Source: Lacinutrix neustonica (lineage in GTDB: Bacteria > Bacteroidota > Bacteroidia > Flavobacteriales > Flavobacteriaceae). From it: 64,000 nucleotides of DNA. Positions 1 to 64,000 of the stretch are shown here, one piece after another. The notes below the pieces were generated by a model. The model made no database searches. It was given only the letters and a program-made list of their open reading frames with translations, and was not told the origin of the DNA. Within the stretch, counting starts at the first letter, position 1; the number at the start of each line of letters is the position of its first letter. Position numbers and translations under genes: made by a program. The stretch is from the NCBI RefSeq assembly GCF_026625145.1, contig NZ_CP113088.1, forward strand, positions 310,001-374,000, read 5' to 3'.

Positions 1-3
1 TGT

Positions 4-1576
4 ATGAGCATAGTAATGAGTCAAACCAAAAAAAACCAAAATATAAAAATTGATATTAATACTGAGGCAACCGCCACTGTATTGCCATTCGATCAAAGCT
101 TTACATTTGAAAGCTTTAAAACGGAATACGATTCTATTTATTTCACCTATGAAATTAATCCCAATGTCAAGAAATCTTGGCATTATTTTAAAGGTGATTC
201 ATTCCCATTAAGGATTAAAAAATCGGTAGGTGTCGCCGTATTTCCTGAAGCCATCAGGCCTCTGCATCCCAATGTGCCTTACCAATTTAATTTTAGAGCC
301 TTTAAGAAAATTAATTTAAGTATTACCGATAAAGAAAGCTTAAAAGCTGAAACTTTCAACTTAGTGAAATTGAGGTTTTCAGACCTAGAGACTATTAGCG
401 CGACTAGTATTGCAGATTTTAAATCTGATTTGAAACAACTTATAAAAAGGTATGCGAAAGCAGATACTTTCTATAATTCTGATGGTATCTCAATGTCTAT
501 TAATTTACCCTTATACGAGTCTTATTTATTTCCCACAATAGACAGTTTGGGCAATAAGTCGGTTGAGATGAGTACTCTAAAGGATAACCTCTCACGGTCC
601 ATTAATCGGATCTTTGAAACCGTTGAAGAGGATACAAGTGTTATCACTACTGTTTTCAAGATAGTCAATGGAGATGTAAAACCTTCACAGAAATTAACAA
701 AGATACTAGCATCGCCAGTAAATGCTTCTGCTGTAGGAAACGGAACGGTGACCATAGAAAGCTTTGGCTCCTATTTCTTTGATGATTTTAAGTATAATTT
801 AGATGCCGTACTGAATAGAAAATATAAAATAGTTGGTACAACTTTAGAACCGAGAAGGTAAATTAGATAAAAACGCCATCATACTTATACAATCCTTTTT
901 TAATAAAATAGTCTCGAAAAACGTGACTAATGCTGAAAACAAAGCGATACTTAAAGCCTCTGAAGTCGTTCAAATTAAAAAAATAAGAGATGCCATTTCT
1001 AATGTATTAGAACAGTTAAAGAAAATTGAATTAAAAACTGCCGAAATAAATGCCTTAGCGTCTTCCATTCCAAATATATTAAATGATGCTTTTATAAGGG
1101 ATATTATTTCTATAGAAGAAGCAATTTATATGGACCTGACCGCGAAAAAAAACGCTTATATAGGTATAGATTTAGGGTTAGTATATGCCTTTTCTTTAGA
1201 AAGTGTTTTTATCTATGAAGGTACTAACTTCTATTTTAGACCCGTTAACCGAGAAGCCTTGTTTTCTGATTTAGAAGGTTGGGATGCGTTTTTTAAACGC
1301 TTTAGCATCTATTTAGGAATGGCACAACTTTTAACCGATAAGCCGGACAATTTTGAGCCTTTATTTGGTAAAAGCAGCTTACTTACTGGCGTTGGATGGC
1401 GGTTAAACAGAACGTTTAGAATTAATGCAGGCGCCTTAATGCATTATAAAACCAATCCAAACCCGTTAATAGATACTCAAACCTTTAAAGTCTCACCCAC
1501 CATATCTTTCTCTGTCGATTTAGATATAGCACAAGCGCTAGGTAGTGTAGGTAAAATATTAAACACAACACAATAA
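4..1576 (+). CDS. Unknown protein with outer-membrane-like C-terminal part
   Basis: I do not recognise a family. The N-terminal half is rich in beta-type sequence. A helical, lysine- and glutamate-rich stretch follows at about residues 300-370, then a C-terminal part with alternating aromatic and polar residues (GIDLGLVYAF, GVGWRLNRTF) that looks like outer-membrane beta strands. The frame breaks at 850-854, where CCGAG is read. Restoring CCGG joins the halves into one protein of about 523 residues. Reading is open to the window edge, so the true start may lie upstream. It heads a run of four same-strand genes. Function unknown. Confidence 0.6.
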
Positions 1577-1579
1577 ATT

Positions 1580-2016
1580 ATGTCAGCTAACTTATCATTT
1601 AACCGCATATCATACAGTCCAGTTAACAATATTTTACTATTTAACGCTTCGGCTTCGGTGAAAAAATATCTACTGAAAGTGTGAGAATAAAAATAGTTGT
1701 GAAAATGGACCCCAATCATTCGGGTCCTGTTAATGGTTTTATTACTTGTGCATTAAGGCATCCTAACCTTTTTACCTTTCAAGATGGAAAGAGTACAATA
1801 GTAATTCCTTTCAATAGTAAAACTAATGAATTCTCTGAAGAGTTTGGGACTAAGATAAAATTTAAAAATGCAAATGCTACTCCGTAACTTCCAGTTGTTA
1901 TTGATGTCAAAGTAAACGACGATAAAAATGGAGATATATACCCCGAAGATAGTACAAAAGGGAAATACTGGTGGGAACCGGTCATTGCATTAAGACATTT
2001 ACAAACTTTTATATAG
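1580..2016 (+). CDS. Unknown protein of about 145 residues
   Basis: It starts 3 bases after the previous stop, so the two are probably cotranscribed. Two defects interrupt it. TTCGGC at 1648-1653 fits TTCCGGC with one C lost, and an in-frame CCGTAA at 1882-1887 fits CCGGAA. With both restored the frame runs to the TAG at 2014-2016. The protein has a short motif resembling a repeated unit (ITCALRHPNLFTF and, near the end, VIALRHLQTFI). No signal peptide is visible. Function unknown. Confidence 0.5.
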
Positions 2017-2023
2017 CACGATA

Positions 2024-2755
2024 ATGAAATATTTCTATTTAATTTTTATAACGCTCATTGTTTGTTCGTGTCATAACGATGATGACCGTTTTAATGACAA
2101 CGTGATTACGTTAGAGACACAAAATGAAAGTCAAGAATCTATTACTTCTGTTTTAGCTAACGGTGAGTCTTTGATTGTATTAAGAGCAAGTATCTCTGCA
2201 GAAGCAGAAGATAATATTCAAACCATTGAATTTAATAAATCTGCAGGCGACTTTCTTGGAATAGCAGGAGCAACAGCATCACGTCCTATAGATGCAAATG
2301 GAGTCGCGACAGTAACAGTACGTATTCCCAATAGAGTAGATCCTTTATTTTTTAATGCTAAGGTTACCGCAAAGTCTAAAACCTACATTGCAGAATCTAA
2401 TATTGTAACCCATAGGGCTTATGCAGATAATATTATTGTTGAGCCTTCCGCTGTCGTTATTACCCAGGCCTCATCGGTGACCTTAAACACCTTTTTAACG
2501 CGTAATGAAGGAGTGGTAAGTGAAGGAACTTCTGCTGATTTTAAAGCATTCCGGACCATTTTAGACCAAGAAGTAGAAGTCGGGAGATTTACAGGTCTTA
2601 ATAATGCAACAACTGATCAATATGGGAATATGACTGTTACTTTCCATACCGATACAGGTGATTTTGATTTATCAACACCGGTTTTTATTAAAGTTAGTGC
2701 TTTAGATGACCTCTCTAATAGTATAACTAAAACGATAACAATTCAGGTAAATTAA
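2024..2755 (+). CDS. Ig-like domain lipoprotein
   Basis: Lipoprotein signal peptide with lipobox (LIVCSC, cysteine near residue 16), followed by a DDD-rich linker typical of exported Bacteroidota lipoproteins. The rest is beta-rich with invasin/bacterial-Ig-like features (DANGVATVTVRIP, DQYGNMTVTFHT), suggesting two Ig-like repeats. Probably a surface or periplasmic protein, cotranscribed with the two genes upstream. Intact frame. Confidence 0.7.
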   Translation: MKYFYLIFITLIVCSCHNDDDRFNDNVITLETQNESQESITSVLANGESLIVLRASISAEAEDNIQTIEFNKSAGDFLGIAGATASRPIDANGVATVTVRIPNRVDPLFFNAKVTAKSKTYIAESNIVTHRAYADNIIVEPSAVVITQASSVTLNTFLTRNEGVVSEGTSADFKAFRTILDQEVEVGRFTGLNNATTDQYGNMTVTFHTDTGDFDLSTPVFIKVSALDDLSNSITKTITIQVN

Positions 2756-2773
2756 TATTTTAAATTTATTTTT

Positions 2774-3211
2774 ATGGATTCACAAAACTATTTTTCGCTT
2801 TACCGTAACACTTCCGAACCTTCAATTTTCAAATCAGGTGTAGGCGGCGAGAACCCTGCGTCGGGACCCAAAGCTATATTCCAATGGCTAGCACTATTTA
2901 TTGGTGTATTAATTCAGCCATTCTATGCCTTTTATAAGGAAGCGAGAAACTTTGGTTCTCCAAGTGAAGTGTACCAAGATTATTACTTTGTATTATTTGC
3001 AATAATAATTTCTGTCGTAGCTTTCCCAACAGTTTATAGAAATGCTTTTGATGCTAATAGACCAAAATGGATGCAGTTAATTCCAGTATTTACAGCTGGA
3101 TTAGGTTGGCAAACTATTGTTGATACTGCAGTAGAGGTCGCGAGTTCATCGCCGGAGGAAGTAGAAACTGTTTTTTCAATTTTGTATTTTGTACATAGTA
3201 TGATAGTTTAA
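2774..3211 (+). CDS. Small membrane protein, unknown
   Basis: 145 residues with hydrophobic segments at about 35-55 (AIFQWLALFIGVLIQPFYAF) and 75-95 (YYFVLFAIIISVVAFPTVY), and a third amphipathic or hydrophobic region near the C terminus. It starts 19 bases after the lipoprotein gene and is probably in the same operon. No family recognised. Confidence 0.55.
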   Translation: MDSQNYFSLYRNTSEPSIFKSGVGGENPASGPKAIFQWLALFIGVLIQPFYAFYKEARNFGSPSEVYQDYYFVLFAIIISVVAFPTVYRNAFDANRPKWMQLIPVFTAGLGWQTIVDTAVEVASSSPEEVETVFSILYFVHSMIV

Positions 3212-3607
3212 GAAGTATGATACCTAAAATGTATTTCTAATGGCACTAGCACATAAGGCTATTCTAGTTTAGAACAATTTCTTTTTTTAACATTTTAAAG
3301 CTTAAAACTATAATACCCTTAATTATGTCAACGATCTCTAAAAAACGCTATTGGCCTAGGCACTATTAAATAAATGGTGCAACTATTTTCTATACCAATC
3401 CTTAATGCTGTTCCAATAATTTTTGATGTCATTTCAAAATAATGAATGAATCGTAAGTGGCAGATTAATCACACTAACCTCAACTCAAGACATGCTTTTT
3501 GGAATAATTAGTAACGTTCTAAAGTCTAATTTTGGAATTTAAAATAAACGCAGTGATTCATTACTTTTCGTATTGCGAAAAGCCAATCAATTTATCATCT
3601 TTGTAGT
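3212..3607. other. Intergenic region without a gene
   Basis: About 400 AT-rich bases with stops in all frames. The run before 3608 holds CATCTTTG, a weak match to the -7 box TAnnTTTG. Nothing else is supported. Confidence 0.5.
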
Positions 3608-4186
3608 ATGTATCCTTCAATCACCAAACACATTAGAGATCATATCCATACAACAGCGCCTGCTATACACTTATTTAATTCGGTTTTAAATGAAATTTCA
3701 GTTAAAAAAGGTGCTTTTTTATTAAAACCAGGGACTTTTGTAAAACACGAATATTTTGTTGTAAAAGGATGCTTAAAGGCTTATTACATAGACAATAAAG
3801 GACACAGGCACATCATTCAATTTGCAGTAGAAAATTGGTGGATTGGTGATTTTGATGCATTTTACAATCAAGGATCTTCAAATATTTATATAGAAGCCAT
3901 AGAAGACGCTCAACTACTATCCATTAATTATAATAGCCTTCAAAAAATTTACGCTGAAGCCCCTGTTTTTGAGCGTTATTTTAGAATTTTAATCACGAGT
4001 GCTTTCATTGCGCAACGCAAACGAATTTTGTCTGCACAAGAAAAAAACACACAAGAACGTTATCTCGAATTCTGTAACTCTTATCCTAATATAGAAGACA
4101 GAGTTCCAAATTATGACATTGCAAACTACTTAGGGGTCACGCCGGAAAACTTAAGTAGAGTTAGAAAAAAGTTAAATCTATCCTAA
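3608..4186 (+). CDS. Crp/Fnr family transcriptional regulator
   Basis: 192 residues. The N-terminal half is a cyclic-nucleotide-binding-like beta barrel (KKGAFLLKPGTFVKHEYFVVKGC, here abbreviated by its ends). The C terminus has the short helix-turn-helix form usual in Bacteroidota (IANYLGVTPENLSRVRKKL). The cAMP-contact arginine/glutamate signature is not evident, so the ligand is unknown. It sits directly upstream, on the same strand, of the Old Yellow Enzyme and alcohol dehydrogenase genes and may regulate them. The CCGG inside its own HTH (4142) is intact. Confidence 0.85.
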   Translation: MYPSITKHIRDHIHTTAPAIHLFNSVLNEISVKKGAFLLKPGTFVKHEYFVVKGCLKAYYIDNKGHRHIIQFAVENWWIGDFDAFYNQGSSNIYIEAIEDAQLLSINYNSLQKIYAEAPVFERYFRILITSAFIAQRKRILSAQEKNTQERYLEFCNSYPNIEDRVPNYDIANYLGVTPENLSRVRKKLNLS

Positions 4187-4222
4187 TTGATTTAGGTCAA
4201 TACCATTGGTGTTGTAGTGCTT

Positions 4223-4230
4223 TATATTTG
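4223..4230 (+). promoter_or_regulatory. Candidate -7 promoter box (TATATTTG)
   Basis: TATATTTG matches the Bacteroidota TAnnTTTG consensus exactly and lies about 30 bases before the ATG at 4260. A TTG lies upstream at roughly the expected -33 spacing. It probably drives the Old Yellow Enzyme operon. Confidence 0.5.
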
Positions 4231-4259
4231 TTTGCATTAACAAATTATAAAATGAATAC

Positions 4260-5362
4260 ATGAGCAAACAACATTTATTAACCCCATATAACAAAAACAT
4301 TTCCCTAAATAACAGAGTCGTTATGGCACCCATGACGCGTAGTAGAGCAGATAATGCGGGCCACATACCAACAGATGATTTGCATGGTTTGTATTATGAG
4401 CAACGTGCATCTGCAGGTTTAATTATTACTGAAGGCTCGCAAGTGTCTACTCAAGCTGTAGGGTATGTAAATACTCCTGGTATTTATTCAGACGAGCAAG
4501 TTGAAGGGTGGAAAAAAGTAACCCAACGTGTACATGATAACGGTGGAAAAATCTTTATTCAACTATGGCATGTAGGACGGATGTCTCACCCGATTTTCAT
4601 AACGGGAAGTTACCATTATCGGCTTCAGCCATAAACCCAAACGCTAAATCATATACTCCAGAAGGCTTTAAAGATACGGTTACGCCCAAAGAAATGACTG
4701 TTGAAGAGATTAAAACAACGGTAAAAGATTTTCAAAAGGCAGCTGCAAATGCAGTAAAAGCAGGTTTTGATGGTGTGGAAATACACTCTTCTAATGGCTA
4801 TTTGTTTCATCAATTTTTTAATGGTTTATCTAATAAAAGAACCGATGCCTATGGCGGAAGCATTGAAAACAAAACCCGTTTCTTTTTCGAAGTCCTCGAC
4901 GCCATGAAAGAAGTCATTCCACAGGAAAAAATAGGTGCACGCTTTAATCCGTCGTTAGATGGTTTGTTTGGTATGACTATGAATGAAGACACTATCCCAA
5001 CCTTTGAATACCTTATAAAAAAGTTAAACAATTATAATCTTGCCTATGTGCATCTTTCTGAACCTTTTTCCGATGTTTCAGAAATACCTTATGCTGTTAC
5101 AGAAATCGCTAAGCATTTCCGGCCGTTGTATAACGGAACATTAATGATTAACACTGCGTTTGATCAAGAAAAAGGAAATAAAATTATCGAGGAAGGCTAT
5201 GCCGATTTAGTCGCCTACGGGAAGCCATACATCTCTAATCCGGATTTAGTAGAACGTTTTGAAAATAACTTTGATCTAGCAGAATGGGATGAAGATACAT
5301 TTTACACCACAGGAGCGAAAGGGTATATAGATTATCCAAAAGCGGCTAAAGAAACTGTTTAA
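4260..5362 (+). CDS. Old Yellow Enzyme family alkene reductase
   Basis: FMN-dependent NAD(P)H ene-reductase, 367 residues after correction. Visible family motifs are NRVVMAPMTRSRA at the N terminus, IFIQLWHVGRMSH, FDGVEIHSSNGYLFHQF (substrate histidine/asparagine pair, usually HxAN; here HSSN), and the C-terminal YGKPYISNPDLVERF FMN loop. One G is missing at 4591-4595 (CCCGAT for CCCGGAT, giving SHPDFHNG). Likely reduces electrophilic alkenes or takes part in stress detoxification. It is followed by an OsmC remnant and an alcohol dehydrogenase, a typical redox-stress grouping. Confidence 0.9.
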
Positions 5363-5372
5363 CTAAAAACAC

Positions 5373-5802
5373 ATGATGAAATTTACAAGAAAAGAGAATG
5401 CAGAATGGAAAGGCAGTGGTATATAAGAACTAGGAAACCTTACTACAGGAAGTAAAGCTCTAAATAAAACACAATATTCCTGTCACACACGTTTTGAAGA
5501 TGGAGCGCAAGGAACCAAAATCCTGAAGAATTAATTGGGGCAGCGCATGCCGGTTGTTTTACTATGGAATTAAATGTCTTGCTAAACGAAGCTAATTTTA
5601 CAGTAACAGTTTTAGAGGTTGATGTAAGCGTTACTTTTGAAGAGGGAAGCATTGCAAAAATTTGCTTCAACCTAGAAGGAGATGTGCCAAATATTGAGGT
5701 AGAACAATTCCAGTAATTAGCACATAAAGCTAAACAAGTGCACCCTGTATCTAAAGTATTAATACAGAAATTGAATTAAAAGTAACTTTAAAAAACGCAT
5801 AA
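5373..5802 (+). pseudogene. OsmC/Ohr family protein, degraded
   Basis: Recognisable as an OsmC-type peroxiredoxin like E. coli YhfA: an N-terminal FTRKENAEWKGSG, the segment EELIGAAHAGCFTMEL carrying the conserved cysteine, and a terminal KAKQVHPVSKVL. It holds several separate lesions: in-frame TAA near 5424 and near 5714, a frame loss in GTNPEEL near 5514, and another near 5758 (VSKVLNTEIE). None is clearly a CCGG site, unlike the breaks in other genes. I read this as a true decaying gene between two functional redox genes. Confidence 0.75.
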
Positions 5803-5804
5803 TT

Positions 5805-6862
5805 ATGGCAACGACAACAGTAAAAGCATATGGAGCAACAGCAGCAACAGCAGATTTAAAACCTTTAAACATACAAAGAAGAGCTGTAGGAACAGACGAC
5901 GTAAAAATTAATATTACCTATTGTGGTGTCTGTCATAGTGATATACATACCGTGAGAAACGACTGGAAAGGATCAACATATCCAGTAGTGCCAGGACACG
6001 AGATTATTGGTCGCGTAGTAGAAGTTGGTCATGGGGTCAATAACTACAAAGTAGGCGATGCAGTAGGTGTAGGGTGTATGGTAGATTCTTGCCAAACCTG
6101 CTCCTCTTGCGAGCAAGATTTAGAACAGTTTTGTGAAAAAGGAGCCACATTTACGTATAATAGTCCGAGATGAATATATTGAAGGCGCACAAACCTATGG
6201 AGGCTATTCAACATCAGTCGTTGTAGATGAAAAGTTTGTTCTACGTATTCCGGAACATTTAGATGCCGCGGCAACGGCTCCTTTATTATGTGCAGGTGTG
6301 ACAACTTGGTCGCCATTAAGCCACTGGAAAGTGAAAAAAGGAGACAAAGTAGGCGTGATTGGTTTGGGCGGCTTAGGACATATGGGCGTTAAATTTGCCT
6401 ATGCATTGGGGGCACATGTGGTCATGATTACAACATCACCGAGAAAAAGGACAAGATGCCAAACGTTTAGGCGCTCATGACGTTTTAGTCTCTAAAGATC
6501 AGGAGGACATGAAAAAACACCAAGGGAGTTTCGATTTTATTTTAAACACCATTCCGGTAGGTCATGAAATGGATCCCTATTTAGGGTTACTTAAAATTGA
6601 CGCAACCATGGTTTTAGTTGGTGCCGTAGAGCCTTTAAAGCCATTTCATGGTGGGAGTATTATTATGGGACGTAAGCGAATTGCGGGCTCTCTAATTGGT
6701 GGTATTAAAGAAACACAAGAGATGTTAGATTTTTGTGGAGAACATAATATTACGAGTGATATTGAGCTTATAGACATGCAAGATATAAACACAGCTTACG
6801 AGCGTATTACCAATAATGATGTTAAATATAGGTTTGTAATTGATATGAAATCTTTAAAATAA
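5805..6862 (+). CDS. Zinc-dependent alcohol dehydrogenase (YahK/cinnamyl alcohol dehydrogenase-like)
   Basis: Medium-chain NAD(P)-dependent dehydrogenase, 351 residues after correction. Catalytic zinc ligands are in CGVCHSDIH and PGHEIIGRV. The structural zinc cluster is CQTCSSCEQDLEQFC. The Rossmann motif is GVIGLGGLGHMGVKFA. Two inserted bases break it at 6165-6170 (CCGAGA for CCGGA, giving NSPDEY) and 6439-6443 (CCGAG for CCGG, giving TTSPEKGQD). Probably an aldehyde/alcohol detoxifying reductase. It starts 2 bases after the OsmC remnant, so the three genes form one operon. Confidence 0.9.
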
Positions 6863-6879
6863 TCTAGTAAATCCAGTTA

Positions 6880-6921
6880 AGAACAGCATCTATAAGGATT
6901 TTAGATGCTGTTCTTTTTTTA
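6880..6921 (+). terminator. Intrinsic terminator after the alcohol dehydrogenase
   Basis: A 13-bp perfect stem (AGAACAGCATCTA paired with TAGATGCTGTTCT) with a short loop, followed by a run of T. Closes the 4260-6862 operon. Confidence 0.85.
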
Positions 6922-7356
6922 TAGTTCCTATATAAAGAAGGAGTGCTACGAATACCTCTTTATCACAATAGAGTATAGCGAGTAAACGTTTTTACGTAAT
7001 GTATGTTTAAGACAACTACAAAGTATATTCACCCCATGTAATAGCGCTTTTACCATGAGCTCTCAATTTAATTTTAGAGCGTAAGATACATGTTACGCTT
7101 TCTTTATTTTTCCTTTTAAACCCCTTAAAACGAACTAAAAACAAAGATGGTATTAGCTGATTCTGAAAGCCTTTTCTCTAATTTGTGAAAAGGCTTATTT
7201 TTATTAATTCAACAAAAAAACACTTATAAAATTAAAATTAATTCAATATATTAACTATATTAGTAAGGTAAATTGTGTGTTTTGTTGTTTTTTAACAGTA
7301 TGACATCTATATGAATAGATCATATTTTTTAATTAATTAACCTTAAAACCATTACA
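6922..7356. other. Intergenic region with a hairpin
   Basis: No gene seen. A hairpin at about 7166-7196 pairs AAGCCTTTTC with GAAAAGGCTT and is followed by T-rich sequence, so it could end a short untranslated transcript. The last 150 bases are very AT-rich and should hold the promoter of the esterase gene. Confidence 0.45.
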
Positions 7357-10079
7357 ATGAACACCAAAATTACCCTCGCCAAAAGAACTTTAGTACTTTT
7401 GCTTCTTACCCTCTCAACCACACTCTCTGGTTACGCACAGCAAGTTATTAACGCCACATTACAACACGATGGAAAAACAAGGCAATACCGTCTTTATGTC
7501 CCACAAAGTTACGATGCTAGTAAACCAGCGCCTCTCATATTAAATTTTCATGGCTTTACAAACACGATTAATATTCAATATAACCAAAGTGCTTTTCAGC
7601 AATTGGCAGAAGACAATCAATTTATATTTGTCACTCCTCAAGGTTTAGGAGGATTTTTCTCCGGGTGGGCTATAAATAATAGTTTTGGTGGTAATGAGGA
7701 TGATTTAGGGTTTTCAGACGCTTTAATCAATAAAATTCAATCGGATTATAATATTAATGATAAACGTATTTACGCCACTGGATTTTCAAATGGTGGCTTT
7801 TTTAGTTATAGACTCGCCTGCGAATTAAGTTCAAGAATTGCAGCTGTGGCTTCGGTAGCGGGAAGTATGACTAGAAGTTGGATAGATACTAACCAATGTC
7901 AACCACAACACCCAACTGCGGTATTACAAATCACAGGGACTAATGATGGTACCATTTCTATAAACGGTAACGGGTCTAATAAACCTATAAAGGATGTAAT
8001 GGAATACTGGTCTGATTACAACAATGGGGATGCTACACCGAAGTTATTCAATTAGGAGGTGGGTCTACACGCGCTATTTGGGATAATGGTGATAATGGTG
8101 TCACGGCAGAATTTATTACAGTTCAAGGCAAAGGGCATAGCTGGAATGGAGGGAACGTAAACACTTCACAAGAAATTTGGAATTTCTTTTCTCGATTTGA
8201 TATTGATGGTGCATTAGATCCATCTCCTCCTACTGGTGAGATTTGTTCAGGAAATGTATCTATTTTCCCATATAGTGAGAGTTTTGAAGGCAATTTAGGT
8301 GCCTGGAAACAAGCTACTGGGGATGATTTAAACTGGACAATCAATTCAGGCGGCACACCTTCTACTGGTACTGGACCCAGCAGTGCTATTGATGGTACTT
8401 CGTATATCTATGTGGAAGCCTCAGGAAATGGAACAGGATATCCAACAAAAAGAGCGATTTTAAATTCGCCCTGTTTAGATTTAAGTAGTTTGTCAACGGC
8501 TAAATTTGGTTTTCAATATCATATGTTTGGTGCTACTATTGGGACATTAACTGTAGAAGCACGAACAGGAAATGCCGGCAATTGGGTGAGCCTTTTTAGT
8601 AAAACTGGTGCACAAGGTAGTGATTGGAATGCCGTAATTATTGATCTGGATGCTTATGCAGGAAATACAAGTGTACAATTAAGAATTAACACGGTTACCG
8701 GCAGTAATTACACAGGAGATGTTGCTATTGATGCCATTCAAATAGGTGCTAATATAGATGGCCCAGGGTCTACGGACTGTGTAGGGAACATTTCTAATTT
8801 CCCTAGCACAGAAAGTTTTGAAACTACCCTTGGAGATTGGTCTCAAGAGACCTCAGTTGATGATTTGGACTGGACCAGGAGATTCGGCGGCACACCCTCT
8901 TCTCGGAACAGGACCTAGTAGTGGCGCAGACGGTAACTTCTACCTTTATGTAGAAGCTTCAGGAGATGGCACAGGATTCCCAAATAAAAGAGCCATTTTA
9001 AATTCTCCATGCTTAGATTTTAGCGCGCTCGATACGCCCACGTTAGTGTTCCAATATCATATGCAGGGAACAGCCATAGAAACCTTAGATGTCGAAGCAA
9101 GAACCAACAACACTGGCGAATGGGTGCCTGTCTTTAATAGAACAGGAACACAAGGCGCCAATTGGAATCAAGCCAGTATAGCACTTTCTGCATTTGCTGG
9201 AGAAGCAAGCGTCCAATTGCGTTTTAATGCGGTTACCGGTTCGGGCAGTAGTGGATGGCAAAGTGATATCGCTATTGATGCGATACACATTCAAAATGAT
9301 ACTGTAACACCGCCTTCAACATGTGATTCTATTAATTTTGATGCTTTCCAACTCCTTTCTTTTTCTAATCAAGATGCAGCAGGGAATTATACAGCAAGTG
9401 GAACGACATTAGCTTTACAAAATAATACATGGAAATATATCCCTCTAAATTATACAGTAACTCCAAATACAGTGATCGCATTTGATTTTAGTAGTACCTC
9501 TGAAGGAGAAATTCATGGGCTTGGTTTTGAAAATGATAATACATTATCGTCCACTAGATATTTCAAAGTTCATGGAAATCAAAATTATGGAGTCACCAAC
9601 TATAATAACTATGTTAGTGGTACTAAAAACTATATCATTCCTGTAGGGGCATTCTATACTGGAAATATGGATCGATTAGTATTTATTAATGATAATGATG
9701 CAGGCTCGGAAATAACTCCACTTTTTCCAATGTCAAAATTTATGAAGGATCGTGTGGAGGTTCTGTAGTAGCACAAAAAGGGACTGATTATACTGGTGTA
9801 ACGCCAATGTATGGCACCGAAGATGAAGATGGGTTAACCATACTAATGACCCCTAATCCAACACGAGATCAATTCTCACTGAGTGTGAGCCATATGAACA
9901 GCAAAGCAATGACGGTGCGCATTTATTCCATTCTAGGACAGCAAAAACATGAAACAAAACTGCAGTCTGGTGTGACTACTTTTTCGGCCAACAGCTTAGG
10001 ACTTAGTTCCGGTATTTACGTTGTAAAAATTAAATCTGAAGGCAATAATGCGATTGTAAAAAGATTGATTGTAAAATAA
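7357..10079 (+). CDS. Secreted esterase with two MAM domains and T9SS sorting domain
   Basis: About 907 residues after correction. A signal peptide ends near GYAQ. Residues ~28-270 are an alpha/beta hydrolase of the polyhydroxybutyrate depolymerase/feruloyl esterase type (oxyanion region LILNFHGFT, nucleophile elbow ATGFSNGGFFSY, catalytic histidine in GKGHSWNGG). Two MAM-like domains follow (SFEGNLGAW, DDLNW, GPSS, YVEASGNGTG, IAIDAI), then a beta-sandwich domain and a C-terminal sorting domain (TPNPTRDQFSL to IVKRLIVK). Three CCGG defects, at 8038 (deletion), 8901 (insertion) and 9705 (deletion), split it. Likely a secreted polysaccharide-ester or polyester hydrolase. Confidence 0.85.
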
Positions 10080-10100
10080 AAAAATAATTAATTAGTCGCT

Positions 10101-10140
10101 AAAAGATGTTTCAGTTTATAATTGAAGCATCTTTTTTTTA
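10101..10140 (+). terminator. Intrinsic terminator after the esterase
   Basis: AAAGATGTTTCA pairs with TGAAGCATCTTT (one mismatch) followed by a T run, 20 bases after the esterase stop codon. Confidence 0.8.
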
Positions 10141-10339
10141 TTTTAAAAGCGTCACCAATCTCAATTATCTCAAAGAAATACCCATTAATTTTGATGTAAA
10201 CCGTAATTTGTGTCTATAATAATGCTTACATGTAAGATGACGCTAATGGTTTTAAAAATTATTATTATAAAGAATACTTTTAAACCCTTGAAAGCCTACT
10301 ATATTTTATAAGAAAAAGCACATTAATAGAGGAGGAGAT

Positions 10340-11537
10340 ATGTTACAAAATGTTTTATTAGCACGAGAAATCTATGCATCAGAAGAACATCACATGATGC
10401 AACAAATGATTCAAGATTTCATCAACAATGAAATTATAGCCCACACCGATGAATGGGAAAAAAAGGGTATGGTTTCCCGAGAGATTTGGGAACGTACGGG
10501 CGCATTGGGTTTACTGTGTATCGACATGCCGGAACGCTATGGTGGTAGTGGTTTAGATTTTAGCTTTAGCGCATTATTTATTGAAGAATTGGCAAAAAAA
10601 GGCATCAGTGGTCCAGGGTTTTCATTACACTCAGATATTATTGCTCCATATTTATTAAAATATGGTACCGAGTCTCAAAAACAAAAATACCTTCCTTTAA
10701 TGGCTACAGGAAAAATGATTACGTCCTTAGGTATGACTGAGCCAAATTGTGGTAGTGATTTGAAAGCCATTAAAACAACGGCCGAGGATAAAGGAGACTA
10801 TTATTTGGTAAATGGGCAGAAAACCTTCATAACCAATGGGTATATGAGTGATATGTCTATAGTCGCAGTAAAAACCCAGTCTCGGCACCTCGAACGAAGG
10901 CGTGTCTTTGTTAATAATAGAGAGTCACTTTGAAGGTTTTGAAAAAGGAGTTCCTCTAAAAAAAATAGGTATGAAAGCACAAGATACCTGTGAATTATTT
11001 TTTGATAATGTCAAAGTTCCTAAAGAAAATCTATTAGGAGAAGAAGGTTTGGGTTTTAAAATCATGATGGCTGAATTGCCTAGGGAGCGTTTAACCGTAG
11101 CCATTAATGCTATTGGAGGAGCAGAGGGCGCCATAGAAAACACCATAGAATACACCTCCACAAGAACCGCTTTTAAGAAACCCATTGCTGGATTCCAAAA
11201 CACACAATTCAAACTTGCTGAGTGTGCGACGCAATTACAAATACATCAAGCATTTGTAGATCGCTGTACACGCTTATTATCACAGAATCAACTCACGGCA
11301 GAAAGTGCTTCGATGGCGAAGTTTTCTGCCACAGACATGCATGGTAAAGTGGTCGATGAGTGTCTACAATTATTTGGCGGCTATGGTTATATGTGGGAGT
11401 ACCCCATTGCCGTAATGTATGCCGATAATAGAGTGGCCGTAATTTATGCGGGCACCAATGAGATCATGAAAGTATTAATCGCTCGCGGGTTGTACAAGGA
11501 ATTGTTTGACAACATAAGAGCCATGAAAAAACAATAA
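10340..11537 (+). CDS. Acyl-CoA dehydrogenase
   Basis: FAD-dependent acyl-CoA dehydrogenase, 398 residues after correction, the usual length. Motifs are GLLCIDMPERYGG, SLGMTEPNCGSDL, FITNG, RLTVAINAIGGAEGA, and the C-terminal ECLQLFGGYGYMWEYPI with AVIYAGTNEIMK. The break at 10880-10885 (TCTCGG for TCCGG) restores KTQSGTSNEGVSLLIIE. Catalyses alpha,beta-dehydrogenation of acyl-CoA in fatty acid or branched-chain degradation. It stands alone and is preceded by a purine-rich GGAGGAG just before ATG. Confidence 0.92.
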
Positions 11538-11539
11538 AT

Positions 11540-11828
11540 ACATAATAAAAACACTTATAATCTGAGCGTATTTTATCTAATCAAACCACGCCAGTTAACC
11601 AAACAGTATAGAAGTTAAACTCAAGACTCGGTAACGTTTGAATGCAAGAAAGACAGCTCAATGTAATCACTTTGCATCTCCAAAATTCAAAAAAAAAGGG
11701 GAAATGTCCCGTGAAAAAAAGGGGAAATACCCGTGGTTATCTGATTTTCAATATCCTAAATTTGTTTGTAATGAATTAAATTTTGGGAAAACATGCATAC
11801 ACTATATCAAAAAAAACAAATTAAAGGC
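11540..11828. other. Intergenic region with a short G-rich tandem repeat
   Basis: No convincing gene. Around 11688-11735 a unit of about 24 bases occurs twice in tandem. Its core is a run of seven A, GGGGAAAT and CCCG. It lies upstream of the metzincin-like protease gene and could be a regulatory or structural element. Confidence 0.4.
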
Positions 11829-12758
11829 ATGCAATATATGATATTGCCGCTTTTCTTATTTCTGCTCACCTGTGCCCCAGGATGATGATTTGGTAAAAAT
11901 CAATAACGCTTCTTCCAGTGAAACAGGGATCTTAGTTGATGGCATCAAGGGAGGCGTACAGCAAAATGATAATAGCTTTACAGCTTCCTCTAATTTGAGA
12001 AATATAGGAAGCTTTACAGGAGCGGGTACCAATGGGGAAATCATAGGGTTTAATAGTGAACGTCCTGTGGCCATTACAACTCCAGTAAACTGGACCGCCA
12101 ATCGTGATGAACCCGATTTGAATTTTAACAATATGATACAGATTCCAGTAAAAGTTTGGATAGTAAAAGGCAATTTTGCGACACAACGCGCACTTGCCAT
12201 CAGTCATTGTATTTATACGGCCAATGTTTGGAATACCGAAAGAATGGGCGTGCGGTTTAGTCCTTTTGAAATTGTAGATGCTACAGGCGACCCGGATGCC
12301 CCAACGTATTATAATTATACCTGTGCGCTTCAATCAGGGATTGAAAATGATATAGGTAAGGATGCCAATAAAATTAATATTTATTACGTGGGGACTGTAG
12401 ATGGAGGAAGTTCCGGAGGGCAGGCGTGTTCTATTGGTAGTGATTTTGTAGCTATGGGAGAAAACACACTTTCAGATTTGCTCGTACATGAATTAGGGCA
12501 TGATTTTGGATTGTTTCATACCAATAGTAATGCCAATTTCAATCAGACAGGAATCATGCATTCTGCTAGCAGCACTAGGGAATTTATTACTGAAGGGCAG
12601 CTTTTTCGGGCGCATTTGTTATCTAATTCGGCTATAAATAGCGTCTACAATGCAAGACCAGGAGCCCCTACCGAGGTTGTGGGCATAATGCATCTTCTGC
12701 AACTTGTTTAAGTATTGATAAGCGTATTTGGACAGATGGGGCTTTTCCTGCAAATTAA
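11829..12758 (+). CDS. Metzincin-like zinc metalloprotease lipoprotein
   Basis: About 309 residues after correction. The N terminus is a lipoprotein signal (MQYMILPLFLFLLTC). The zinc site is LLVHELGHDFGLFH, the HExxHxxGxxH motif of metzincins, followed by a plausible Met-turn (NQTGIMH). CCAGG at 11877-11881 (for CCGG) and CCGAGG at 12671 (for CCGGAGG) break the frame. With both restored the C terminus reads on to a stop at 12756 and loses the false ending. Likely a surface-anchored protease. It precedes a second secreted protein on the same strand. Confidence 0.8.
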
Positions 12759-12786
12759 TTTCAGAATCAATTTAATATTAAAAATC

Positions 12787-13320
12787 ATGTATTTATTTAA
12801 AACAAAACATATTATTTGTATCACAGGATTTTTGATTATAGGTCTTTTTTCTCAGGCTCAAATCAATGTGAATGCGAACAAAATATATACAGAATGGCAG
12901 ACTTCAAATTGTGGTATCAATGAAGACAAAGCGCTTATCCAATTGTTATTGGAAAACGTTTCTAATCCGGAACCCCTGTTATTTAATGGTTTTCAGGAAG
13001 GACCTCCTGCTCAATATCTAGAAAGTACAACAGGATCCGAATTGAATCGGATGCGTATGAACCAAAAGCTAATTTCTGAACAAAAAATTGAAACTGGTTT
13101 AAGTAAAGAAGACTTGCAAATTGCATCAGAAATGTCTCTTGATTCCGCTAGGGTTCAAATTAAAAAAAGCATAATAAACGGTTGGAAAACACGTGCACTA
13201 ACAGGCTTAAGTTACCTAAATACTACTAAATCTAAAAAATTACTTAATGCATTGGCTAAAGATGAAGAGAGTCCCTTTAACGGCTTAGCCAATTCACTTT
13301 TAACGCAAAATGAAGACTAA
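12787..13320 (+). CDS. Secreted protein of unknown function
   Basis: 177 residues. I place the start at 12787 because it gives a clean signal peptide (CITGFLIIGLFSQAQ). The mature part is largely helical and polar, without recognised motifs. It lies 28 bases after the protease gene, so a shared transcript and a chaperone, inhibitor or accessory role are possible but unproven. Confidence 0.6.
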   Translation: MYLFKTKHIICITGFLIIGLFSQAQINVNANKIYTEWQTSNCGINEDKALIQLLLENVSNPEPLLFNGFQEGPPAQYLESTTGSELNRMRMNQKLISEQKIETGLSKEDLQIASEMSLDSARVQIKKSIINGWKTRALTGLSYLNTTKSKKLLNALAKDEESPFNGLANSLLTQNED

Positions 13321-13567
13321 TAGGGAAACAGCCCTTTTATAAAGTTTCTCAAGTTAATTATAACATCCATTTTTAAAACATCATCTTTATAAGATGCTGT
13401 GAAACGCTATAAAAACAGAAACGCTTAATTCTTAAAAATAGTTTTCTTTCATGTCGCGGGAAGTAATAACCTTAGTTTCAGCTATAAATTTCATAAAAAG
13501 ATAGATGGACAAAATATGAGCTATTATTATTAACACGGTAAACGTTCTGTTATAATATAAAAACTCA

Positions 13568-14170
13568 TTAATAGGACTTAAAGCAAACTGGAAAAAATAA
13601 AAAAGTCCGAGATATTAGAAGCAAAACGCCATTGCCATAATTATCATTGACATAAACCATTGAAATGGTGATTAGATAAACGGCGAGGCTAGAAGCACAT
13701 AAAAAAGTTAAGAAAAGTAAATGATCTGGAATATAGTTCATTAGCAATTCAAGGATAGCATACAATAGGTAAGCCACTAATAAAAAACCGATAAGCAAGG
13801 ATATAGATAATAATGATTTTAATTTGCGCTTATCTAAATATTTTATGAGTAGGATTGTAGAGCACACTAAATAAGCAGAAGTAAATAGAGTAATCCACAT
13901 AAAATAATCTTCAAAACAGTAAAAGGCTAAACTATCTGAAACGATTACAGTACTCAAGGCAAAAACAAAAAGAAGGTTTGCTTTCTTTTTGGTAAGACTG
14001 ATATATTTTAAAAAGATGATGAAAATAACAACAGGAACCGTGTACAATAAACACTTTTTTTCTAAAAATAAGCTAACCATTACTGAAACAAAAATAGACA
14101 GGTAAAATAAAGTATCTAAAAAAGATTTATTTTTAAAAAAATCAAGAACCACAAGTTCTTTCTTCATCAT
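13568..14170 (-). CDS. Integral membrane protein, unknown (YhhN-like possibility)
   Basis: 200 residues with about seven or eight hydrophobic segments and almost no soluble domain. The size and layout recall the YhhN/TMEM86 lysoplasmalogenase family, but no diagnostic motif is clear to me. It lies between the secreted protein gene and a sterol-desaturase-like gene. Confidence 0.5.
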   Translation of the reverse strand: MMKKELVVLDFFKNKSFLDTLFYLSIFVSVMVSLFLEKKCLLYTVPVVIFIIFLKYISLTKKKANLLFVFALSTVIVSDSLAFYCFEDYFMWITLFTSAYLVCSTILLIKYLDKRKLKSLLSISLLIGFLLVAYLLYAILELLMNYIPDHLLFLTFLCASSLAVYLITISMVYVNDNYGNGVLLLISRTFLFFPVCFKSY

Positions 14171-14392
14171 TCAATAGCGTATAAGTAGTTATTGGTATTA
14201 TCAAATATAATTAAATTAGTTGCAAATACGCCCTTTATTAATATAATAAAAGGATTGTTTTTACTGTGTTGATAAGCAATGAGTAACAACTGGTCTTGTT
14301 AAGGAAAAAGAGAAGCATTACCCCACTTTCACGTTCTGTTTCTATTCTTTTTCCCTAAAACTAAAATGAATCAGACAGGGTTGTTTATAGTT

Positions 14393-15342
14393 TTAGGATA
14401 AGGCCGTCTTTACAAGGCTGCTTTCAGGTGCTTTTACCATTTCTCTCCTTATTTGCTTTATGGTCAGGGTACTGCCATCATGGCTCCAGCCAGGCGGACC
14501 AAAAACATACATAAACTTATGATACCAATTGCTTGACTTCTTGATGTCGTCCCAAATGTTTTTGTATTCGTGGGTTAAAATAACATACAGGTTATACGAA
14601 TCGGAGGTACAGAAACCCCGTATTCTATAGCGATGGAATCGTCTAATTCTTTCCAAGTTCCAAAAAGCCTATCGAAAATATTGAGAATCCCCCCATGGTT
14701 TTTGTCCATATATTCAATATTTCGCGCGTGGTGTACTTGGTGCATGGTGTGGGTATTTATAAATTTTTCTATAAACCCCATTTTTTTTATGTACTGCGTG
14801 TGGAGTTGAAATTGCCATATGGCCTCAATTCCCATACAAACAACTAGCATTTCCGGTGGAAAACCAATGATTACAATCCAAACATAAAAAAAAGGCTTAT
14901 AAAAAATAGTGAACCAACCGTTGCGTACAGCAGTTCCTAAGTTAAAATTGTCTGAAGAATGATGAACAATATGTGCTGCCCATAAAAAGCGGATCATATG
15001 ATTTTGTCGATGGAACCAGTAATAAGAATAATCATCTAAAAGCATACAAATCAACCACAGGTACCAGGCATATCCAAAAGACTCATAGCCCATTATATTT
15101 GTACGAACGCCATCTAACATAGGATTGAATAGTTCATAAGCAAAATTAAAAACCAAGACTACGGCTACTGTTTTCACGAGCGCACCGACTATTACAGACC
15201 CAATACCAAGCGATAGACTTGATAACAAATCTTTCCATTTATAGAGTTGTTTGTTATCAAAAGCTTTGCTGTAGGTAAGCTCTATTGCAATAAAGCCTAA
15301 AAAACAAGGAATTGCATAAACCAACGGGTTTGTAAAATCCAT
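14393..15342 (-). CDS. Fatty acid hydroxylase / sterol desaturase family protein
   Basis: 316 residues after correction. Membrane-bound di-iron enzyme with the histidine clusters of the family: WFHRQNH, AHIVHHSS and HTMHQVHHARN. Several transmembrane segments lie at the N terminus. ATCGGAGG at 14600-14606 lacks one C of CCGG. Restoring it gives SVPPDSYNLYVILTHEYKNIW and joins the C-terminal 80 residues. Substrate not predictable. Confidence 0.85.
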
Positions 15343-15770
15343 TTAATAGTTGTTTTAAAATTGAGTAGTTGTTTTAAATAAGGGTTTATTTAGGAGTAAT
15401 TAGTTTCTAATTCTGTTTTTAGGCAATATACTTTATTTTCTCACCATTCTTACCCTGCCATAAAACCTTTCTGTGAGAGAAAACAATAAAACTTTAAATA
15501 GATCTGTTTTGTTGCGTTGGCAATTTTTTATATCAGTATACATGATCTCTTATAAAAACCAAAAAAGACGGACCTTGGTGTAAGTGGCTTTTTTTTAGTA
15601 TCAAAACAGTCTGTTGCACTTACAGAATAGGAAAATAGAGCATCCATCTTATATAATTACATAAAGGCATGATCAAATTAGTGCTTTTATGTAAACACAT
15701 GAAACCTAAAGTCAACAAAAAATCATGTATCTTTATGATTCAATTTTAAAGCTAAAATTCCATTAAATCT
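15343..15770. other. Intergenic region between divergent genes
   Basis: About 430 bases with no supported gene. It separates the minus-strand desaturase from the plus-strand lipoprotein and should contain both promoters. TATCTTTA near 15728 is a weak -7 match for the plus-strand gene. Confidence 0.45.
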
Positions 15771-16721
15771 ATGAAGTATTTCCCGTTGATGTCCTGCCTG
15801 TTTGTCTTACTATTACTTGGTTGCAATGAGATCAATCCTGAAGGTGAAAAAGAAGTGCGTCAATTTGTAAAAAAATGGAACGAAGCCCATACACAACTCA
15901 AGGCACCATATCTAGGACGCGACTATATGGCTAGGGTAAACTATTATGGCAAAGAGCGCACCAGGCCCCAAGTGCAACGCGATAAGAATTTACTGTTTCA
16001 ACAGTTTCCGGACTATACACAGCGTATTTTAAATGATGACCTTGTTATCACGAAAGAGGCAGGAAGCTATTTAGTAGCCTTCACCAAACGCGTTAACTAT
16101 AACGGAATAGAAGCAGACTATCCCGCTTATCTTTCTGTAATGTTTAGAAATGGTGCGTTCCAAATAATAAGAGAAGGGGTTGCTAAAAATGCTAAAGATC
16201 TTGATGCTCCCATTTTTCCCAGTGCACGTGAAAATATGGCTTTTCAATCTGAGAACAGGCAGCTGTTCGGTGATTTTAACGGCGATGATATATCAGACTA
16301 TGCAACGGTGATCTCTCCGGAAATAAGCACTACTACAAAAACGGAGGCTGGAAGCGACGCCCTGATTTCGTGTAAAGGGGCGTGCAACAGTGTAATTACT
16401 TTTAGTGCGAAGGACTTAGAGTCCATCACAATCCAAGGGGCGTACCAATCACAATTGGAAAATTTAAAAGACCTTAATAACGACGGTGCAGACGAGATTG
16501 GTTTTTGGGATTTTAAACCCAATACCAAGACCCTCTATGTTTTTAATGCAACCAATGGAACTTTACTTACCGAGCCTATTGTAATAAATACTAGCGTTCA
16601 TAAAAACCTCGATCTTATCGATGTTTTTAAAAAAACAGGTCCCAGTAAGATTACCGTAACACGCAGTGAGCAGATTAATGGGAAGTGGGTCTTAAAGAGT
16701 GAGGTAATCACATTAGACTAA
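15771..16721 (+). CDS. Lipoprotein with FG-GAP-like calcium loops
   Basis: 316 residues. The lipobox LLLLGCNE gives an anchored lipoprotein. Residues ~30-140 form an unknown domain. The C-terminal half has two DxNxDDxxD-type loops (LFGDFNGDDISDYATV and LKDLNNDGADEIGFW), as in FG-GAP/VCBS repeats, which usually bind calcium. Function unknown; surface-exposed or periplasmic. Confidence 0.65.
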   Translation: MKYFPLMSCLFVLLLLGCNEINPEGEKEVRQFVKKWNEAHTQLKAPYLGRDYMARVNYYGKERTRPQVQRDKNLLFQQFPDYTQRILNDDLVITKEAGSYLVAFTKRVNYNGIEADYPAYLSVMFRNGAFQIIREGVAKNAKDLDAPIFPSARENMAFQSENRQLFGDFNGDDISDYATVISPEISTTTKTEAGSDALISCKGACNSVITFSAKDLESITIQGAYQSQLENLKDLNNDGADEIGFWDFKPNTKTLYVFNATNGTLLTEPIVINTSVHKNLDLIDVFKKTGPSKITVTRSEQINGKWVLKSEVITLD

Positions 16722-16743
16722 ATCCCCTTTTGCACATAAATAG

Positions 16744-16751
16744 TATCTTTG
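16744..16751 (+). promoter_or_regulatory. Candidate -7 promoter box (TATCTTTG)
   Basis: TATCTTTG matches TAnnTTTG exactly and lies about 90 bases before the ATG at 16840, the only gene downstream on this strand. Confidence 0.45.
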
Positions 16752-16839
16752 TAAATACAAGTGATAAACGCGGCGATGCAATGACGCATTCTGTTTCGTT
16801 TTAGATTCAAACCGTACAATACAGCTCACTTATACGTTT

Positions 16840-17845
16840 ATGAACACCAAACACACCCGATACTCCATCTTGGACCTTGCTTTAGTTTCTAAAGACCATA
16901 CGCTTAAAGAAACCTATAACAATGCGCTTGCATTGGCGCAACGGGCTGAAAGCTTTGGCTACACCGGATATTGGTTGGCAGAACACCACAATGCCGTTAA
17001 CATAGCGAGTAGTGCAACGTCTGTATTAATTGGGTATGTTGCCCAAGGCACAACCACACTTCGCATTGGTTCTCGGAGGAATCATGCTACCCAACCACTC
17101 CCCATTACTTGTGGCGGAACAATTTGGTACCTTAGCCGCTTTATATCCCGATCGCATTGATCTCGGTTTAGGGAGAGCACCAGGAACCGACAGGGAGACC
17201 GCACAAGCCATACGTTCGGATTTTATGCAAGCCGCCCATTCCTTTCCTAAGGAATTAGAAAAAATAGAAACCTACTTTTCTGTCGAAAATGCAGGTGCTA
17301 AAGTGCGTGCCACCGTAGCCGAGGGTGTTAAAGTCCCTATTTATATTTTAGGCTCTAGTACAGATAGTGCGCATTTAGCTGCAAAAAAAGGATTGCCTTA
17401 TGCCTTTGCGAGTCACTTTGCAACCACGCATTTATGGGAAGCACTTGACATTTACCGTAAAGAATTTCAACCCTCAAAACACTTAGAGAAACCTTATGTA
17501 ATCACTGGAGTAAATATTATAATAGCAGATACCGATGAAGAAGCCGAACGCCTATCCACTTCTTTAATTCGTATGATTGTTGGAATATTTACAGGTAAAC
17601 GGGATTATGTACAACCTCCAACAGCTATGACAGATGAGTTTAGGGACTTGATGCAACACCCACAAGTACATCAAATGCTAAAATATTCTTTTATTGGTAG
17701 TAAAGCCACAGTTAAGGCCCAAGTAAAAGCGTTTATAGCGAAAACTAATGCCGATGAACTTATCGCGGTCACCAATATTTACGAGGTAAACGACAGAATA
17801 CGTTCTTACGAATTATTCTCGGAAATCATGACAGAGTTAAATTAA
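16840..17845 (+). CDS. Luciferase-like (LLM class) flavin-dependent oxidoreductase
   Basis: 334 residues after correction. Bacterial-luciferase-type TIM barrel of the YhbW subgroup: RAESFGYTGYWLAEHHN, then RIGSGGIMLPNHSPL and AEQFGTLAALYPDRIDLGLGRAPG. TCTCGGAGG at 17071-17079 carries an extra T. CCGG restores exactly the family's GSGG loop, which is good evidence that a 1-base insertion is the defect. Uses reduced flavin; substrate unknown. Confidence 0.9.
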
Positions 17846-17988
17846 AACGGGTGGGTGTGTTTGTTAAATAATTATTCCATACCTAACAAACGGTAGGCTA
17901 AAGTTTGTTATTCGTCCATTCTATATCTATGGAATAACATCATAGAAATATACATGGTTTAGTGATAAATGCCCCAGCACTTGCAGTT

Positions 17989-19898
17989 TCAATGAGGTTG
18001 TAAGCCAAAAAGTGTACGTAAAGCAATAACATGCTTTTGTAACACTTTTCCCGAAACACCAATTTCATTAAGAAAAGCTTGCAGTCTTTTTATTCCCATG
18101 CGAGTATAGTTTGTAGCTGGAGTTATTTTATTCAAATAGAGATGTGCTGCACAATGGGGGCAATAAGGTTTTGTAGCTCCAATAATAAATATTTTACTAT
18201 TGGCTGTAATTAACTGCCGCTCGGCATGGTGAGTTCTTGAAGCCTTATTTGCCTTTTTAATCCAAGGCACGAGATCTTCCCAAACATTATTTTGCCACCA
18301 TGGTTTTCTTGGCACATACTTTCCTGAGCTAGACACCCAAAGCCGTACTAAACCTATTTCACGACTAACCACGCCGGACGGGTTGGTTACCAATCCGGGC
18401 GCGAGGGACTCTATAGAAGCTCCAACGCCAGCGGTTATAGACCGAAACGCGCGTTCTGCAAGATTTGCTTCCATTAATTGTTTTAGACTTAAAGCTCTAT
18501 CTCTTACAGCTTCACTCGCCCAGGCTTTCATATAGCCTTCCGGGTCTGTCGCCGGATTTGAGGCTTTAGTAGGTGCACCTCCTGGCCTAGACGGGACCGT
18601 TTCCGGAGTATACATTGTTAATCTGCGTCCTCCTAGAGGATATCTTGGGGGCCCTGTATTAGGTGGTATAGGTGATACCAGCTGCGGAGGTGGCTTTCTA
18701 TACAGGGGTAAGCGTCTTCCGCCTGGTGGATAACGTGATGGTGATGGATTTGGAGTTGCTGGTGCTTCAGGAACCTTAAATCGCTCTCTAATAGTTGATG
18801 CTGCTTTTCCAGCAATCTTAGCCGCACCCATTGAAACGATGGTGATTAGAAAATCTATACCCAGTTTTGCTATGGTCTGTGCCAATAATTCTACACCTTG
18901 CCTAAACTCAATTTCATTTTCTGCATTGGCAATAGCAGCAAGAGCCCGCCCTAAATCTATAACATGGGTACCAAAAGTAGCAATAAGTAAAACGATACCT
19001 GCTCCAGTAGCTATCCATGCTAAAGGGCCACCAGATTGTAACAATAAAAAGGCGGCAAAAATGGCTGAAAAAAGTGCGATATTGGCTGGCTGTAATAATT
19101 TATTGAGTTCTTCCTTAATATCATTAGTGAGAATATCACTATTTTTTAATTCACTAAAGGCTAATAAAACTTTATCTAACCCATCCATATGCGCATAAGC
19201 ATCTTTACTAGTGCGATGCGCTAATTCGTGCTGTGCGATCATGCGCTGTAACCTATCATATTCCTGTTGATATTGCGCTCTATCGCTTAAATCTCCTAAA
19301 GGAATAAAAACAACACCATGCTCTCGCGCAATGGTTTCCGATTTCGTTGACTCCCATAATGCTGTCTTTCAGTTTCATTTTCTGTCCATGCTTGATTATG
19401 TGCAGGCCGGCTTAATCGTCTTCTTTCCGCATTGTAATGACCTTGATTTAATAAGTCTCCTTGGGGACCTTCAGCGTGGTTGTTTTGTATAGCGAGTGCG
19501 TCAAGTTCTTGCTCTCTTCTTGTTAATATGGCCTGTAAAGAGTGCTTTACCTGTGGGTCGTGTTTTTCTAAATCCTTAGACGCTTCAAGAATTTGACGCA
19601 AATCATCTTCGGTAAGCTCACCAATTATGTCCGGAGGGCCTAGTTTTCTCCCATTGTGTGGTATGGTGTTATCTTGGGCAACAACATGTCTACCCACGGA
19701 CAATCGTTCTTTTAACTGTGTTTTACGTAAGGTTTTAAGTCTATTATTTAGTTTTTGCCAATAGGCCTCATGTTCTAACTTATCTTGATTAGATGCGAAT
19801 TCGTTATAAAAAAGGAGTTCCTTAATGCTTTTGATTTCTGCCACTAAGTCCACTTCATTCAACGCTTCAATTTCTGAATCTGTTTTAAAATTTCCCAT
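17989..19898 (-). CDS. Polymorphic-toxin-like protein with C-terminal deaminase domain
   Basis: 636 residues after correction. The N-terminal ~200 residues are charged and helical. An AQHELAH (HExxH) motif lies near residue 220, two hydrophobic segments near 265-310, and then a proline-rich linker carrying two YPxGGRRL repeats. The C terminus has HHAERQL and KPYCPHC, the HAE and CxxC zinc signature of deaminase-fold toxins. One C is missing at 19338-19342 (CCGAT for CCGGAT on the plus strand). Probably a secreted nucleic-acid or nucleotide deaminase effector. No immunity gene is obvious beside it. It starts 12 bases after the capsid-like gene. Confidence 0.7.
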
Positions 19899-19909
19899 GC
19901 TCTTTTTAT

Positions 19910-20685
19910 TTAGGGTAGCGTAAAGGGATCTTGGGTAGGCACTTGAAGGAGGCGAGCCACACTTTGTGGTTCCGGAACCAGTAATGAATAGATGCCATAT
20001 ACAGCAATGCCTGAAGAGGCTGAACTCACTTCGCCCTGAGCATCCATAGTAGCCATAGTATTAACTTCATCGGTATGAAGTCCAAAATGATCCCCTCCAA
20101 TATGAAGGATGCGAATACCACTAGGACCAAATAACTTCAAGGCCCATGCTTCCGTAAGGCTTGCACTGGCTCCACCTGGTTCTCGTACTCTGCCAGTAAG
20201 GACTGGTAAACCGTGAAAGTGTAATTGAATTTTTTGAGTGAGCTCACAAAAGAAAAACTCGGATTAAGCCCTTTATCTTCGATTTCCTTAATGAGTCGCC
20301 AGCGTGCTCTGCTAGACATCACAAAGAGATCGGCGCCAGTACCCAACCCATCATCTCCAGGGCAGACTCTAGCTTCAAGTTCTGATAAGCCGCCAATCAT
20401 ACCTCTACCCGTATCATATTGTACCTCTTGAGCGCTTGTTGTAGAAAGATAGAATGGCAGACCCGAAAACTCAGCGTCATCATCACTAGATGGATTGGAG
20501 TGAAATATGGCTTCGCTTAATGCTCTAAGCACGCCCACCTTTGCCAATCCTACCTGTACATCAAGCACATTATCTGTGTTATTACCGCTCATCAATTCAT
20601 CACAGCGCACAACAGCGCCAATTTTTTTAAATCGCGTGCCTACAGATTCTAATTCTTGTCCAAAGGCTATGGTGGCTTTGCACAT
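19910..20685 (-). CDS. Possible HK97-like phage capsid protein, 5'-truncated
   Basis: 258 residues after one correction at 20152 (CCGTAA for CCGGTAA on the plus strand). The pattern recalls HK97-fold major capsid proteins: a helical stretch ending LRALSEAIFHSN, then EFSGLPFYL, then ADLFVMSSRARWRLIKEI, and a C-terminal AVYGIYSLLVPEPQSVARL. The assignment rests on pattern only. The first ~20 residues run into the truncated M1 peptidase on the other strand, so the natural N terminus is probably lost. It could be a capsid remnant or an encapsulin-type shell. Confidence 0.4.
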
Positions 20686-21558
20686 CCAGGCGTGATTAGT
20701 ATGGTAGAAGATAAGTTGTACTTATCTGATGTTAGAGACACAGAGGCCTTTAATTTAGTTGCAAAAAGAACCATTCATGAAGTAGCACATCAATGGTGGG
20801 GGCATATACTAACACCAAAAATTGTAGAAGGAGGATCACTGTTCACCGAAGGTTTTGCTAAATATACAGAAGCTGTTGTGATGGAAAAAATTTACGGTAA
20901 ACGAGCCGTTTATCAATTGAGTCAAACGGCTAATAGGCGTTATTTTTCGGGTAGAGCTTCTGCCTCTTTAGCGGAGCCACCTTTGTATCTAGTAGATGAA
21001 GAAGGCTACTTAGCTTATGGGAAGAACTATACAGTAATGCTTGCTTTGCGAGATTTGATTGGTGAAGATAAAGTAAATCAAGTATTAAAAACCTTGGTAA
21101 CAAACCACCGTGATGACGCGCATTTGAGTGTGCATTCTTTAGAGTTTTTAAACGCCATTTATAACATTTCACCACAAGAGCATCATAAACTAATTGACGA
21201 TTGGTTTAAAAAAGTAATAACCTATGATTTAAGTATTGAGGATAGTGTTTATAAAGCTTTAGAAAATGGGACTTTCGAAGTAACAGTTAAACTGAAAGCG
21301 AAACGTTTTGAAAGTTTATATAGTGGAGAAATAAAGCAGATTTCCATTAATGAACCAATTACTATAGGTCTTTTCTTAAAGCATCCTAACGCGATAACAA
21401 AAGCGGATACCATTTTGTATCTAAAACCACATCAAATTAATAAAGAGACTATGACATTTAAAATAATTGTGGATAAACTACCCAAATACATTTCCATAGA
21501 TCCCTTTGGAACGCGTTCTGATGAGAATTTTGTTGATAACCTATTAAATCCGGAATAA
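20656..21558 (+). pseudogene. M1 family metallopeptidase, C-terminal fragment
   Basis: The segment from about 20672 reads GGFAHPGVISMVEDKLYL and then the catalytic HEVAHQWWGH, with the third zinc ligand in TEGFAKY. The family's N-terminal 350 or more residues are absent: upstream DNA codes for the capsid-like protein on the opposite strand. The 300 remaining residues include the catalytic core and C-terminal part. Probably a rearrangement product and inactive. Confidence 0.75.
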
Positions 21559-21878
21559 ATGCATACAATAAGGTAAGTTACTGGAATACGATCAATCAAA
21601 GTAGAGATGAGGTTGAAGGGAAGCATAACGTGTGGAATGCTATTAAAAACTAGTATTTTAAGGCATTCTATTTCAAAATTATTGCGGCTTATAAAACCTG
21701 CTTATTTTTCTTAATACAAGTATAACCCCTTATGAAAAGGGGTGAATTCCCCCTTGTTTAACCTAGTTATAACTCATAATTTTAATGTGTATTTATTTAG
21801 TAAACACGCCATAACGCTGTCACTTCAGTATGCCTTTGGCGACTTCAAATAGTGCAGCTTATCTTAAAACACGTTATT
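21559..21878. other. Intergenic region with one dispersed repeat
   Basis: Positions ~21600-21645 match the end of a repeat seen elsewhere in the window (GGGAAGCATAACGTGTGGAATG). The remainder is AT-rich and includes a hairpin near 21725 (CCCCTTATGAAAAGGGG). No gene seen. Confidence 0.45.
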
Positions 21879-24180
21879 ATGAAAAAAAAATCAAAAGAAC
21901 AGAAACCATGGTTCAAGGTGCCTTTGAACTACGAACAGAAACCCAATGAGAAAATAGACCTCATAGGCTTTCTTTTTAACTGTAGAGGGCTATTGCTTCA
22001 ACAGCAAATAGCTGAAAACAATACACTTGTTTTTAATACACTGGAAACACGCAATTCTGATAAGGGTAAAGCACCCCCTAATTTAGATCAATTGCGATTA
22101 TTTATTGCTCCTGCAACCGATAAACGCATTTTAAAGGTGACGAATCTTCAGGAAATGGAAAGCTATAAAGCTTACGAACCTATTCTAAGCACTATAAAAA
22201 GTGGTACCGTTGAAATACAACCCATACCAGAGAGCCTCTCTCAATTTTGGCTGTATTGTAAATGTCGTGTCACAGGAAAATTATCAAAATGGTTTAACAG
22301 TGGCTTTGTTTGGGAAAATAAGGCTGTTTGTAATGCCGGAGTACATATTTGTGAGATTGATCACCTACGGTTTTGGATCCATAGGATTCCGGACCATATT
22401 ATTGCAAAAATCCCGGATGCCATATTAAAACCTGAACTTATAAAACCAGTGCCAAGACCTTTTCCAGATCCACCGCCATTTGAGCGTTTGGATCCCGCTG
22501 TAGTAGGGCAAACCCAAGCTGTGAATATCTTTGATACGAAATCAGCAAAAATGAAGCGTCAAGAAATAACAGCACAATTGCCAAAACTTGGGTCAGAGAT
22601 AAAACAACAACTCGCCTCGGGGAATCTCAACACTATTAGAGAATCTATTGTAAACAATTACACCTTATTCCATCCGTGGTTTTGTTTATGGCCTTGGTGG
22701 TGGCCTTATTTTTACCGTTGTAAAGAACTGGCCGTCGTTAAAACAGATGCCAATGGAAGATTTGATACCAGCATTACCTATTCATGCTTTGGTGATAAGC
22801 CGGACATTTATATCCGGGTAGAATATTTCATTAATGGCGAATGGACAACGGTGTACAAGCCACCAATTCCATGTCATACCTATTGGAATTACGCCTGTGG
22901 TACAAATATCAACATAACAATTACCGATCCTCGGGTACCAGGAGATTGCTGTTGTAACTGTCCTATAGGAGGTGATCTGGTTTTTTTAAGAACGATAAGC
23001 CACCATACGAGCGTGCGACATATTCAGCAAACGGACCACTTTCAGTCACCACCAAATCAAGCAACAGCGTATAACCGTATTGGTTTAACAGATGCAGGTG
23101 CTACGGGTGACCCCGGTATATTAGAATCAGTTGTGGGCGATTATAAACGTCCGTTTGGAGGCAAACCTTCATTTTATATGGGCTTTGGTAGTGACCTTCC
23201 TAATACTGGTATTTATCATTATAGATGGAGTTACCGTCAGTTAAGGTCTGCAGATTTATCGGCAGTAGCCGATTCCTTTAAACCCTTGATTCCGTCTCGG
23301 AGGTGAAGTGAGAAAAGGCTATGATTATGAATATTTAGATTCTAATGGTGACCTTCAAATCGGGCCGGACAGTGTAAAATTGGGTCCTTTTTCTGTTGGA
23401 GATAACGACAATCTGTATATCATTCCACCACAATCACCTAGTGAGGCCCCTTTTAATGTGGCGCAATCGTCAGAACCACAATGGCATCAGCAAACCTATA
23501 ATATGAGTACTATTAATTTTGATACGACTCAGTTACCAGGTGGTGATGGCTTATATGAATTCAAATTAGAACTGTTTGACAAGGCTGGGAATCTGCTCAG
23601 CAATATTCAAAGAGATATTCTTAAGGTCCCTAAATATGACAATGCAGGCCTTAGTGAAAATGCGCCAGATATTTTGTTGGATGATCCCACAGGAAATGCC
23701 ATTACTGGTGGTACTGCAGATGCATTTAAGATGGTCATGAGGTTTGACAATGAAAGTTGTGTTGCCGATATATTCACCATAAATGTTGATGGTGCTCCTG
23801 CTGCTGTAGATTGTTGTGGCTTTGTGAAATACAAACCAAATGGGGCAGAAGAGGACCTTGAAATCACTTTTGAGGCCAGGCATCCAAACAATTTTGCGGT
23901 GTTTAGTTTTGGTGTGGTAAAAGGGACTTGTGGTGCTGTATCTAATGCTAATAGCAACGGTATGGTGATCGCGTCTACCGCAGTGTATGACTTAGATACG
24001 GCTACTGGAATTTATAGCCAGGAGTTCACACCGTAAGCCTTACTAGGGTCCTGTTATAACAGTGGTATAGGTAAGGCGGCTTTCGGTCAAAATTTACATG
24101 TCTATACTATGGCTACCGATGGTCAAAGTCGTGTAAAGCATGATGCCAGTAAAAATGCCGCTTTTGCACTAGAACCATAA
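21879..24180 (+). CDS. Large cysteine/tryptophan-rich protein of unknown function
   Basis: 766 residues after corrections at 23295 (TCTCGG for TCCGG) and 24031 (in-frame CCGTAA, read as CCGGAA). No signal peptide. Residues ~20-190 include WLYCKCRVTGKLSKW, a fibronectin-like or fixed structural pattern. A proline-rich hinge follows, then a striking CLWPWWWPYFYRC motif and a carboxypeptidase-regulatory-like domain (KTDANGRFDTSITY). A cysteine cluster DCCCNCP comes next, and two beta domains follow. I do not recognise the family. The codon use is like its neighbours. Confidence 0.6.
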
Positions 24181-24223
24181 GACTAATTTTAAACGTTAGA
24201 GGAATTAATCTAATACTCATTAC

Positions 24224-24253
24224 AAGCCCGTTAACTTTTGTGTTAACGGGCTT
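24224..24253. terminator. Bidirectional hairpin terminator
   Basis: Perfect 12-bp stem (AAGCCCGTTAAC paired with GTTAACGGGCTT) with a 6-base loop between convergent genes ending at 24180 (+) and 24327 (-). Confidence 0.75.
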
Positions 24254-24326
24254 AAATGTGTCCTTTTCTCCAATGGGAGATTCGTGCCTTCGCGACGCGT
24301 AAAATAGGCAGTTGTCCTGAGCGTAA

Positions 24327-25149
24327 CTAACACCCCAATAACCCAAAAGAGACCACGAGTTCTTGATTCACTTGTTCACCCTTTATATTTTTAGCAGGAA
24401 TCCAATGATCTGGTGTTTGCTGAATTAAATCAATCATGAGTTGGTCAATCTTTGGATAATTTGAGGATCTGTCCAACCGAATATGATCAAGCGTTCCATG
24501 CTTAGTCACTGTAAAATGAAGTTTCGCCGGTTGTAATTTTCTAGCTTCAACCTTTTCAATAATAACGGCTTCTTGGCCTCTTGTTCTTAAAAACGCAAGC
24601 AGCGCTTTTTTTCCATTTGCATAAGTGGCTTGTGTATCTCGTACAACAGAATAATGTGGCGAATCAAAAGTATCTTCTATCTGCCCCGTTTGTAAGTTTA
24701 TGGCTGTAAATGCTATTCTTATATAAAAATCTAAAGTAGCATTTGGAGTTTTTAAAAGTGCTAGTTGTTTAGGCGTTAAGTCTGTGGTATACCCTAATTC
24801 TTGTTGGTTAAATGTTTTATCATCTTTTATGGCAACAACCGCTACAGACTTTAAATCAATTATAGAATGAAACGTTTCTCGGAGACATAAAATCACGAAT
24901 GGAAGTCGCTTTTTTTAAATCACTTACCGTCATCGGTTGAAACCTTGGGCCCACATCATAAATAAAATCGCTAAAGAGATTACTGTTAGTTTCCTTAATA
25001 TTTAAAGGATTAGCAGGCAAATTCACTACGTTAAATGCCGTTTCTTCTACTTGTACTTTTACTTCTGCACTGCGCCATTGGTCACAACTCAAAACCATGA
25101 GATTCGATGTAATCATTACCAAGCTTAAAAGTTTCATTTCTTTTTTCAT
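24327..25149 (-). CDS. Secreted protein with TonB-like C-terminal domain
   Basis: 273 residues after one correction at 24877 (TCTCGG for TCCGG; restores MSPETFHSIIDL). It has a signal/lipoprotein-like N terminus (VMITSNLMVLSCDQW). The last ~90 residues (AKLHFTVTKHGTLDHIRL to VVSFGLLGC) follow the TonB C-terminal pattern that contacts partner proteins. It is divergent from a membrane-anchored regulator, with only ~120 bases between starts, so the regulator may control it. Confidence 0.65.
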
Positions 25150-25272
25150 AACTGTTATTTTTAGTGTTCAAGTAAAACTAGAGTTACTTCACTCAAAAAG
25201 TGTCAAAAGAATGTAAAAGAAGTGTCAACTCATGTAAAATGTGCTAAAATTGTATGTTATTTACAAGTAATT

Positions 25273-26133
25273 ATGATGAAACGTAACACCTATTTATTTA
25301 AAAGCTTGTTAATACTTGTATTAGGCACTCTAATACAATCGTGTACAACACAGAGCAATAGCACTAATGCCGATATTATAAAAGTGGCGCTACGTGATGT
25401 TGGCCATCAACTATTACTAAATAATCAAGACGCAACATCACGTGTTAAACCTATTATTGTTTTAGAAGAATTCAAATACCAAATAGCGTTTGAAAACCAC
25501 CTAATCATCCATCCCGATAGTTTAGTGCGCATCATGACAAATAGCTTTAAAAAAGCAAACGTATCACAAAACTATTTGACTGAAGTTTTGCAATGTAAAG
25601 ATCCGCAAGTGGCTTACAGCTATCAAATGAAGGATACTATTGAAAAAGGCATGGTGCCCTGTATTGGTAGAGTTTTAGAGAAGGGGTGTTACACCATTAC
25701 TGTGAAATTTACTAAAGCTCCAAAACCAATGGTAACCGCAAGGGATTCATTATTTTGGGTTTTAGCTGCGGGTTTTGTATTGTTAATGGTTGTCCTACAT
25801 AAACAAAACGCAAAGACAACGCATACACCAGTCACCGAAAACTTCGAAGTTATAGGAAACTACAAATTTTACCTGTAACAGAACAAACTCATTAAAGAAG
25901 CGCTTGAAATTAGTTTGTCTAAAAAGGAGTGTGAGTTACTAGTCATTTTTATTGCGCATCCCAACCAAATTGTCACACGTGATACACTAACAAAAAAGGT
26001 TTGGGAAGATAAAGGTGTTATTGTTGGCAGGAGTTTAGATACGTATATTTCTAAACTGCGCAAACTATTACAAGACGATGATTCCATTAAACTGACTAAC
26101 GTCCATGGTGTAGGGTATAAGTTAGAATATTAA
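25273..26133 (+). CDS. Membrane-anchored winged-helix regulator with an in-frame stop
   Basis: Lipoprotein-like signal (LGTLIQSC), a periplasmic domain of ~150 residues, and one transmembrane segment (LFWVLAAGFVLLMVV). The cytoplasmic OmpR-type winged helix follows (LSKKECELL, WEDKGVIVGRSLDTYISKLRKLL, NVHGVGYKLEY). TAA at 25876-25878 interrupts the frame just before the DNA-binding domain. Related flavobacterial regulators appear to read Y-P/A-E/D-QNKLIKEA here, so CTGTAA may be a damaged CCGGAA, but this needs two base changes. It may sense an envelope signal directly. Start chosen at the first of two adjacent ATGs. Confidence 0.7.
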
Positions 26134-26161
26134 TGGTCGTTAAGCATTGGGTCGCTATGTA

Positions 26162-26901
26162 CTACTTTTGTTCGCTGGGTACAATATAAACATCGTTAAT
26201 GTTAACCCGCTTTGGTTGTGTTAGTGCATAATGTATCGCATTGGCAATATCTTCAGATTCTAAGGTGGTCATTTCCTGCATTTCAGACATTTTTTCTTTA
26301 ATATCCTCATCGGTAATGGTATCTGTAAGATTTGTAGCAACGGCACCAGGCTCAATAGAAGTCACATTAATGCCATATTTTGGAGCCAATTCTTGACGCA
26401 AACCTTCAGAAAACATTTTTACAGCCGATTTCGTAGCACAGTAAACAGCGCCACCCGGGAAATAACGGTGTGCCGCCATAGACGAAACATTAATTATAGC
26501 GCCGCCTTTACTTTTAATTAATTCGGTAACACAGAAGCTACGCCATTAAGAACCCCTTTGATGTTCACATCAACCATTTGGTCCCATTCCTCTGTTTTTA
26601 ATTTTTCTACAAAAGATAAAGGCATTAAGCCTGCATTATTAATCAAGCCATCCACTTTGCCATAAGCTTTCACTGTTTTCTCTACAGCTGTTTTAAAATC
26701 ATTACTTTTAGTCACATCACCAACAGCCACTAAGGCCTGTCCATGGTCTTTTTCGATGTCTTTTTTAAGGGTGTTCAATTGGTCTTCACTTCGTGCCATA
26801 AGCACCACTTTCGCGCCGTTTTTAGCTAATTTTTTTGCAGTGGCTTCGCCAATACCGCTTGACGCACCTGTTATAATTATTACTTTGTCTTTTAGTTCCA
26901 T
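26162..26901 (-). CDS. Short-chain dehydrogenase/reductase
   Basis: 246 residues after correction. NAD(P) motif GASSGIGEA, NNAG, catalytic serine in INVSSMAAH and the YCATK tetrad. One base is lost at 26522 (TTCGG for TTCCGG on the plus strand). Restoring it gives VLPELIKSKGGAIINVSS and one continuous enzyme. Related to YdfG/clavaldehyde-dehydrogenase-like oxidoreductases. Substrate unknown. Confidence 0.9.
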
Positions 26902-27498
26902 AGTGTTTTTTTAGATGAATTATTGTACTAAATATAAGTTAGGAATGCGAATGATATTTGCTGATATGCAGTTAATTTTGACTAGATTAAATATTGCTAT
27001 TTTTAAATCAACAAAATAGCAATACTCTAACTATGAGTATCTTAGTCTAAATCAAGGATGACGAAAAGAATGTGTAGCGGATAACTTTGCTTAGCGCACC
27101 TTTTGAATAAATATGCTTTAACGACATCGTACTTTTGAGATGCATGAATTCCTTCTTAATGAAATAGTAGTCAATGAATAAACAACGTAGGAGTGTCATG
27201 TAAATCGAGCATGTGAGCTTCACGAATTCTTAATACAATATGTAGCCGTGAGTAATGTGTGTTGAATAAATTATTTATTTAATTTTTAGTAGTCAAAGCT
27301 TTTTTAAATGGGTGAATAGTGGATTTTAAGTATGTATAAAACTATACAAAGGATGGAACAATACCTTCCTTTAAAAATGTATTTTACTGAATACTCCTAA
27401 ATCATTATTTAACACAAAAAGAGTGTTAAAAGTAGCTACCCGATACCTATATTCTTGTGAATCTAAATATTCTATTGCTTTATTTTTGTAATAGAATC
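26902..27498. repeat. Repeat-bearing intergenic region
   Basis: About 600 bases without a gene. 27115-27265 holds a copy of the dispersed repeat family also found at 31.9, 33.0 and 38.7 kb. Shared words are GAGATGCATGAATTCCT, GAATAAAC, ACGTAGGAG and a closing GTGTGTTG. A second half-copy (CATGTGAGCTTCACGAATTC) lies at ~27205. Confidence 0.6.
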
Positions 27499-30400
27499 TT
27501 ATTTAACTAACACTTTTACACTTTGTTTAAAATTATCATCAATACTAATTTCGGCAAAATAAATACCGATTTCTCCTGTTATTTTCAGGTTAATTTCAGA
27601 ATTATTTATAAACTCTTCTTTAGAAATAAGTTGTCCTAGAACGTTATATAAACTCACCTTACAATTTGAATAGAATGTGTTCAAATGTAATTTAAACGCA
27701 CCACTGTTAGGATTCGGAATAACAGATACTTTAACTTGATTTTCAAATTCTTCTACAGATAAGGTGTTATTATAAATGGTGCCACAAAACTCACTATTTA
27801 AAAAATTAATTCGACCATCCCTGTTAGAAAACGATGACCCAAAATTACTTCCAATATAATAGTTGTCTATATCTTTACTAATTAAACCTTTGTATAATAT
27901 ATTATAAGGGTCGTCAATTATTGAATTAAAAATAGTGACTTTATTTAGTATACCTTCTGTGGTATAAGAATTAATAAATAAATCATTCGCAGTTAAAGAG
28001 GCTGTAATATTACCAGCATCACTAGATTTAAATATGACATTTTCTGGCGTTGTAATATTCGCTTTTATTTTTCCAATAGTGGTAACCACACCATTCTTTA
28101 CTTCTAATTGCCATCCGGAGGGGTATTTTGACTCTGTATTGATATCTTCTTCGGTACCAATGATCCAATCTATAAAACCATTTGCATTAAGTTTCTTTAA
28201 AAAGAAGGTCTGTGCCTGATCGGAAGAAAATGTAGAGCCATCTGCATTTTCAACATTATGAACATGACTAAAACCAGCACCACCATAATTACTAGATCCT
28301 GTTATGTAGGTATTACCATCATTATCGGTTTTTACGTCGTGGTGAAAAACACCTTTATAGAGTCCATATTCTGTGATGTAGCTTCTTGTAGTCCATTGTA
28401 AAGCGCCATCTGTATTAAACTTTAAAACATGAGCATAATAACTTCCGCCAGCAGAATATTGGTGATAATCTAAATTGGTAGATTCTGTAGATCCTGTATG
28501 ATAGATGTACATGTGGTTTTTGTATTGTCCTTCTACATAGTAATTGTTATTAGCATCTACACCAATATACTTTGTGTGCTGGTCTGTTCCAAAAGTACCT
28601 GAAGTTGAAAATATTTCATTATCCCATAGAATGCTGCCTTCTCGGAGTTGTTTTAATGATGCCGTTACAAAACCTACCTCCTGATTCTCGAAAAATAATA
28701 GTTCCGACCTCATCAACAAGTATATCATTTAAATACACATGGTGCTGAGTATCTCCATAAATATCATAGGATCCATATATAAGTAGATCGTTATTATTAT
28801 CAACAGTTAAGCCTGTAGGAGCAAACGTGCGAATGGCCATATACCATATTAATTCGCCTTTAGAATTGAGTTTTACAATGTTACCACCTTTATTAAATGT
28901 GACTCTCTTTCCTGAATTATCAAAGAACTCGCAGTCATTACCGTTAATAGATAGATAAATATCGCCATTTTGATCTTCCACAGAAGAAAATACGGAAGAG
29001 ACGCTAGAACCTTTGGTATAAACCAACCATTTTAATGTCCCGTTATCATCACTCTTTGATAAGAAACCTCCATTAGAATCATTGATAGTATACTCTATGC
29101 CATGAGTAGTGCCAAATATTTCATTTCTATAATAGCCGCCAGTTAAATAGCCGTCTTCGACTTCCGTTATATGCGTAATGTCATGACTATTAGCTCCTGT
29201 AGTTGGACTTTCACTTTGGTTAATGTAAGACCAACATTCGTTTGTTTCTAACGGTTTTATATAAATGTTTGGGCTGCTTAGTGTGATACCGTCTACACAT
29301 TGGTTTACAGAACTCGCGGTTAAAGTCACATCATGTACACCCGTGGAATTAAACGAATTTGTTGGATTCTCTCCCGTTGTAGAAAGTGAATTAGCAGCAG
29401 TTGTAAAAGACCAATTAAAAATACTAGCATCTGCACTAGTTTGATAAAATGTGATGTCTTCATTTGTAGAGGCATTTAATAAACCCACATGAAAATTAGC
29501 TTGGGTTTGTTCTACAATAATTTCAAAGGTATCTGTAAATGTTCTCGTACAAGAACGCGCGTTAACATTAGCCGAATTCAAAAGAAAGGTAGCGGTTTCA
29601 TTTACTGGTATTGAGTTTAAAGTAACAGTACCTCCATTTCCTACTTCACTTGTGCCATAAATAGCATTTGAATTCTCTTTATGAAGCGTGTAAACCACAT
29701 CAGGTTCGGAATTACTGATTTCGATTTGAATAGACTCTTCGTGACATAAGATATTATCAAGTATGTTTATTGGTTTATCAATTTGTGGGTCGTTGACAAT
29801 GTGTGCTGTTTTTGTGGTTTGGGTAGTTATGCCATTATAAGTTGCTTCTAGCTTAATAGTATACGTCCCAACGGTACTAAATGAATAGCTAAATGATTCG
29901 CAATCTGAACTAACAAAAACATCATCAATGTACCATGCGCAAGTGGTTGTGTCTCCTGTAATAGCTGATATTTCGGTAGAAGACTCTGAAAGGCATGCAC
30001 CATCAAAAAGAATACGTACATAAGGTTTGGCTTCATCGTTAGCCGATTCGTGTTTTAAGATGGTGCCATTAGGTCCACAAGCATACATTGTTGAGGCACT
30101 ATTAATGCGCCAAAAGGCATTAATTTCTAAAGTACGCGTAACTTGGTTGCCATTGTAGTATATCTTTAGCTGTATTTGACATGAAAATTCCATGATCTGT
30201 ACCTATAAAATTTCTGCTTCCGTGAAGCTAATATTGTATTTCCGTTAATTGGACCATAGTCATATTCAGAATACACAATTTTAGTAGTGAAACTATGTCT
30301 CATGTATTTATCGTTAACAGAATAGGGAATTGAGGTAAGATCGTTATGTATTTCATCAGGTGTGCTGTATTCGTCTAGTTGGTTTGTAAAAGTATTTAAT

Positions 30401-30996
30401 CTGAAATACTTATTATAACTTCCTATCTGCGCTAAATAACCAGCGGTATTGAAATTAATAGCCGTGTAGTCGTCTGTAATGTTGTTATTAACAATTCCAT
30501 AATTAGAAATATCATTCATGAATGTAAGTAATAATCCATTATTACCAACCGCATAATACTTACTAAACTCCTTTCCATATTTAATATCGGTTAAGCGGCT
30601 ATTGGGTAGATCTAAACTAACAATGTTGTAGTTGAGTGATGGAAATTCAAGACTCATTATTACAGCTTTGTTGTTTACTAAATCTTCACCTACAGCATAA
30701 ACCGTAAAATTTGTTGGTGAACTGTTTGCATTAGAGTGGCAACTGGTAAACTTTGTATTTGCATAAAGTTGTGCCGATTGGGTATTATCTGTAATCTCAA
30801 AACGCTGCCAGTTGGCACTTCCCTCACCACCATTTAAAGTATAATACAAGCCATTTTCTCCTGTAACAACCCCTTGTTGATCAAAGAAAACAATGTCTGT
30901 AAGTGTATCTGCAATTTCAGAATTAAGATTTGTCCATTGTCCAAGACAAACTTGGCTAATGAGGAACACGATAATTAGTACAGTAGTTTTTTTCAT
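27499..30996 (-). CDS. Large secreted PKD-type surface protein with T9SS sorting domain
   Basis: About 1,164 residues. The start at 30996 gives a signal peptide (VLIIVFLISQVCLG). The N-terminal part looks like a beta-propeller of the YCF48/sialidase type. PKD-like domains with FSTVGTYTIKLEA and FNSTGVHDVTLTA follow, then SBBP-like repeats (DNDGNTYITGSSNYG, LKKLNANG), and a C-terminal sorting domain (VIPNPNSGAFKLHL to SVKVLVK). CCGG defects sit at 28640 (TCTCGG) and 30220 (CCGTG). A third frame change between 30110 and 30190 is needed and is not at CCGG. Likely exported by T9SS and cell-surface attached. Confidence 0.75.
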
Positions 30997-31074
30997 ATTG
31001 GAAATGGTTGCCGACAAATATAGATATAATTGTTTAAGTCTTAGAAATTGAAAGCATGAGTATAACCCAAGCAA

Positions 31075-31445
31075 AATGTGCTCATAGAATTTTATTCACG
31101 TTTTTATATGTGATAAATTTGAGTTTATGAATCTCGCTAGCTCGATTTGGGTAAAACAATAGGCTATTTCTAAGCGATTATCCAGTGGATGATTGATTAG
31201 ATATACAATAGGGAAGTAGTAAGTTTCTTTTATTTGGATACAACACTTTACTAAAATCTTGTTTTAAATCGTATTTAGCTAAAAATGCCTGCCGGACATT
31301 TACTTAATATAGCTGCACATCTAAATTACTCTAACGAAACCACAATTAGCTTCTACCGTTATTAGTACTTAATAATATTTAGTGCTTTTGTTTTTGTATT
31401 ACATATAATCATCCACAGGATCAATATATACTATTAACCTTGCGA
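31075..31445. repeat. Intergenic region with dispersed repeat copy
   Basis: No gene. 31309-31352 is one of three copies of a repeat whose core is TTACTCTAACGAAACCACAA (others near 38403 and 48540). ATCCACAGGATC near 31410 echoes ATCCACAGGGTA at ~48660. Confidence 0.55.
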
Positions 31446-31850
31446 ATAAACCAACGAAGGAGGTTCCTGAGCTCATCTAAAACAATAATAGTCTTGCAAA
31501 TAAACCGACTAAGGAGGTTACTGAACTCCTCTAAAACAATTATAGTCTTGCGAATAAACCGACTAAGGAGGTTCATGAGCTCCTCTAAAACAATAATAGT
31601 CTTGCAAATAAACCGACTAAGGAGGTTCATGAGCTCCTCTAAAACAATTATAGTTTTACGAATAAACCGACTAAGGAGGTTCATGAGCTCCTCTAAAACA
31701 ATAATAGTCTTGCAAATAAACCGACTAAGGAGGTTCATGAGCTCCTCTAAAACAATAATAGTCTTGCAAATAAACCGACTAAGGAGGTTCATGAGCTCCT
31801 CTAAAACAATTATAGTTTTGCGAATAAACCGCTTGCGGTTCACGAACACC
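31446..31850. repeat. Tandem array of a 54-bp repeat, seven copies plus a partial
   Basis: Units start at 31446, 31500, 31554, 31608, 31662, 31716 and 31770, with a truncated copy at 31824. Each holds ATAAACCGACTAAGGAGGTT, then a GAGCTCCT palindrome arm and AAAACAAT(A/T)ATAGT. GGAG and CTCC arms form a small hairpin in every unit. The length is a multiple of three, so both strands stay open, but neither translation looks like a protein. Single relatives of the unit lie at 27.1 and 33.0 kb. Confidence 0.9.
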
Positions 31851-32124
31851 TAATTTATAAAATAGAAGCGGTTAGCGTAAATACGCTTTGCCCAAAGCAG
31901 TCCTGCGCTTGTCGAAGGATAGGAGCGTAGTCGAAGGGATAGGAGCGAAGTGGAAATCGAACTTGTGAGATTCTCGAATTCTTAAAACAATAGATAGGCG
32001 TGAGGAATGTGTGTGGAATGGAAATAGTTACTAAACACATAAAATTAGAACTCTATTTTTTTGTAATATTCAATCAAACACATTAAATTGCATCAATAGT
32101 ATGATTATTTAAACAAGAAGCGTT
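31851..32124. repeat. Dispersed repeat copy before the toxin-antitoxin pair
   Basis: GTCGAAGGGATAGGAG and the closing GTGTGTGGAATGG (near 32010) belong to the repeat family seen at 27.2, 33.1 and 38.7 kb. AT-rich promoter DNA follows up to 32125. Confidence 0.5.
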
Positions 32125-32382
32125 ATGTCTACCATTAGAAAAACAATAACATTTACAGAAAAACAAGATGAGTGGATAAAATCACGAATTACAATTGGGG
32201 ACTTTACCAATGATAGTGAATATCTTCGTCATTTAGTAAGACGTGATCAGGCAAAAAATGCTAAATTTTCTGCACTAAAAGCAGCCATAACAGATGGTAT
32301 GGAAAGCGGTATTAGCGATAAAGCTGTTCCGGATATTATGAAAGAAGTCGAAGAACGCATGCGAGCAGATGGGCGTTTATAA
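32125..32382 (+). CDS. ParD-like antitoxin
   Basis: 85 residues. N-terminal ribbon-helix-helix of the ParD/CopG type (RKTITFTEKQDEWIKSRI, EYLRHLVRRDQ) for operator binding and dimerisation. The C-terminal half, with ISDKAVPDIMKEVEERMRA, would wrap the toxin. Overlaps the toxin start by 14 bases, the usual coupling in type II modules. Confidence 0.88.
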   Translation: MSTIRKTITFTEKQDEWIKSRITIGDFTNDSEYLRHLVRRDQAKNAKFSALKAAITDGMESGISDKAVPDIMKEVEERMRADGRL

Positions 32383-32659
32383 AATATCTAGAAAAGCTGA
32401 AATTGATCTTGCCAAAATGTATGAGTATGGCATTGAAACGTTTGGATTAAAGCAGGCGCAAGGCTATTTATTTGGAATACACGATATTTTTCAAGTGCTA
32501 TCAGATAATAGCAGTCTTGGACGCGATGTTTCAGAATTTGTATTGTCTTTAAAACGATTTTCTTATAAATCTCACACTATTTTTTATTTGGCTACAGCTA
32601 TTGATATTTTGATTGTTCGTGTACTGAATCAAAGTATGGACTATGAAAATAATTTATAG
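32369..32659 (+). CDS. ParE/RelE superfamily toxin
   Basis: 96 residues, usual size. Pattern YKISRKAEIDLAKMYEYGIETFG at the start (quoted in part), GRDVSEF in the middle and LIVRVLNQSMDYENNL at the end matches ParE (type II toxin/plasmid stabilisation family), which acts on gyrase in characterised members. Forms a module with the antitoxin upstream. Confidence 0.88.
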   Translation: MGVYKISRKAEIDLAKMYEYGIETFGLKQAQGYLFGIHDIFQVLSDNSSLGRDVSEFVLSLKRFSYKSHTIFYLATAIDILIVRVLNQSMDYENNL

Positions 32660-33248
32660 CTAGATTTTTTTCTCCACAATACAATAAAACTGAAGTTTTT
32701 TTTAATGTTACATTGACATTTTATATAATGTCGGTTTATAACTTCAAATCTGAATTATACTGTCCTGAGCATTAGGCGAAGGGTAACTTGAGCTTTGCTC
32801 ACCTCTTTATTATTGTTTTAGAGGTATTCGCGAATCTCCTTCGTCGATTTGGTAAAAGCAGGACAGCGTGTTAAGAAATAGTCCTGTGGACTATTTTAGC
32901 GAATGGGCCAGCTGGCGCTTTGGCAAACTACAGTTTCTTCAAAAAATTTATTCTCAAAGGTTTCTCTACAATGTTAATGACATCGAGGTACGAGATGCAT
33001 GAACTCCTCTAAAACAATAGAAATCTTGTGAATAAACACTTTTTACGACATCGAACTTGTGAGATGCATGAATTCCTATTTAATAAAATAGACCAGCAAT
33101 GAATAAACGACGTAGGAGGGAAGCGTAAAGTGTGTGGAATGGTTTAAATTTTAAACTATTGTCTAAACATATTTAGCATTTCGGATACGTCCTTCTTAGT
33201 TGACATATATCATAGTTCGATATTATTTAGTCAATTAACTTTGGTTTT
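32660..33248. repeat. Composite dispersed repeats upstream of the ABC operon
   Basis: Several repeats occur in order: GAGCATTAGGCGAAGGGTAA at ~32766, AATTTATTCTCAAA with ATGTTAATG at ~32946-32980, then GAGATGCATGAA units and a closing GTGTGTGGAATGG at ~33137. The same set in the same order recurs at 38.59-38.76 kb on the other side of the ABC operon. No gene. Confidence 0.65.
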
Positions 33249-34019
33249 ATGAAGAAAATACAATTCATAAAATTTAGCGCATACAATTTAGTTTGCATAA
33301 TAGTATTGATGTCTATGCAACTCCAACAAGATCTTTCAGCAAAAGAAATTGTAAAAAAAGCTGATGATAATATGCGTGGTAAAACTTCACAGGCCGACAT
33401 AACCATTAAAATTATTAGACCTACTTGGAGCCGAGAAATGAACATGAAAGCTTGGACAAAAGGCGATGATTATTCAATGATATTGGTAACGAGTCCAGCA
33501 AAAGAAAAGGGTACTGTTTTTTTAAAGCGTATCAAGGAAGTTTGGAATTGGATTCCATCTATTGAACGCAATATCAAACTACCACCATCCATGATGTCTC
33601 AGAGTTGGATGGGAACCGATTTTACCAATGATGATTTGGTAAAAGAAGCATCTTCTGTTTCTGATTATGATCATAAACTACTAAGAAATGAAACGGTTTT
33701 CAATAAAGACTGTTACAAAATTGAAATGATTCCAAAGCCTTCAGCAGCTATTGTTTGGGAAAAAGTAATTGTATGGATTGATTCTGAAGATTTTTTACAG
33801 TTAAAAGCTGAATTCTATGATGAAGATGGTGAATTGGTTAATATCATGAATTCCAGTGAAGTTAAAGAAATAGGAGGCAGGAAAATAACTTCAAAAATTG
33901 AAATGTTTCCAGTTGATAAGGAAGGAAACAGCACTGTAATAATTTACAATGATATCACTTTCGATAAGCCCATTAACGATAACTTCTTTGTCACGAGGAA
34001 TATGAAACAATTAAAATAA
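33249..34019 (+). CDS. Outer-membrane-lipoprotein-sorting-like protein (LolA-like fold)
   Basis: 256 residues with an N-terminal hydrophobic signal. KADDNMRGKTSQADITIKI, MILVTSPAKEKGTVFLK, WIPSIERNIKLPPSMM and SWMGTDFTNDDLV are hallmarks of the LolA-like periplasmic family found beside MacB/FtsX-type ABC permeases. Its stop overlaps the permease start (TAATG), so it is translationally coupled. Probably carries a lipid or lipoprotein cargo for the transporter. Confidence 0.85.
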   Translation: MKKIQFIKFSAYNLVCIIVLMSMQLQQDLSAKEIVKKADDNMRGKTSQADITIKIIRPTWSREMNMKAWTKGDDYSMILVTSPAKEKGTVFLKRIKEVWNWIPSIERNIKLPPSMMSQSWMGTDFTNDDLVKEASSVSDYDHKLLRNETVFNKDCYKIEMIPKPSAAIVWEKVIVWIDSEDFLQLKAEFYDEDGELVNIMNSSEVKEIGGRKITSKIEMFPVDKEGNSTVIIYNDITFDKPINDNFFVTRNMKQLK

Positions 34020-35239
34020 TGTTACTAAAACTAGCCTGGTTAAACATTTGGCGCAATAAGCGTCGAACCATCATAACCGCCACCTCTGTGTTTTTTGCGG
34101 TGTTATTGGCTATCCTTTTTCGTTCGTTAACCGATGGCATTTACGATAATATGATTCATAATGTGGTGAGTTATTCATCTGGTTACCTACAAATCCATCA
34201 GAAAGGCTATTGGGAAGAACAATCTATTGACAATACATTTGAGGAAGATGGACAACTCTATCAAGATTTGCTTAATAATCCAAATGTTACACAGTTAATG
34301 CCTCGTTTACAAACATTTGCACTAGCATCGAATACCGATAAAACTAAAGGTGTGCTTATTTTAGGAATAGATCCTGCTAAAGAAAAAGCAGTCAACAACC
34401 TTCACGAAAAAATCACAGAGGGTCAATATATTGTAACCACTACTGATCATGCTGTTGTTTTAGGTGAAGGTTTAGCATCGCAACTAAAATTAAAGGTGAA
34501 TGATACCGTGGTGCTTTTAGGGCAAGGCTATCATGCCAGTAGTGCTGCAGCAAAATTTAGAGTAAAAGGACTCATAAAATTAGGAGCTATCGAATTGAAT
34601 AACAGTGTCGTGTATATGCCGTTACAACAAGCGCAATATATGCACGGTGCCACAAACAGGTTGACCTCCGTTTCGGTAATGCTGGATAAAACAACAAACC
34701 TCGAAAGGGTAAAACAGTCTTTAAAAGAATCAATAGATGCTAATGCATACGAAGTGATGACCTGGAAAGAAATGATGCGAGAAATGGATCAATTCATCGA
34801 AGCAGATAGCACAGGACATTATATCATTATCGGGATTTTATATTTTGTTATTTCGTTTGGATTATTTGGCACTTTATTAATGATGATTTTTGAGCGACAA
34901 CACGAATTAGGCATCTTGATTGCTATCGGAATGAAAAAACATTTACTAGCATTTGTCCTTTTTTTAGAATCCATTATGATCACCTTATTGGGATGTTTTA
35001 CAGGTGTTATTGCTGGTTTTTTAGTTATAAAATGGTTTACCGCGTATCCCATTCATTTTACTGGTGAGCTCAAAGAAGTTTATGAGGATTATGGTATAGA
35101 ATCCATCATTTACTTCTCTAGTCATGAGAAAATTTTTATTGTTCAAACTTTAGTGGTTTTACTATTATCGATATTGCTCGCCTTTTATCCCGGGTATAAG
35201 GTGATGACATTAAAACCTGTAGAAGCTATAAATAGTTAG
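34019..35239 (+). CDS. FtsX-like ABC transporter permease
   Basis: 406 residues. First transmembrane helix after WLNIWRNKRRTIIT, a large periplasmic MacB-type domain, then three C-terminal helices with FGTLLMMIFERQHELGILIAIGM, the permease signature that contacts the ATPase. Partner of the permease at 35242, so this is a heterodimeric LolCE-like system. Confidence 0.9.
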   Translation: MLLKLAWLNIWRNKRRTIITATSVFFAVLLAILFRSLTDGIYDNMIHNVVSYSSGYLQIHQKGYWEEQSIDNTFEEDGQLYQDLLNNPNVTQLMPRLQTFALASNTDKTKGVLILGIDPAKEKAVNNLHEKITEGQYIVTTTDHAVVLGEGLASQLKLKVNDTVVLLGQGYHASSAAAKFRVKGLIKLGAIELNNSVVYMPLQQAQYMHGATNRLTSVSVMLDKTTNLERVKQSLKESIDANAYEVMTWKEMMREMDQFIEADSTGHYIIIGILYFVISFGLFGTLLMMIFERQHELGILIAIGMKKHLLAFVLFLESIMITLLGCFTGVIAGFLVIKWFTAYPIHFTGELKEVYEDYGIESIIYFSSHEKIFIVQTLVVLLLSILLAFYPGYKVMTLKPVEAINS

Positions 35240-35241
35240 TT

Positions 35242-36459
35242 ATGTTATTTCAAATTGCTTGGCGGAATATATGGCGGAATACATCCGAAGTCTAGTGGTG
35301 ATAAGCTCTATTATCATTGGGGTTTGGGCTGGAGTGTTTATTCTGTCTTTTGCTTGGGGTTTGTATAAAAACAACATCGATGAGTCGGTTTATAAACAAT
35401 TATCTCATATTCAAATACACCATCCTAGATTTCAAGATGAGAACGATTCTAAATTCACTATTACAAATACAAATGCCGTTGTAAACTCATTGCAAGCAGA
35501 TGATCGCATCGCTTCGGTAAGTTCCCGTGTTATTGCAACAGGAATGGTACAGTCTCCAACAACAGCAAGTGGTGTGAAAATTTATGGTATTAATCCTGCT
35601 TCAGAAATTACTCAAATGAGATTAAAAGAAAGCCTAAGAGAAGGTACTTATTTTAATTCAGGAAAGGATAATGAGATTCTTATCGGAGAAAAATTAGCCG
35701 AGAAAACTTAAAATTAAATTGAAAAGTAAAGTCGTGTTAACCTTTACCAATGTTCATTCAGAAATCGTATCAGCAGCTTTTAGAGTAGGGGGCCTCTACA
35801 GGTCTAAAAATAGTTCTTTAGATGAAGTCAACGTCTATGTACAACAAAAGCATTTAAGGGACTTGTTAGAATTAAAGCCTTCTGAAAGTCATGAAATAGC
35901 CATTTTGATAAAAGATGACGCGCAACTAGATGCCATTAAAAACCATAGTAAAACGGTAGTCTCTACAGGGAAAATTGAAGATTGGAAAGAATTGTCGCCT
36001 GAGTTAGGACTGATTATAGAATCTTTTAACCTGTACACTTATATCATTAGCGGCATCATTCTATTAGCCTTAACATTTGGTATCATCAACACCATGCTTA
36101 TGGCTGTACTAGAGCGTATTCGAGAACTGGGAATGTTAATGGCTATTGGGTTGAATAAACGAAAGATATTTCTAATGATTATGTTAGAGACCTTTTATTT
36201 AACACTCATAGGGGCTCCAATAGGCCTGCTGTTTGGGTGGTTGACGGTTACAGTGCTTGGGAAAACAGGAATAAACATCTCGATGTTTTCAGAAGGATTG
36301 GCATCCTATGGATTCAGCGCCATGATTTATCCGGCATTAGATCAAGAAAAATATGTAATTATCGTCTTGATGTGTTTAATTACGGCCATATTTTCGGCAA
36401 TTTACCCTGCTTACAGAGCCTTGCAGTTAAACCCATCAGAAGCAATACGTAAAATTTAA
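35242..36459 (+). CDS. Second FtsX-like ABC transporter permease
   Basis: 405 residues after corrections. The true start is ATG 35242 (MLFQIAWRNIWRNTSGSL), hidden by a missing G at 35285-35290 (TCCGAAG for TCCGGAAG). An inserted A at 35699-35703 (CCGAG for CCGG) splits the middle; restored it reads LAGKLKIKLKSKV. The C terminus has INTMLMAVLERIRELGMLMAIGL. Starts 2 bases after the first permease gene. Confidence 0.88.
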
Positions 36460-36463
36460 AGTT

Positions 36464-37163
36464 ATGGCAAAAACAATTATAGATGCACATAATGTGAGTA
36501 AAACATTCAATCCTAAAACGATTCCCGTTCATGCGGTTCAAAATGTGCATGTGCATATAGAAGAAGGTGAGTTTGTGGCGTTAGTTGGACCTTCCGGCTC
36601 CGGAAAATCGACCTTACTGAATATGATGGGGGGATTGGATGAGCCCACCGAAGGGACTGTTTTTATTGATGGGATTCAAATTACAACGCTTTCAGAAAAC
36701 AAGCTGATCGATTTTAGATTGCACAATATAGGATTTGTATTTCAGGCCTTTAATTTGATTCCTGTACTTACAGCAAAAGAGAATGTGGGCTTTGTTTTGC
36801 AGTTACAGCATATGCCAAAAAACGACCGTAAAAAACGGGTGCTATCGTTATTGGAAGACGTTGGATTAGAAGATAAAATAAACAGTAAACCAAGCGAACT
36901 GTCCGGAGGCCAGCAGCAACGTGTTGCCGTAGCGAGAGCCTTGGCGTCTAAACCAAAAATAATACTGGCAGATGAGCCAACAGCAAACTTAGATTCGAAA
37001 TCTGCTGCTAATTTGCTGGATATTATGGCAAAACTGAATAAGGAAGAAAAAATCACCTTCTTGTTTTCCACACACGACCAGGAGAGTGATTAAAAAGGCC
37101 GGAAGGGTCATCACATTGGTGGATGGTAAAATAGATTCAGATGTTTTACAAACACCAAGTTAA
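36464..37163 (+). CDS. ABC transporter ATP-binding protein (LolD/MacB-like)
   Basis: 232 residues after correction. Walker A GPSGSGKST, Q-loop VFQAFNLIP, signature LSGGQQQRVAVARAL, Walker B IILADEPTANLD and H-loop STHD. CCAGG at 37078-37082 carries an extra base. CCGG restores STHDRRVIKKAGRVITLVDGK and moves the stop to 37161. Energises the export complex with the two permeases. Confidence 0.92.
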
Positions 37164-37168
37164 ACCTA

Positions 37169-38316
37169 ATGAAAAAGGCCTGGTTTATACCGCTTTAGTG
37201 CTTATAAGTTTTAATGCATTAGCGCAAGAAAAAGAACAACAGTTCGTGGTATCCGGTTATCTCAAGAACCTTAATGAATTTAGTTTTATGGATAGGCTCG
37301 ACCAGTTGCAATGGACTACCTTTTTACACAACCGGCTTAATTTTAAATATATGCCTTTGGAAGAAATTTCCGTTAGATTAGAATTCAGAAATCGCCTGTT
37401 TTATGGTGATAATGTTAAAAACATATTCGGTTTTTCAAATTTCATTTCTCAGGATCTTGGTCCGGTTGATTTATCTTGGAATCTCATCGATGATGGAAGC
37501 CTACTGTTAAATACCACTATAGATCGGGCTTTAATTAATTATACATCAGGCAATTGGGATATCACTTTGGGTAGGCAACGTATTAATTGGGGAATGAATT
37601 TAGCCTGGAACCCCAACGATATTTTCAATACCTACAATCTGCTTGATTTTGATTACGAAGAGCGTCCTGGAAGTGATGCGCTTCGCGTTCAATATTATTT
37701 AGGGGATTTCAACAAGATTGAAGTAGCGGTAAAAAAGGGGAGTGCTAAAAATAATCATATCGTTGCAGCCCTATACAAATGCAATACAGGGTCTTATGAT
37801 ATTCAGTTAATTACAGGCGTTTACCAAAAAGATTGGATTCTTGGAGCGGGATGGGCTGGGAATTTAAACAATGCTGGGTTTAAAGGCGAAGTCACTTATT
37901 TTGTGCCATATGAGCGCTATTTCAATTCAAAAAACACATTAAGCACCTCTTTATCTGTAGATTATGGTTTTAAAAAAGGACTCTATATCAACGGTTCTAT
38001 TTTATATATTAGTGGTCATAATGAAGCATCCAATACTTTAGGAACATTGGTTTACACCAATTTAAATGCTAAAAACTTAATGCCTTTTGAATTTTCAGGA
38101 TTTTTACAATGCGCCAAAGAGTTCACACCGCTTTTTAAGGGGACGTTCAGCACTATTTATTCTCCTACAAATCAATCAGTTATTATAATCCCGAGTTTAG
38201 GGTATTCTATAGCCACAAATTGGGAACTTGATTTTACAGGACAGTCCTTTTTTCAATTTGAAGAGTATAAACCGTTAGGAAATAGTTTTTTTGCTCGCTT
38301 ACGATGGAGTTTTTGA
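37169..38316 (+). CDS. Outer-membrane beta-barrel protein of the ABC export operon
   Basis: 382 residues after correction. The proper start is ATG 37169, giving a signal peptide (WFIPALVLISFNALAQ). It is hidden by a lost G at 37190 (ACCGCT for ACCGGCT). The mature protein alternates polar and hydrophobic residues, ends in an aromatic strand (FFARLRWSF), and contains GRQRINWGMNLAWNPNDIF. That fits a porin-like or DUF1302-like barrel and likely the outer-membrane partner of the transporter. Confidence 0.75.
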
Positions 38317-38899
38317 ATGGTTTATGTATAAATGAACAAAATTCACATTCAATAAAGGTTACTATAAATCCTTTACTTATTATGCAAAATAGAATCTCGA
38401 TGTGCTACACAACTAAATTATTCTAACGAAGCCACAATTATATGTTATGATTCGAGCCACAATTAGCTTGACATAATCAATACAGATATAAAACACTGCG
38501 TGTTGGTTATAGCTTTGATTATGTCAAATAGCGCCCAAAAGCGCTATTTCGCTAATTGTTATAAAATGTACTATAATGTTCTGCGTGGCGCCTGTCCTGA
38601 GCATTAGGCGAAGGGTAACTTGAGCTTTGGTTAAAAGCGAAAGATATTACTTCAGTTCCTTAAAAAAATTTATTCTCAAAAGATTCTTCTGCGATGTTAA
38701 TAGAACACTTTTTATGCGACGACGTAGGAGGGAAGCATAATGTGTGTGGAATGGTTTATTAATACAAATTACTCTAATTATGGTTTCCCGTAATCTATTA
38801 CGTGTTAAATTTTAGTATATTTAAACTCTCCCTGTAATTAATTATTCAGTTCAACTGACTATAGTTTTTGAACTATGGTAAAAATCGGTATTTAAAATT
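38317..38899. repeat. Composite repeats, left flank of the accessory block
   Basis: No gene. In order: TTATGCAAAATAGAAT (~38380), a TTATTCTAACGAAGCCACAA repeat (~38415), a 59-bp unit at 38519-38577 that recurs at 48792-48850, then the GAGCATTAGGCGAAGG, AATTTATTCTCAAA and GTGTGTGGAATGG repeats at 38594-38755 shared with 32.7-33.15 kb. Contains the hairpin GCGCCCAAAAGCGC. Confidence 0.75.
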
Positions 38900-40859
38900 A
38901 TGAGGGTATTATCAAAGTCAAGATTCAAACTTGGGCTAGAATGTCCGAACAAACTTTTTTACACTAGTAACAAAGAATATGCTAATGCTAAAAAGGAAGA
39001 CACTTTTTTAGAAGCATTAGCTCAAGGCGGATTTCAAGTTGAAGAACTTGCAAGGTTGCATTTTCCTGGAGGAACACTTATAGACGAAGATACTTGGGAG
39101 TATAAAAAAGCATGGAATATGACCCAAATGCTTTTAAAACAAGAGAATGTAATAATTTATGAAGCTGCTTTTCTATTTGAAGGATTATATATAAAAACAG
39201 ATATTTTAGTAAAAAAGGGTAATATAATTGATTTGATTGAAGTGAAATCTAAATCATTTTTACCAGATGATGAATTTTTATTCATTGGCAAAAGAGGTGG
39301 AATGGTTGCAGGTTGGAAACCCTACTTATTTGATGTCGCATTTCAAAAGCATGTAATCCAATCTTGTTATCCACATTGGAAAATAAACTCTTTTATAATG
39401 ATGGCTGATAAATCTAAAACTGCGAGTGTTGATGGACTAAATCAACTATTTAGGATTACAAAAAAGGGAAATAATCGTACTGGTATTATTAGTAAAGTTA
39501 ATGCTATAGAGGAAATTGGCAATTCAGTTCTAGGTAGAAAAAATGTTACGGAAATTGTAGATGGTATTGAATCTAATAAGCATAAATATAATGAGAATTT
39601 GACCTTTCAAGAGTCTATTTTAATATTCAAAGAGTTATATGAAAATGAAACCTACGCAAATTGGCCTACTTCTTTTAGTGCTTGCAAGAAGTGCGAATTT
39701 AAATTAACTCAAAGTAATGATGTGAAATTGAAGTCTGGTTTCAAGGAGTGTTTTAGTAAACAACATAAATGGGGAGAAAAAGAGTTTAACCAACCAAACA
39801 TATTTGACATATACGATTTTAGAAAAGGGAATAAATTATTTCAGGATGGCATTGTTTTTAAAAAGGATTTGACAGTAGATAATATTGGATTAAAAGTAGA
39901 AGCTGAAAAACTTACAACATCAAATAGACAATGGTTGCAAATTGAAAAAGAAATAAATAATGATTCTTCCTACTATGTTGACAAAGATGGTTTAAAAAAT
40001 GAATTAGAAAAATGGATATTCCCTTTGCATTTTATTGATTTTGAAACGAGTATGTCTGCTTTACCATTTAATAAAGGGCTCAAACCATATGAACAAGTTG
40101 CTTTTCAATTTTCTCATCACATTTATCATGAAAACGGAATTGTAGAACATGCAAATCAGTATATAAATAATACGATAAGAGAGTTTCCGAATTTTAAATT
40201 TGTTAGAGCCTTAAGAGATGCTTTAATTAATTATGAGGGAACTATTTTTAGATACTCGCATCATGAAAATACAATTTTAAACGCTATTTATATTCAATTA
40301 AAAGATTCTGATGAACCTGATAAAGAAGACTTAATGAGTTTTATCCAAACCATATCACATTCTAAACGTGGTAGTGCAATTGAATGGTCTCGGAGAAAGA
40401 GATATGGTGGATTTATGGGATTTAGAGAAGTGTTACTATTATAACCCTCTTACTAAAGGTTCAAATTCACTAAAAGAAGTTTTACCAGCTTCAATTAATT
40501 CAAGTCCTTATTTATTAAAAAAGTATTCTCAATCAATTGGTGAAATAAATCTAACTAGCATGAATTTTTCTGATAATCATGTATGGCTAAAACAAGAGAA
40601 TGGAAACGTATTAAACCCTTATAAATTATTGCCTCCAGTTTTTGAGGATTGGACAGAAGATGCATTAGTAAACACACTTTCCGAAATTGAAGGAATAGCA
40701 GATGGAGGAGCGGCATTGACAACATACAGTAAAATGCAATATACTGATATGACTCAAGCAGAGATTGATGAATTGAGTATAGCTTTATTCAAGTATTGTG
40801 AGTTAGATACTCTCGCTATGGTTATGGTTTATGAACACTTTAAGGAAATTACTTTATAA
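38900..40859 (+). CDS. DUF2779-type RecB-like nuclease with RNase H-like domain
   Basis: 652 residues after correction. N-terminal LSKSRFKLGLECPNKLFY is typical of the family. A PD-(D/E)xK nuclease core follows (KTDILVKKGNIIDLIEVKSKS, D...ExK). A cysteine pair SACKKCEFK lies near residue 265. The C-terminal exonuclease-like domain has HFIDFETSMSALPF and FRYSHHENTILN (DxE and H). TCTCGG at 40388-40393 has an extra T; CCGG gives EWSGERDMVDLWDLEKCYYY. Its stop overlaps the WYL start. Probably acts on foreign or recombination DNA. Confidence 0.8.
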
Positions 40860-41867
40860 TGGCAGATAACCAAAAAGCGTTAAAAAGATATAGGATCATC
40901 TTAAAGGTATTGAGTAGAGAAGGAAGTTTTACTTCTAAACACATTTATCATTCCTGTTTAAATAGCGGAATAGATGTTGGATATCGAACCGTTCAAAAAG
41001 ATCCGGAAGACTTAAGGGATGACGAGACTATTTTTGGAAGAAATTTAGGAATTAAATATGATGAAAAAGAAAAGAAGTGGTATAGCACAGGAATACCAGC
41101 GGAGATTTTCACTGCTTTAGAACTAAAAGATGGAGAAATAGATGCGCTGCTATTTTATGCAAAAACAATTAATCAATATCAAGACTATCCTGTTTTTAGA
41201 GATATATCTCAAGCCATGAAGAAGGTTATAGACAGCTCAAACATTTCTGAAGAGCGAAAAAAATTATTTAGATTAAAAAATTTAATTGAGCCGAGAAACA
41301 CATCCACCAATTTCAGGAATAGAATTTATTGTTGATTTGCTAAAAGCAATTTCATCAAGGAATATTATCGAAGTGGAATATGAAAGATTTGGTAAAGAAT
41401 CTAAAACACATAGAGTCAAACCAATATTATTGAAAGTAGATAAATTGATGTGGTACTTGATAGCCATTAATATTAAGTATGATAGTTATATAACATTCGC
41501 ATTAGACAGAGTTAAAAATGTTTTATCAACTGAAGATTTTTTTGAGGAAATAAAATTTAACAGTGCGGAGTATTTTAAATATTCATTTGGTATCACTGTT
41601 TCTGAAGATGAACCCGTTGAAGTAACAATTTCATTTGATGCCGAACAAGGTCACTACCTAAAAACACTACCAATTCATCCAACTCAAGAAATCCTGAAGG
41701 ATACAAAAAAGGAACTAATTTTAAAAGTTACAGTTAAACCATCATATGAATTCTTTTCAAAAATCTATAGTTATTGCAGTCATGCAAGGGTAATCTCACC
41801 TAATGAAATTAAAGATATATTTCGAAATAATTTTAATAAAGCTAAAGAAAATTACAAAATATCATAA
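40859..41867 (+). CDS. WYL-domain transcriptional regulator
   Basis: 335 residues after correction. N-terminal winged helix (RYRIILKVLSREGSFTSKHIY, quoted in part) and a WYL core (LMWYLIAINIK, FALDRVKNV). A C-terminal WCX-like part (SFDAEQGHYLKTLPIHPTQE) completes it. CCGAG at 41291-41295 has an inserted A; CCGG gives LIEPETHPPISG. WYL proteins such as BrxR and CapW repress phage-defence operons, so it may control the nuclease and the ubiquitin-like genes downstream. Confidence 0.88.
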
Positions 41868-41877
41868 AAAAAATTAA

Positions 41878-41898
41878 TGGCGCATATGGGTTGCGCCA
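41878..41898 (+). terminator. Hairpin between the WYL gene and the ubiquitin-like operon
   Basis: TGGCGC and GCGCCA arms with a 9-base loop, 10 bases after the WYL stop. There is no long T run, so it may be a weak terminator or attenuator separating two transcripts. Confidence 0.5.
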
Positions 41899-41953
41899 TG
41901 TATTCATTTATTTGTACCATAAAAAATTGTTTAATAACAAAAAAAGTAAAATT

Positions 41954-42223
41954 ATGGTCTCAAATTTAGTAAAAGACGAAAAAACAGAAAAGGTAACCAT
42001 TATTGTCAATGGAACTCCTCATGAAGAAGAAAAGAACGATATCACTTATGATGAATTGGTTACACTTGCATTTCCCGATTTCCCGCAACATCCGTAAAGA
42101 ACTTATTCGGTTACTTATGAAAGAGGACAAGGAAATAAACCAACTGGAATTTTATCTCCAGGTGGGAAAGTTAGAGTAAAAGAAGGAATGATTTTTAAAG
42201 TGAAACATACTGGACAATCTTAA
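41954..42223 (+). CDS. Ubiquitin-like modifier (multiubiquitin-domain family)
   Basis: 89 residues reading CCGTAA at 42092-42097 as CCGGAA. As written, an in-frame TAA splits it. The beta-grasp pattern is KVTIIVNGTPHEEEKN, ITYDELVTLAFPD, TYSVTYERGQGNKP and GMIFKVKHTGQS, as in bacterial multiubiquitin-domain proteins, here a single domain. It has no C-terminal di-glycine and ends TGQS. It lies 6 bases before the E1-like gene. Likely the protein conjugated to targets by the following enzyme. Confidence 0.8.
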
Positions 42224-42229
42224 ATAGAA

Positions 42230-43404
42230 ATGATAGTAAGTTTAGCAGAAAATAATCAGGATATTGAAAGATTATTAAAAAAGGGATATGCATTAGCAAT
42301 AGATAGCAATCATCTTGTTGTTAGAGATATCCCTTATCTTGACAATAATGGAAACCTAAAAATTGGGGCAATAGTTTCAATAGTAAATTTTATTAGCAGA
42401 ATAAAATGAGCATGAAAGACCATCAAATATTCTTTTGTGGTAGTCATCCTCATGAATTAAACGGAAAGCCAATTAGAAATCTTGGTGGTGGTGCGACATC
42501 AGTTCATTTGACTTCAAAAGATTTAGTTGTGCAAAGGTCGTTTTCAAACAAGCCTCCTAGTGGGAAGTTTAAAGATTGGTTCGAAAAAATTGAAAATTAT
42601 GTTACCATAATTTCCGGACCAGCAATGGATAAATTTGATGCCAATCCTTATACTTTTAGAGTCGTTGATGAAAATTCTAAATCTGTTTTTAAATTTAGAG
42701 ATACTCTAACAAGTAGGGCAGAAATAGGAGAGTTAAGTGCTAAACTTGAACAAGATACAATTGCTATAATTGGACTTGGAGGTACAGGTTCTTACCTTTT
42801 GGATTTCTTGGTTAAAACTCCAGTTAAAGAAATTAAAGGATTTGATGGAGATTGGTTTCATGTTCATAATGCATTCCGTTCTCCTGGGAAATTAAATGAA
42901 GAAGATTTAGGTAAAAGAAAAACAGAAGTATATAAAAACCGTTATCAAAATTTCCGAAACAGTATAAATATTTATCCAAACTATATTACAAGCGATTCGG
43001 AAGAAGATTTAACTGGAGTCACTTTTGCTTTTGTGTGTGTGGATAGTGGAGATTCTAGAGGTGAAATATTCAATTTACTTATGAAAATGAAAATTCCATT
43101 TATAGATGTGGGTATGGGATTAGATAAAGATACGGGTTTAATAAGTGGCACACTACGTACTACATATTTTTCAGTTGAATCTACACAAAAGATTATAGAT
43201 AAAAGGTTAGCTCCTTTAAGTGATATTCCCGATGATGTTTATAAAAGTAATATACAAATTTCAGAACTAAACGCTTTAAATGCATGTTTAGCAGTTATAA
43301 AATATAAACAAGTTAGAGGTTTTTATTTGGATGACAATTCTTATTTCCACATGCTATTTAATGTCGATGGAGTAAATTTAGTAGGGGAGAATGGAAAAAG
43401 TTAA
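42230..43404 (+). CDS. E1-like ThiF-family activating enzyme with N-terminal DUF6791-like region
   Basis: 391 residues if one frame change near 42395-42405 is accepted; as written, the first 58 residues end at TGA 42406. The N terminus (KGYALAIDSNHLVVRDIPYLDN) and FFCGSHPHELNGKP match the region that precedes the E1 domain in multiubiquitin-associated enzymes. The adenylation domain has IIGLGGTGSYLLDFL, FDGDWFHVHNAFRSPG and FAFVCVDSGDSRGE (candidate thiol). Would adenylate and possibly transfer the ubiquitin-like protein. I see no separate E2 gene. Confidence 0.82.
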
Positions 43405-43801
43405 ACTATTAAAAGTAAAATATTTACCAAATGATTTAGAGCAAGGAATACTTTATGTTTCTGAAGAATATGGTATTGCAGGTCATTTGTGTCCATGTGG
43501 CTGTAAAAATAAAATAATGACTCCATTAGACCCATCCGAATGGTCTTTTAAGGAAGCTAATAATAAGCCGACTTTATATCCATCAATTGGTAATTGGGAA
43601 TTACCTTGTAGGTCACACTACTGGATTACTAATGGAAATATTGAATGGTCATATGATTGGAGCGAAGAGGAAATCATCGCTGGTCGTAAATCTGAAGCAA
43701 GAAAAAGAAAAGCCTATTACGACGATTTAGAAGTAAAACAAACTAAAAAATCAATTTTCAGAAGAATTTTAGATTGGTTTTTAAAACTATTATCAAATTA
43801 A
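43391..43801 (+). CDS. DUF6527-like zinc-binding protein of the ubiquitin-like operon
   Basis: 136 residues, overlapping the E1-like gene by 14 bases, so translationally coupled. HLCPCGCKNK and LPCRSHYWI supply four or five Cys/His ligands, a treble-clef or ribbon-like zinc site. LYPSIGNWELPC is characteristic of DUF6527 proteins that accompany multiubiquitin and ThiF genes. The basic C-terminal tail ends in an amphipathic segment (RRILDWFLKLLSN). A role as ligase or adaptor is speculation. Confidence 0.78.
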   Translation: MEKVKLLKVKYLPNDLEQGILYVSEEYGIAGHLCPCGCKNKIMTPLDPSEWSFKEANNKPTLYPSIGNWELPCRSHYWITNGNIEWSYDWSEEEIIAGRKSEARKRKAYYDDLEVKQTKKSIFRRILDWFLKLLSN

Positions 43802-43814
43802 TAAATAGAAAATT

Positions 43815-43955
43815 ATGATTACAATTGAAGCAATTAAACCTGGTCCAAAACCTAAAAAGGATGATGGCTCATTAGACAAAAGAAGAAGAGTTTCTCCTGA
43901 TAAAAAGAAAGATTATCCACCATTAAAAAAGCATAAGCACACAAAAGGTGATTAA
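43815..43955 (+). CDS. 46-residue basic peptide at the end of the ubiquitin-like operon
   Basis: Starts 13 bases after the DUF6527 stop. It reads MITIEAIKPGPKPKKDDG, then about twenty lysine, arginine and proline residues (DKRRRVSPDKKKDYPPLKK), and ends HKHTKGD. It is highly charged and probably disordered. Close spacing and an ordinary ATG argue that it is a real gene. It could be a nucleic-acid-binding partner, a substrate or a regulator. No family known to me. Confidence 0.5.
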   Translation: MITIEAIKPGPKPKKDDGSLDKRRRVSPDKKKDYPPLKKHKHTKGD

Positions 43956-44319
43956 TATCTATTAGTTTAATTCTATTACATTATGTAAAATAGAATCTTA
44001 ATGTTAAACTTGGCCTCATAAAATTTTGGTTAAAACAATATATTTTAGGGGTTTAGTAATACAGTTTTTTAAGAATTCTAGTTATACAACGGATTTCAAA
44101 GCAATGTTAATAGTTACAATGTTTCCTAAAATATAGCGAATGAGCCGTAATTGTTTCCAAAATTATATACTATTTTAAAGAATTGATTGAGTATCAATTT
44201 TTAAAATACCTAACTTGATTTTTGTTTTTGTAATAATTTAAAAATGTCTACCGAGACATCTTTAATTATTAGTGTTTCAAGACAAAAGATATTAAACTTA
44301 AAAAAGTATCTTGTAATCT
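43956..44319. other. Intergenic region with a 27-bp near-palindrome
   Basis: ATTCTATT and AATAGAAT arms (43973-43999) flank ACATTATGTAA. The right half, TTATGTAAAATAGAAT, recurs near 38380, 45058 (partly) and 47807, each time at a gene-block boundary. It may act as a terminator or recombination site. No gene before 44320. Confidence 0.5.
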
Positions 44320-44739
44320 ATGAATTCTCTCAATGAAAATGCATTAAACTTTATGAAATCAGAGCTTAAAAAAGCTCAAATATAATTGTCACAAAAGGAA
44401 AGTGGGAGAGAAGCAGTAGTTTATAATATTGAGGTTAATAATGGTAATTCTAATCAATTATTCTTTAAGTCTATTGATGCTGGAACAGAAAAATCTATTA
44501 AAATCTCAAAGCAAGATTTAGGAGAATTAAATGAAAATCTATTAATTAGTTTAGTTCTTTTAATTGAGAGCGAAGCGAGAGTTTTATATTTAATTCCATC
44601 AACAGAATTTTTAAATCCAAATTCTATATTTAAAAGCAATAATGTAATGTTAGAACATTTATCCAATTGGGAAGTTAGTGTATTTACAAATGCAATTCCA
44701 GAATTAAGTAAATATGCTTTAGAGAATGTAAAACTTTAG
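44320..44739 (+). CDS. Unknown protein with an in-frame TAA
   Basis: ATG 44320 opens MNSLNENALNFMKSELKK, then TAA at 44383-44385, then 117 residues in the same frame, giving 139 residues in total if read through. The stop is not at a recognisable CCGG word. A TTG at 44386 could be an alternative start. The sequence is acidic and beta/alpha mixed, with no known family. It ends 2 bases before the phosphatase gene and is probably cotranscribed. Confidence 0.5.
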
Positions 44740-44741
44740 TT

Positions 44742-45071
44742 ATGAAAAGTATACTATTTGTATGTTCAGCTAATAAAGACCGTTCAAAAACTGCCGAAGA
44801 TTATTTTAGCAAACATTATCCTAATTTTTCTTTTGATTCTGCTGGAACCAACAAAAACACTTGTAATAAGCTTGGAACAAACTATATAAGCAAAGAACAA
44901 TTAGATTTAGCTGATAATGTATTTGTAATGGAAAACAAGCATTTAAAAGCCATTAAAGAGGCTTTTGGAAATACTTATTATAATAAAATAACTGTACTGA
45001 ACATTAATGATATCTATAAATATGGTTCTAAAGAATTGATTGAAATTCTAAAGACTAAAATTATTATGTAA
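44742..45071 (+). CDS. Small low-molecular-weight tyrosine phosphatase-like protein
   Basis: 109 residues. N-terminal ILFVCSANKDRSKTAEDYF holds the CxxxxxR-S phosphatase P-loop. SAGTN and a later LADNVFVMENKH match the short Bacteroidota protein-tyrosine-phosphatase group. The classical DPY aspartate loop is not evident; NINDIYKY stands in its place. Role unknown. Confidence 0.75.
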   Translation: MKSILFVCSANKDRSKTAEDYFSKHYPNFSFDSAGTNKNTCNKLGTNYISKEQLDLADNVFVMENKHLKAIKEAFGNTYYNKITVLNINDIYKYGSKELIEILKTKIIM

Positions 45072-45097
45072 ATAGAATAGAGGATAAACAAAATACT

Positions 45098-46470
45098 CTA
45101 TATCGCACTAATAGTAATACTTCCATCAAACCCAGCAGAATATAGCTGATTGTTTAACACAATAGTATCTTGTATAAAATTATCGGTTTGTACAATTTTC
45201 CGTTTTAGTTTTGTTGTAGGATTATAAGCCATTATTTTGTTGTCTTCACCACAGGTTATAATTTCATTTTTATGATACTTAATAGATCTAATAATATCTT
45301 TATGTAAGTGTATTGTTTTTGCTGTATTGCCTTTTAAAGAAAAGTAAATAACGTTACCGTTTTTTGTTCCTATAAAAATAGAGTTTGTTGTATTACAAAG
45401 GCTGAAAAGTGCTTCATTTTGTTTGTAAAGACATTTAGTAGATGCTGCATTTAAATTAGTCAAAACCATAGATCCATCTTCACTACAAGTAACTATAGTA
45501 TCATTATCTAATAGTATAACATCCCAAATCCAATTATTATGCACCTTAATTGTTTTTTGTAATATTAGTTCATAACTAAAAACATAAACACTACCACTTG
45601 TACCAACAGCTATGATATGCTTTTTATTAGAATTAGCTATAATACTTATAATCATTTCATTTAGAGCTATAGATGCTAAAATAGTACCGAATAATTCCAT
45701 TTTTTTAATGTAAAATCTCTAGAGCAAGAAACAAATTCATCGCTATTCAATCGTGCTATTTTTAATACAGATTTAGTATGAATTTTAATTGAATTGATAA
45801 GCCTTAACTCATTATCCCATAGTTTAATAGTAGTATCTCTTCCGCAGCTAAAAAAATGATTCTTATCACTACTTAATAAACTCCATATATAACCTTTATG
45901 ATGTTTAAACTCCATTTGTCTATTCACAAAAATATCTGAGCGCAAAATATATTTGTTGCCTAAAGTAATTTTAGCACCTTTATGCCAAATTTTATGGTCA
46001 AAAATTACTAGTTTTCCTTTTTGAGGTATAATTGTTTTACAAGGTTTCTCATCATATTTTGAAATAAAAAATTCTGTATTTCCGCTGGAAAAACTTTCCG
46101 GAGCATTTAAGTATAATAAGAAAGTATATTTAGACTCATGGTTATCATTTGGGTAATGTACACCATCTTGGTGTTTAGAAAATAATTGATCTTTCTGATA
46201 TCTACAAAACCGTAATCGGTTATTTAATCCAACAAAATCATTAAAATAATTTTCATTAAATTCATTTAATACCCCAAACAACTCTTGCGATAGGTCATCA
46301 TTATCTTCAACAAGTCTATCATTATTTCTATAATAATCAGGATAATGACTAATAGCACTTTCAAATTGATTTATCCTGTTATTTAATAAACAATCACATT
46401 GATCTATTGAAATAAAATTTTCAATTTCTATTATTGGTAAGCCCTCTATATATTCAATATTTATAGACAT
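45098..46470 (-). CDS. 2-oxoglutarate/Fe(II) dioxygenase fused to a WD40 propeller
   Basis: 457 residues after correction. N-terminal ~190 residues are a prolyl-4-hydroxylase-like domain. The iron ligands are in FSKHQDG (HxD) and IWHKGAK (H), and the 2-oxoglutarate base is in KYILRSDIF. The remainder carries about six WD40-like repeats (KGYIWSLLSSDKN, TTIKLWDNE, DFTLKKWNYSG, IIAVGTSGSVYVFS). One base is missing at 45686 (ACCGAAT for ACCGGAAT on the plus strand). The propeller may present protein substrates to the hydroxylase. Confidence 0.8.
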
Positions 46471-46472
46471 GA

Positions 46473-47090
46473 TTATAAAGAGTTTAATTCATTCGTTATA
46501 TTTTTTCTAGCAATTTTCTCCAATGATTCATAATATTTTGGAGTAGAAAAAATAAAAGTTCTTGATAGCATTTTGGTTAAAAATCTTTTTCTACCAATTT
46601 TATATAAGTAATTAGGAACTTTATAATGCTCTTTTCTTATTTGTGAGATATATTTTTGATAGTTCAATTCGTTTTCTCCTAAAATAGAAAGATCCATATC
46701 AATAAATAACTGCGTTAGAAAATCATTGGATTCATGATTAGATGTTGCTCTTATGATATCACAAATTATTTGAGAAGTATTGTCATCCATATTTAATTTT
46801 GATAACCAATTTCTAGCAAATTCAGCACTTTTCTGTTCATTATCTTTTCTATCTGAAACATAAACAACATCATGAAATATGGCTACATTAATCAATATAT
46901 TTTCATTATATGTAGTAAGAGATAATTGTTTTATTTGACTAATTAAGGACTTAATATGATTTAAATTATGGTAATGTCTGTTCGGCTTAGAATAATGTTT
47001 CACAACTAGTGAATAACAGTCCTCAATGTCTTCTAAACTTGCTTTCGGGTATCTTTTTTCCCAAGTAGTATTTATGTTTGTCGTTTCCAT
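46473..47090 (-). CDS. HD-domain predicted metal-dependent hydrolase
   Basis: 205 residues. YSKPNRHYHNLNHI, AIFHDVVY (HD) and SNHESNDFLTQLFIDMDLSILG give the conserved His/Asp set of the YfbR/HD hydrolase group common in Bacteroidota. It starts just upstream of the dioxygenase-WD40 gene (2-base gap) and probably shares its transcript. Substrate unknown, possibly a nucleotide. Confidence 0.8.
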   Translation of the reverse strand: METTNINTTWEKRYPKASLEDIEDCYSLVVKHYSKPNRHYHNLNHIKSLISQIKQLSLTTYNENILINVAIFHDVVYVSDRKDNEQKSAEFARNWLSKLNMDDNTSQIICDIIRATSNHESNDFLTQLFIDMDLSILGENELNYQKYISQIRKEHYKVPNYLYKIGRKRFLTKMLSRTFIFSTPKYYESLEKIARKNITNELNSL

Positions 47091-47141
47091 AATTCAAATT
47101 TCCGAATAATAAAAAGTAGTTGCATTGATGTATGGTAAGAT

Positions 47142-47734
47142 TTACTTTTTAACCAAGGACTTACGAATACGGCTGAGAGATTCGGAGTTATTCCTAAATA
47201 AGATGAAATGTAATGATGTGGTATTTGATTAAGTAGGCTAGGGTAGAGTTTTAAAAATATTTCATATCGTTCTGATGCGCTTTGATATTGCAAAGATTCT
47301 ATGCGTTGTATAGCATATAAGTAGTTTTTTTCGGCCATCAGCCTGCCAAAAGTGTTTAATTCTAAGCTTGTTTTGTACAATTCTTTCCAATCAGAATACG
47401 CTATAGAAATTAATTTCCCTGGCACAATACATTCTATAAATTCGGCACTTGGTTTTTCAGTTAATAAACTAACAAAAGAGGCTACAAGAGGATTTCTTTG
47501 TTCATAATTAAAATAGCTGGTAATTTCTTTTCCATCATTTAACTGGTAAACTCTATAAATACCAGATAAAACAAATTTTAAAGATTTAGAAATTTGATTT
47601 TGCTTAAGAATAAAATCTCCTTTAATATATTTATCCACAGATAACTTTGAGGTCATTTTAATGACATCAGCTTCCTGTAGTTTTACAGTATCAAATATAA
47701 AATCAAATAATTTTTGATATTGGTTTATTTCCAT
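47142..47734 (-). CDS. Crp/Fnr family regulator
   Basis: 197 residues after correction. Effector barrel FILKQNQISKSLKFVLSGIYRVY, then HYISSYLGITPESLSRIRKSLVKK, the Bacteroidota HTH. The family motif TPESLSRIR appears only when TTCGGA at 47181-47186 is read as TTCCGGA, and the stop then falls at 47142. It lies 51 bases upstream of the HD hydrolase gene and may head that operon. Confidence 0.85.
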
Positions 47735-48904
47735 TATTTATAAGCAATAAGACATATGAACAAATCTAATCATATTTTTTGGTGATTATTAATATCAACA
47801 TTATGTAAAATAGAATTTTGAATAGTAATGAAAATAAGACATTAGTAGGAGTTGTAAATAGAGCAAGTGTATAGAAATTTATTTTTTTTAAATTTTATAC
47901 TCTTGTGGCAAACTTACGAGAAATGCGAAGCATTCACGAACACGTCTAAAACAATATTAAAGACGTGAGTAATCGTCTAAATTTTTTATAAAGTACATTT
48001 TATCGAATACGAGAATTTCAATAATAGTTAAAAGCTAGCTTTTTTTTGGCGTTGGCAAGCGTTGGAAATTATTCGCAAAATTTTTATTGTTTTAATAAGG
48101 AGCTCATGAATGCTTCGCATTTGTGTTTAAAATAAATTGCCGGAGCAATTTGATTTTATTAAACAATCGAGCGTTTGGCAGCGGCAACTATAAATCTATG
48201 ATTTATAATCACGAACACAGATTTATCAAATATTAAAGCTGTGAGTAATTTTACATAACGGCAACTGCGAAGCACATCACGAACTCCAATAAAATAGTAT
48301 CGCTGTGAGTAAATTATAGATACAAATACTTAGTATTCACGAACTCAAATATTTTAAATAATAAATACGTGAGTAAATGTTTTATAAACGCTGCGAAGCA
48401 AACCGCTTATTAGTTTAATGACCCAAGTTCCAATTATTCTAATGAAAACAAATGCTTCGGGATATTTTACACGAGTTTTAGAATGGATTAATACATCAAT
48501 GCTATAAACTGCGAGTTGATGCGGCTGGGGACATTATAGCTACACATCTATATTATTCTAACGAAGCTACAATTATATCTTGTGATTCGAGCCACAATAA
48601 GCTTGAACTATAAGGATATATTTAAATTCATAGAATGCATTGTATCTAAGTATAATAATCCACAGGGTAATTATACTTAGATAGTATGTCAAATATCGCT
48701 ATTTCACAAATATATTTAAATATTGAGATAAGACCCACAATTAGCTTGTACATAATTACTCGATATAAGTCTAAAGACATTATATCATTAATTATGTAAA
48801 ATATCGCCCAAAAGCGCTATTTCGCTAATTGTTATAAAATGTACTATAATTAATAGTAAGTAAAACTATTTTTATATATATTTGTATCATATTTTTAGAA
48901 ATTT
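47735..48904. repeat. Long repeat-rich intergenic region, right flank of the accessory block
   Basis: About 1.2 kb with no gene. Contains TTATGTAAAATAGAAT (~47807) and several short direct repeats of type ...GAGTAA/CACGAAC (47.9-48.4 kb). A TTATTCTAACGAAGCTACAA copy lies at ~48556. A hairpin pairs TATCTAAGTATAAT with ATTATACTTAGATA (48645-48685). The 59-bp unit at 48792-48850 is the second copy of that at 38519. Gene density and repeat content suggest past recombination. Confidence 0.65.
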
Positions 48905-48948
48905 AAACGGTCTAGGGACTTCGACACCCCACAATGACCGTTTTTTTT
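48905..48948 (+). terminator. Hairpin with T run at the edge of the phage-like element
   Basis: AACGGTC pairs with GACCGTT across a 23-base loop and is followed by eight T. The loop holds TTCGACACCCCA (48920-48931), which recurs at 49578-49589. It may be a terminator or part of the element's origin or end. Confidence 0.5.
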
Positions 48949-48964
48949 ATGTCATGTTTTTACT

Positions 48965-49030
48965 TTTAACGTGATTTAAGGTTACCAGGAACAAAACCCT
49001 GGAACAACTTTCACGTTGTTTTCGTTTCTG
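48965..49030. other. Double hairpin near the element's left end
   Basis: CCAGG/CCTGG arms (near 48990-49002) and AACAAC/GTTGTT arms (near 49002-49020) sit next to each other. Paired hairpins like this occur at replication origins and packaging sites of single-stranded DNA phages. This use is inference. Confidence 0.3.
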
Positions 49031-49051
49031 CAGAAATGGATATTTGACAAG

Positions 49052-49354
49052 TTATTTCTGTTTTACACGTGATTTGAGTTTTTCTTTAACTTCAAAGTAA
49101 TTTTCAACTTGATCTAGTAAATCATAATATTGCAAAGTTCTCTGTGTATGTTCGTGAGATTCTTTTTCAAACTTTAAGACAATTTCTAAATATCTCGTAC
49201 AAGCGTGTTCAAGCGCTTGTGTATTGGTTTTGAAATTGTAAGCTTTTTTAATTTTAAGTATAGCACTTTCAAAGTCGCTATTAATGTTTCTAAGGTCTAT
49301 ATTCATATCAAAGTAAGGTGTTAAGTGTAAACAAAAAGCATTTGAATTTTTCAA
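49052..49354 (-). CDS. Small protein of the phage-like element, possible ribbon-helix-helix
   Basis: Up to 100 residues; a start at about 49306 (MNIDLRNINSDFESAI) is equally likely. NFKTNTQALEHACTRYLEIV resembles the helix-turn region of Arc-type regulators, and the rest is coiled-coil-like. It lies at the 3' end of the element between two copies of TTCGACACCCCA. Role unknown. Confidence 0.45.
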   Translation of the reverse strand: MKNSNAFCLHLTPYFDMNIDLRNINSDFESAILKIKKAYNFKTNTQALEHACTRYLEIVLKFEKESHEHTQRTLQYYDLLDQVENYFEVKEKLKSRVKQK

Positions 49355-49668
49355 ATTTATAACGACTTAAGAAAGTCAGACAGGCAAGCTGTCTTTTATA
49401 TCTTAAGTAGTTATTTTAATTCGAAAAATCAAATCCTTTTCACGTGCTACGTATGCAGAGAAAAAAAATCAAAAAAATTAAAAAAAAAAGTTTTTAAAAA
49501 AGAAAACGCACAAAGTATTCCACTAAGTGCGCTCATATTGTTTCGTGAGGATGTAATCATATTTTTAGAGTTTTTAATTCGACACCCCAAATATAGCTAT
49601 TAATTTTGATTTTCCAAATAACGAAACATAGTTGAAAACCAAGGTTTTAGCCTTACCCCTACTCTTTA
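49355..49668. other. Intergenic region inside the element
   Basis: About 310 bases without a gene. A lysine-codon-like A run stands near 49465-49500, and a second TTCGACACCCCA is at 49578-49589. Possible promoter for 49354 or origin DNA. Confidence 0.4.
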
Positions 49669-50343
49669 TTACTCAGGAATAAAATTCAAAACACCCGAGT
49701 CCAACTCATTCTCCATAAGGTCGTAAGGGGCAACTTTAAAGAAAAAAGCATTTGATTCAACGTTGTTAGCTTCATCCGTTGCATTTAAAAAATAATATAA
49801 TCTTACATAGTCAACTTTTTTCAAATCTGCAAGACTTCTAAGATTGAGTGCATAATTAACGCCATCTAAATAAGGGGCTAGAAAAACAGCGAAAAGAGAA
49901 TCATCGTTTCTAGTAAATGTAACTTGAGCGGTTCTAATTTTTGGGTATTCATTAGCAGATGTTAAATAAACGCCCTCCCACTGCAAATAAGGTTGGTATC
50001 TGTCACCAAAACTAAATGTTCTATGTTCTTTATAGTTTCCTTCTAAAAGACAGCCTATAGGCATCTTATTTTCACAAATAAGCCTTTCATAATTGGTTAA
50101 TTGAGAACGTAGTTTTGTTGGCACATCAATAATGTTATTATCCAAGTCAGAGAAACCACATACAATATGTGAATCTTGAATAGTTGCAGTTGAACCGCGT
50201 GTAATAGTTACATCTTTAACAACGCCTAGAGCGTCAAAATATAAAACTTTTGTTTTCATGTTATCATAATTTTGAGCTTCACTAGTTGACTGTGTAAAGT
50301 AAAAGCAAAGCGATAGTAATAATATTAATTTTAGATTTTTCAT
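49669..50343 (-). CDS. Secreted protein of the phage-like element
   Basis: 224 residues with a clear signal peptide (LILLLSLCFYFTQSTSEAQ). The mature part is beta-rich (TITRGSTATIQDSHIVCGF, FGDRYQPYLQWEGVYL). It is not recognised. A phage spike or receptor-binding role would fit its position after the membrane proteins, but a signal peptide is unusual for that. Confidence 0.5.
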   Translation of the reverse strand: MKNLKLILLLSLCFYFTQSTSEAQNYDNMKTKVLYFDALGVVKDVTITRGSTATIQDSHIVCGFSDLDNNIIDVPTKLRSQLTNYERLICENKMPIGCLLEGNYKEHRTFSFGDRYQPYLQWEGVYLTSANEYPKIRTAQVTFTRNDDSLFAVFLAPYLDGVNYALNLRSLADLKKVDYVRLYYFLNATDEANNVESNAFFFKVAPYDLMENELDSGVLNFIPE

Positions 50344-50357
50344 TTTTGTTATTTATT

Positions 50358-50768
50358 TTATTTAACGGTTAATTTCTCATAGTATTCAGCATCAAGCAAA
50401 CGTGCCAAGTCAGAAGACAACGTGTTACCTTTTGCGTAAACATTAAAGTATAAACTAGATACCACATCAAAACCTTTTTGATCTAACAACTTGATTAACG
50501 AATACACTTCTTGGTCGTTTTCTGTCCAATGCCTTGGGTCAAACTTTGAGTAAGCAGTTCCCAAATGATGGGCCACATTCAAAGCAACATGATTATAATC
50601 TTTATGCTCATTTTGGGGGACGTTCATATCGTTTAAATAACCTGATGCAACACCGTTTTGGTCGGTTGGTTTCTTTTTTAAGAATTTGAATAAGCCCAAT
50701 GAAATAGCAATAATAATTACTATTATAACAAAGAAATGTTTTTTAATTAAATTTAGGATTTTTATCAT
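50358..50768 (-). CDS. Small membrane-anchored protein of the element
   Basis: 136 residues: an N-terminal transmembrane helix (HFFVIIVIIIAISLGLFKFL), then a soluble helical domain (HHLGTAYSKFDPRHWTENDQ). It overlaps the small gene upstream by 26 bases. Probably a phage membrane or assembly protein; no family recognised. Confidence 0.5.
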   Translation of the reverse strand: MIKILNLIKKHFFVIIVIIIAISLGLFKFLKKKPTDQNGVASGYLNDMNVPQNEHKDYNHVALNVAHHLGTAYSKFDPRHWTENDQEVYSLIKLLDQKGFDVVSSLYFNVYAKGNTLSSDLARLLDAEYYEKLTVK

Positions 50769-50883
50769 TTTTATCGTTTTTGTTTTTTAAGTGAATATTA
50801 TAGGCATAGAAAGACAATAACAACAGCTTCAAAACAATCGTAAAGGTCGAATCTGTTAAAATTGATTCCATGAGTAACTCCAT
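50743..50883 (-). CDS. 46-residue single-span membrane protein
   Basis: MELLMESILTDSTF, then TIVLKLLLLSFYAYN as a membrane segment and an asparagine/lysine-rich tail. It abuts the M23 peptidase stop and overlaps the next gene's start, the tight packing expected of a real phage gene. Confidence 0.4.
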   Translation of the reverse strand: MELLMESILTDSTFTIVLKLLLLSFYAYNIHLKNKNDKNDKNPKFN

Positions 50884-51434
50884 TATACATATTTTTCGGG
50901 GTTTATTAATTTTCCGCTAGGGTCATACAACTCATAGTGGACGTGATTTGTCATGTTCTTTGAATAGTTCTTTTTCATGTTTTGAACATAACCGATAGTT
51001 TCATACTGATTATAGACTTTTAACTTACTAAACCCGGATTGAACACTAGCATACATCATTTTCATTTTGTAACCACTAAACAATCCAACTCCTATAAATT
51101 CAATTAACCGAAGTTCGTCATTGCCTTCATAGACATAGCCTAACCGATTAATATAGCCTTTAAACGGAGCAGGCAGAGGGGAGAACGGTTGATAAGAAAC
51201 ATCTAAGCCTCTGTGAGAATATTTCACTACCTCACCTGACAATAAAGTTCTTTTTCTGCTCGCCCCAAATTTACCGCTTCCGTAGTCATCATCGGGTCTT
51301 AATTCAAAGCCGTTAAGGAAATTTGTTTTTTCAGAGGTATTAACGCTTGATTTAGTTTCAACGGGTTTTTTTAACTTGAAATAAGCAATTACTAATCCTG
51401 TTAACGTGATTAGAATTAAGAGTAACTTTGACAT
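50883..51434 (-). CDS. M23-like peptidoglycan endopeptidase with membrane anchor
   Basis: 183 residues. N-terminal membrane helix (LLLILITLTGLVIAYF). The domain has SHRGLDVSY (HxxxD) and NHVHYEL (HxH), the zinc ligands of LytM/M23 endopeptidases, and YDPSGKLINPEKYV, the usual end of the fold. Could open the wall for phage entry or exit. Confidence 0.75.
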   Translation of the reverse strand: MSKLLLILITLTGLVIAYFKLKKPVETKSSVNTSEKTNFLNGFELRPDDDYGSGKFGASRKRTLLSGEVVKYSHRGLDVSYQPFSPLPAPFKGYINRLGYVYEGNDELRLIEFIGVGLFSGYKMKMMYASVQSGFSKLKVYNQYETIGYVQNMKKNYSKNMTNHVHYELYDPSGKLINPEKYV

Positions 51435-51446
51435 ACTATTCTACTT

Positions 51447-51605
51447 TTAAAGATTTTGATTCATTTTTCTGTGAGAGTTAGACACATTTTTCGTGTCTGA
51501 ATATTTCTCTAACTTTTCGGTTGCGAACTCTATAATTTCAATTACGGTAAATATTACAGCACCATATTTTAAAACTAAACGCATTACTTTTATAACTGAC
51601 TTCAT
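51447..51605 (-). CDS. 52-residue protein of the element
   Basis: MKSVIKVMRLVLKYGAVIF, a membrane-like segment, then a charged helix (EIIEFATEKLEKYSDT). Close spacing to its neighbours (2 bases from the gene upstream) supports it. It could be a holin-like or virion membrane protein. Confidence 0.4.
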   Translation of the reverse strand: MKSVIKVMRLVLKYGAVIFTVIEIIEFATEKLEKYSDTKNVSNSHRKMNQNL

Positions 51606-51607
51606 AA

Positions 51608-52035
51608 TTATCGAGTGAATTTACCAAAGTAACCAGTTGCCCATTTCAAACCGCTAGTTTGCCCTTTTCCGTTAGGAGTAACGACCATACCAACCTCTTC
51701 TAAAACAACAACCTTTGTGTTGATATTCATTAATACAGGAAACATTTTTTCATGACCAGAGTTAGAGTATTTTATAGTACACATCATCGGTTGAAACTTA
51801 TTTCCCTTTTTACTTTCAACATGATTTTTACTCTTGTGGTACGGAGACACCGTAGCAGTTATTAAACCCTTACCACGTGATTTATTCCACGCATTTATAA
51901 TAGTTGAACCTATAAAATTTCCTTTTTGAATAGTTTTATAAGTTGCTCCGAACGTTTTGGACCATTGCCATTATTTAACGCTTGAAGTTGTTCCTTTGTT
52001 AAACGGACAGCTCCGTTATTTTGATTTTGACTCAT
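51608..52035 (-). CDS. Unknown protein of the element
   Basis: 142 residues after one correction at 51948-51952 (CCGAA for CCGGAA on the plus strand; restores KRSGATYKTIQKGNFIGST). N terminus MSQNQNNGAVRLTKEQLQAL. The middle is basic (INAWNKSRGKGL), the end beta-rich (TNSGHEKMFPV-type). Likely a nucleoprotein or minor virion protein. Confidence 0.5.
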
Positions 52036-52052
52036 TTTGAAATTTGTTTGAA

Positions 52053-52424
52053 TTATGCGTAACCTCTACGGGGTTTGCGTTTTACTATTAAAATAATTGC
52101 TGTTATAACCACGACTACAGGAATAAGCACTTTCCACCAGTTCTTCATCAACCAAACTTTTGCGCCTGCTTCACTTCCTTTATCAATCACAGGTTCTACA
52201 AATGGCTTTGCCATATTGCCTAAAGCTGAACCTATTTTTTGTGAGTTCTGCCAAGCTATCATATCAGCTTGCTCTTGTTGTTGTGCTTGTTTAGCTTCCC
52301 ACGCAGCAAGACCAGCACCATTACCTAAGATACCCCCTGTAGCCACATTTGCCCCTTTTCGTAAAAGGTTACCGAAGAATGTTCCTCCGGGTTTTTTCTT
52401 GAATAAATTTTTAAAGAATCCCAT
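52053..52424 (-). CDS. Small membrane protein with glycine-rich N-terminal part
   Basis: 123 residues. FFKNLFKKKPGGTFFGNLL and a glycine-rich stretch, a glutamine-rich helix (KQAQQQEQADMIAW), then one C-terminal transmembrane helix (VLIPVVVVITAIILIV) and a basic end. The layout recalls internal-membrane proteins of tailless phages. Confidence 0.5.
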   Translation of the reverse strand: MGFFKNLFKKKPGGTFFGNLLRKGANVATGGILGNGAGLAAWEAKQAQQQEQADMIAWQNSQKIGSALGNMAKPFVEPVIDKGSEAGAKVWLMKNWWKVLIPVVVVITAIILIVKRKPRRGYA

Positions 52425-52427
52425 TTT

Positions 52428-52862
52428 TTAAGCGTATTTAGATTTATTGTTTACTTTAATTTGTTTGTATATTCCAACTATAACTAAAAGTGCAAAGCCT
52501 ATAGGAATAGCGAATTTTAAAATTTTACCGAATTTTACCTTCTTCAAAGTGCCATTTAAAAAACTAGACGTTTTCTCGGGTGTTTCTGTAATTTTCTTTA
52601 CTAGTGTTTCATCACTTGGCAAAACCTTTGGACTCGAAACAGGCGTTGAAGTAGCCGTCGAAATCTCATTTTTAACAAATGGAGCAGTACTCAGAACGGG
52701 CTGAGTCGGAGCCACTTTAATTAAAAGGGGATTTATAAAAGTCGGTTTTGGTATAGGTAATTTATAACCTCCTGTTTTAGGAGGAAGACTCCCCATAATA
52801 GGGGCGGTATAAACCACCCCACCTGACGGGTAACTATCTGTTACTAATTGTTTGTTTAACAT
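52428..52862 (-). CDS. Proline/threonine-rich membrane protein of the element
   Basis: 144 residues from ATG 52862 (MLNKQLVTDSYPSGG), preferred over an upstream ATG that would overlap the capsid-like gene. A proline-rich extended region is followed by one C-terminal membrane helix (FAIPIGFALLVIVGIY). Possibly a spike or penton-type protein anchored in a virion membrane. Confidence 0.5.
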   Translation of the reverse strand: MLNKQLVTDSYPSGGVVYTAPIMGSLPPKTGGYKLPIPKPTFINPLLIKVAPTQPVLSTAPFVKNEISTATSTPVSSPKVLPSDETLVKKITETPEKTSSFLNGTLKKVKFGKILKFAIPIGFALLVIVGIYKQIKVNNKSKYA

Positions 52863-52875
52863 GGTTTTACAGAGA

Positions 52876-53604
52876 TTATTGGATTGGCATTTCATTGGCA
52901 AAAGTTACTTCTTGGAAACCTTTAATTTTCTCAAAATCAATTTGAACAACACCTTCTAATGATAGCACTAGTGCATCTCCTATAGCGTTGACGTTTTGAC
53001 CGTTTGTTATATCAACACCTAAACTAGATTCTAAATCAAATGTTATCATCTCCAATTCTTCACGCGTATACTTCACTCTATGACCATTGATAAAAGTAAA
53101 CGTCGTATCACGTGTAAACTGCCATCCCTCAATAGTCATCATACGTGAATTACTTACATTGAAACTACGAGAGGTTTCATCATTTAAAATGGTGTTTTTT
53201 TCTGAATAAAAGATAGATTCAGCTATTTGCGGATATTCCAATGAAAACACTTTGTAAGTTTCTGCTGCTTCCAATGTAGAAATTGCAACTTTTATAGATT
53301 CGTTAACACCTAAAGGAATTGAACCGTTTCTTCCTAATTCACATAAAGCGATGAACGAAACATCGACGCCTACTGTAGTTTGTTTTAGGTTACCGTCACC
53401 GTAAAGGCTTTCAGCAATAAAATGCCTTAAAAGCACATTAGTATGCAATTCAGAGTTACCACCTTCCTTTTCGATATGGATAGTAATTCTTTCATTAGTT
53501 AAGTCGCTTAAAGGTTTAGAACAACCGATAAGAATTGCGCCTGTAGATTTAGTAATGCGTAATTCGCCCGTCTCGGTTACGCCTGTTTTGTAATGTAATT
53601 TCAT
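52876..53604 (-). CDS. Candidate major capsid protein of the phage-like element
   Basis: 242 residues, the largest non-enzymatic soluble protein of the element. It is almost wholly beta-strand by pattern (TESGELRITKSTGAILIG-type, SEYPQIAESI, IEGWQFTRDTTFTFINGH) with few lysine-rich helices. That fits a jelly-roll coat protein. It sits beside several small membrane proteins, as major capsid genes do in FLiP- and PM2-like viruses. Assignment by context and composition only. Confidence 0.4.
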   Translation of the reverse strand: MKLHYKTGVTETGELRITKSTGAILIGCSKPLSDLTNERITIHIEKEGGNSELHTNVLLRHFIAESLYGDGNLKQTTVGVDVSFIALCELGRNGSIPLGVNESIKVAISTLEAAETYKVFSLEYPQIAESIFYSEKNTILNDETSRSFNVSNSRMMTIEGWQFTRDTTFTFINGHRVKYTREELEMITFDLESSLGVDITNGQNVNAIGDALVLSLEGVVQIDFEKIKGFQEVTFANEMPIQ

Positions 53605-53711
53605 AAGAGAATAGATAAAATTTGTTTAAGTTTTTTTACAAAGTTCGGCACAAAAAAAAGCCATAATTGGAATTATGGCTTTATCTGTACACATTTGAAC
53701 TTTTTTTTACA

Positions 53712-53876
53712 TTATTGGTCTTCTCTTTCTAAATTTTCAAAATAATCGATATAATGCACCGTTGTAAGCCGTTTGGCTTTGGGATAGGTGTCTTTCATAT
53801 CGTTTATGTAAGTTTTTGCAGTTGTAAGAGACACTCCTAATTTTTGAACTAAATATTTAGCGGTTAATATTGACAT
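53712..53876 (-). CDS. 54-residue helix-turn-helix-like protein
   Basis: MSILTAKYLVQKLGVSLTTA, then KTYINDMKDTYPKAKRL. This is an excisionase-like or short HTH pattern in which VQKLGVSLTTAKTYI would be the recognition unit. It overlaps the next small gene by 20 bases. A possible regulator of the element. Confidence 0.45.
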   Translation of the reverse strand: MSILTAKYLVQKLGVSLTTAKTYINDMKDTYPKAKRLTTVHYIDYFENLEREDQ

Positions 53877-53985
53877 TGTCAGAAAAAAGGTATATAATAT
53901 TTTCAGGGTAAAGGTTGTGTACGACCTTCACATCCCTACTTTGTTGTAGTAATAATTGATTAACTTGTTTAGAATTTATTTGCAT
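53857..53985 (-). CDS. 42-residue protein of the element
   Basis: MQINSKQVNQLLLQQSRDVK followed by VVHNLYPENIIYLFSDN. Helical N terminus. It overlaps the HTH-like gene, with tight packing and an ordinary start. No function can be said. Confidence 0.35.
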   Translation of the reverse strand: MQINSKQVNQLLLQQSRDVKVVHNLYPENIIYLFSDNVNINR

Positions 53986-54043
53986 AATATAAGAATGTTA
54001 CGTCATGTTCATTAGGGAGGGTTAAAACAATGACAAATTAGAA

Positions 54044-54301
54044 TTAAAGTAGGTAATTTTCCAAATTAGTAAATTTTAATAAGTAGTCAACCGCTTCACT
54101 TTTGTTAGGGAAATTTTTTCCAACTCTAAGCGAAAAAAATAGGAGAACCCGACGTCTAACGTCAAATAGCCCGTATGAATTTTGCTTAACAAAATACTTT
54201 TCTTTAAGCTCAATGCCAAAAGCTGTTAAAATTTCATACAATGGTAAATCAAGCAATAACGCCATTTCGAGTTGGGCTTTTTTTTGTAATCTAGTTTTCA
54301 T
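54044..54301 (-). CDS. Unknown 85-residue protein of the element
   Basis: Basic, helical N terminus (TRLQKKAQLEMALLLDLPLY), then a beta part (KQNSYGLFDVRRRVLLFFSLR) and a helical end. Three bases separate it from the cysteine protein upstream. Not recognised. Confidence 0.45.
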   Translation of the reverse strand: MKTRLQKKAQLEMALLLDLPLYEILTAFGIELKEKYFVKQNSYGLFDVRRRVLLFFSLRVGKNFPNKSEAVDYLLKFTNLENYLL

Positions 54302-54304
54302 AAT

Positions 54305-54538
54305 TTAAAATTTAAGTGTTAATTGTTCATTTGATTTATTTATAAAATGTATTTCGCTGTCTATGTAACGCATCATTCGAGAGTTAAACATTTGTTCTTC
54401 ACGTATAAATTGGTCTAAGTCAAAATGGCAACTTTGAATATCTTCCAAATTGACAATTTTCCGATACTTGGCACATCTACCGACACTCGAATAATGCTCG
54501 GCAAAAGATAAATGATGACACGTTTTACAGTTTTTCAT
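54305..54538 (-). CDS. Small cysteine-cluster protein
   Basis: 77 residues. NCKTCHH, GRCAKYRK and DIQSCHFD give CxxC...C...CH, a likely zinc knuckle. Its ATG overlaps the stop of the gene upstream. Such small zinc proteins in replicons often assist replication; this is inference. Confidence 0.5.
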   Translation of the reverse strand: MKNCKTCHHLSFAEHYSSVGRCAKYRKIVNLEDIQSCHFDLDQFIREEQMFNSRMMRYIDSEIHFINKSNEQLTLKF

Positions 54539-54852
54539 TATATTAAGGTTTTTATTTCGTCGTTATCTAGCAAAACATCAAAATCAATTCCTACGGAATT
54601 TATAAGGGATAATACACCTTTTTCGCCTTGAGATAAGTACGCATTAATTATATGAGGTTCGAGGTTCTTTTTAGCAATCTGTAACCAAATGATGTATTGA
54701 AATTTTAATATTATTTTTTCAACATTGATTTCGTTCAATAGTTCCTCATCTGATTTATTTTTAACCTCTCGGATACTCTTTAAAAAGATTTGGGGATATA
54801 GATAAACGGTGTTTTCCCTTGGTTGTTTCTGAATATTCTCGAAAACGTTCAA
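54538..54852 (-). CDS. Unknown 104-residue helical protein
   Basis: It overlaps the 3' end of the replication gene by 92 bases, using another frame. Acidic helices (REVKNKSDEELLNEINVEKI, quoted in part) and no motifs. Could be a replication accessory protein. Confidence 0.45.
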   Translation of the reverse strand: MNVFENIQKQPRENTVYLYPQIFLKSIREVKNKSDEELLNEINVEKIILKFQYIIWLQIAKKNLEPHIINAYLSQGEKGVLSLINSVGIDFDVLLDNDEIKTLI

Positions 54853-55771
54853 CCAAAAAGAAACGCTGATTAAAGTTTGAATAATCTTTAATTACAAGCC
54901 GTTTAAGTGCTTGAAAAGGCGTGAAGCCTTTAGATTTTTTTACGTTGACTGCTGTTACTTCCTTTATTATATCCCATTTACTAACATAAGAATCTATTGA
55001 GTTATTATAACATAGTTGATAATCTTGACCTACAAGCCTAGCATTATTATCTCTAAAATCAACCCATTTAGAAACTAACTCTTTTTGGAAAGATTGTATT
55101 TGATTAACATTGTGAGTTTTATAAAAATAAAGTATGTGCAAATGCGGATGCCATCCGTTTTGGTTAGTGTAGGTTATTTCTAGGGCTTTAACTTGACCAA
55201 TGATGTTTTTTTTATGATTCCTAAACCAACGAGTCTGCTGAAAACGTCTATAGTTATCATTAATTTTATCGAGGGTTTCTTTTAAGGTGTCTTTTTTTGT
55301 ATGTGGTATCGTTAGCGTTATAAAGCCAGTTTTATTACCTGTTTTTTCGTGTTCAATCAAAATATCGGAAAGTTGTTCAGACCGTCCTTGCAATATTTTC
55401 ATACTGCAAATAGGACAACGCCAAACAAGACCGCACATAGCCAAATTACGGAAGCACGGAAGTTTTTTATCATTCAAAACAAGTTCGACGGCTTCCGTTT
55501 GATATTTTATGTTTTTTCCACAAAATTCTATGTTCGGTTTTTTACCCGAATTTACAAAAGCTTCCTTTTCAGACTTTACCATTATAGCTTGACTTTCACG
55601 GCGCATTTTATAAAGAATATAGCGAAAACCAACTTTAGAGCGGACAACGAAATCCCTATAAGTAGCTAGGGAAAAATCTGTAGATTTTTCAGAGCCTAAA
55701 CGGTTGACCTCTGAGGCTACAAATTGAGCCTCTAGAGCCTGTGTTTTCTCATCTAGCATAAGACAACGCAT
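54761..55771 (-). CDS. Rolling-circle replication initiator (HUH Rep)
   Basis: 336 residues. A cysteine pair zinc region (CGLVWRCPICSMKI) is followed by GFITLTIPH (motif 1). NGWHPHLHILYF is the HUH metal site (HxHxH), and DSYVSKW has the tyrosine and lysine of motif 3. This is the Rep_1-type endonuclease of RCR plasmids and small ssDNA phages. It nicks the origin and stays bound to the 5' end. It heads the operon of the element, 30-50 bases from its right edge. Confidence 0.85.
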   Translation of the reverse strand: MRCLMLDEKTQALEAQFVASEVNRLGSEKSTDFSLATYRDFVVRSKVGFRYILYKMRRESQAIMVKSEKEAFVNSGKKPNIEFCGKNIKYQTEAVELVLNDKKLPCFRNLAMCGLVWRCPICSMKILQGRSEQLSDILIEHEKTGNKTGFITLTIPHTKKDTLKETLDKINDNYRRFQQTRWFRNHKKNIIGQVKALEITYTNQNGWHPHLHILYFYKTHNVNQIQSFQKELVSKWVDFRDNNARLVGQDYQLCYNNSIDSYVSKWDIIKEVTAVNVKKSKGFTPFQALKRLVIKDYSNFNQRFFLVERFREYSETTKGKHRLSISPNLFKEYPRG

Positions 55772-55802
55772 ATTTGTCTAAAGACTTGATTATACGCTAT
55801 TC

Positions 55803-55830
55803 TTGTAATATAATTAATATTATGTCAAAT
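55803..55830. other. dif-like site at the right edge of the element
   Basis: The right arm TTATGTCAAAT (55820-55830) resembles the XerD arm TTATGTTAAAT of bacterial dif. A 6-base centre TTAATA and a left arm TTGTAATATAA complete a 28-bp layout. Phages without an integrase often integrate at dif through host XerCD. No clean repeat of all 28 bases is visible at the other end. Confidence 0.35.
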
Positions 55831-55890
55831 AGGATTTTTTTAAACCCGTTCTCTTTGTTTTTATTTGGTATGATAAAATATACGATATCC

Positions 55891-56681
55891 TTAAAACGGC
55901 ATCTTATTACCCGAGCTTGGTGTTTGATTTAAATACTGTTTAAACTGGGCGTCGCAAAACATTAAACTTTGCTCATAAATTTCATCCAGTTTATGAGCAT
56001 CCAAAATTTTATAGTCTTTTAAATAATTATGGTCAAAAACCATATCACAATGGTCAAATTTCGCATGAGCATTATTATAACTATTAATGGTCATTAAGCG
56101 ATTCATAAGATGTTGTGTGTTTTCCAATTGCAAATCTTGTGGGGCCAATTTGGGCATTACATAACTGCCCAGCAACACATCACACTGTCCTATTAAGGGT
56201 TCTACTGGAAAATTGTTAGATAATCCAGCGTCTACAATGGTTTTACCCTCATATTCCATAGGCTTAAAAAATGTAGATAACGCACAGGCGGCTTTTAACA
56301 CCGTTCTTAAATCACCGGAATTGTGATAAATGGACTCCCCTTGTATTAAATCAAACGTAGTGATGTACAGTTGATTGCTGGGGAATTCCTCCGGAATGTA
56401 CTTATCAAAAGAAAGGTATTGCTCTTGCGCGTCTAACATCCCCTGTTGCTTCAACACCTTATAATCGATAAAAAACCAAGGCTCTTTTCTTATAATATCA
56501 AGCATGGCTTCGGGGCCATGTCCCAGTTGTAAAGGGCCCCTATACAGGCGCCAGCACTCGTGCCTGATATTAAGTTTGGCCGATAGCCATGGGCTTCTAT
56601 GGTTTTTATTAAGGCCGGATGAGCAACCCCTAAAGCGCCACCACCCGAAAGTACTAATCCTATCTTTTTCATATTATCCAA
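55891..56681 (-). CDS. Patatin-like phospholipase
   Basis: 263 residues after correction. GLVLSGGGALG is the oxyanion loop, ISGTSAGACIG the GxSxG nucleophile and DAGLSNNFP the catalytic aspartate (DG/A motif). One base is missing at 56509-56514 (TTCGGGG for TTCCGGGG on the plus strand), restoring NWDMAPEAMLDIIRKEPW. Likely hydrolyses acyl lipids at the membrane. It overlaps or abuts the acyl-CoA dehydrogenase stop, so a lipid-degradation operon is likely. Confidence 0.88.
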
Positions 56682-58495
56682 GGGTATAACGTGTTTCAGC
56701 GATAAAATAATTGGCTACCGCTCTTTTGTGTTTTTTAATATTACGATGGGGTACTGTTGAATAGGCCGCTAAGGCGTTTTTAATCTGTACCGCATCCTCA
56801 GGGTCATCAAAAGAAAACATGAGCGCTTTTACACTAGCCTCCATCCTACTGCTGGTTTCAAAAGCTAACGCATGTAACACATCCATATGTATCGCTTTGG
56901 CCTCCAGATTAGGATCGTTTTTTAATTTCCTCACCCGTAGCACCGCACTTTCTAAGGCATAAATTTCAATGAGTAAATTGGCAATATGGGTTACAATTTC
57001 TTGTTCTTCTTCTAACTCTTGTAAGAATTTCTGCGCGGTGACGCCAGCTACCACTAAGGTTAATGATTTTAAATGGGCAACGATGGTTAAAAGCTCACTC
57101 CAGGGGCTACTGCCGTAGTCTCCCCCTTCGTTTTTCTCTAACCAATCAAGGCATGCCGTTAAGGGAGTAAACAAATCGAGTTCTCCTTTAAGCCCTTTTT
57201 TAAGGAATTCTTTAACGATTAAGAGTCTGTTAATCTCATTAGTGCCTTCAAAAATACGACTGATGCGCACGCTTCGGTACAAGCGTTCCATAGGTGCTTC
57301 CGTCGAATAGCCCATGCCGCCATATACTTGAAGTCCTTCATCTACAATATAATCCTGAACTTCAGAACCATACACCTTGGCAATAGCACATTCTATACTA
57401 AAATCTTTTAAAGCTTCGGTTTTAGACCTCATGTAAGGGCGCCCTTGTGCGACCTTATCGTGTCGTAACAGATCTATAGCGTTGGCCGTACGATAGACCA
57501 AGGCTTCTAATGCAAAAATCTTAATGTACATACTGGGCTAATTTCTCTTTTATAGCGCCAAAATCACTTATCGATTGTCCAAATTGCTCACGGGCTATAG
57601 CATAATTCACCGCGTAATTGGCTGTCATTTTACTAATGCCAAGCGCAGAAACACCCAACTTTATACGCCCCGTATTTAAGGTGTTTAAAGCGATTTTAAA
57701 GCCTTGATTTCGTTCGCCAAGTAAATTCTCCTTCGGGACCAGCACCTTGTCAAAAAACAAAGGGGTGGTAGACCAACCCGATAAGCCCATCTTCTGCTCC
57801 TCTGCCCCTACAGTGGTGCCACCAAACGCCTTTTCTACAACAAATGCCGAGAGGTTCTTGTCGTCTTCAATCTTAGCAAAAACGATGTAGAGCTGTGCTA
57901 AACCGCCATTAGAAATCCAAGCTTTTTGGCCAGTAATCACATAATTACCCTCGGCAGTCATGGTCGCCCGTGTTTTTCCCGAATTGGCATCAGAGCCTGC
58001 ATTGGGTTCTGTTAGGCAAAACGCAGAGAGTAAGTCCCCAGTGATCATGTGTGGTAAGTACTTCTCTTTAATATAAGAACTCCCATAGTGTACAATGGGT
58101 GAAATCCCAATACTCGTTTGCAAACCTATTGCACCACCAAAACTGTAACTTTTTCCCATTTCTTCTACAAAATGCAAGGTGTTGGTTAATGACAAATCAG
58201 AGCCACCCAGCGTTTCAGGCACCTCCAACCCCAGCAAACCTAAAGTACCACATTGCTTCAATAATTGAGGTGTTAATTGCATCCCCTCCGGGGTTTCTAA
58301 CACCTCTAAACGAGAGAAAATTTCATTCGATAGAAATTGACGCACCGTCTCTTGTATCATTTGTGCTTCTTCAGAGCGGTATTCCACACTGTATAAAGTC
58401 TCGGTATTGGTGTTTTGTAAAAGGAACTCGCCTCCTTTGGTCTGTGGTACTGCTATTTCCATGGCTGTTTTATAGGGCAACTTGTAATTAGGCAT
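56674..58495 (-). CDS. Acyl-CoA dehydrogenase, long form (~606 residues)
   Basis: Motifs LGLEVPETLGGSDL, SAFCLTEPNAGSDA, GQKAWISNGG and GRIKLGVSALG in the dehydrogenase core. GLQVYGGMGYSTEAPMERLYR and RIFEGTNEINR follow. The extra ~180 residues at the C terminus match very-long-chain-type enzymes. CCCAGTATG, read on the minus strand at 57531-57537, needs one base fewer. CCCGGATG fits and gives LARMYIKIFALEALVYRTA. Controlled by the divergent TetR gene. Confidence 0.9.
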
Positions 58496-58555
58496 TATTG
58501 CCTAGACGCAAATATAGTGTAAAATTTTGTAATTAGGCAATAATGCCTATATTTG
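58485..58555. promoter_or_regulatory. Divergent promoter with paired TetR operators
   Basis: AGGCATTATTGCCT (58490-58503) and AGGCAATAATGCCT (58535-58548) are reverse complements of each other, and each is an imperfect palindrome with outer arms AGGCA/TGCCT. The first overlaps the ATG of the dehydrogenase. TATATTTG lies 5 bases before the TetR ATG, and TATATTTG on the other strand serves the dehydrogenase. Both promoters would be covered by bound TetR. Confidence 0.8.
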
Positions 58556-58559
58556 AGGC

Positions 58560-59195
58560 ATGGATACAAAAGATCGCATTCTTAGCGCGGCGTTAGCCCT
58601 TTTTAACGATAAAGGTTTGAATACCATTTCAAGTAAAACCATTAGTGAAGATTTGAGTATGAGTTATGGAAACCTCTGCTACCATTTTCCAAAAAAAGAG
58701 GACATTATCATGCGCTTGCATCAAAACTTATTGGATGAATTGGATGAACATTTTCAACGGGTGCAAGACGACATCTTTGAGTTCGATTTTATGATGTCTA
58801 GTATAAAACACATGATGGAACTCACCCTGAAATACCGCTTTTTATTTTTAAGTAGTAACGAATTACATCTCAAATACCCTAGCATTAAGCAAAAAAGCAT
58901 CGAAAGAGCCCGGGTCTATCAAAGTGTTCTCTTTAAAATTTCTAAATTCCTAATGGCTAATGGCTACATGCGCAACGTCACGGATGATAAACAGGTAAAA
59001 ATGTTTATACATGGTCTTTTAATTGTCTTTAATGCTTGGATTGCCGACGCCCTTTATTTTCATAATAAGGCCGAGGATGAGCAAAAACTATTATACTACC
59101 TGCAACTCCTTTTTAGCTTATTACGTCCAGCGTTAACTACAAAAGGTACAGAAGCCTTTCATGCCGTGTACAATAAAATGATGATTCAAGACTAA
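58560..59195 (+). CDS. TetR family regulator
   Basis: 211 residues. N-terminal DNA-binding helices: ILSAALALFNDKGLNTISSK and ISEDLSMSYGNLCYHFPKKEDI. A ligand-binding C-terminal domain follows (TetR_C_TFTR-like). It is divergent from the acyl-CoA dehydrogenase and probably represses itself and that operon, with acyl-CoA as a plausible inducer. The ATG is only 5 bases after the -7 box, so the mRNA may be almost leaderless. Confidence 0.88.
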   Translation: MDTKDRILSAALALFNDKGLNTISSKTISEDLSMSYGNLCYHFPKKEDIIMRLHQNLLDELDEHFQRVQDDIFEFDFMMSSIKHMMELTLKYRFLFLSSNELHLKYPSIKQKSIERARVYQSVLFKISKFLMANGYMRNVTDDKQVKMFIHGLLIVFNAWIADALYFHNKAEDEQKLLYYLQLLFSLLRPALTTKGTEAFHAVYNKMMIQD

Positions 59196-59358
59196 CCCAA
59201 GGTGTTCTCAGACTGTAAACCAGTAGGCATTCCAAAGAAGATACTATATTGATAGGGTGTCACACCATCCAAGCGGCTACACGTTCTGCTGTTACCATCC
59301 ATAAAAAAACCCGACACTCTTAGTAACAAGTATCGAGTTAGGTTAATATAGGGATCCT

Positions 59359-59724
59359 TTACTTCTCTTTCACCACCATTAACGGTTGGATCTCACTCTT
59401 AATACGTTTATAAAGCGCCAGTTGTGGCCGAGTTAAAATGTCGTTCATTTCCTTCGTTTCGCGTGCTTGCATTTTGTATAGCATGTCAAGCTTCTCCTTT
59501 CCCTTAAACCGTTCTTCAATTTTAGCGCGTTTAATCAAGAATTCTTCAATTTTTTTCTCAAAAATTAAAAATTGATTGGCGTCTAATGCCAATTGGCTGT
59601 TGTATGCATTGGTTATTCTTTGTGCTTCAGCATCATGGATTTCGGTGTTCTTTTGTGTATAAATATCTTGTGCAGATAAAAGACCGCTAAACACAATGGC
59701 AAAACTTAGTAGTACTGTTTTCAT
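59359..59724 (-). CDS. Secreted helical protein (unknown)
   Basis: 121 residues. Start 59724 gives a signal peptide (VLLSFAIVFSGLLSAQ) instead of the longer upstream choice. The mature part is a charged coil (FEKKIEEFLIKRAKIEERFK) ending DILTRPQLALYKRIKSEI, a pattern seen in small Spy/CpxP-like helical proteins. The tentative role is periplasmic stress or packing. Confidence 0.6.
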   Translation of the reverse strand: MKTVLLSFAIVFSGLLSAQDIYTQKNTEIHDAEAQRITNAYNSQLALDANQFLIFEKKIEEFLIKRAKIEERFKGKEKLDMLYKMQARETKEMNDILTRPQLALYKRIKSEIQPLMVVKEK

Positions 59725-59772
59725 AATAATAGTGTTTTGCTTTAAAATACTAATGATACCAATACGTGTCAA

Positions 59773-60293
59773 GCGCTTTAAAACTATTTTAGGAGTTTTT
59801 ATTTAAAATTTAACACATTTTAAGACCTGTTTTTTTCACATCTCCCTTAAAACCACCTATTAAACCCTACAGCCTAAAAAAGGGAAGGGTACTGTTGTTT
59901 AATTAGGTTTTAAAAGATAATCAGGCGTTATGTGCTGCCTTTTAAAATAATTCGTCTTGAGGTATTCCACTAATTTTAAAGGGGCCTTCTGCCCTATTTT
60001 TAATGGTAAGATAAATCAGGTGTCCCTTTATTTAACCACTCAGGTGCCTGCTGTTTTACATCTCGATTAAAAATAGAGACGCGATCTTTAATCTCTAATG
60101 TGGTATGTATCCGTTTAAGACTATAGTGTGCGGGTGATGACGAATTAAAAACATGGTAACTAACTGGTTAATAGTATTTTAATAGGTTTTACTTAAATAA
60201 AAACATCTAGCAGGTTTAGAGGCGTGTTTGCGCTACGGAGCAGCCAAAACAGTAGACTTTTTGAAACTTATAAAAGGCAAAACCTGGCGCTCG
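59773..60293. other. Region without an intact gene
   Basis: Holds one gene remnant on the minus strand (listed separately). A block of C-rich T-rich sequence follows the gene at 59724. No promoter or repeat stands out. Confidence 0.4.
60000..60167 (-). pseudogene. Coding remnant of about 55 residues
   Basis: The frame from just after a TAA at ~60168 reads VSYHVFNSSSPAHYSLK, then RIHTTLEIKDRVSIFNRDVK, and ends EWLNKGTPDLSYH before TAA at 60000. The composition is protein-like, but no start codon precedes it. Probably the 3' end of a lost gene; family not recognised. Confidence 0.3.
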
Positions 60294-62063
60294 TTACACT
60301 ATGAAATCGGAGGCTTCTTGGCCCAAATACTGCTTAGTAAAATACTTTTTTAAAAAGGCGTGGGTGTTATCGTAAAACACTTTATCCATCGCTTCAACAA
60401 TGGGTTGATTAATCATTAAAGCGTCTATTTCTTGCAATGTCATTTGGTGTTCATTGGGTAAGGAGACTACATTATAGCCTTGGTACTCCGGTAGCACATA
60501 ATCATTGAGCGCTTGACAGCAAGCGGCTCTAAAGGCTGGCAAATCGGCAGCTGTTTTAAAATTATCGAAGGGATCAATAATCCCATCATTATCACTGCCT
60601 AAACATACCGTTTTCCAAGCCTCTATTTCATCTATAGGCAATGTGTTACTGCTCTTGTTATGGTTTCTAATGTACTCTAGAGTCACTTTCACCACATGAA
60701 ACACATTGGTAAGAAACATTTGCACATGTAGTTTATTAGTAATTTACGGATTGTTTTTAGAGGCTTTTAATTTTTTCCTGAAGCGATTCCCGGGCATTCT
60801 GCCGTCATGCATGCAAATCCCTATGAGCCCATCAGATTTAAAAACCGCGACTATGTCTTCATCGGTAAGGTTAATATCCCAAAGACTCACATAAGAATTC
60901 TTATTGCCTTTAAAACTGTCTTTCTTGGCTTGTGCCTCGTCTAAAGTCGCAAGACCATTCACGGCGCTGTGACTGCTTATAATCGGTACATTGTCGATGA
61001 GAAGACTGCTTTTTGCTCTGTTATTGGCTAATAGATCGTAATATGCTTTTCGAGCAAAAACAGACATGTGTTTCACATCTATTAAAATACGCTGTCCGTT
61101 ATGCCTAGAGAGCAAATGATCGGTTATAAGCGTGAGTCCAAAACTAGAAATCCCAAGATCTTGACCAACACTTTGGTCAAAAATATCAGCAAAACCAGGA
61201 TCAAAAGTACCTTTGGCATCGGCAAAACTTTTGGCGTGACCCACTAGTAAATTATTAAAATGATGCGCATAGGTTATAAAAAAGGGCGGAAATTGCTCTT
61301 TCTTAATGGCTTGTATGTTTTCAATAAAAGAAAGCTTTAACTTATTTTGTCGCTCCAAGGGTAAGTCTTCAATACGAGCCGTTTCAAACAGATCACGTTT
61401 ATAATACACGCCTAAGGCATGCATGCCTTCGATAGTCATAATCCCGCAAATAGTATCGTCTGCCCTAGTACTCATAAAATCTTCATAGTTTTTCACCAGT
61501 TGAAACTTGGGCAGTTTACCGTGAATCCTTTTTTCCGATTGACTCCCACTAGCATGCAGTAAGTACTGATACTCAAAAATATAATCATTAAAATAATCTA
61601 TGGTATCAATACGCGGGTCATGTATGGGGTCTATGAGGCGACTGGCCATTTTTAAAGAAATACCGGACAATAAAGAGACTATTTTTTTATCGATAGCAAT
61701 ACTGGTTTTATTCCATTTCTTTTTAAATATTACCCCTAAAATAAAAGTGTGGATGGCTTTGCTTTTTAAAAACGGGCGATTGGGTTTTAAAAAGGGCTTT
61801 TCAATAGGATACACCGAGCAAAATACCAAGCGGTTATGCCCTTCAAAACAACTGTTTAGGTTAGACTGAGAATACGTCGCCATCTTCTTTAGAACGATAT
61901 TAATAATCCATTTACGAAGGCTTATTTGCTTGAAATAATCTTTAGGCTGTTTGTTTCTGAAAAAATCCCAAAGGGTTTTAATAGCCGTAGCATTCCCGTA
62001 AGGCTTTAAACTGGGATGATTGTGAAGGTCAGAAATAGGCTTATTGTCCATTAGTTGTTTCAA
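60294..62063 (-). CDS. Membrane dipeptidase (peptidase M19) family protein
   Basis: 589 residues reading an in-frame CCGTAA (minus strand, 60741-60746) as CCGGAA. Zinc and active-site motifs: SDLHNHPSLKPYG, GIMTIEGMHALG, TYAHHFNNLLVGHA, RILIDVKHMS, PIISSHSAVNG and IGICMHDGRMPG. Longer than typical M19 enzymes, like a flavobacterial subgroup. Likely cleaves dipeptides; substrate unknown. Confidence 0.85.
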
Positions 62064-62209
62064 GGTGAGTGGTTTGTCTAATAAAAGTACGAAAAATATG
62101 GTAGCGAATGGTCTTATACATGCTAGACAAAACTCATAATTTTAGGTTAAATTGAATAAAGCTATGGGGGTTTTTACTATCTTTAAATATAACTCAAAAA
62201 CAGAAAACT

Positions 62210-62512
62210 ATGACAGTGAATTATGAATATGATGGCGTAACAGCTAGCCAGGAATTAGAAGATTATGTAAATGGAAAATTAGAAAAATTATTTAATAAGT
62301 ATGAATTTGTAATCCGCGCCGATGTTTTTTTTAAAACCGAAAACACCAGTGATAGAGATGAGAAAATGAAAACCTCCATCCGATTGAGTGCCCCAGGCCC
62401 ACGGTTGTTTGCAGAAACAGCTACAGATTCCTTTCATAAAAGCGCGGCGGAAACAGTAAATTCTTTGTTAAAGCAATTAGACAAAAGAAAAGATTCTATG
62501 CAGACGTATTAA
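62210..62512 (+). CDS. hpf: Ribosome hibernation-promoting factor, short form (HPF/RaiA family)
   Basis: 100 residues. MTVNYEYDGVTASQELEDYV and LEKLFNKYEFVIRADVFFK follow the beta-alpha-beta pattern of the RaiA/HPF domain; the end is KDSMQTY. The short length and lack of a C-terminal dimerisation domain mean the short form. Binds the 30S decoding region in stationary phase. A strong terminator follows. Confidence 0.85.
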   Translation: MTVNYEYDGVTASQELEDYVNGKLEKLFNKYEFVIRADVFFKTENTSDRDEKMKTSIRLSAPGPRLFAETATDSFHKSAAETVNSLLKQLDKRKDSMQTY

Positions 62513-62542
62513 TTAAAAAAAACATAGGTTAAAAGTAATAGG

Positions 62543-62570
62543 AAAACGACCCCAAAAGGGTCGTTTTTTT
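62543..62570. terminator. Intrinsic terminator after hpf
   Basis: ACGACCC and GGGTCGT arms with a CAAAA loop and a T run; convergent genes on both sides may share it. Confidence 0.85.
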
Positions 62571-62611
62571 ATTCCTATCAATTATAATAATACATACAAG
62601 CGTATTAATAC

Positions 62612-63844
62612 CTAATCTAAAAAGCGGTAGTAGCCGCACTTTAAATAGGCACCCTCAGGAAATCCTATAGGATGGTCTTGATCGTGGCCTGTTTTTAAAA
62701 TGGTATCAGAACTCCGGTTGCTCGCTCTTAGCACTTGAGCGTTGATATCAAAAAAAGTTTGTGCTAATACGCGTGAAGAACAAGACGCTAAAACCAACAA
62801 ACCTCTTTTTGCTGTAAGCTTGATCCCTAAATCGGCCAATTGAGCATACTTCTTTTTGGCTAAATCAATTTCCGATTGTTGCTTGGCAAAACTAGGTGGA
62901 TCAATAACCACAACATCAAACGTCTCACCATTAGCAATCATACGCTTCATGGCGACAAAGGCATCGTCGGCAATGGTTTTATGCGTGCCGGAATACACGT
63001 TTAATTTTCCGTTTTGATAGGCGATTTGAAGAGCTTGCTTGCTAATGTCTAAACTGGTAACTTCCTTCGCACCATTAGCTAAAGCATGTACCGAAAATCC
63101 GCCAGCATATGAAAACACGTCTAAAACGGTTTTACCTTTACTCCACGCACCTACTTGCTTTCTATTGTTTCGGTGGTCTAAAAAGTAGCCCGTTTTGTGA
63201 CCTTTAATCACATTGGCCGAAAAATGAACACCGTGCTCCACGAAGTGCACCACTTCATTTTCTAAAACACCAAAAACGACTTCTCCATTAGTGAGTTTGT
63301 GTAATTTAGATTGCTCTAAACCACGACTCAAACGAATCACAATAGTCTCAACCTGAGAAACTGCTTGCAAACTTTTAAGAATGGTTTCTAAATAAGGCAA
63401 CCATATTTCAGAATATAATTTTACCACCAGCACCCCTGCGTAAACATCGGCAATCAAGCCAGGGAAACCATCGTTTTCACCAAAAAGTAAGCGGTAACTC
63501 GTTGTATTTGTTTTTAGTAAAGCGTCCCGCTTGGCGAAAGCAGTTTCAATGCTATTATGGAAAAATGCAGCATCAATAGTAGCAGAAGCAGTACCACTAT
63601 AAATCATTTTAATTTGTATGGGTGATTGGGCATCATATAAACCAAGACCAATCACTCTGTTCTTGTTTTTTCCGAAGATAATGGCTAAATCCCCCGTCTT
63701 CGCGTCGTCATTAATTTTAGTAATATTATTAGAAAACACCCAAGGATGCCCCTGCAAAACAAACTGCTCTCCTTTAGAGTTTAACTTGACTGCTAGTCGT
63801 TTAGGGGTGTAATTTGAAGTAATACTTTCAGTGAATAACGACAT
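62612..63844 (-). CDS. Class I rRNA methyltransferase (RlmI-like, PUA + SAM domain)
   Basis: 410 residues, intact. N-terminal PUA-like domain (LKGHPWVFSNNITKI-type: GHPWVFSNN), then the SAM-dependent Rossmann fold: VLDVFSYAGGFSVHALANGA, VTSLDISKQAL and DVVVIDPPSFAKQQ (DPPS). LASCSSRV holds the catalytic cysteine. Methylates C5 of a 23S rRNA cytosine in E. coli RlmI. The start ATG at 63844 follows the helicase tail closely. Confidence 0.9.
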   Translation of the reverse strand: MSLFTESITSNYTPKRLAVKLNSKGEQFVLQGHPWVFSNNITKINDDAKTGDLAIIFGKNKNRVIGLGLYDAQSPIQIKMIYSGTASATIDAAFFHNSIETAFAKRDALLKTNTTSYRLLFGENDGFPGLIADVYAGVLVVKLYSEIWLPYLETILKSLQAVSQVETIVIRLSRGLEQSKLHKLTNGEVVFGVLENEVVHFVEHGVHFSANVIKGHKTGYFLDHRNNRKQVGAWSKGKTVLDVFSYAGGFSVHALANGAKEVTSLDISKQALQIAYQNGKLNVYSGTHKTIADDAFVAMKRMIANGETFDVVVIDPPSFAKQQSEIDLAKKKYAQLADLGIKLTAKRGLLVLASCSSRVLAQTFFDINAQVLRASNRSSDTILKTGHDQDHPIGFPEGAYLKCGYYRFLD

Positions 63845-63848
63845 AAGA

Positions 63849-64000
63849 TTATAGTGTCAACTCTTTGATTTTAATGCCTAAGGTTTTTTCTATGTTGTAA
63901 AGCTGTTGTAATTCATTTGGCAATACTAAAGCAATAGATTCCCCTTTTTTGCCAGCTCTAGCCGTTCTGCCACTTCTATGTGTGTAATACTCTAAATGTT
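63849..64000 (-). CDS. DEAD-box RNA helicase, C-terminal end (partial)
   Basis: The part in the window reads YYTHRSGRTARAGKKGESIA, then NELQQLYNIEKTLGIKIKEL and a stop. HRSGRTARAGKKG is helicase motif VI. The rest lies beyond the window edge. Same strand and 4 bases upstream of the methyltransferase, so likely one operon. Confidence 0.85.
   Translation of the reverse strand, partial: HLEYYTHRSGRTARAGKKGESIALVLPNELQQLYNIEKTLGIKIKELTL

Follow-up and report, generated by a model that had tools for sequence, protein, structure and literature searches.

Broken genes in a Lacinutrix genome assembly point to consensus errors at a probably methylated CCAGA word

The broken genes in this assembly of Lacinutrix neustonica are, with high probability, errors that native nanopore sequencing left in the consensus at CCAGA, a word that is probably methylated: at many places where relatives have CCAGA, the assembly reads CCGA, CCGAGA, CCGGA or CCGTA. 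These readings correspond to an A that is lost, a G gained before the A, an A read as G and an AG read as GT, respectively. The motif, its outcomes, the frame switches in 21 stretches and the broken essential reading frames were observed directly, and from them we infer a nanopore platform and a base modification as the cause. An earlier note on the window, the 64,000-nucleotide stretch analysed here, had instead placed the breaks at CCGG, nearly always CCGGA. The assembly around the window is a single contig of 3.9 Mb from a Lacinutrix-type genome.

In 464 kb of this genome, a blind scan with a gene-model HMM picked up frame switches inside genes at 128 places; 400 kb of a congener gave nine. 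All 21 sampled stretches of the genome contained such switches. For this genome, the 128 were obtained from 188 raw switches by removing seven with a run shorter than 150 b and 53 that were junction-like; for the congener, 52 raw switches were reduced by none with a short run and by 43 junction-like ones. CCGAGA/TCTCGG is present at 15 of the 53 junction-like switches removed from our genome, so that the filter also discarded true breaks. CCGAGA/TCTCGG was found within 25 b of 50 of the 128 switches (random coding positions, 0.5%) and CCGA/TCGG within the same distance of 99 (random, 13.4%), while 20 had no product word within 25 b. Homopolymer errors were rejected as a cause, as they showed no enrichment (16 of 128 breaks; random, 11.6%).

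The broken frames include those of the essential genes rplB, whose open frame encodes 149 aa compared with 275-280 aa in 12 relatives, and rpoB (1143 aa; 1274-1279 aa in relatives), which argues that the breaks are artefacts. The breaks exceed chance. These results, together with the control words described below, uphold the earlier view that the breaks follow a single short motif and resemble errors of the consensus, and that the cell very likely has these genes whole. The completeness estimate of the genome is low (84.46), and the same error source may be the cause.

Within the window, 31 breaks had been listed by position as fitting a 1-base insertion (16) or a 1-base loss (15), next to four CCGTAA stops given without coordinates. 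One of five words is present at 29 of the 31; the breaks at 57531 and 37190 carry none. Read on either strand, the word is CCGAGA at 12 of the 16 insertion sites and CCGA at 13 of the 15 loss sites, and the remaining words are CCAGGA (two), CCGTGA (one) and CCGTA (one); the sites are collected in Table 1. At 20 of the 31 breaks the HMM switched frame directly, on the same strand and no more than 120 b away; its states, read 150 b to each side, gave a same-strand frame change at 24, some of which are possibly ordinary neighbouring genes. No same-strand frame change was present in the HMM states at 11877, 17071, 1648, 12671, 14600, 51948 and 56509.

Table 1. Words at claimed breaks, and one further altered site, in the window.
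Word and feature	Positions	Strand	Remarks
CCGAGA, frame change	850..855	+	HMM switch 3 b away
CCGA (TCGG on +), claimed break	1649..1652	-	HMM: frame change unsupported
CCGA, frame change	4590..4593	+	word and HMM
CCGAGA, frame change	6165..6170	+	word and HMM
CCGAGA, frame change	6439..6444	+	word and HMM
CCGA, frame change	8038..8041	+	word and HMM
CCGAGA (TCTCGG on +), frame change	8901..8906	-	word and HMM
CCGA (TCGG on +), frame change	9706..9709	-	word and HMM
CCGAGA (TCTCGG on +), frame change	10880..10885	-	word and HMM
CCAGGA, claimed break	11877..11882	+	class unsupported by relatives
CCGA, claimed break	12671..12674	+	HMM: no frame change
CCGA (TCGG on +), claimed break	14601..14604	-	HMM: unsupported
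CCGAGA (TCTCGG on +), claimed break	17071..17076	-	HMM: upstream side non-coding
CCGA, frame change	19338..19341	+	word and HMM
CCGTA, frame change	20152..20156	+	HMM switch 94 b away
CCGAGA (TCTCGG on +), frame change	23295..23300	-	word and HMM
CCGAGA (TCTCGG on +), frame change	24877..24882	-	word and HMM
CCGA (TCGG on +), frame change	26523..26526	-	word and HMM
CCGAGA (TCTCGG on +), frame change	28640..28645	-	word and HMM
CCGTGA, frame change	30220..30225	+	HMM; class weakly supported by relatives
CCGA, frame change	35285..35288	+	word and HMM
CCGAGA, frame change	35698..35703	+	word and HMM
CCAGGA, frame change	37078..37083	+	HMM; class unsupported by relatives
CCGAGA (TCTCGG on +), frame change	40388..40393	-	word and HMM
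CCGAGA, frame change	41291..41296	+	word and HMM
CCGA, frame change	45687..45690	+	word and HMM
CCGA (TCGG on +), frame change	47182..47185	-	HMM states differ; no direct switch
CCGA, claimed break	51948..51951	+	HMM: unsupported
CCGA (TCGG on +), claimed break	56510..56513	-	HMM: unsupported
CCGGA in RlmI-like gene	62988..62992	+	CCAGA commonest in relatives; silent change

Word counts point to CCAGA as the true word. When the 5-mers in 464 kb are ranked by z-score, with a Markov expectation drawn from the genome itself, CCAGA is the most depleted one (154 seen, 440 expected) and CCGGA the most enriched (585 seen, 309 expected). Compared with the congener, which has 1.84 CCAGA per kb, the density of CCAGA is 5.5 times lower here and that of CCGGA 9 times higher, and for neither word do the densities of the 21 stretches of this genome overlap with those of the 20 congener stretches. 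In 17 rows of a table of 397 genomes, GCCAGA has 27 occurrences per Mb in our genome and 68 in the next lowest. CCAGA lies below the expectation taken from one congener, without G+C correction, in all 16 flanking contexts, from ACCAGAG (21 versus 31) to CCCAGAA (0 versus 31). As no context retains the expected number, a motif longer than CCAGA was rejected and five bases look sufficient; we read the strong differences between the contexts as a basecaller effect.

Comparison with relatives gave the same word. At 47 places where CCAGA is conserved among relatives, our genome reads CCAGA 12 times, CCGA 10, CCGGA 9, CCGAGA 4, CCGTA 3 and something else 9 times. Product words thus account for 26 of the 47 sites, 14 of them indels and 12 substitutions, and CCG starts 27 of the 35 altered sites. 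None of 596 sites of 16 control words contained an indel (Fisher p 1.7e-17 versus 14 of 47), and the neighbouring word CCAGG is spared, with 18 of 22 conserved sites kept and no indels. When the CCGGA places of our genome were taken as the starting point, CCAGA was the commonest word in relatives at 20 of 47; all 20 are silent changes, which ordinary evolution could also yield. A point against CCAGA is that 21 of 36 shared frame-breaking gaps lack this word in most relatives; six of these 21 are at CCGAGA or CCGTGA words. CCGAT and CCGAA standing opposite CAGAT and CAGAA were considered as a further error class and are read as ordinary CGA/AGA arginine exchange.

Some of the smaller classes proposed for the window fared differently. 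The CCAGG and CCGTG insertion forms (11877, 37078 and 30220) find little support: with at least four relatives each, CCAGA was the commonest word at none of 20 CCAGGA and none of 14 CCGTGA places, although it is present in 43% of relatives at one CCGTGA place. The class of CCGTAA stops is real: in 83.5 kb, two of the three in-frame stops opposite a conserved residue are CCG-TAA opposite Glu (hyphens mark codon boundaries), both outside the window.

Protein-level evidence comes from a table with one gene per place. A conserved Trp following TC reads CGG, CGG and AGG here (TGG at none of three), whereas elsewhere it is TGG at 114 of 120. The arrangement xCC-GGA stands opposite Arg of relatives in 6 of 16 cases, versus 1 of 453 for other GGA codons, and xxT-CCG-G stands opposite Leu in 2 of 10, versus 0 of 67; xxC-CGG-A was opposite Gln in none of three cases. 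The A-to-G miscalls also alter conserved Trp and Arg residues, and this missense evidence for CCAGA is limited to a few sites. Rows with Trp changed to TGA, from a table holding all open frames of the relatives including antisense ones, were judged spurious.

A single C5 methyltransferase gene was detected (G000:C1:2245228-2246706, minus strand; PF00145 and TIGR00675). Among 13 Lacinutrix genomes it is full-length only here, the 12 congeners having no full-length match. It adjoins an HNH_2 endonuclease gene, and the two are predicted to act together as a type II restriction-modification pair. There is an about even chance that 5-methylcytosine is the modified base, placed on the second C of CCAGA by this candidate enzyme. 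A basecaller that had mostly met 5mC before G would then call CmCA as CCG. In one benchmark, about 70% of nanopore basecaller consensus errors were in Dcm motifs (PMC6591954). For Neisseria meningitidis, CCAGA is described as an m5C motif on the basis of MspJI cleavage (PMC7973814), and a second study gives CCAGR and proposes CCAGA together with CCWGG (PMC7046676). We found no relevant literature report of TCTGG as a methylation motif. Since TCTGG lacks an A and no second C5 methyltransferase was detected, the mark may be on one strand. Reads of the unmarked strand should then often bring the consensus to the right word, but the majority of conserved sites are altered, which counts against the explanation. 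So do two further points: 154 CCAGA words persist in the 464 kb, and 5mC errors in the N. meningitidis R10 data of PMC12506013 are mostly C/G to T/A rather than A to G. Still more tentatively, at somewhat less than an even chance, the assembly errors could be the accidental methylome of a marine flavobacterium. They would then expose an undescribed CCAGA 5mC restriction-modification pair, in which the HNH endonuclease partners the C5 methyltransferase, and a failure of general scope, with 5mC before A taken for C-G by CpG-trained basecallers.

An artefact at CCAGA could also arise if a type IIG, a small N6/N4 or another methyltransferase turned the A into 6-methyladenine or introduced N4-methylcytosine. 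We consider this unlikely, though a serious competitor, because the base miscalled is the A, errors linked to methylation commonly confuse A and G (PMC11610573, PMC12016153), and a type IIG protein (L134, 1014 aa) and an N6/N4 methylase (L132, 228 aa) are both encoded by open frames. Together with HsdM (L140), each is a candidate for CCAGA specificity. However, nothing was found that ties the type IIG or the N6/N4 enzyme to CCAGA, and the only published CCAGA methyltransferase that we found in the literature is the C5 enzyme of N. meningitidis. The sites of HsdM type I enzymes are usually two-part, which also counts against adenine or N4 methylation.

The two remaining explanations dispense with CCAGA altogether. 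If a modified CCGG(A) caused the indels, the CCGGA words in the assembly would be correct, and frame cannot tell the two words apart, since restoring CCGGA mends the indels just as CCAGA does. Nevertheless, the relatives, which show CCAGA at indel sites, the rarity of CCAGA and the missense at conserved Trp and Arg all favour CCAGA, and CCGGA/TCCGG is not enriched at the breaks (4 of 128 switches; random, 5.2%); this explanation is very improbable. Accordingly, most CCGGA words taken earlier for spared, intact sites fall into a different class of error, in which A is read as G, and judged from that class those at 4142, 10529 and 41003 are more likely miscalls. Even less credible is real decay, with genes truly broken or frameshifts tolerated by recoding. 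It accounts for the open frames being broken in the assembly, but true pseudogenes should show varied words and spare essential genes; here, the breaks are at one motif, rplB and rpoB are among them, one word shows gain as well as loss, the control sites have no indels, and the congener has few in-gene switches.

If the breaks are consensus errors at CCAGA, the public genome of the species likely carries several thousand of them, roughly 4,000 in 3.9 Mb when the CCAGA density of the congener is multiplied by the 26/47 of conserved sites that read as product words. Nearly half (12 of 26) are substitutions that keep length, most of which would escape a frame check, and many base changes that spare genes are likely hidden beside the breaks. 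Pseudogenes, the excess of TCCGGA and part of the residue changes in the assembly would then be false. The case also illustrates that a motif deduced just from mending frames can be the wrong one, and that pairing a depleted with an enriched word leads to the right one. Should the accidental-methylome reading hold, such word pairs could reveal methyltransferase specificities in public long-read assemblies without raw signal.

Artefacts of this type are already known. The nanopore errors at Dcm sites resemble those described here in that they concentrate on a single short methylated word and make up most of the error list, and the Dcm word CCAGG/CCTGG is one base away from CCAGA (PMC6591954); in our case, however, the word is the asymmetric CCAGA, CCAGG is spared and the host is a flavobacterium. 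Strain-specific R/Y ambiguities likewise show A/G confusion at motifs that the strain itself methylates, RACG and CRAY among them, but are reported mostly as substitutions or ambiguous positions (PMC11610573, PMC12016153), whereas here indels (14) match substitutions (12) in frequency among the 26 product words found at the 47 sites. A further likeness is to the NEIS0771 CCAGA m5C system of N. meningitidis (PMC7973814, PMC7046676), which has the same five-base word and to which the single candidate C5 methyltransferase may correspond here; the partner in our genome is an HNH_2 gene.

The earlier note had placed an inserted or lost base at 31 positions, and 29 of them bear a word from a short list: 12 of the 16 insertion-type sites have CCGAGA and 13 of the 15 loss-type sites have CCGA, and the remaining word-bearing ones have CCAGGA, CCGTGA or CCGTA. 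In a gene-model HMM, 20 of the 31 positions have a frame switch no more than 120 b away, and when its states were read by eye, a same-strand change of frame was seen at 24 of the 31. The HMM was also run blind on 464 kb of the Lacinutrix neustonica assembly, where direct same-strand switches number 188. The runs on each side reach 150 b or more in 181 of these, and removal of 53 resembling gene junctions left 128 in-gene switches. The same scan of 400 kb of a congener gave 52 switches, of which 43 were junction-like and 9 were left. Of the 128, 99 have CCGA/TCGG no more than 25 b away (13.4% for random coding positions), and 50 have CCGAGA/TCTCGG at that distance (0.5%). The listed breaks stood in part, but CCGG(A), named in that note as the broken word, did not: CCGGA/TCCGG is near 4 of the 128, no excess over the chance level of 5.2%. 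Twenty in-gene switches have no product word (CCGA, CCGAGA, CCGGA or CCGTA) nearby, and homopolymers are not enriched at the 128.

The gene breaks extend beyond the window, across the sampled genome: in-gene switches are present in all 21 sampled stretches, with 1 to 20 per stretch. The assembly is a single contig of 3,905,328 bases (window at 310001-374000) with an estimated completeness of 84.46. The RlmI-like protein of the window is 81-85% identical to all eight Lacinutrix matches, so the DNA comes from a Lacinutrix-type marine flavobacterium. The sampled stretches have a G+C content of 35.4%; eight Lacinutrix loci have 30.0% and the congener has 31.4%. C-rich words such as GCCCC are far commoner in the sampled stretches than in Lacinutrix comparison DNA.

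Frame alone did not decide between words, because each indel word can be restored to five letters in two ways. Word counts, aligned relatives and proteins identify the true word as CCAGA. Ranked by z-score against the assembly's own Markov expectation, no 5-mer is more depleted than CCAGA (154 seen, 440 expected) and none is more enriched than CCGGA (585 seen, 309 expected). Per kb, the assembly and the congener have 0.33 and 1.84 CCAGA, 1.26 and 0.14 CCGGA, and 0.44 and 0.03 CCGAGA, respectively; CCAGG, CCAGC and CCAGT are not depleted in this comparison. GCCAGA occurs 27 times per Mb, the next lowest value being 68 among the 17 rows worked out in a table of 397 family genomes. At 47 sites, CCAGA is common to four or more of the Lacinutrix sequences that cover the site and to no less than 75% of them; there the assembly reads CCAGA 12 times, CCGA 10, CCGGA 9, CCGAGA 4, CCGTA 3 and other words 9 times. 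Relatives share 36 frame-breaking gaps in ~45 kb; at 15 of them most relatives read CCAGA, and 6 more sit at CCGAGA or CCGTGA; the remaining 15 may include some intergenic ones.

All 20 CCGGA places with mostly CCAGA in the relatives are silent in the DNA alignment (10 Ser, 10 Pro). This reflects sampling, since in a stricter re-run the A of every one of 46 conserved CCAGA words falls at a silent third position (35 Pro, 11 Ser), and a protein test was therefore needed. This test covered 83.5 kb that aligns with genes of relatives (codon boundaries as hyphens). Conserved Trp codons after TC read CGG, CGG and AGG, whereas conserved Trp positions elsewhere read TGG at 114 of 120. Of 16 xCC-GGA sites, 6 are opposite Arg (other GGA codons, 1 of 453), and of 10 xxT-CCG-G sites, 2 are opposite Leu (comparison codons, 0 of 67); xxC-CGG-A was opposite Gln at none of 3 sites. 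Three in-frame stops lie opposite a conserved residue, two of them CCG-TAA opposite Glu. At position 7711 (+) of locus L143, an in-frame TGA opposite a conserved Trp lies away from any CCAGA-type word. The depletion of CCAGA, its conservation in relatives and the protein residues rule against CCGG(A) as the true word.

Gene decay was weighed against consensus error. The open frame of rplB has 149 aa (275-280 in 12 of 12 relatives) and that of rpoB 1143 aa (1274-1279 in relatives); that these two essential genes are broken points to an artefact. Sixteen control words have no indel at 596 sites. The earlier view of consensus errors rather than gene loss is supported. The type I specificity gene, HsdS, is likewise split, into two overlapping frames at TCTCGG. 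At the congener's CCAGA density, there would be ~7,200 sites, and ~4,000 errors at the product-word rate of 26/47, a rough figure from 47 sites and uncorrected for G+C.

A search with five Pfam methyltransferase families found one C5 enzyme, one small N6/N4 enzyme, HsdM, a type IIG enzyme and one weak match, and no D12 methyltransferase. The C5 gene adjoins an HNH_2 gene, and the HNH end of the latter is similar to PDB 6yex. Among 12 other Lacinutrix genomes, none has a full-length match to the C5 enzyme and three have partial ones; homologues elsewhere reach 93% identity among the best 120 of 7998, some named Flavobacteriales. The N6/N4 methylase has no obvious endonuclease among its neighbours, and its nearest solved structures are the methyltransferases 8urk and 9c3u, and MboIIA.

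Methyltransferase and restriction-modification features of the assembly (G000; C1, its contig; L-numbers, loci with local coordinates)
Feature	Locus	Assembly position
Type I restriction-modification locus (R fragment, HsdM, HsdS)	L140:5078-9962	G000:C1:50078-54962
C5 cytosine methyltransferase, 493 aa, N-terminal HTH + methylase	L001, L161	G000:C1:2245228-2246706
Type IIG restriction enzyme-methyltransferase, 1014 aa, open frame	L134:193-3237	near G000:C1:851333
N6/N4 methylase, 228 aa	L132:1456-2142	

Errors held to one short word, with no part played by homopolymers, are a recognized signature of a base modification unforeseen by a nanopore basecaller, and such a modification is the likely cause. 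We infer that a basecaller expecting G after 5mC would give words beginning with CCG; of the 35 conserved sites that are altered, 27 have a called word that starts so. The modified base may instead be 6mA on the A of CCAGA, or N4-methylcytosine. Modification-linked errors have precedents: in one nanopore benchmark, the Dcm motif CCAGG/CCTGG is given as the source of ~70% of consensus errors (PMC6591954), and strain-specific A/G and C/T confusions are reported (PMC11610573, PMC12016153). As for the word itself, CCAGA is described in N. meningitidis as the m5C motif of a type II cytosine methyltransferase, with MspJI cleavage as proof (PMC7973814), and a second paper gives a CCAGR motif, for which CCAGA plus CCWGG enzymes are suggested (PMC7046676).
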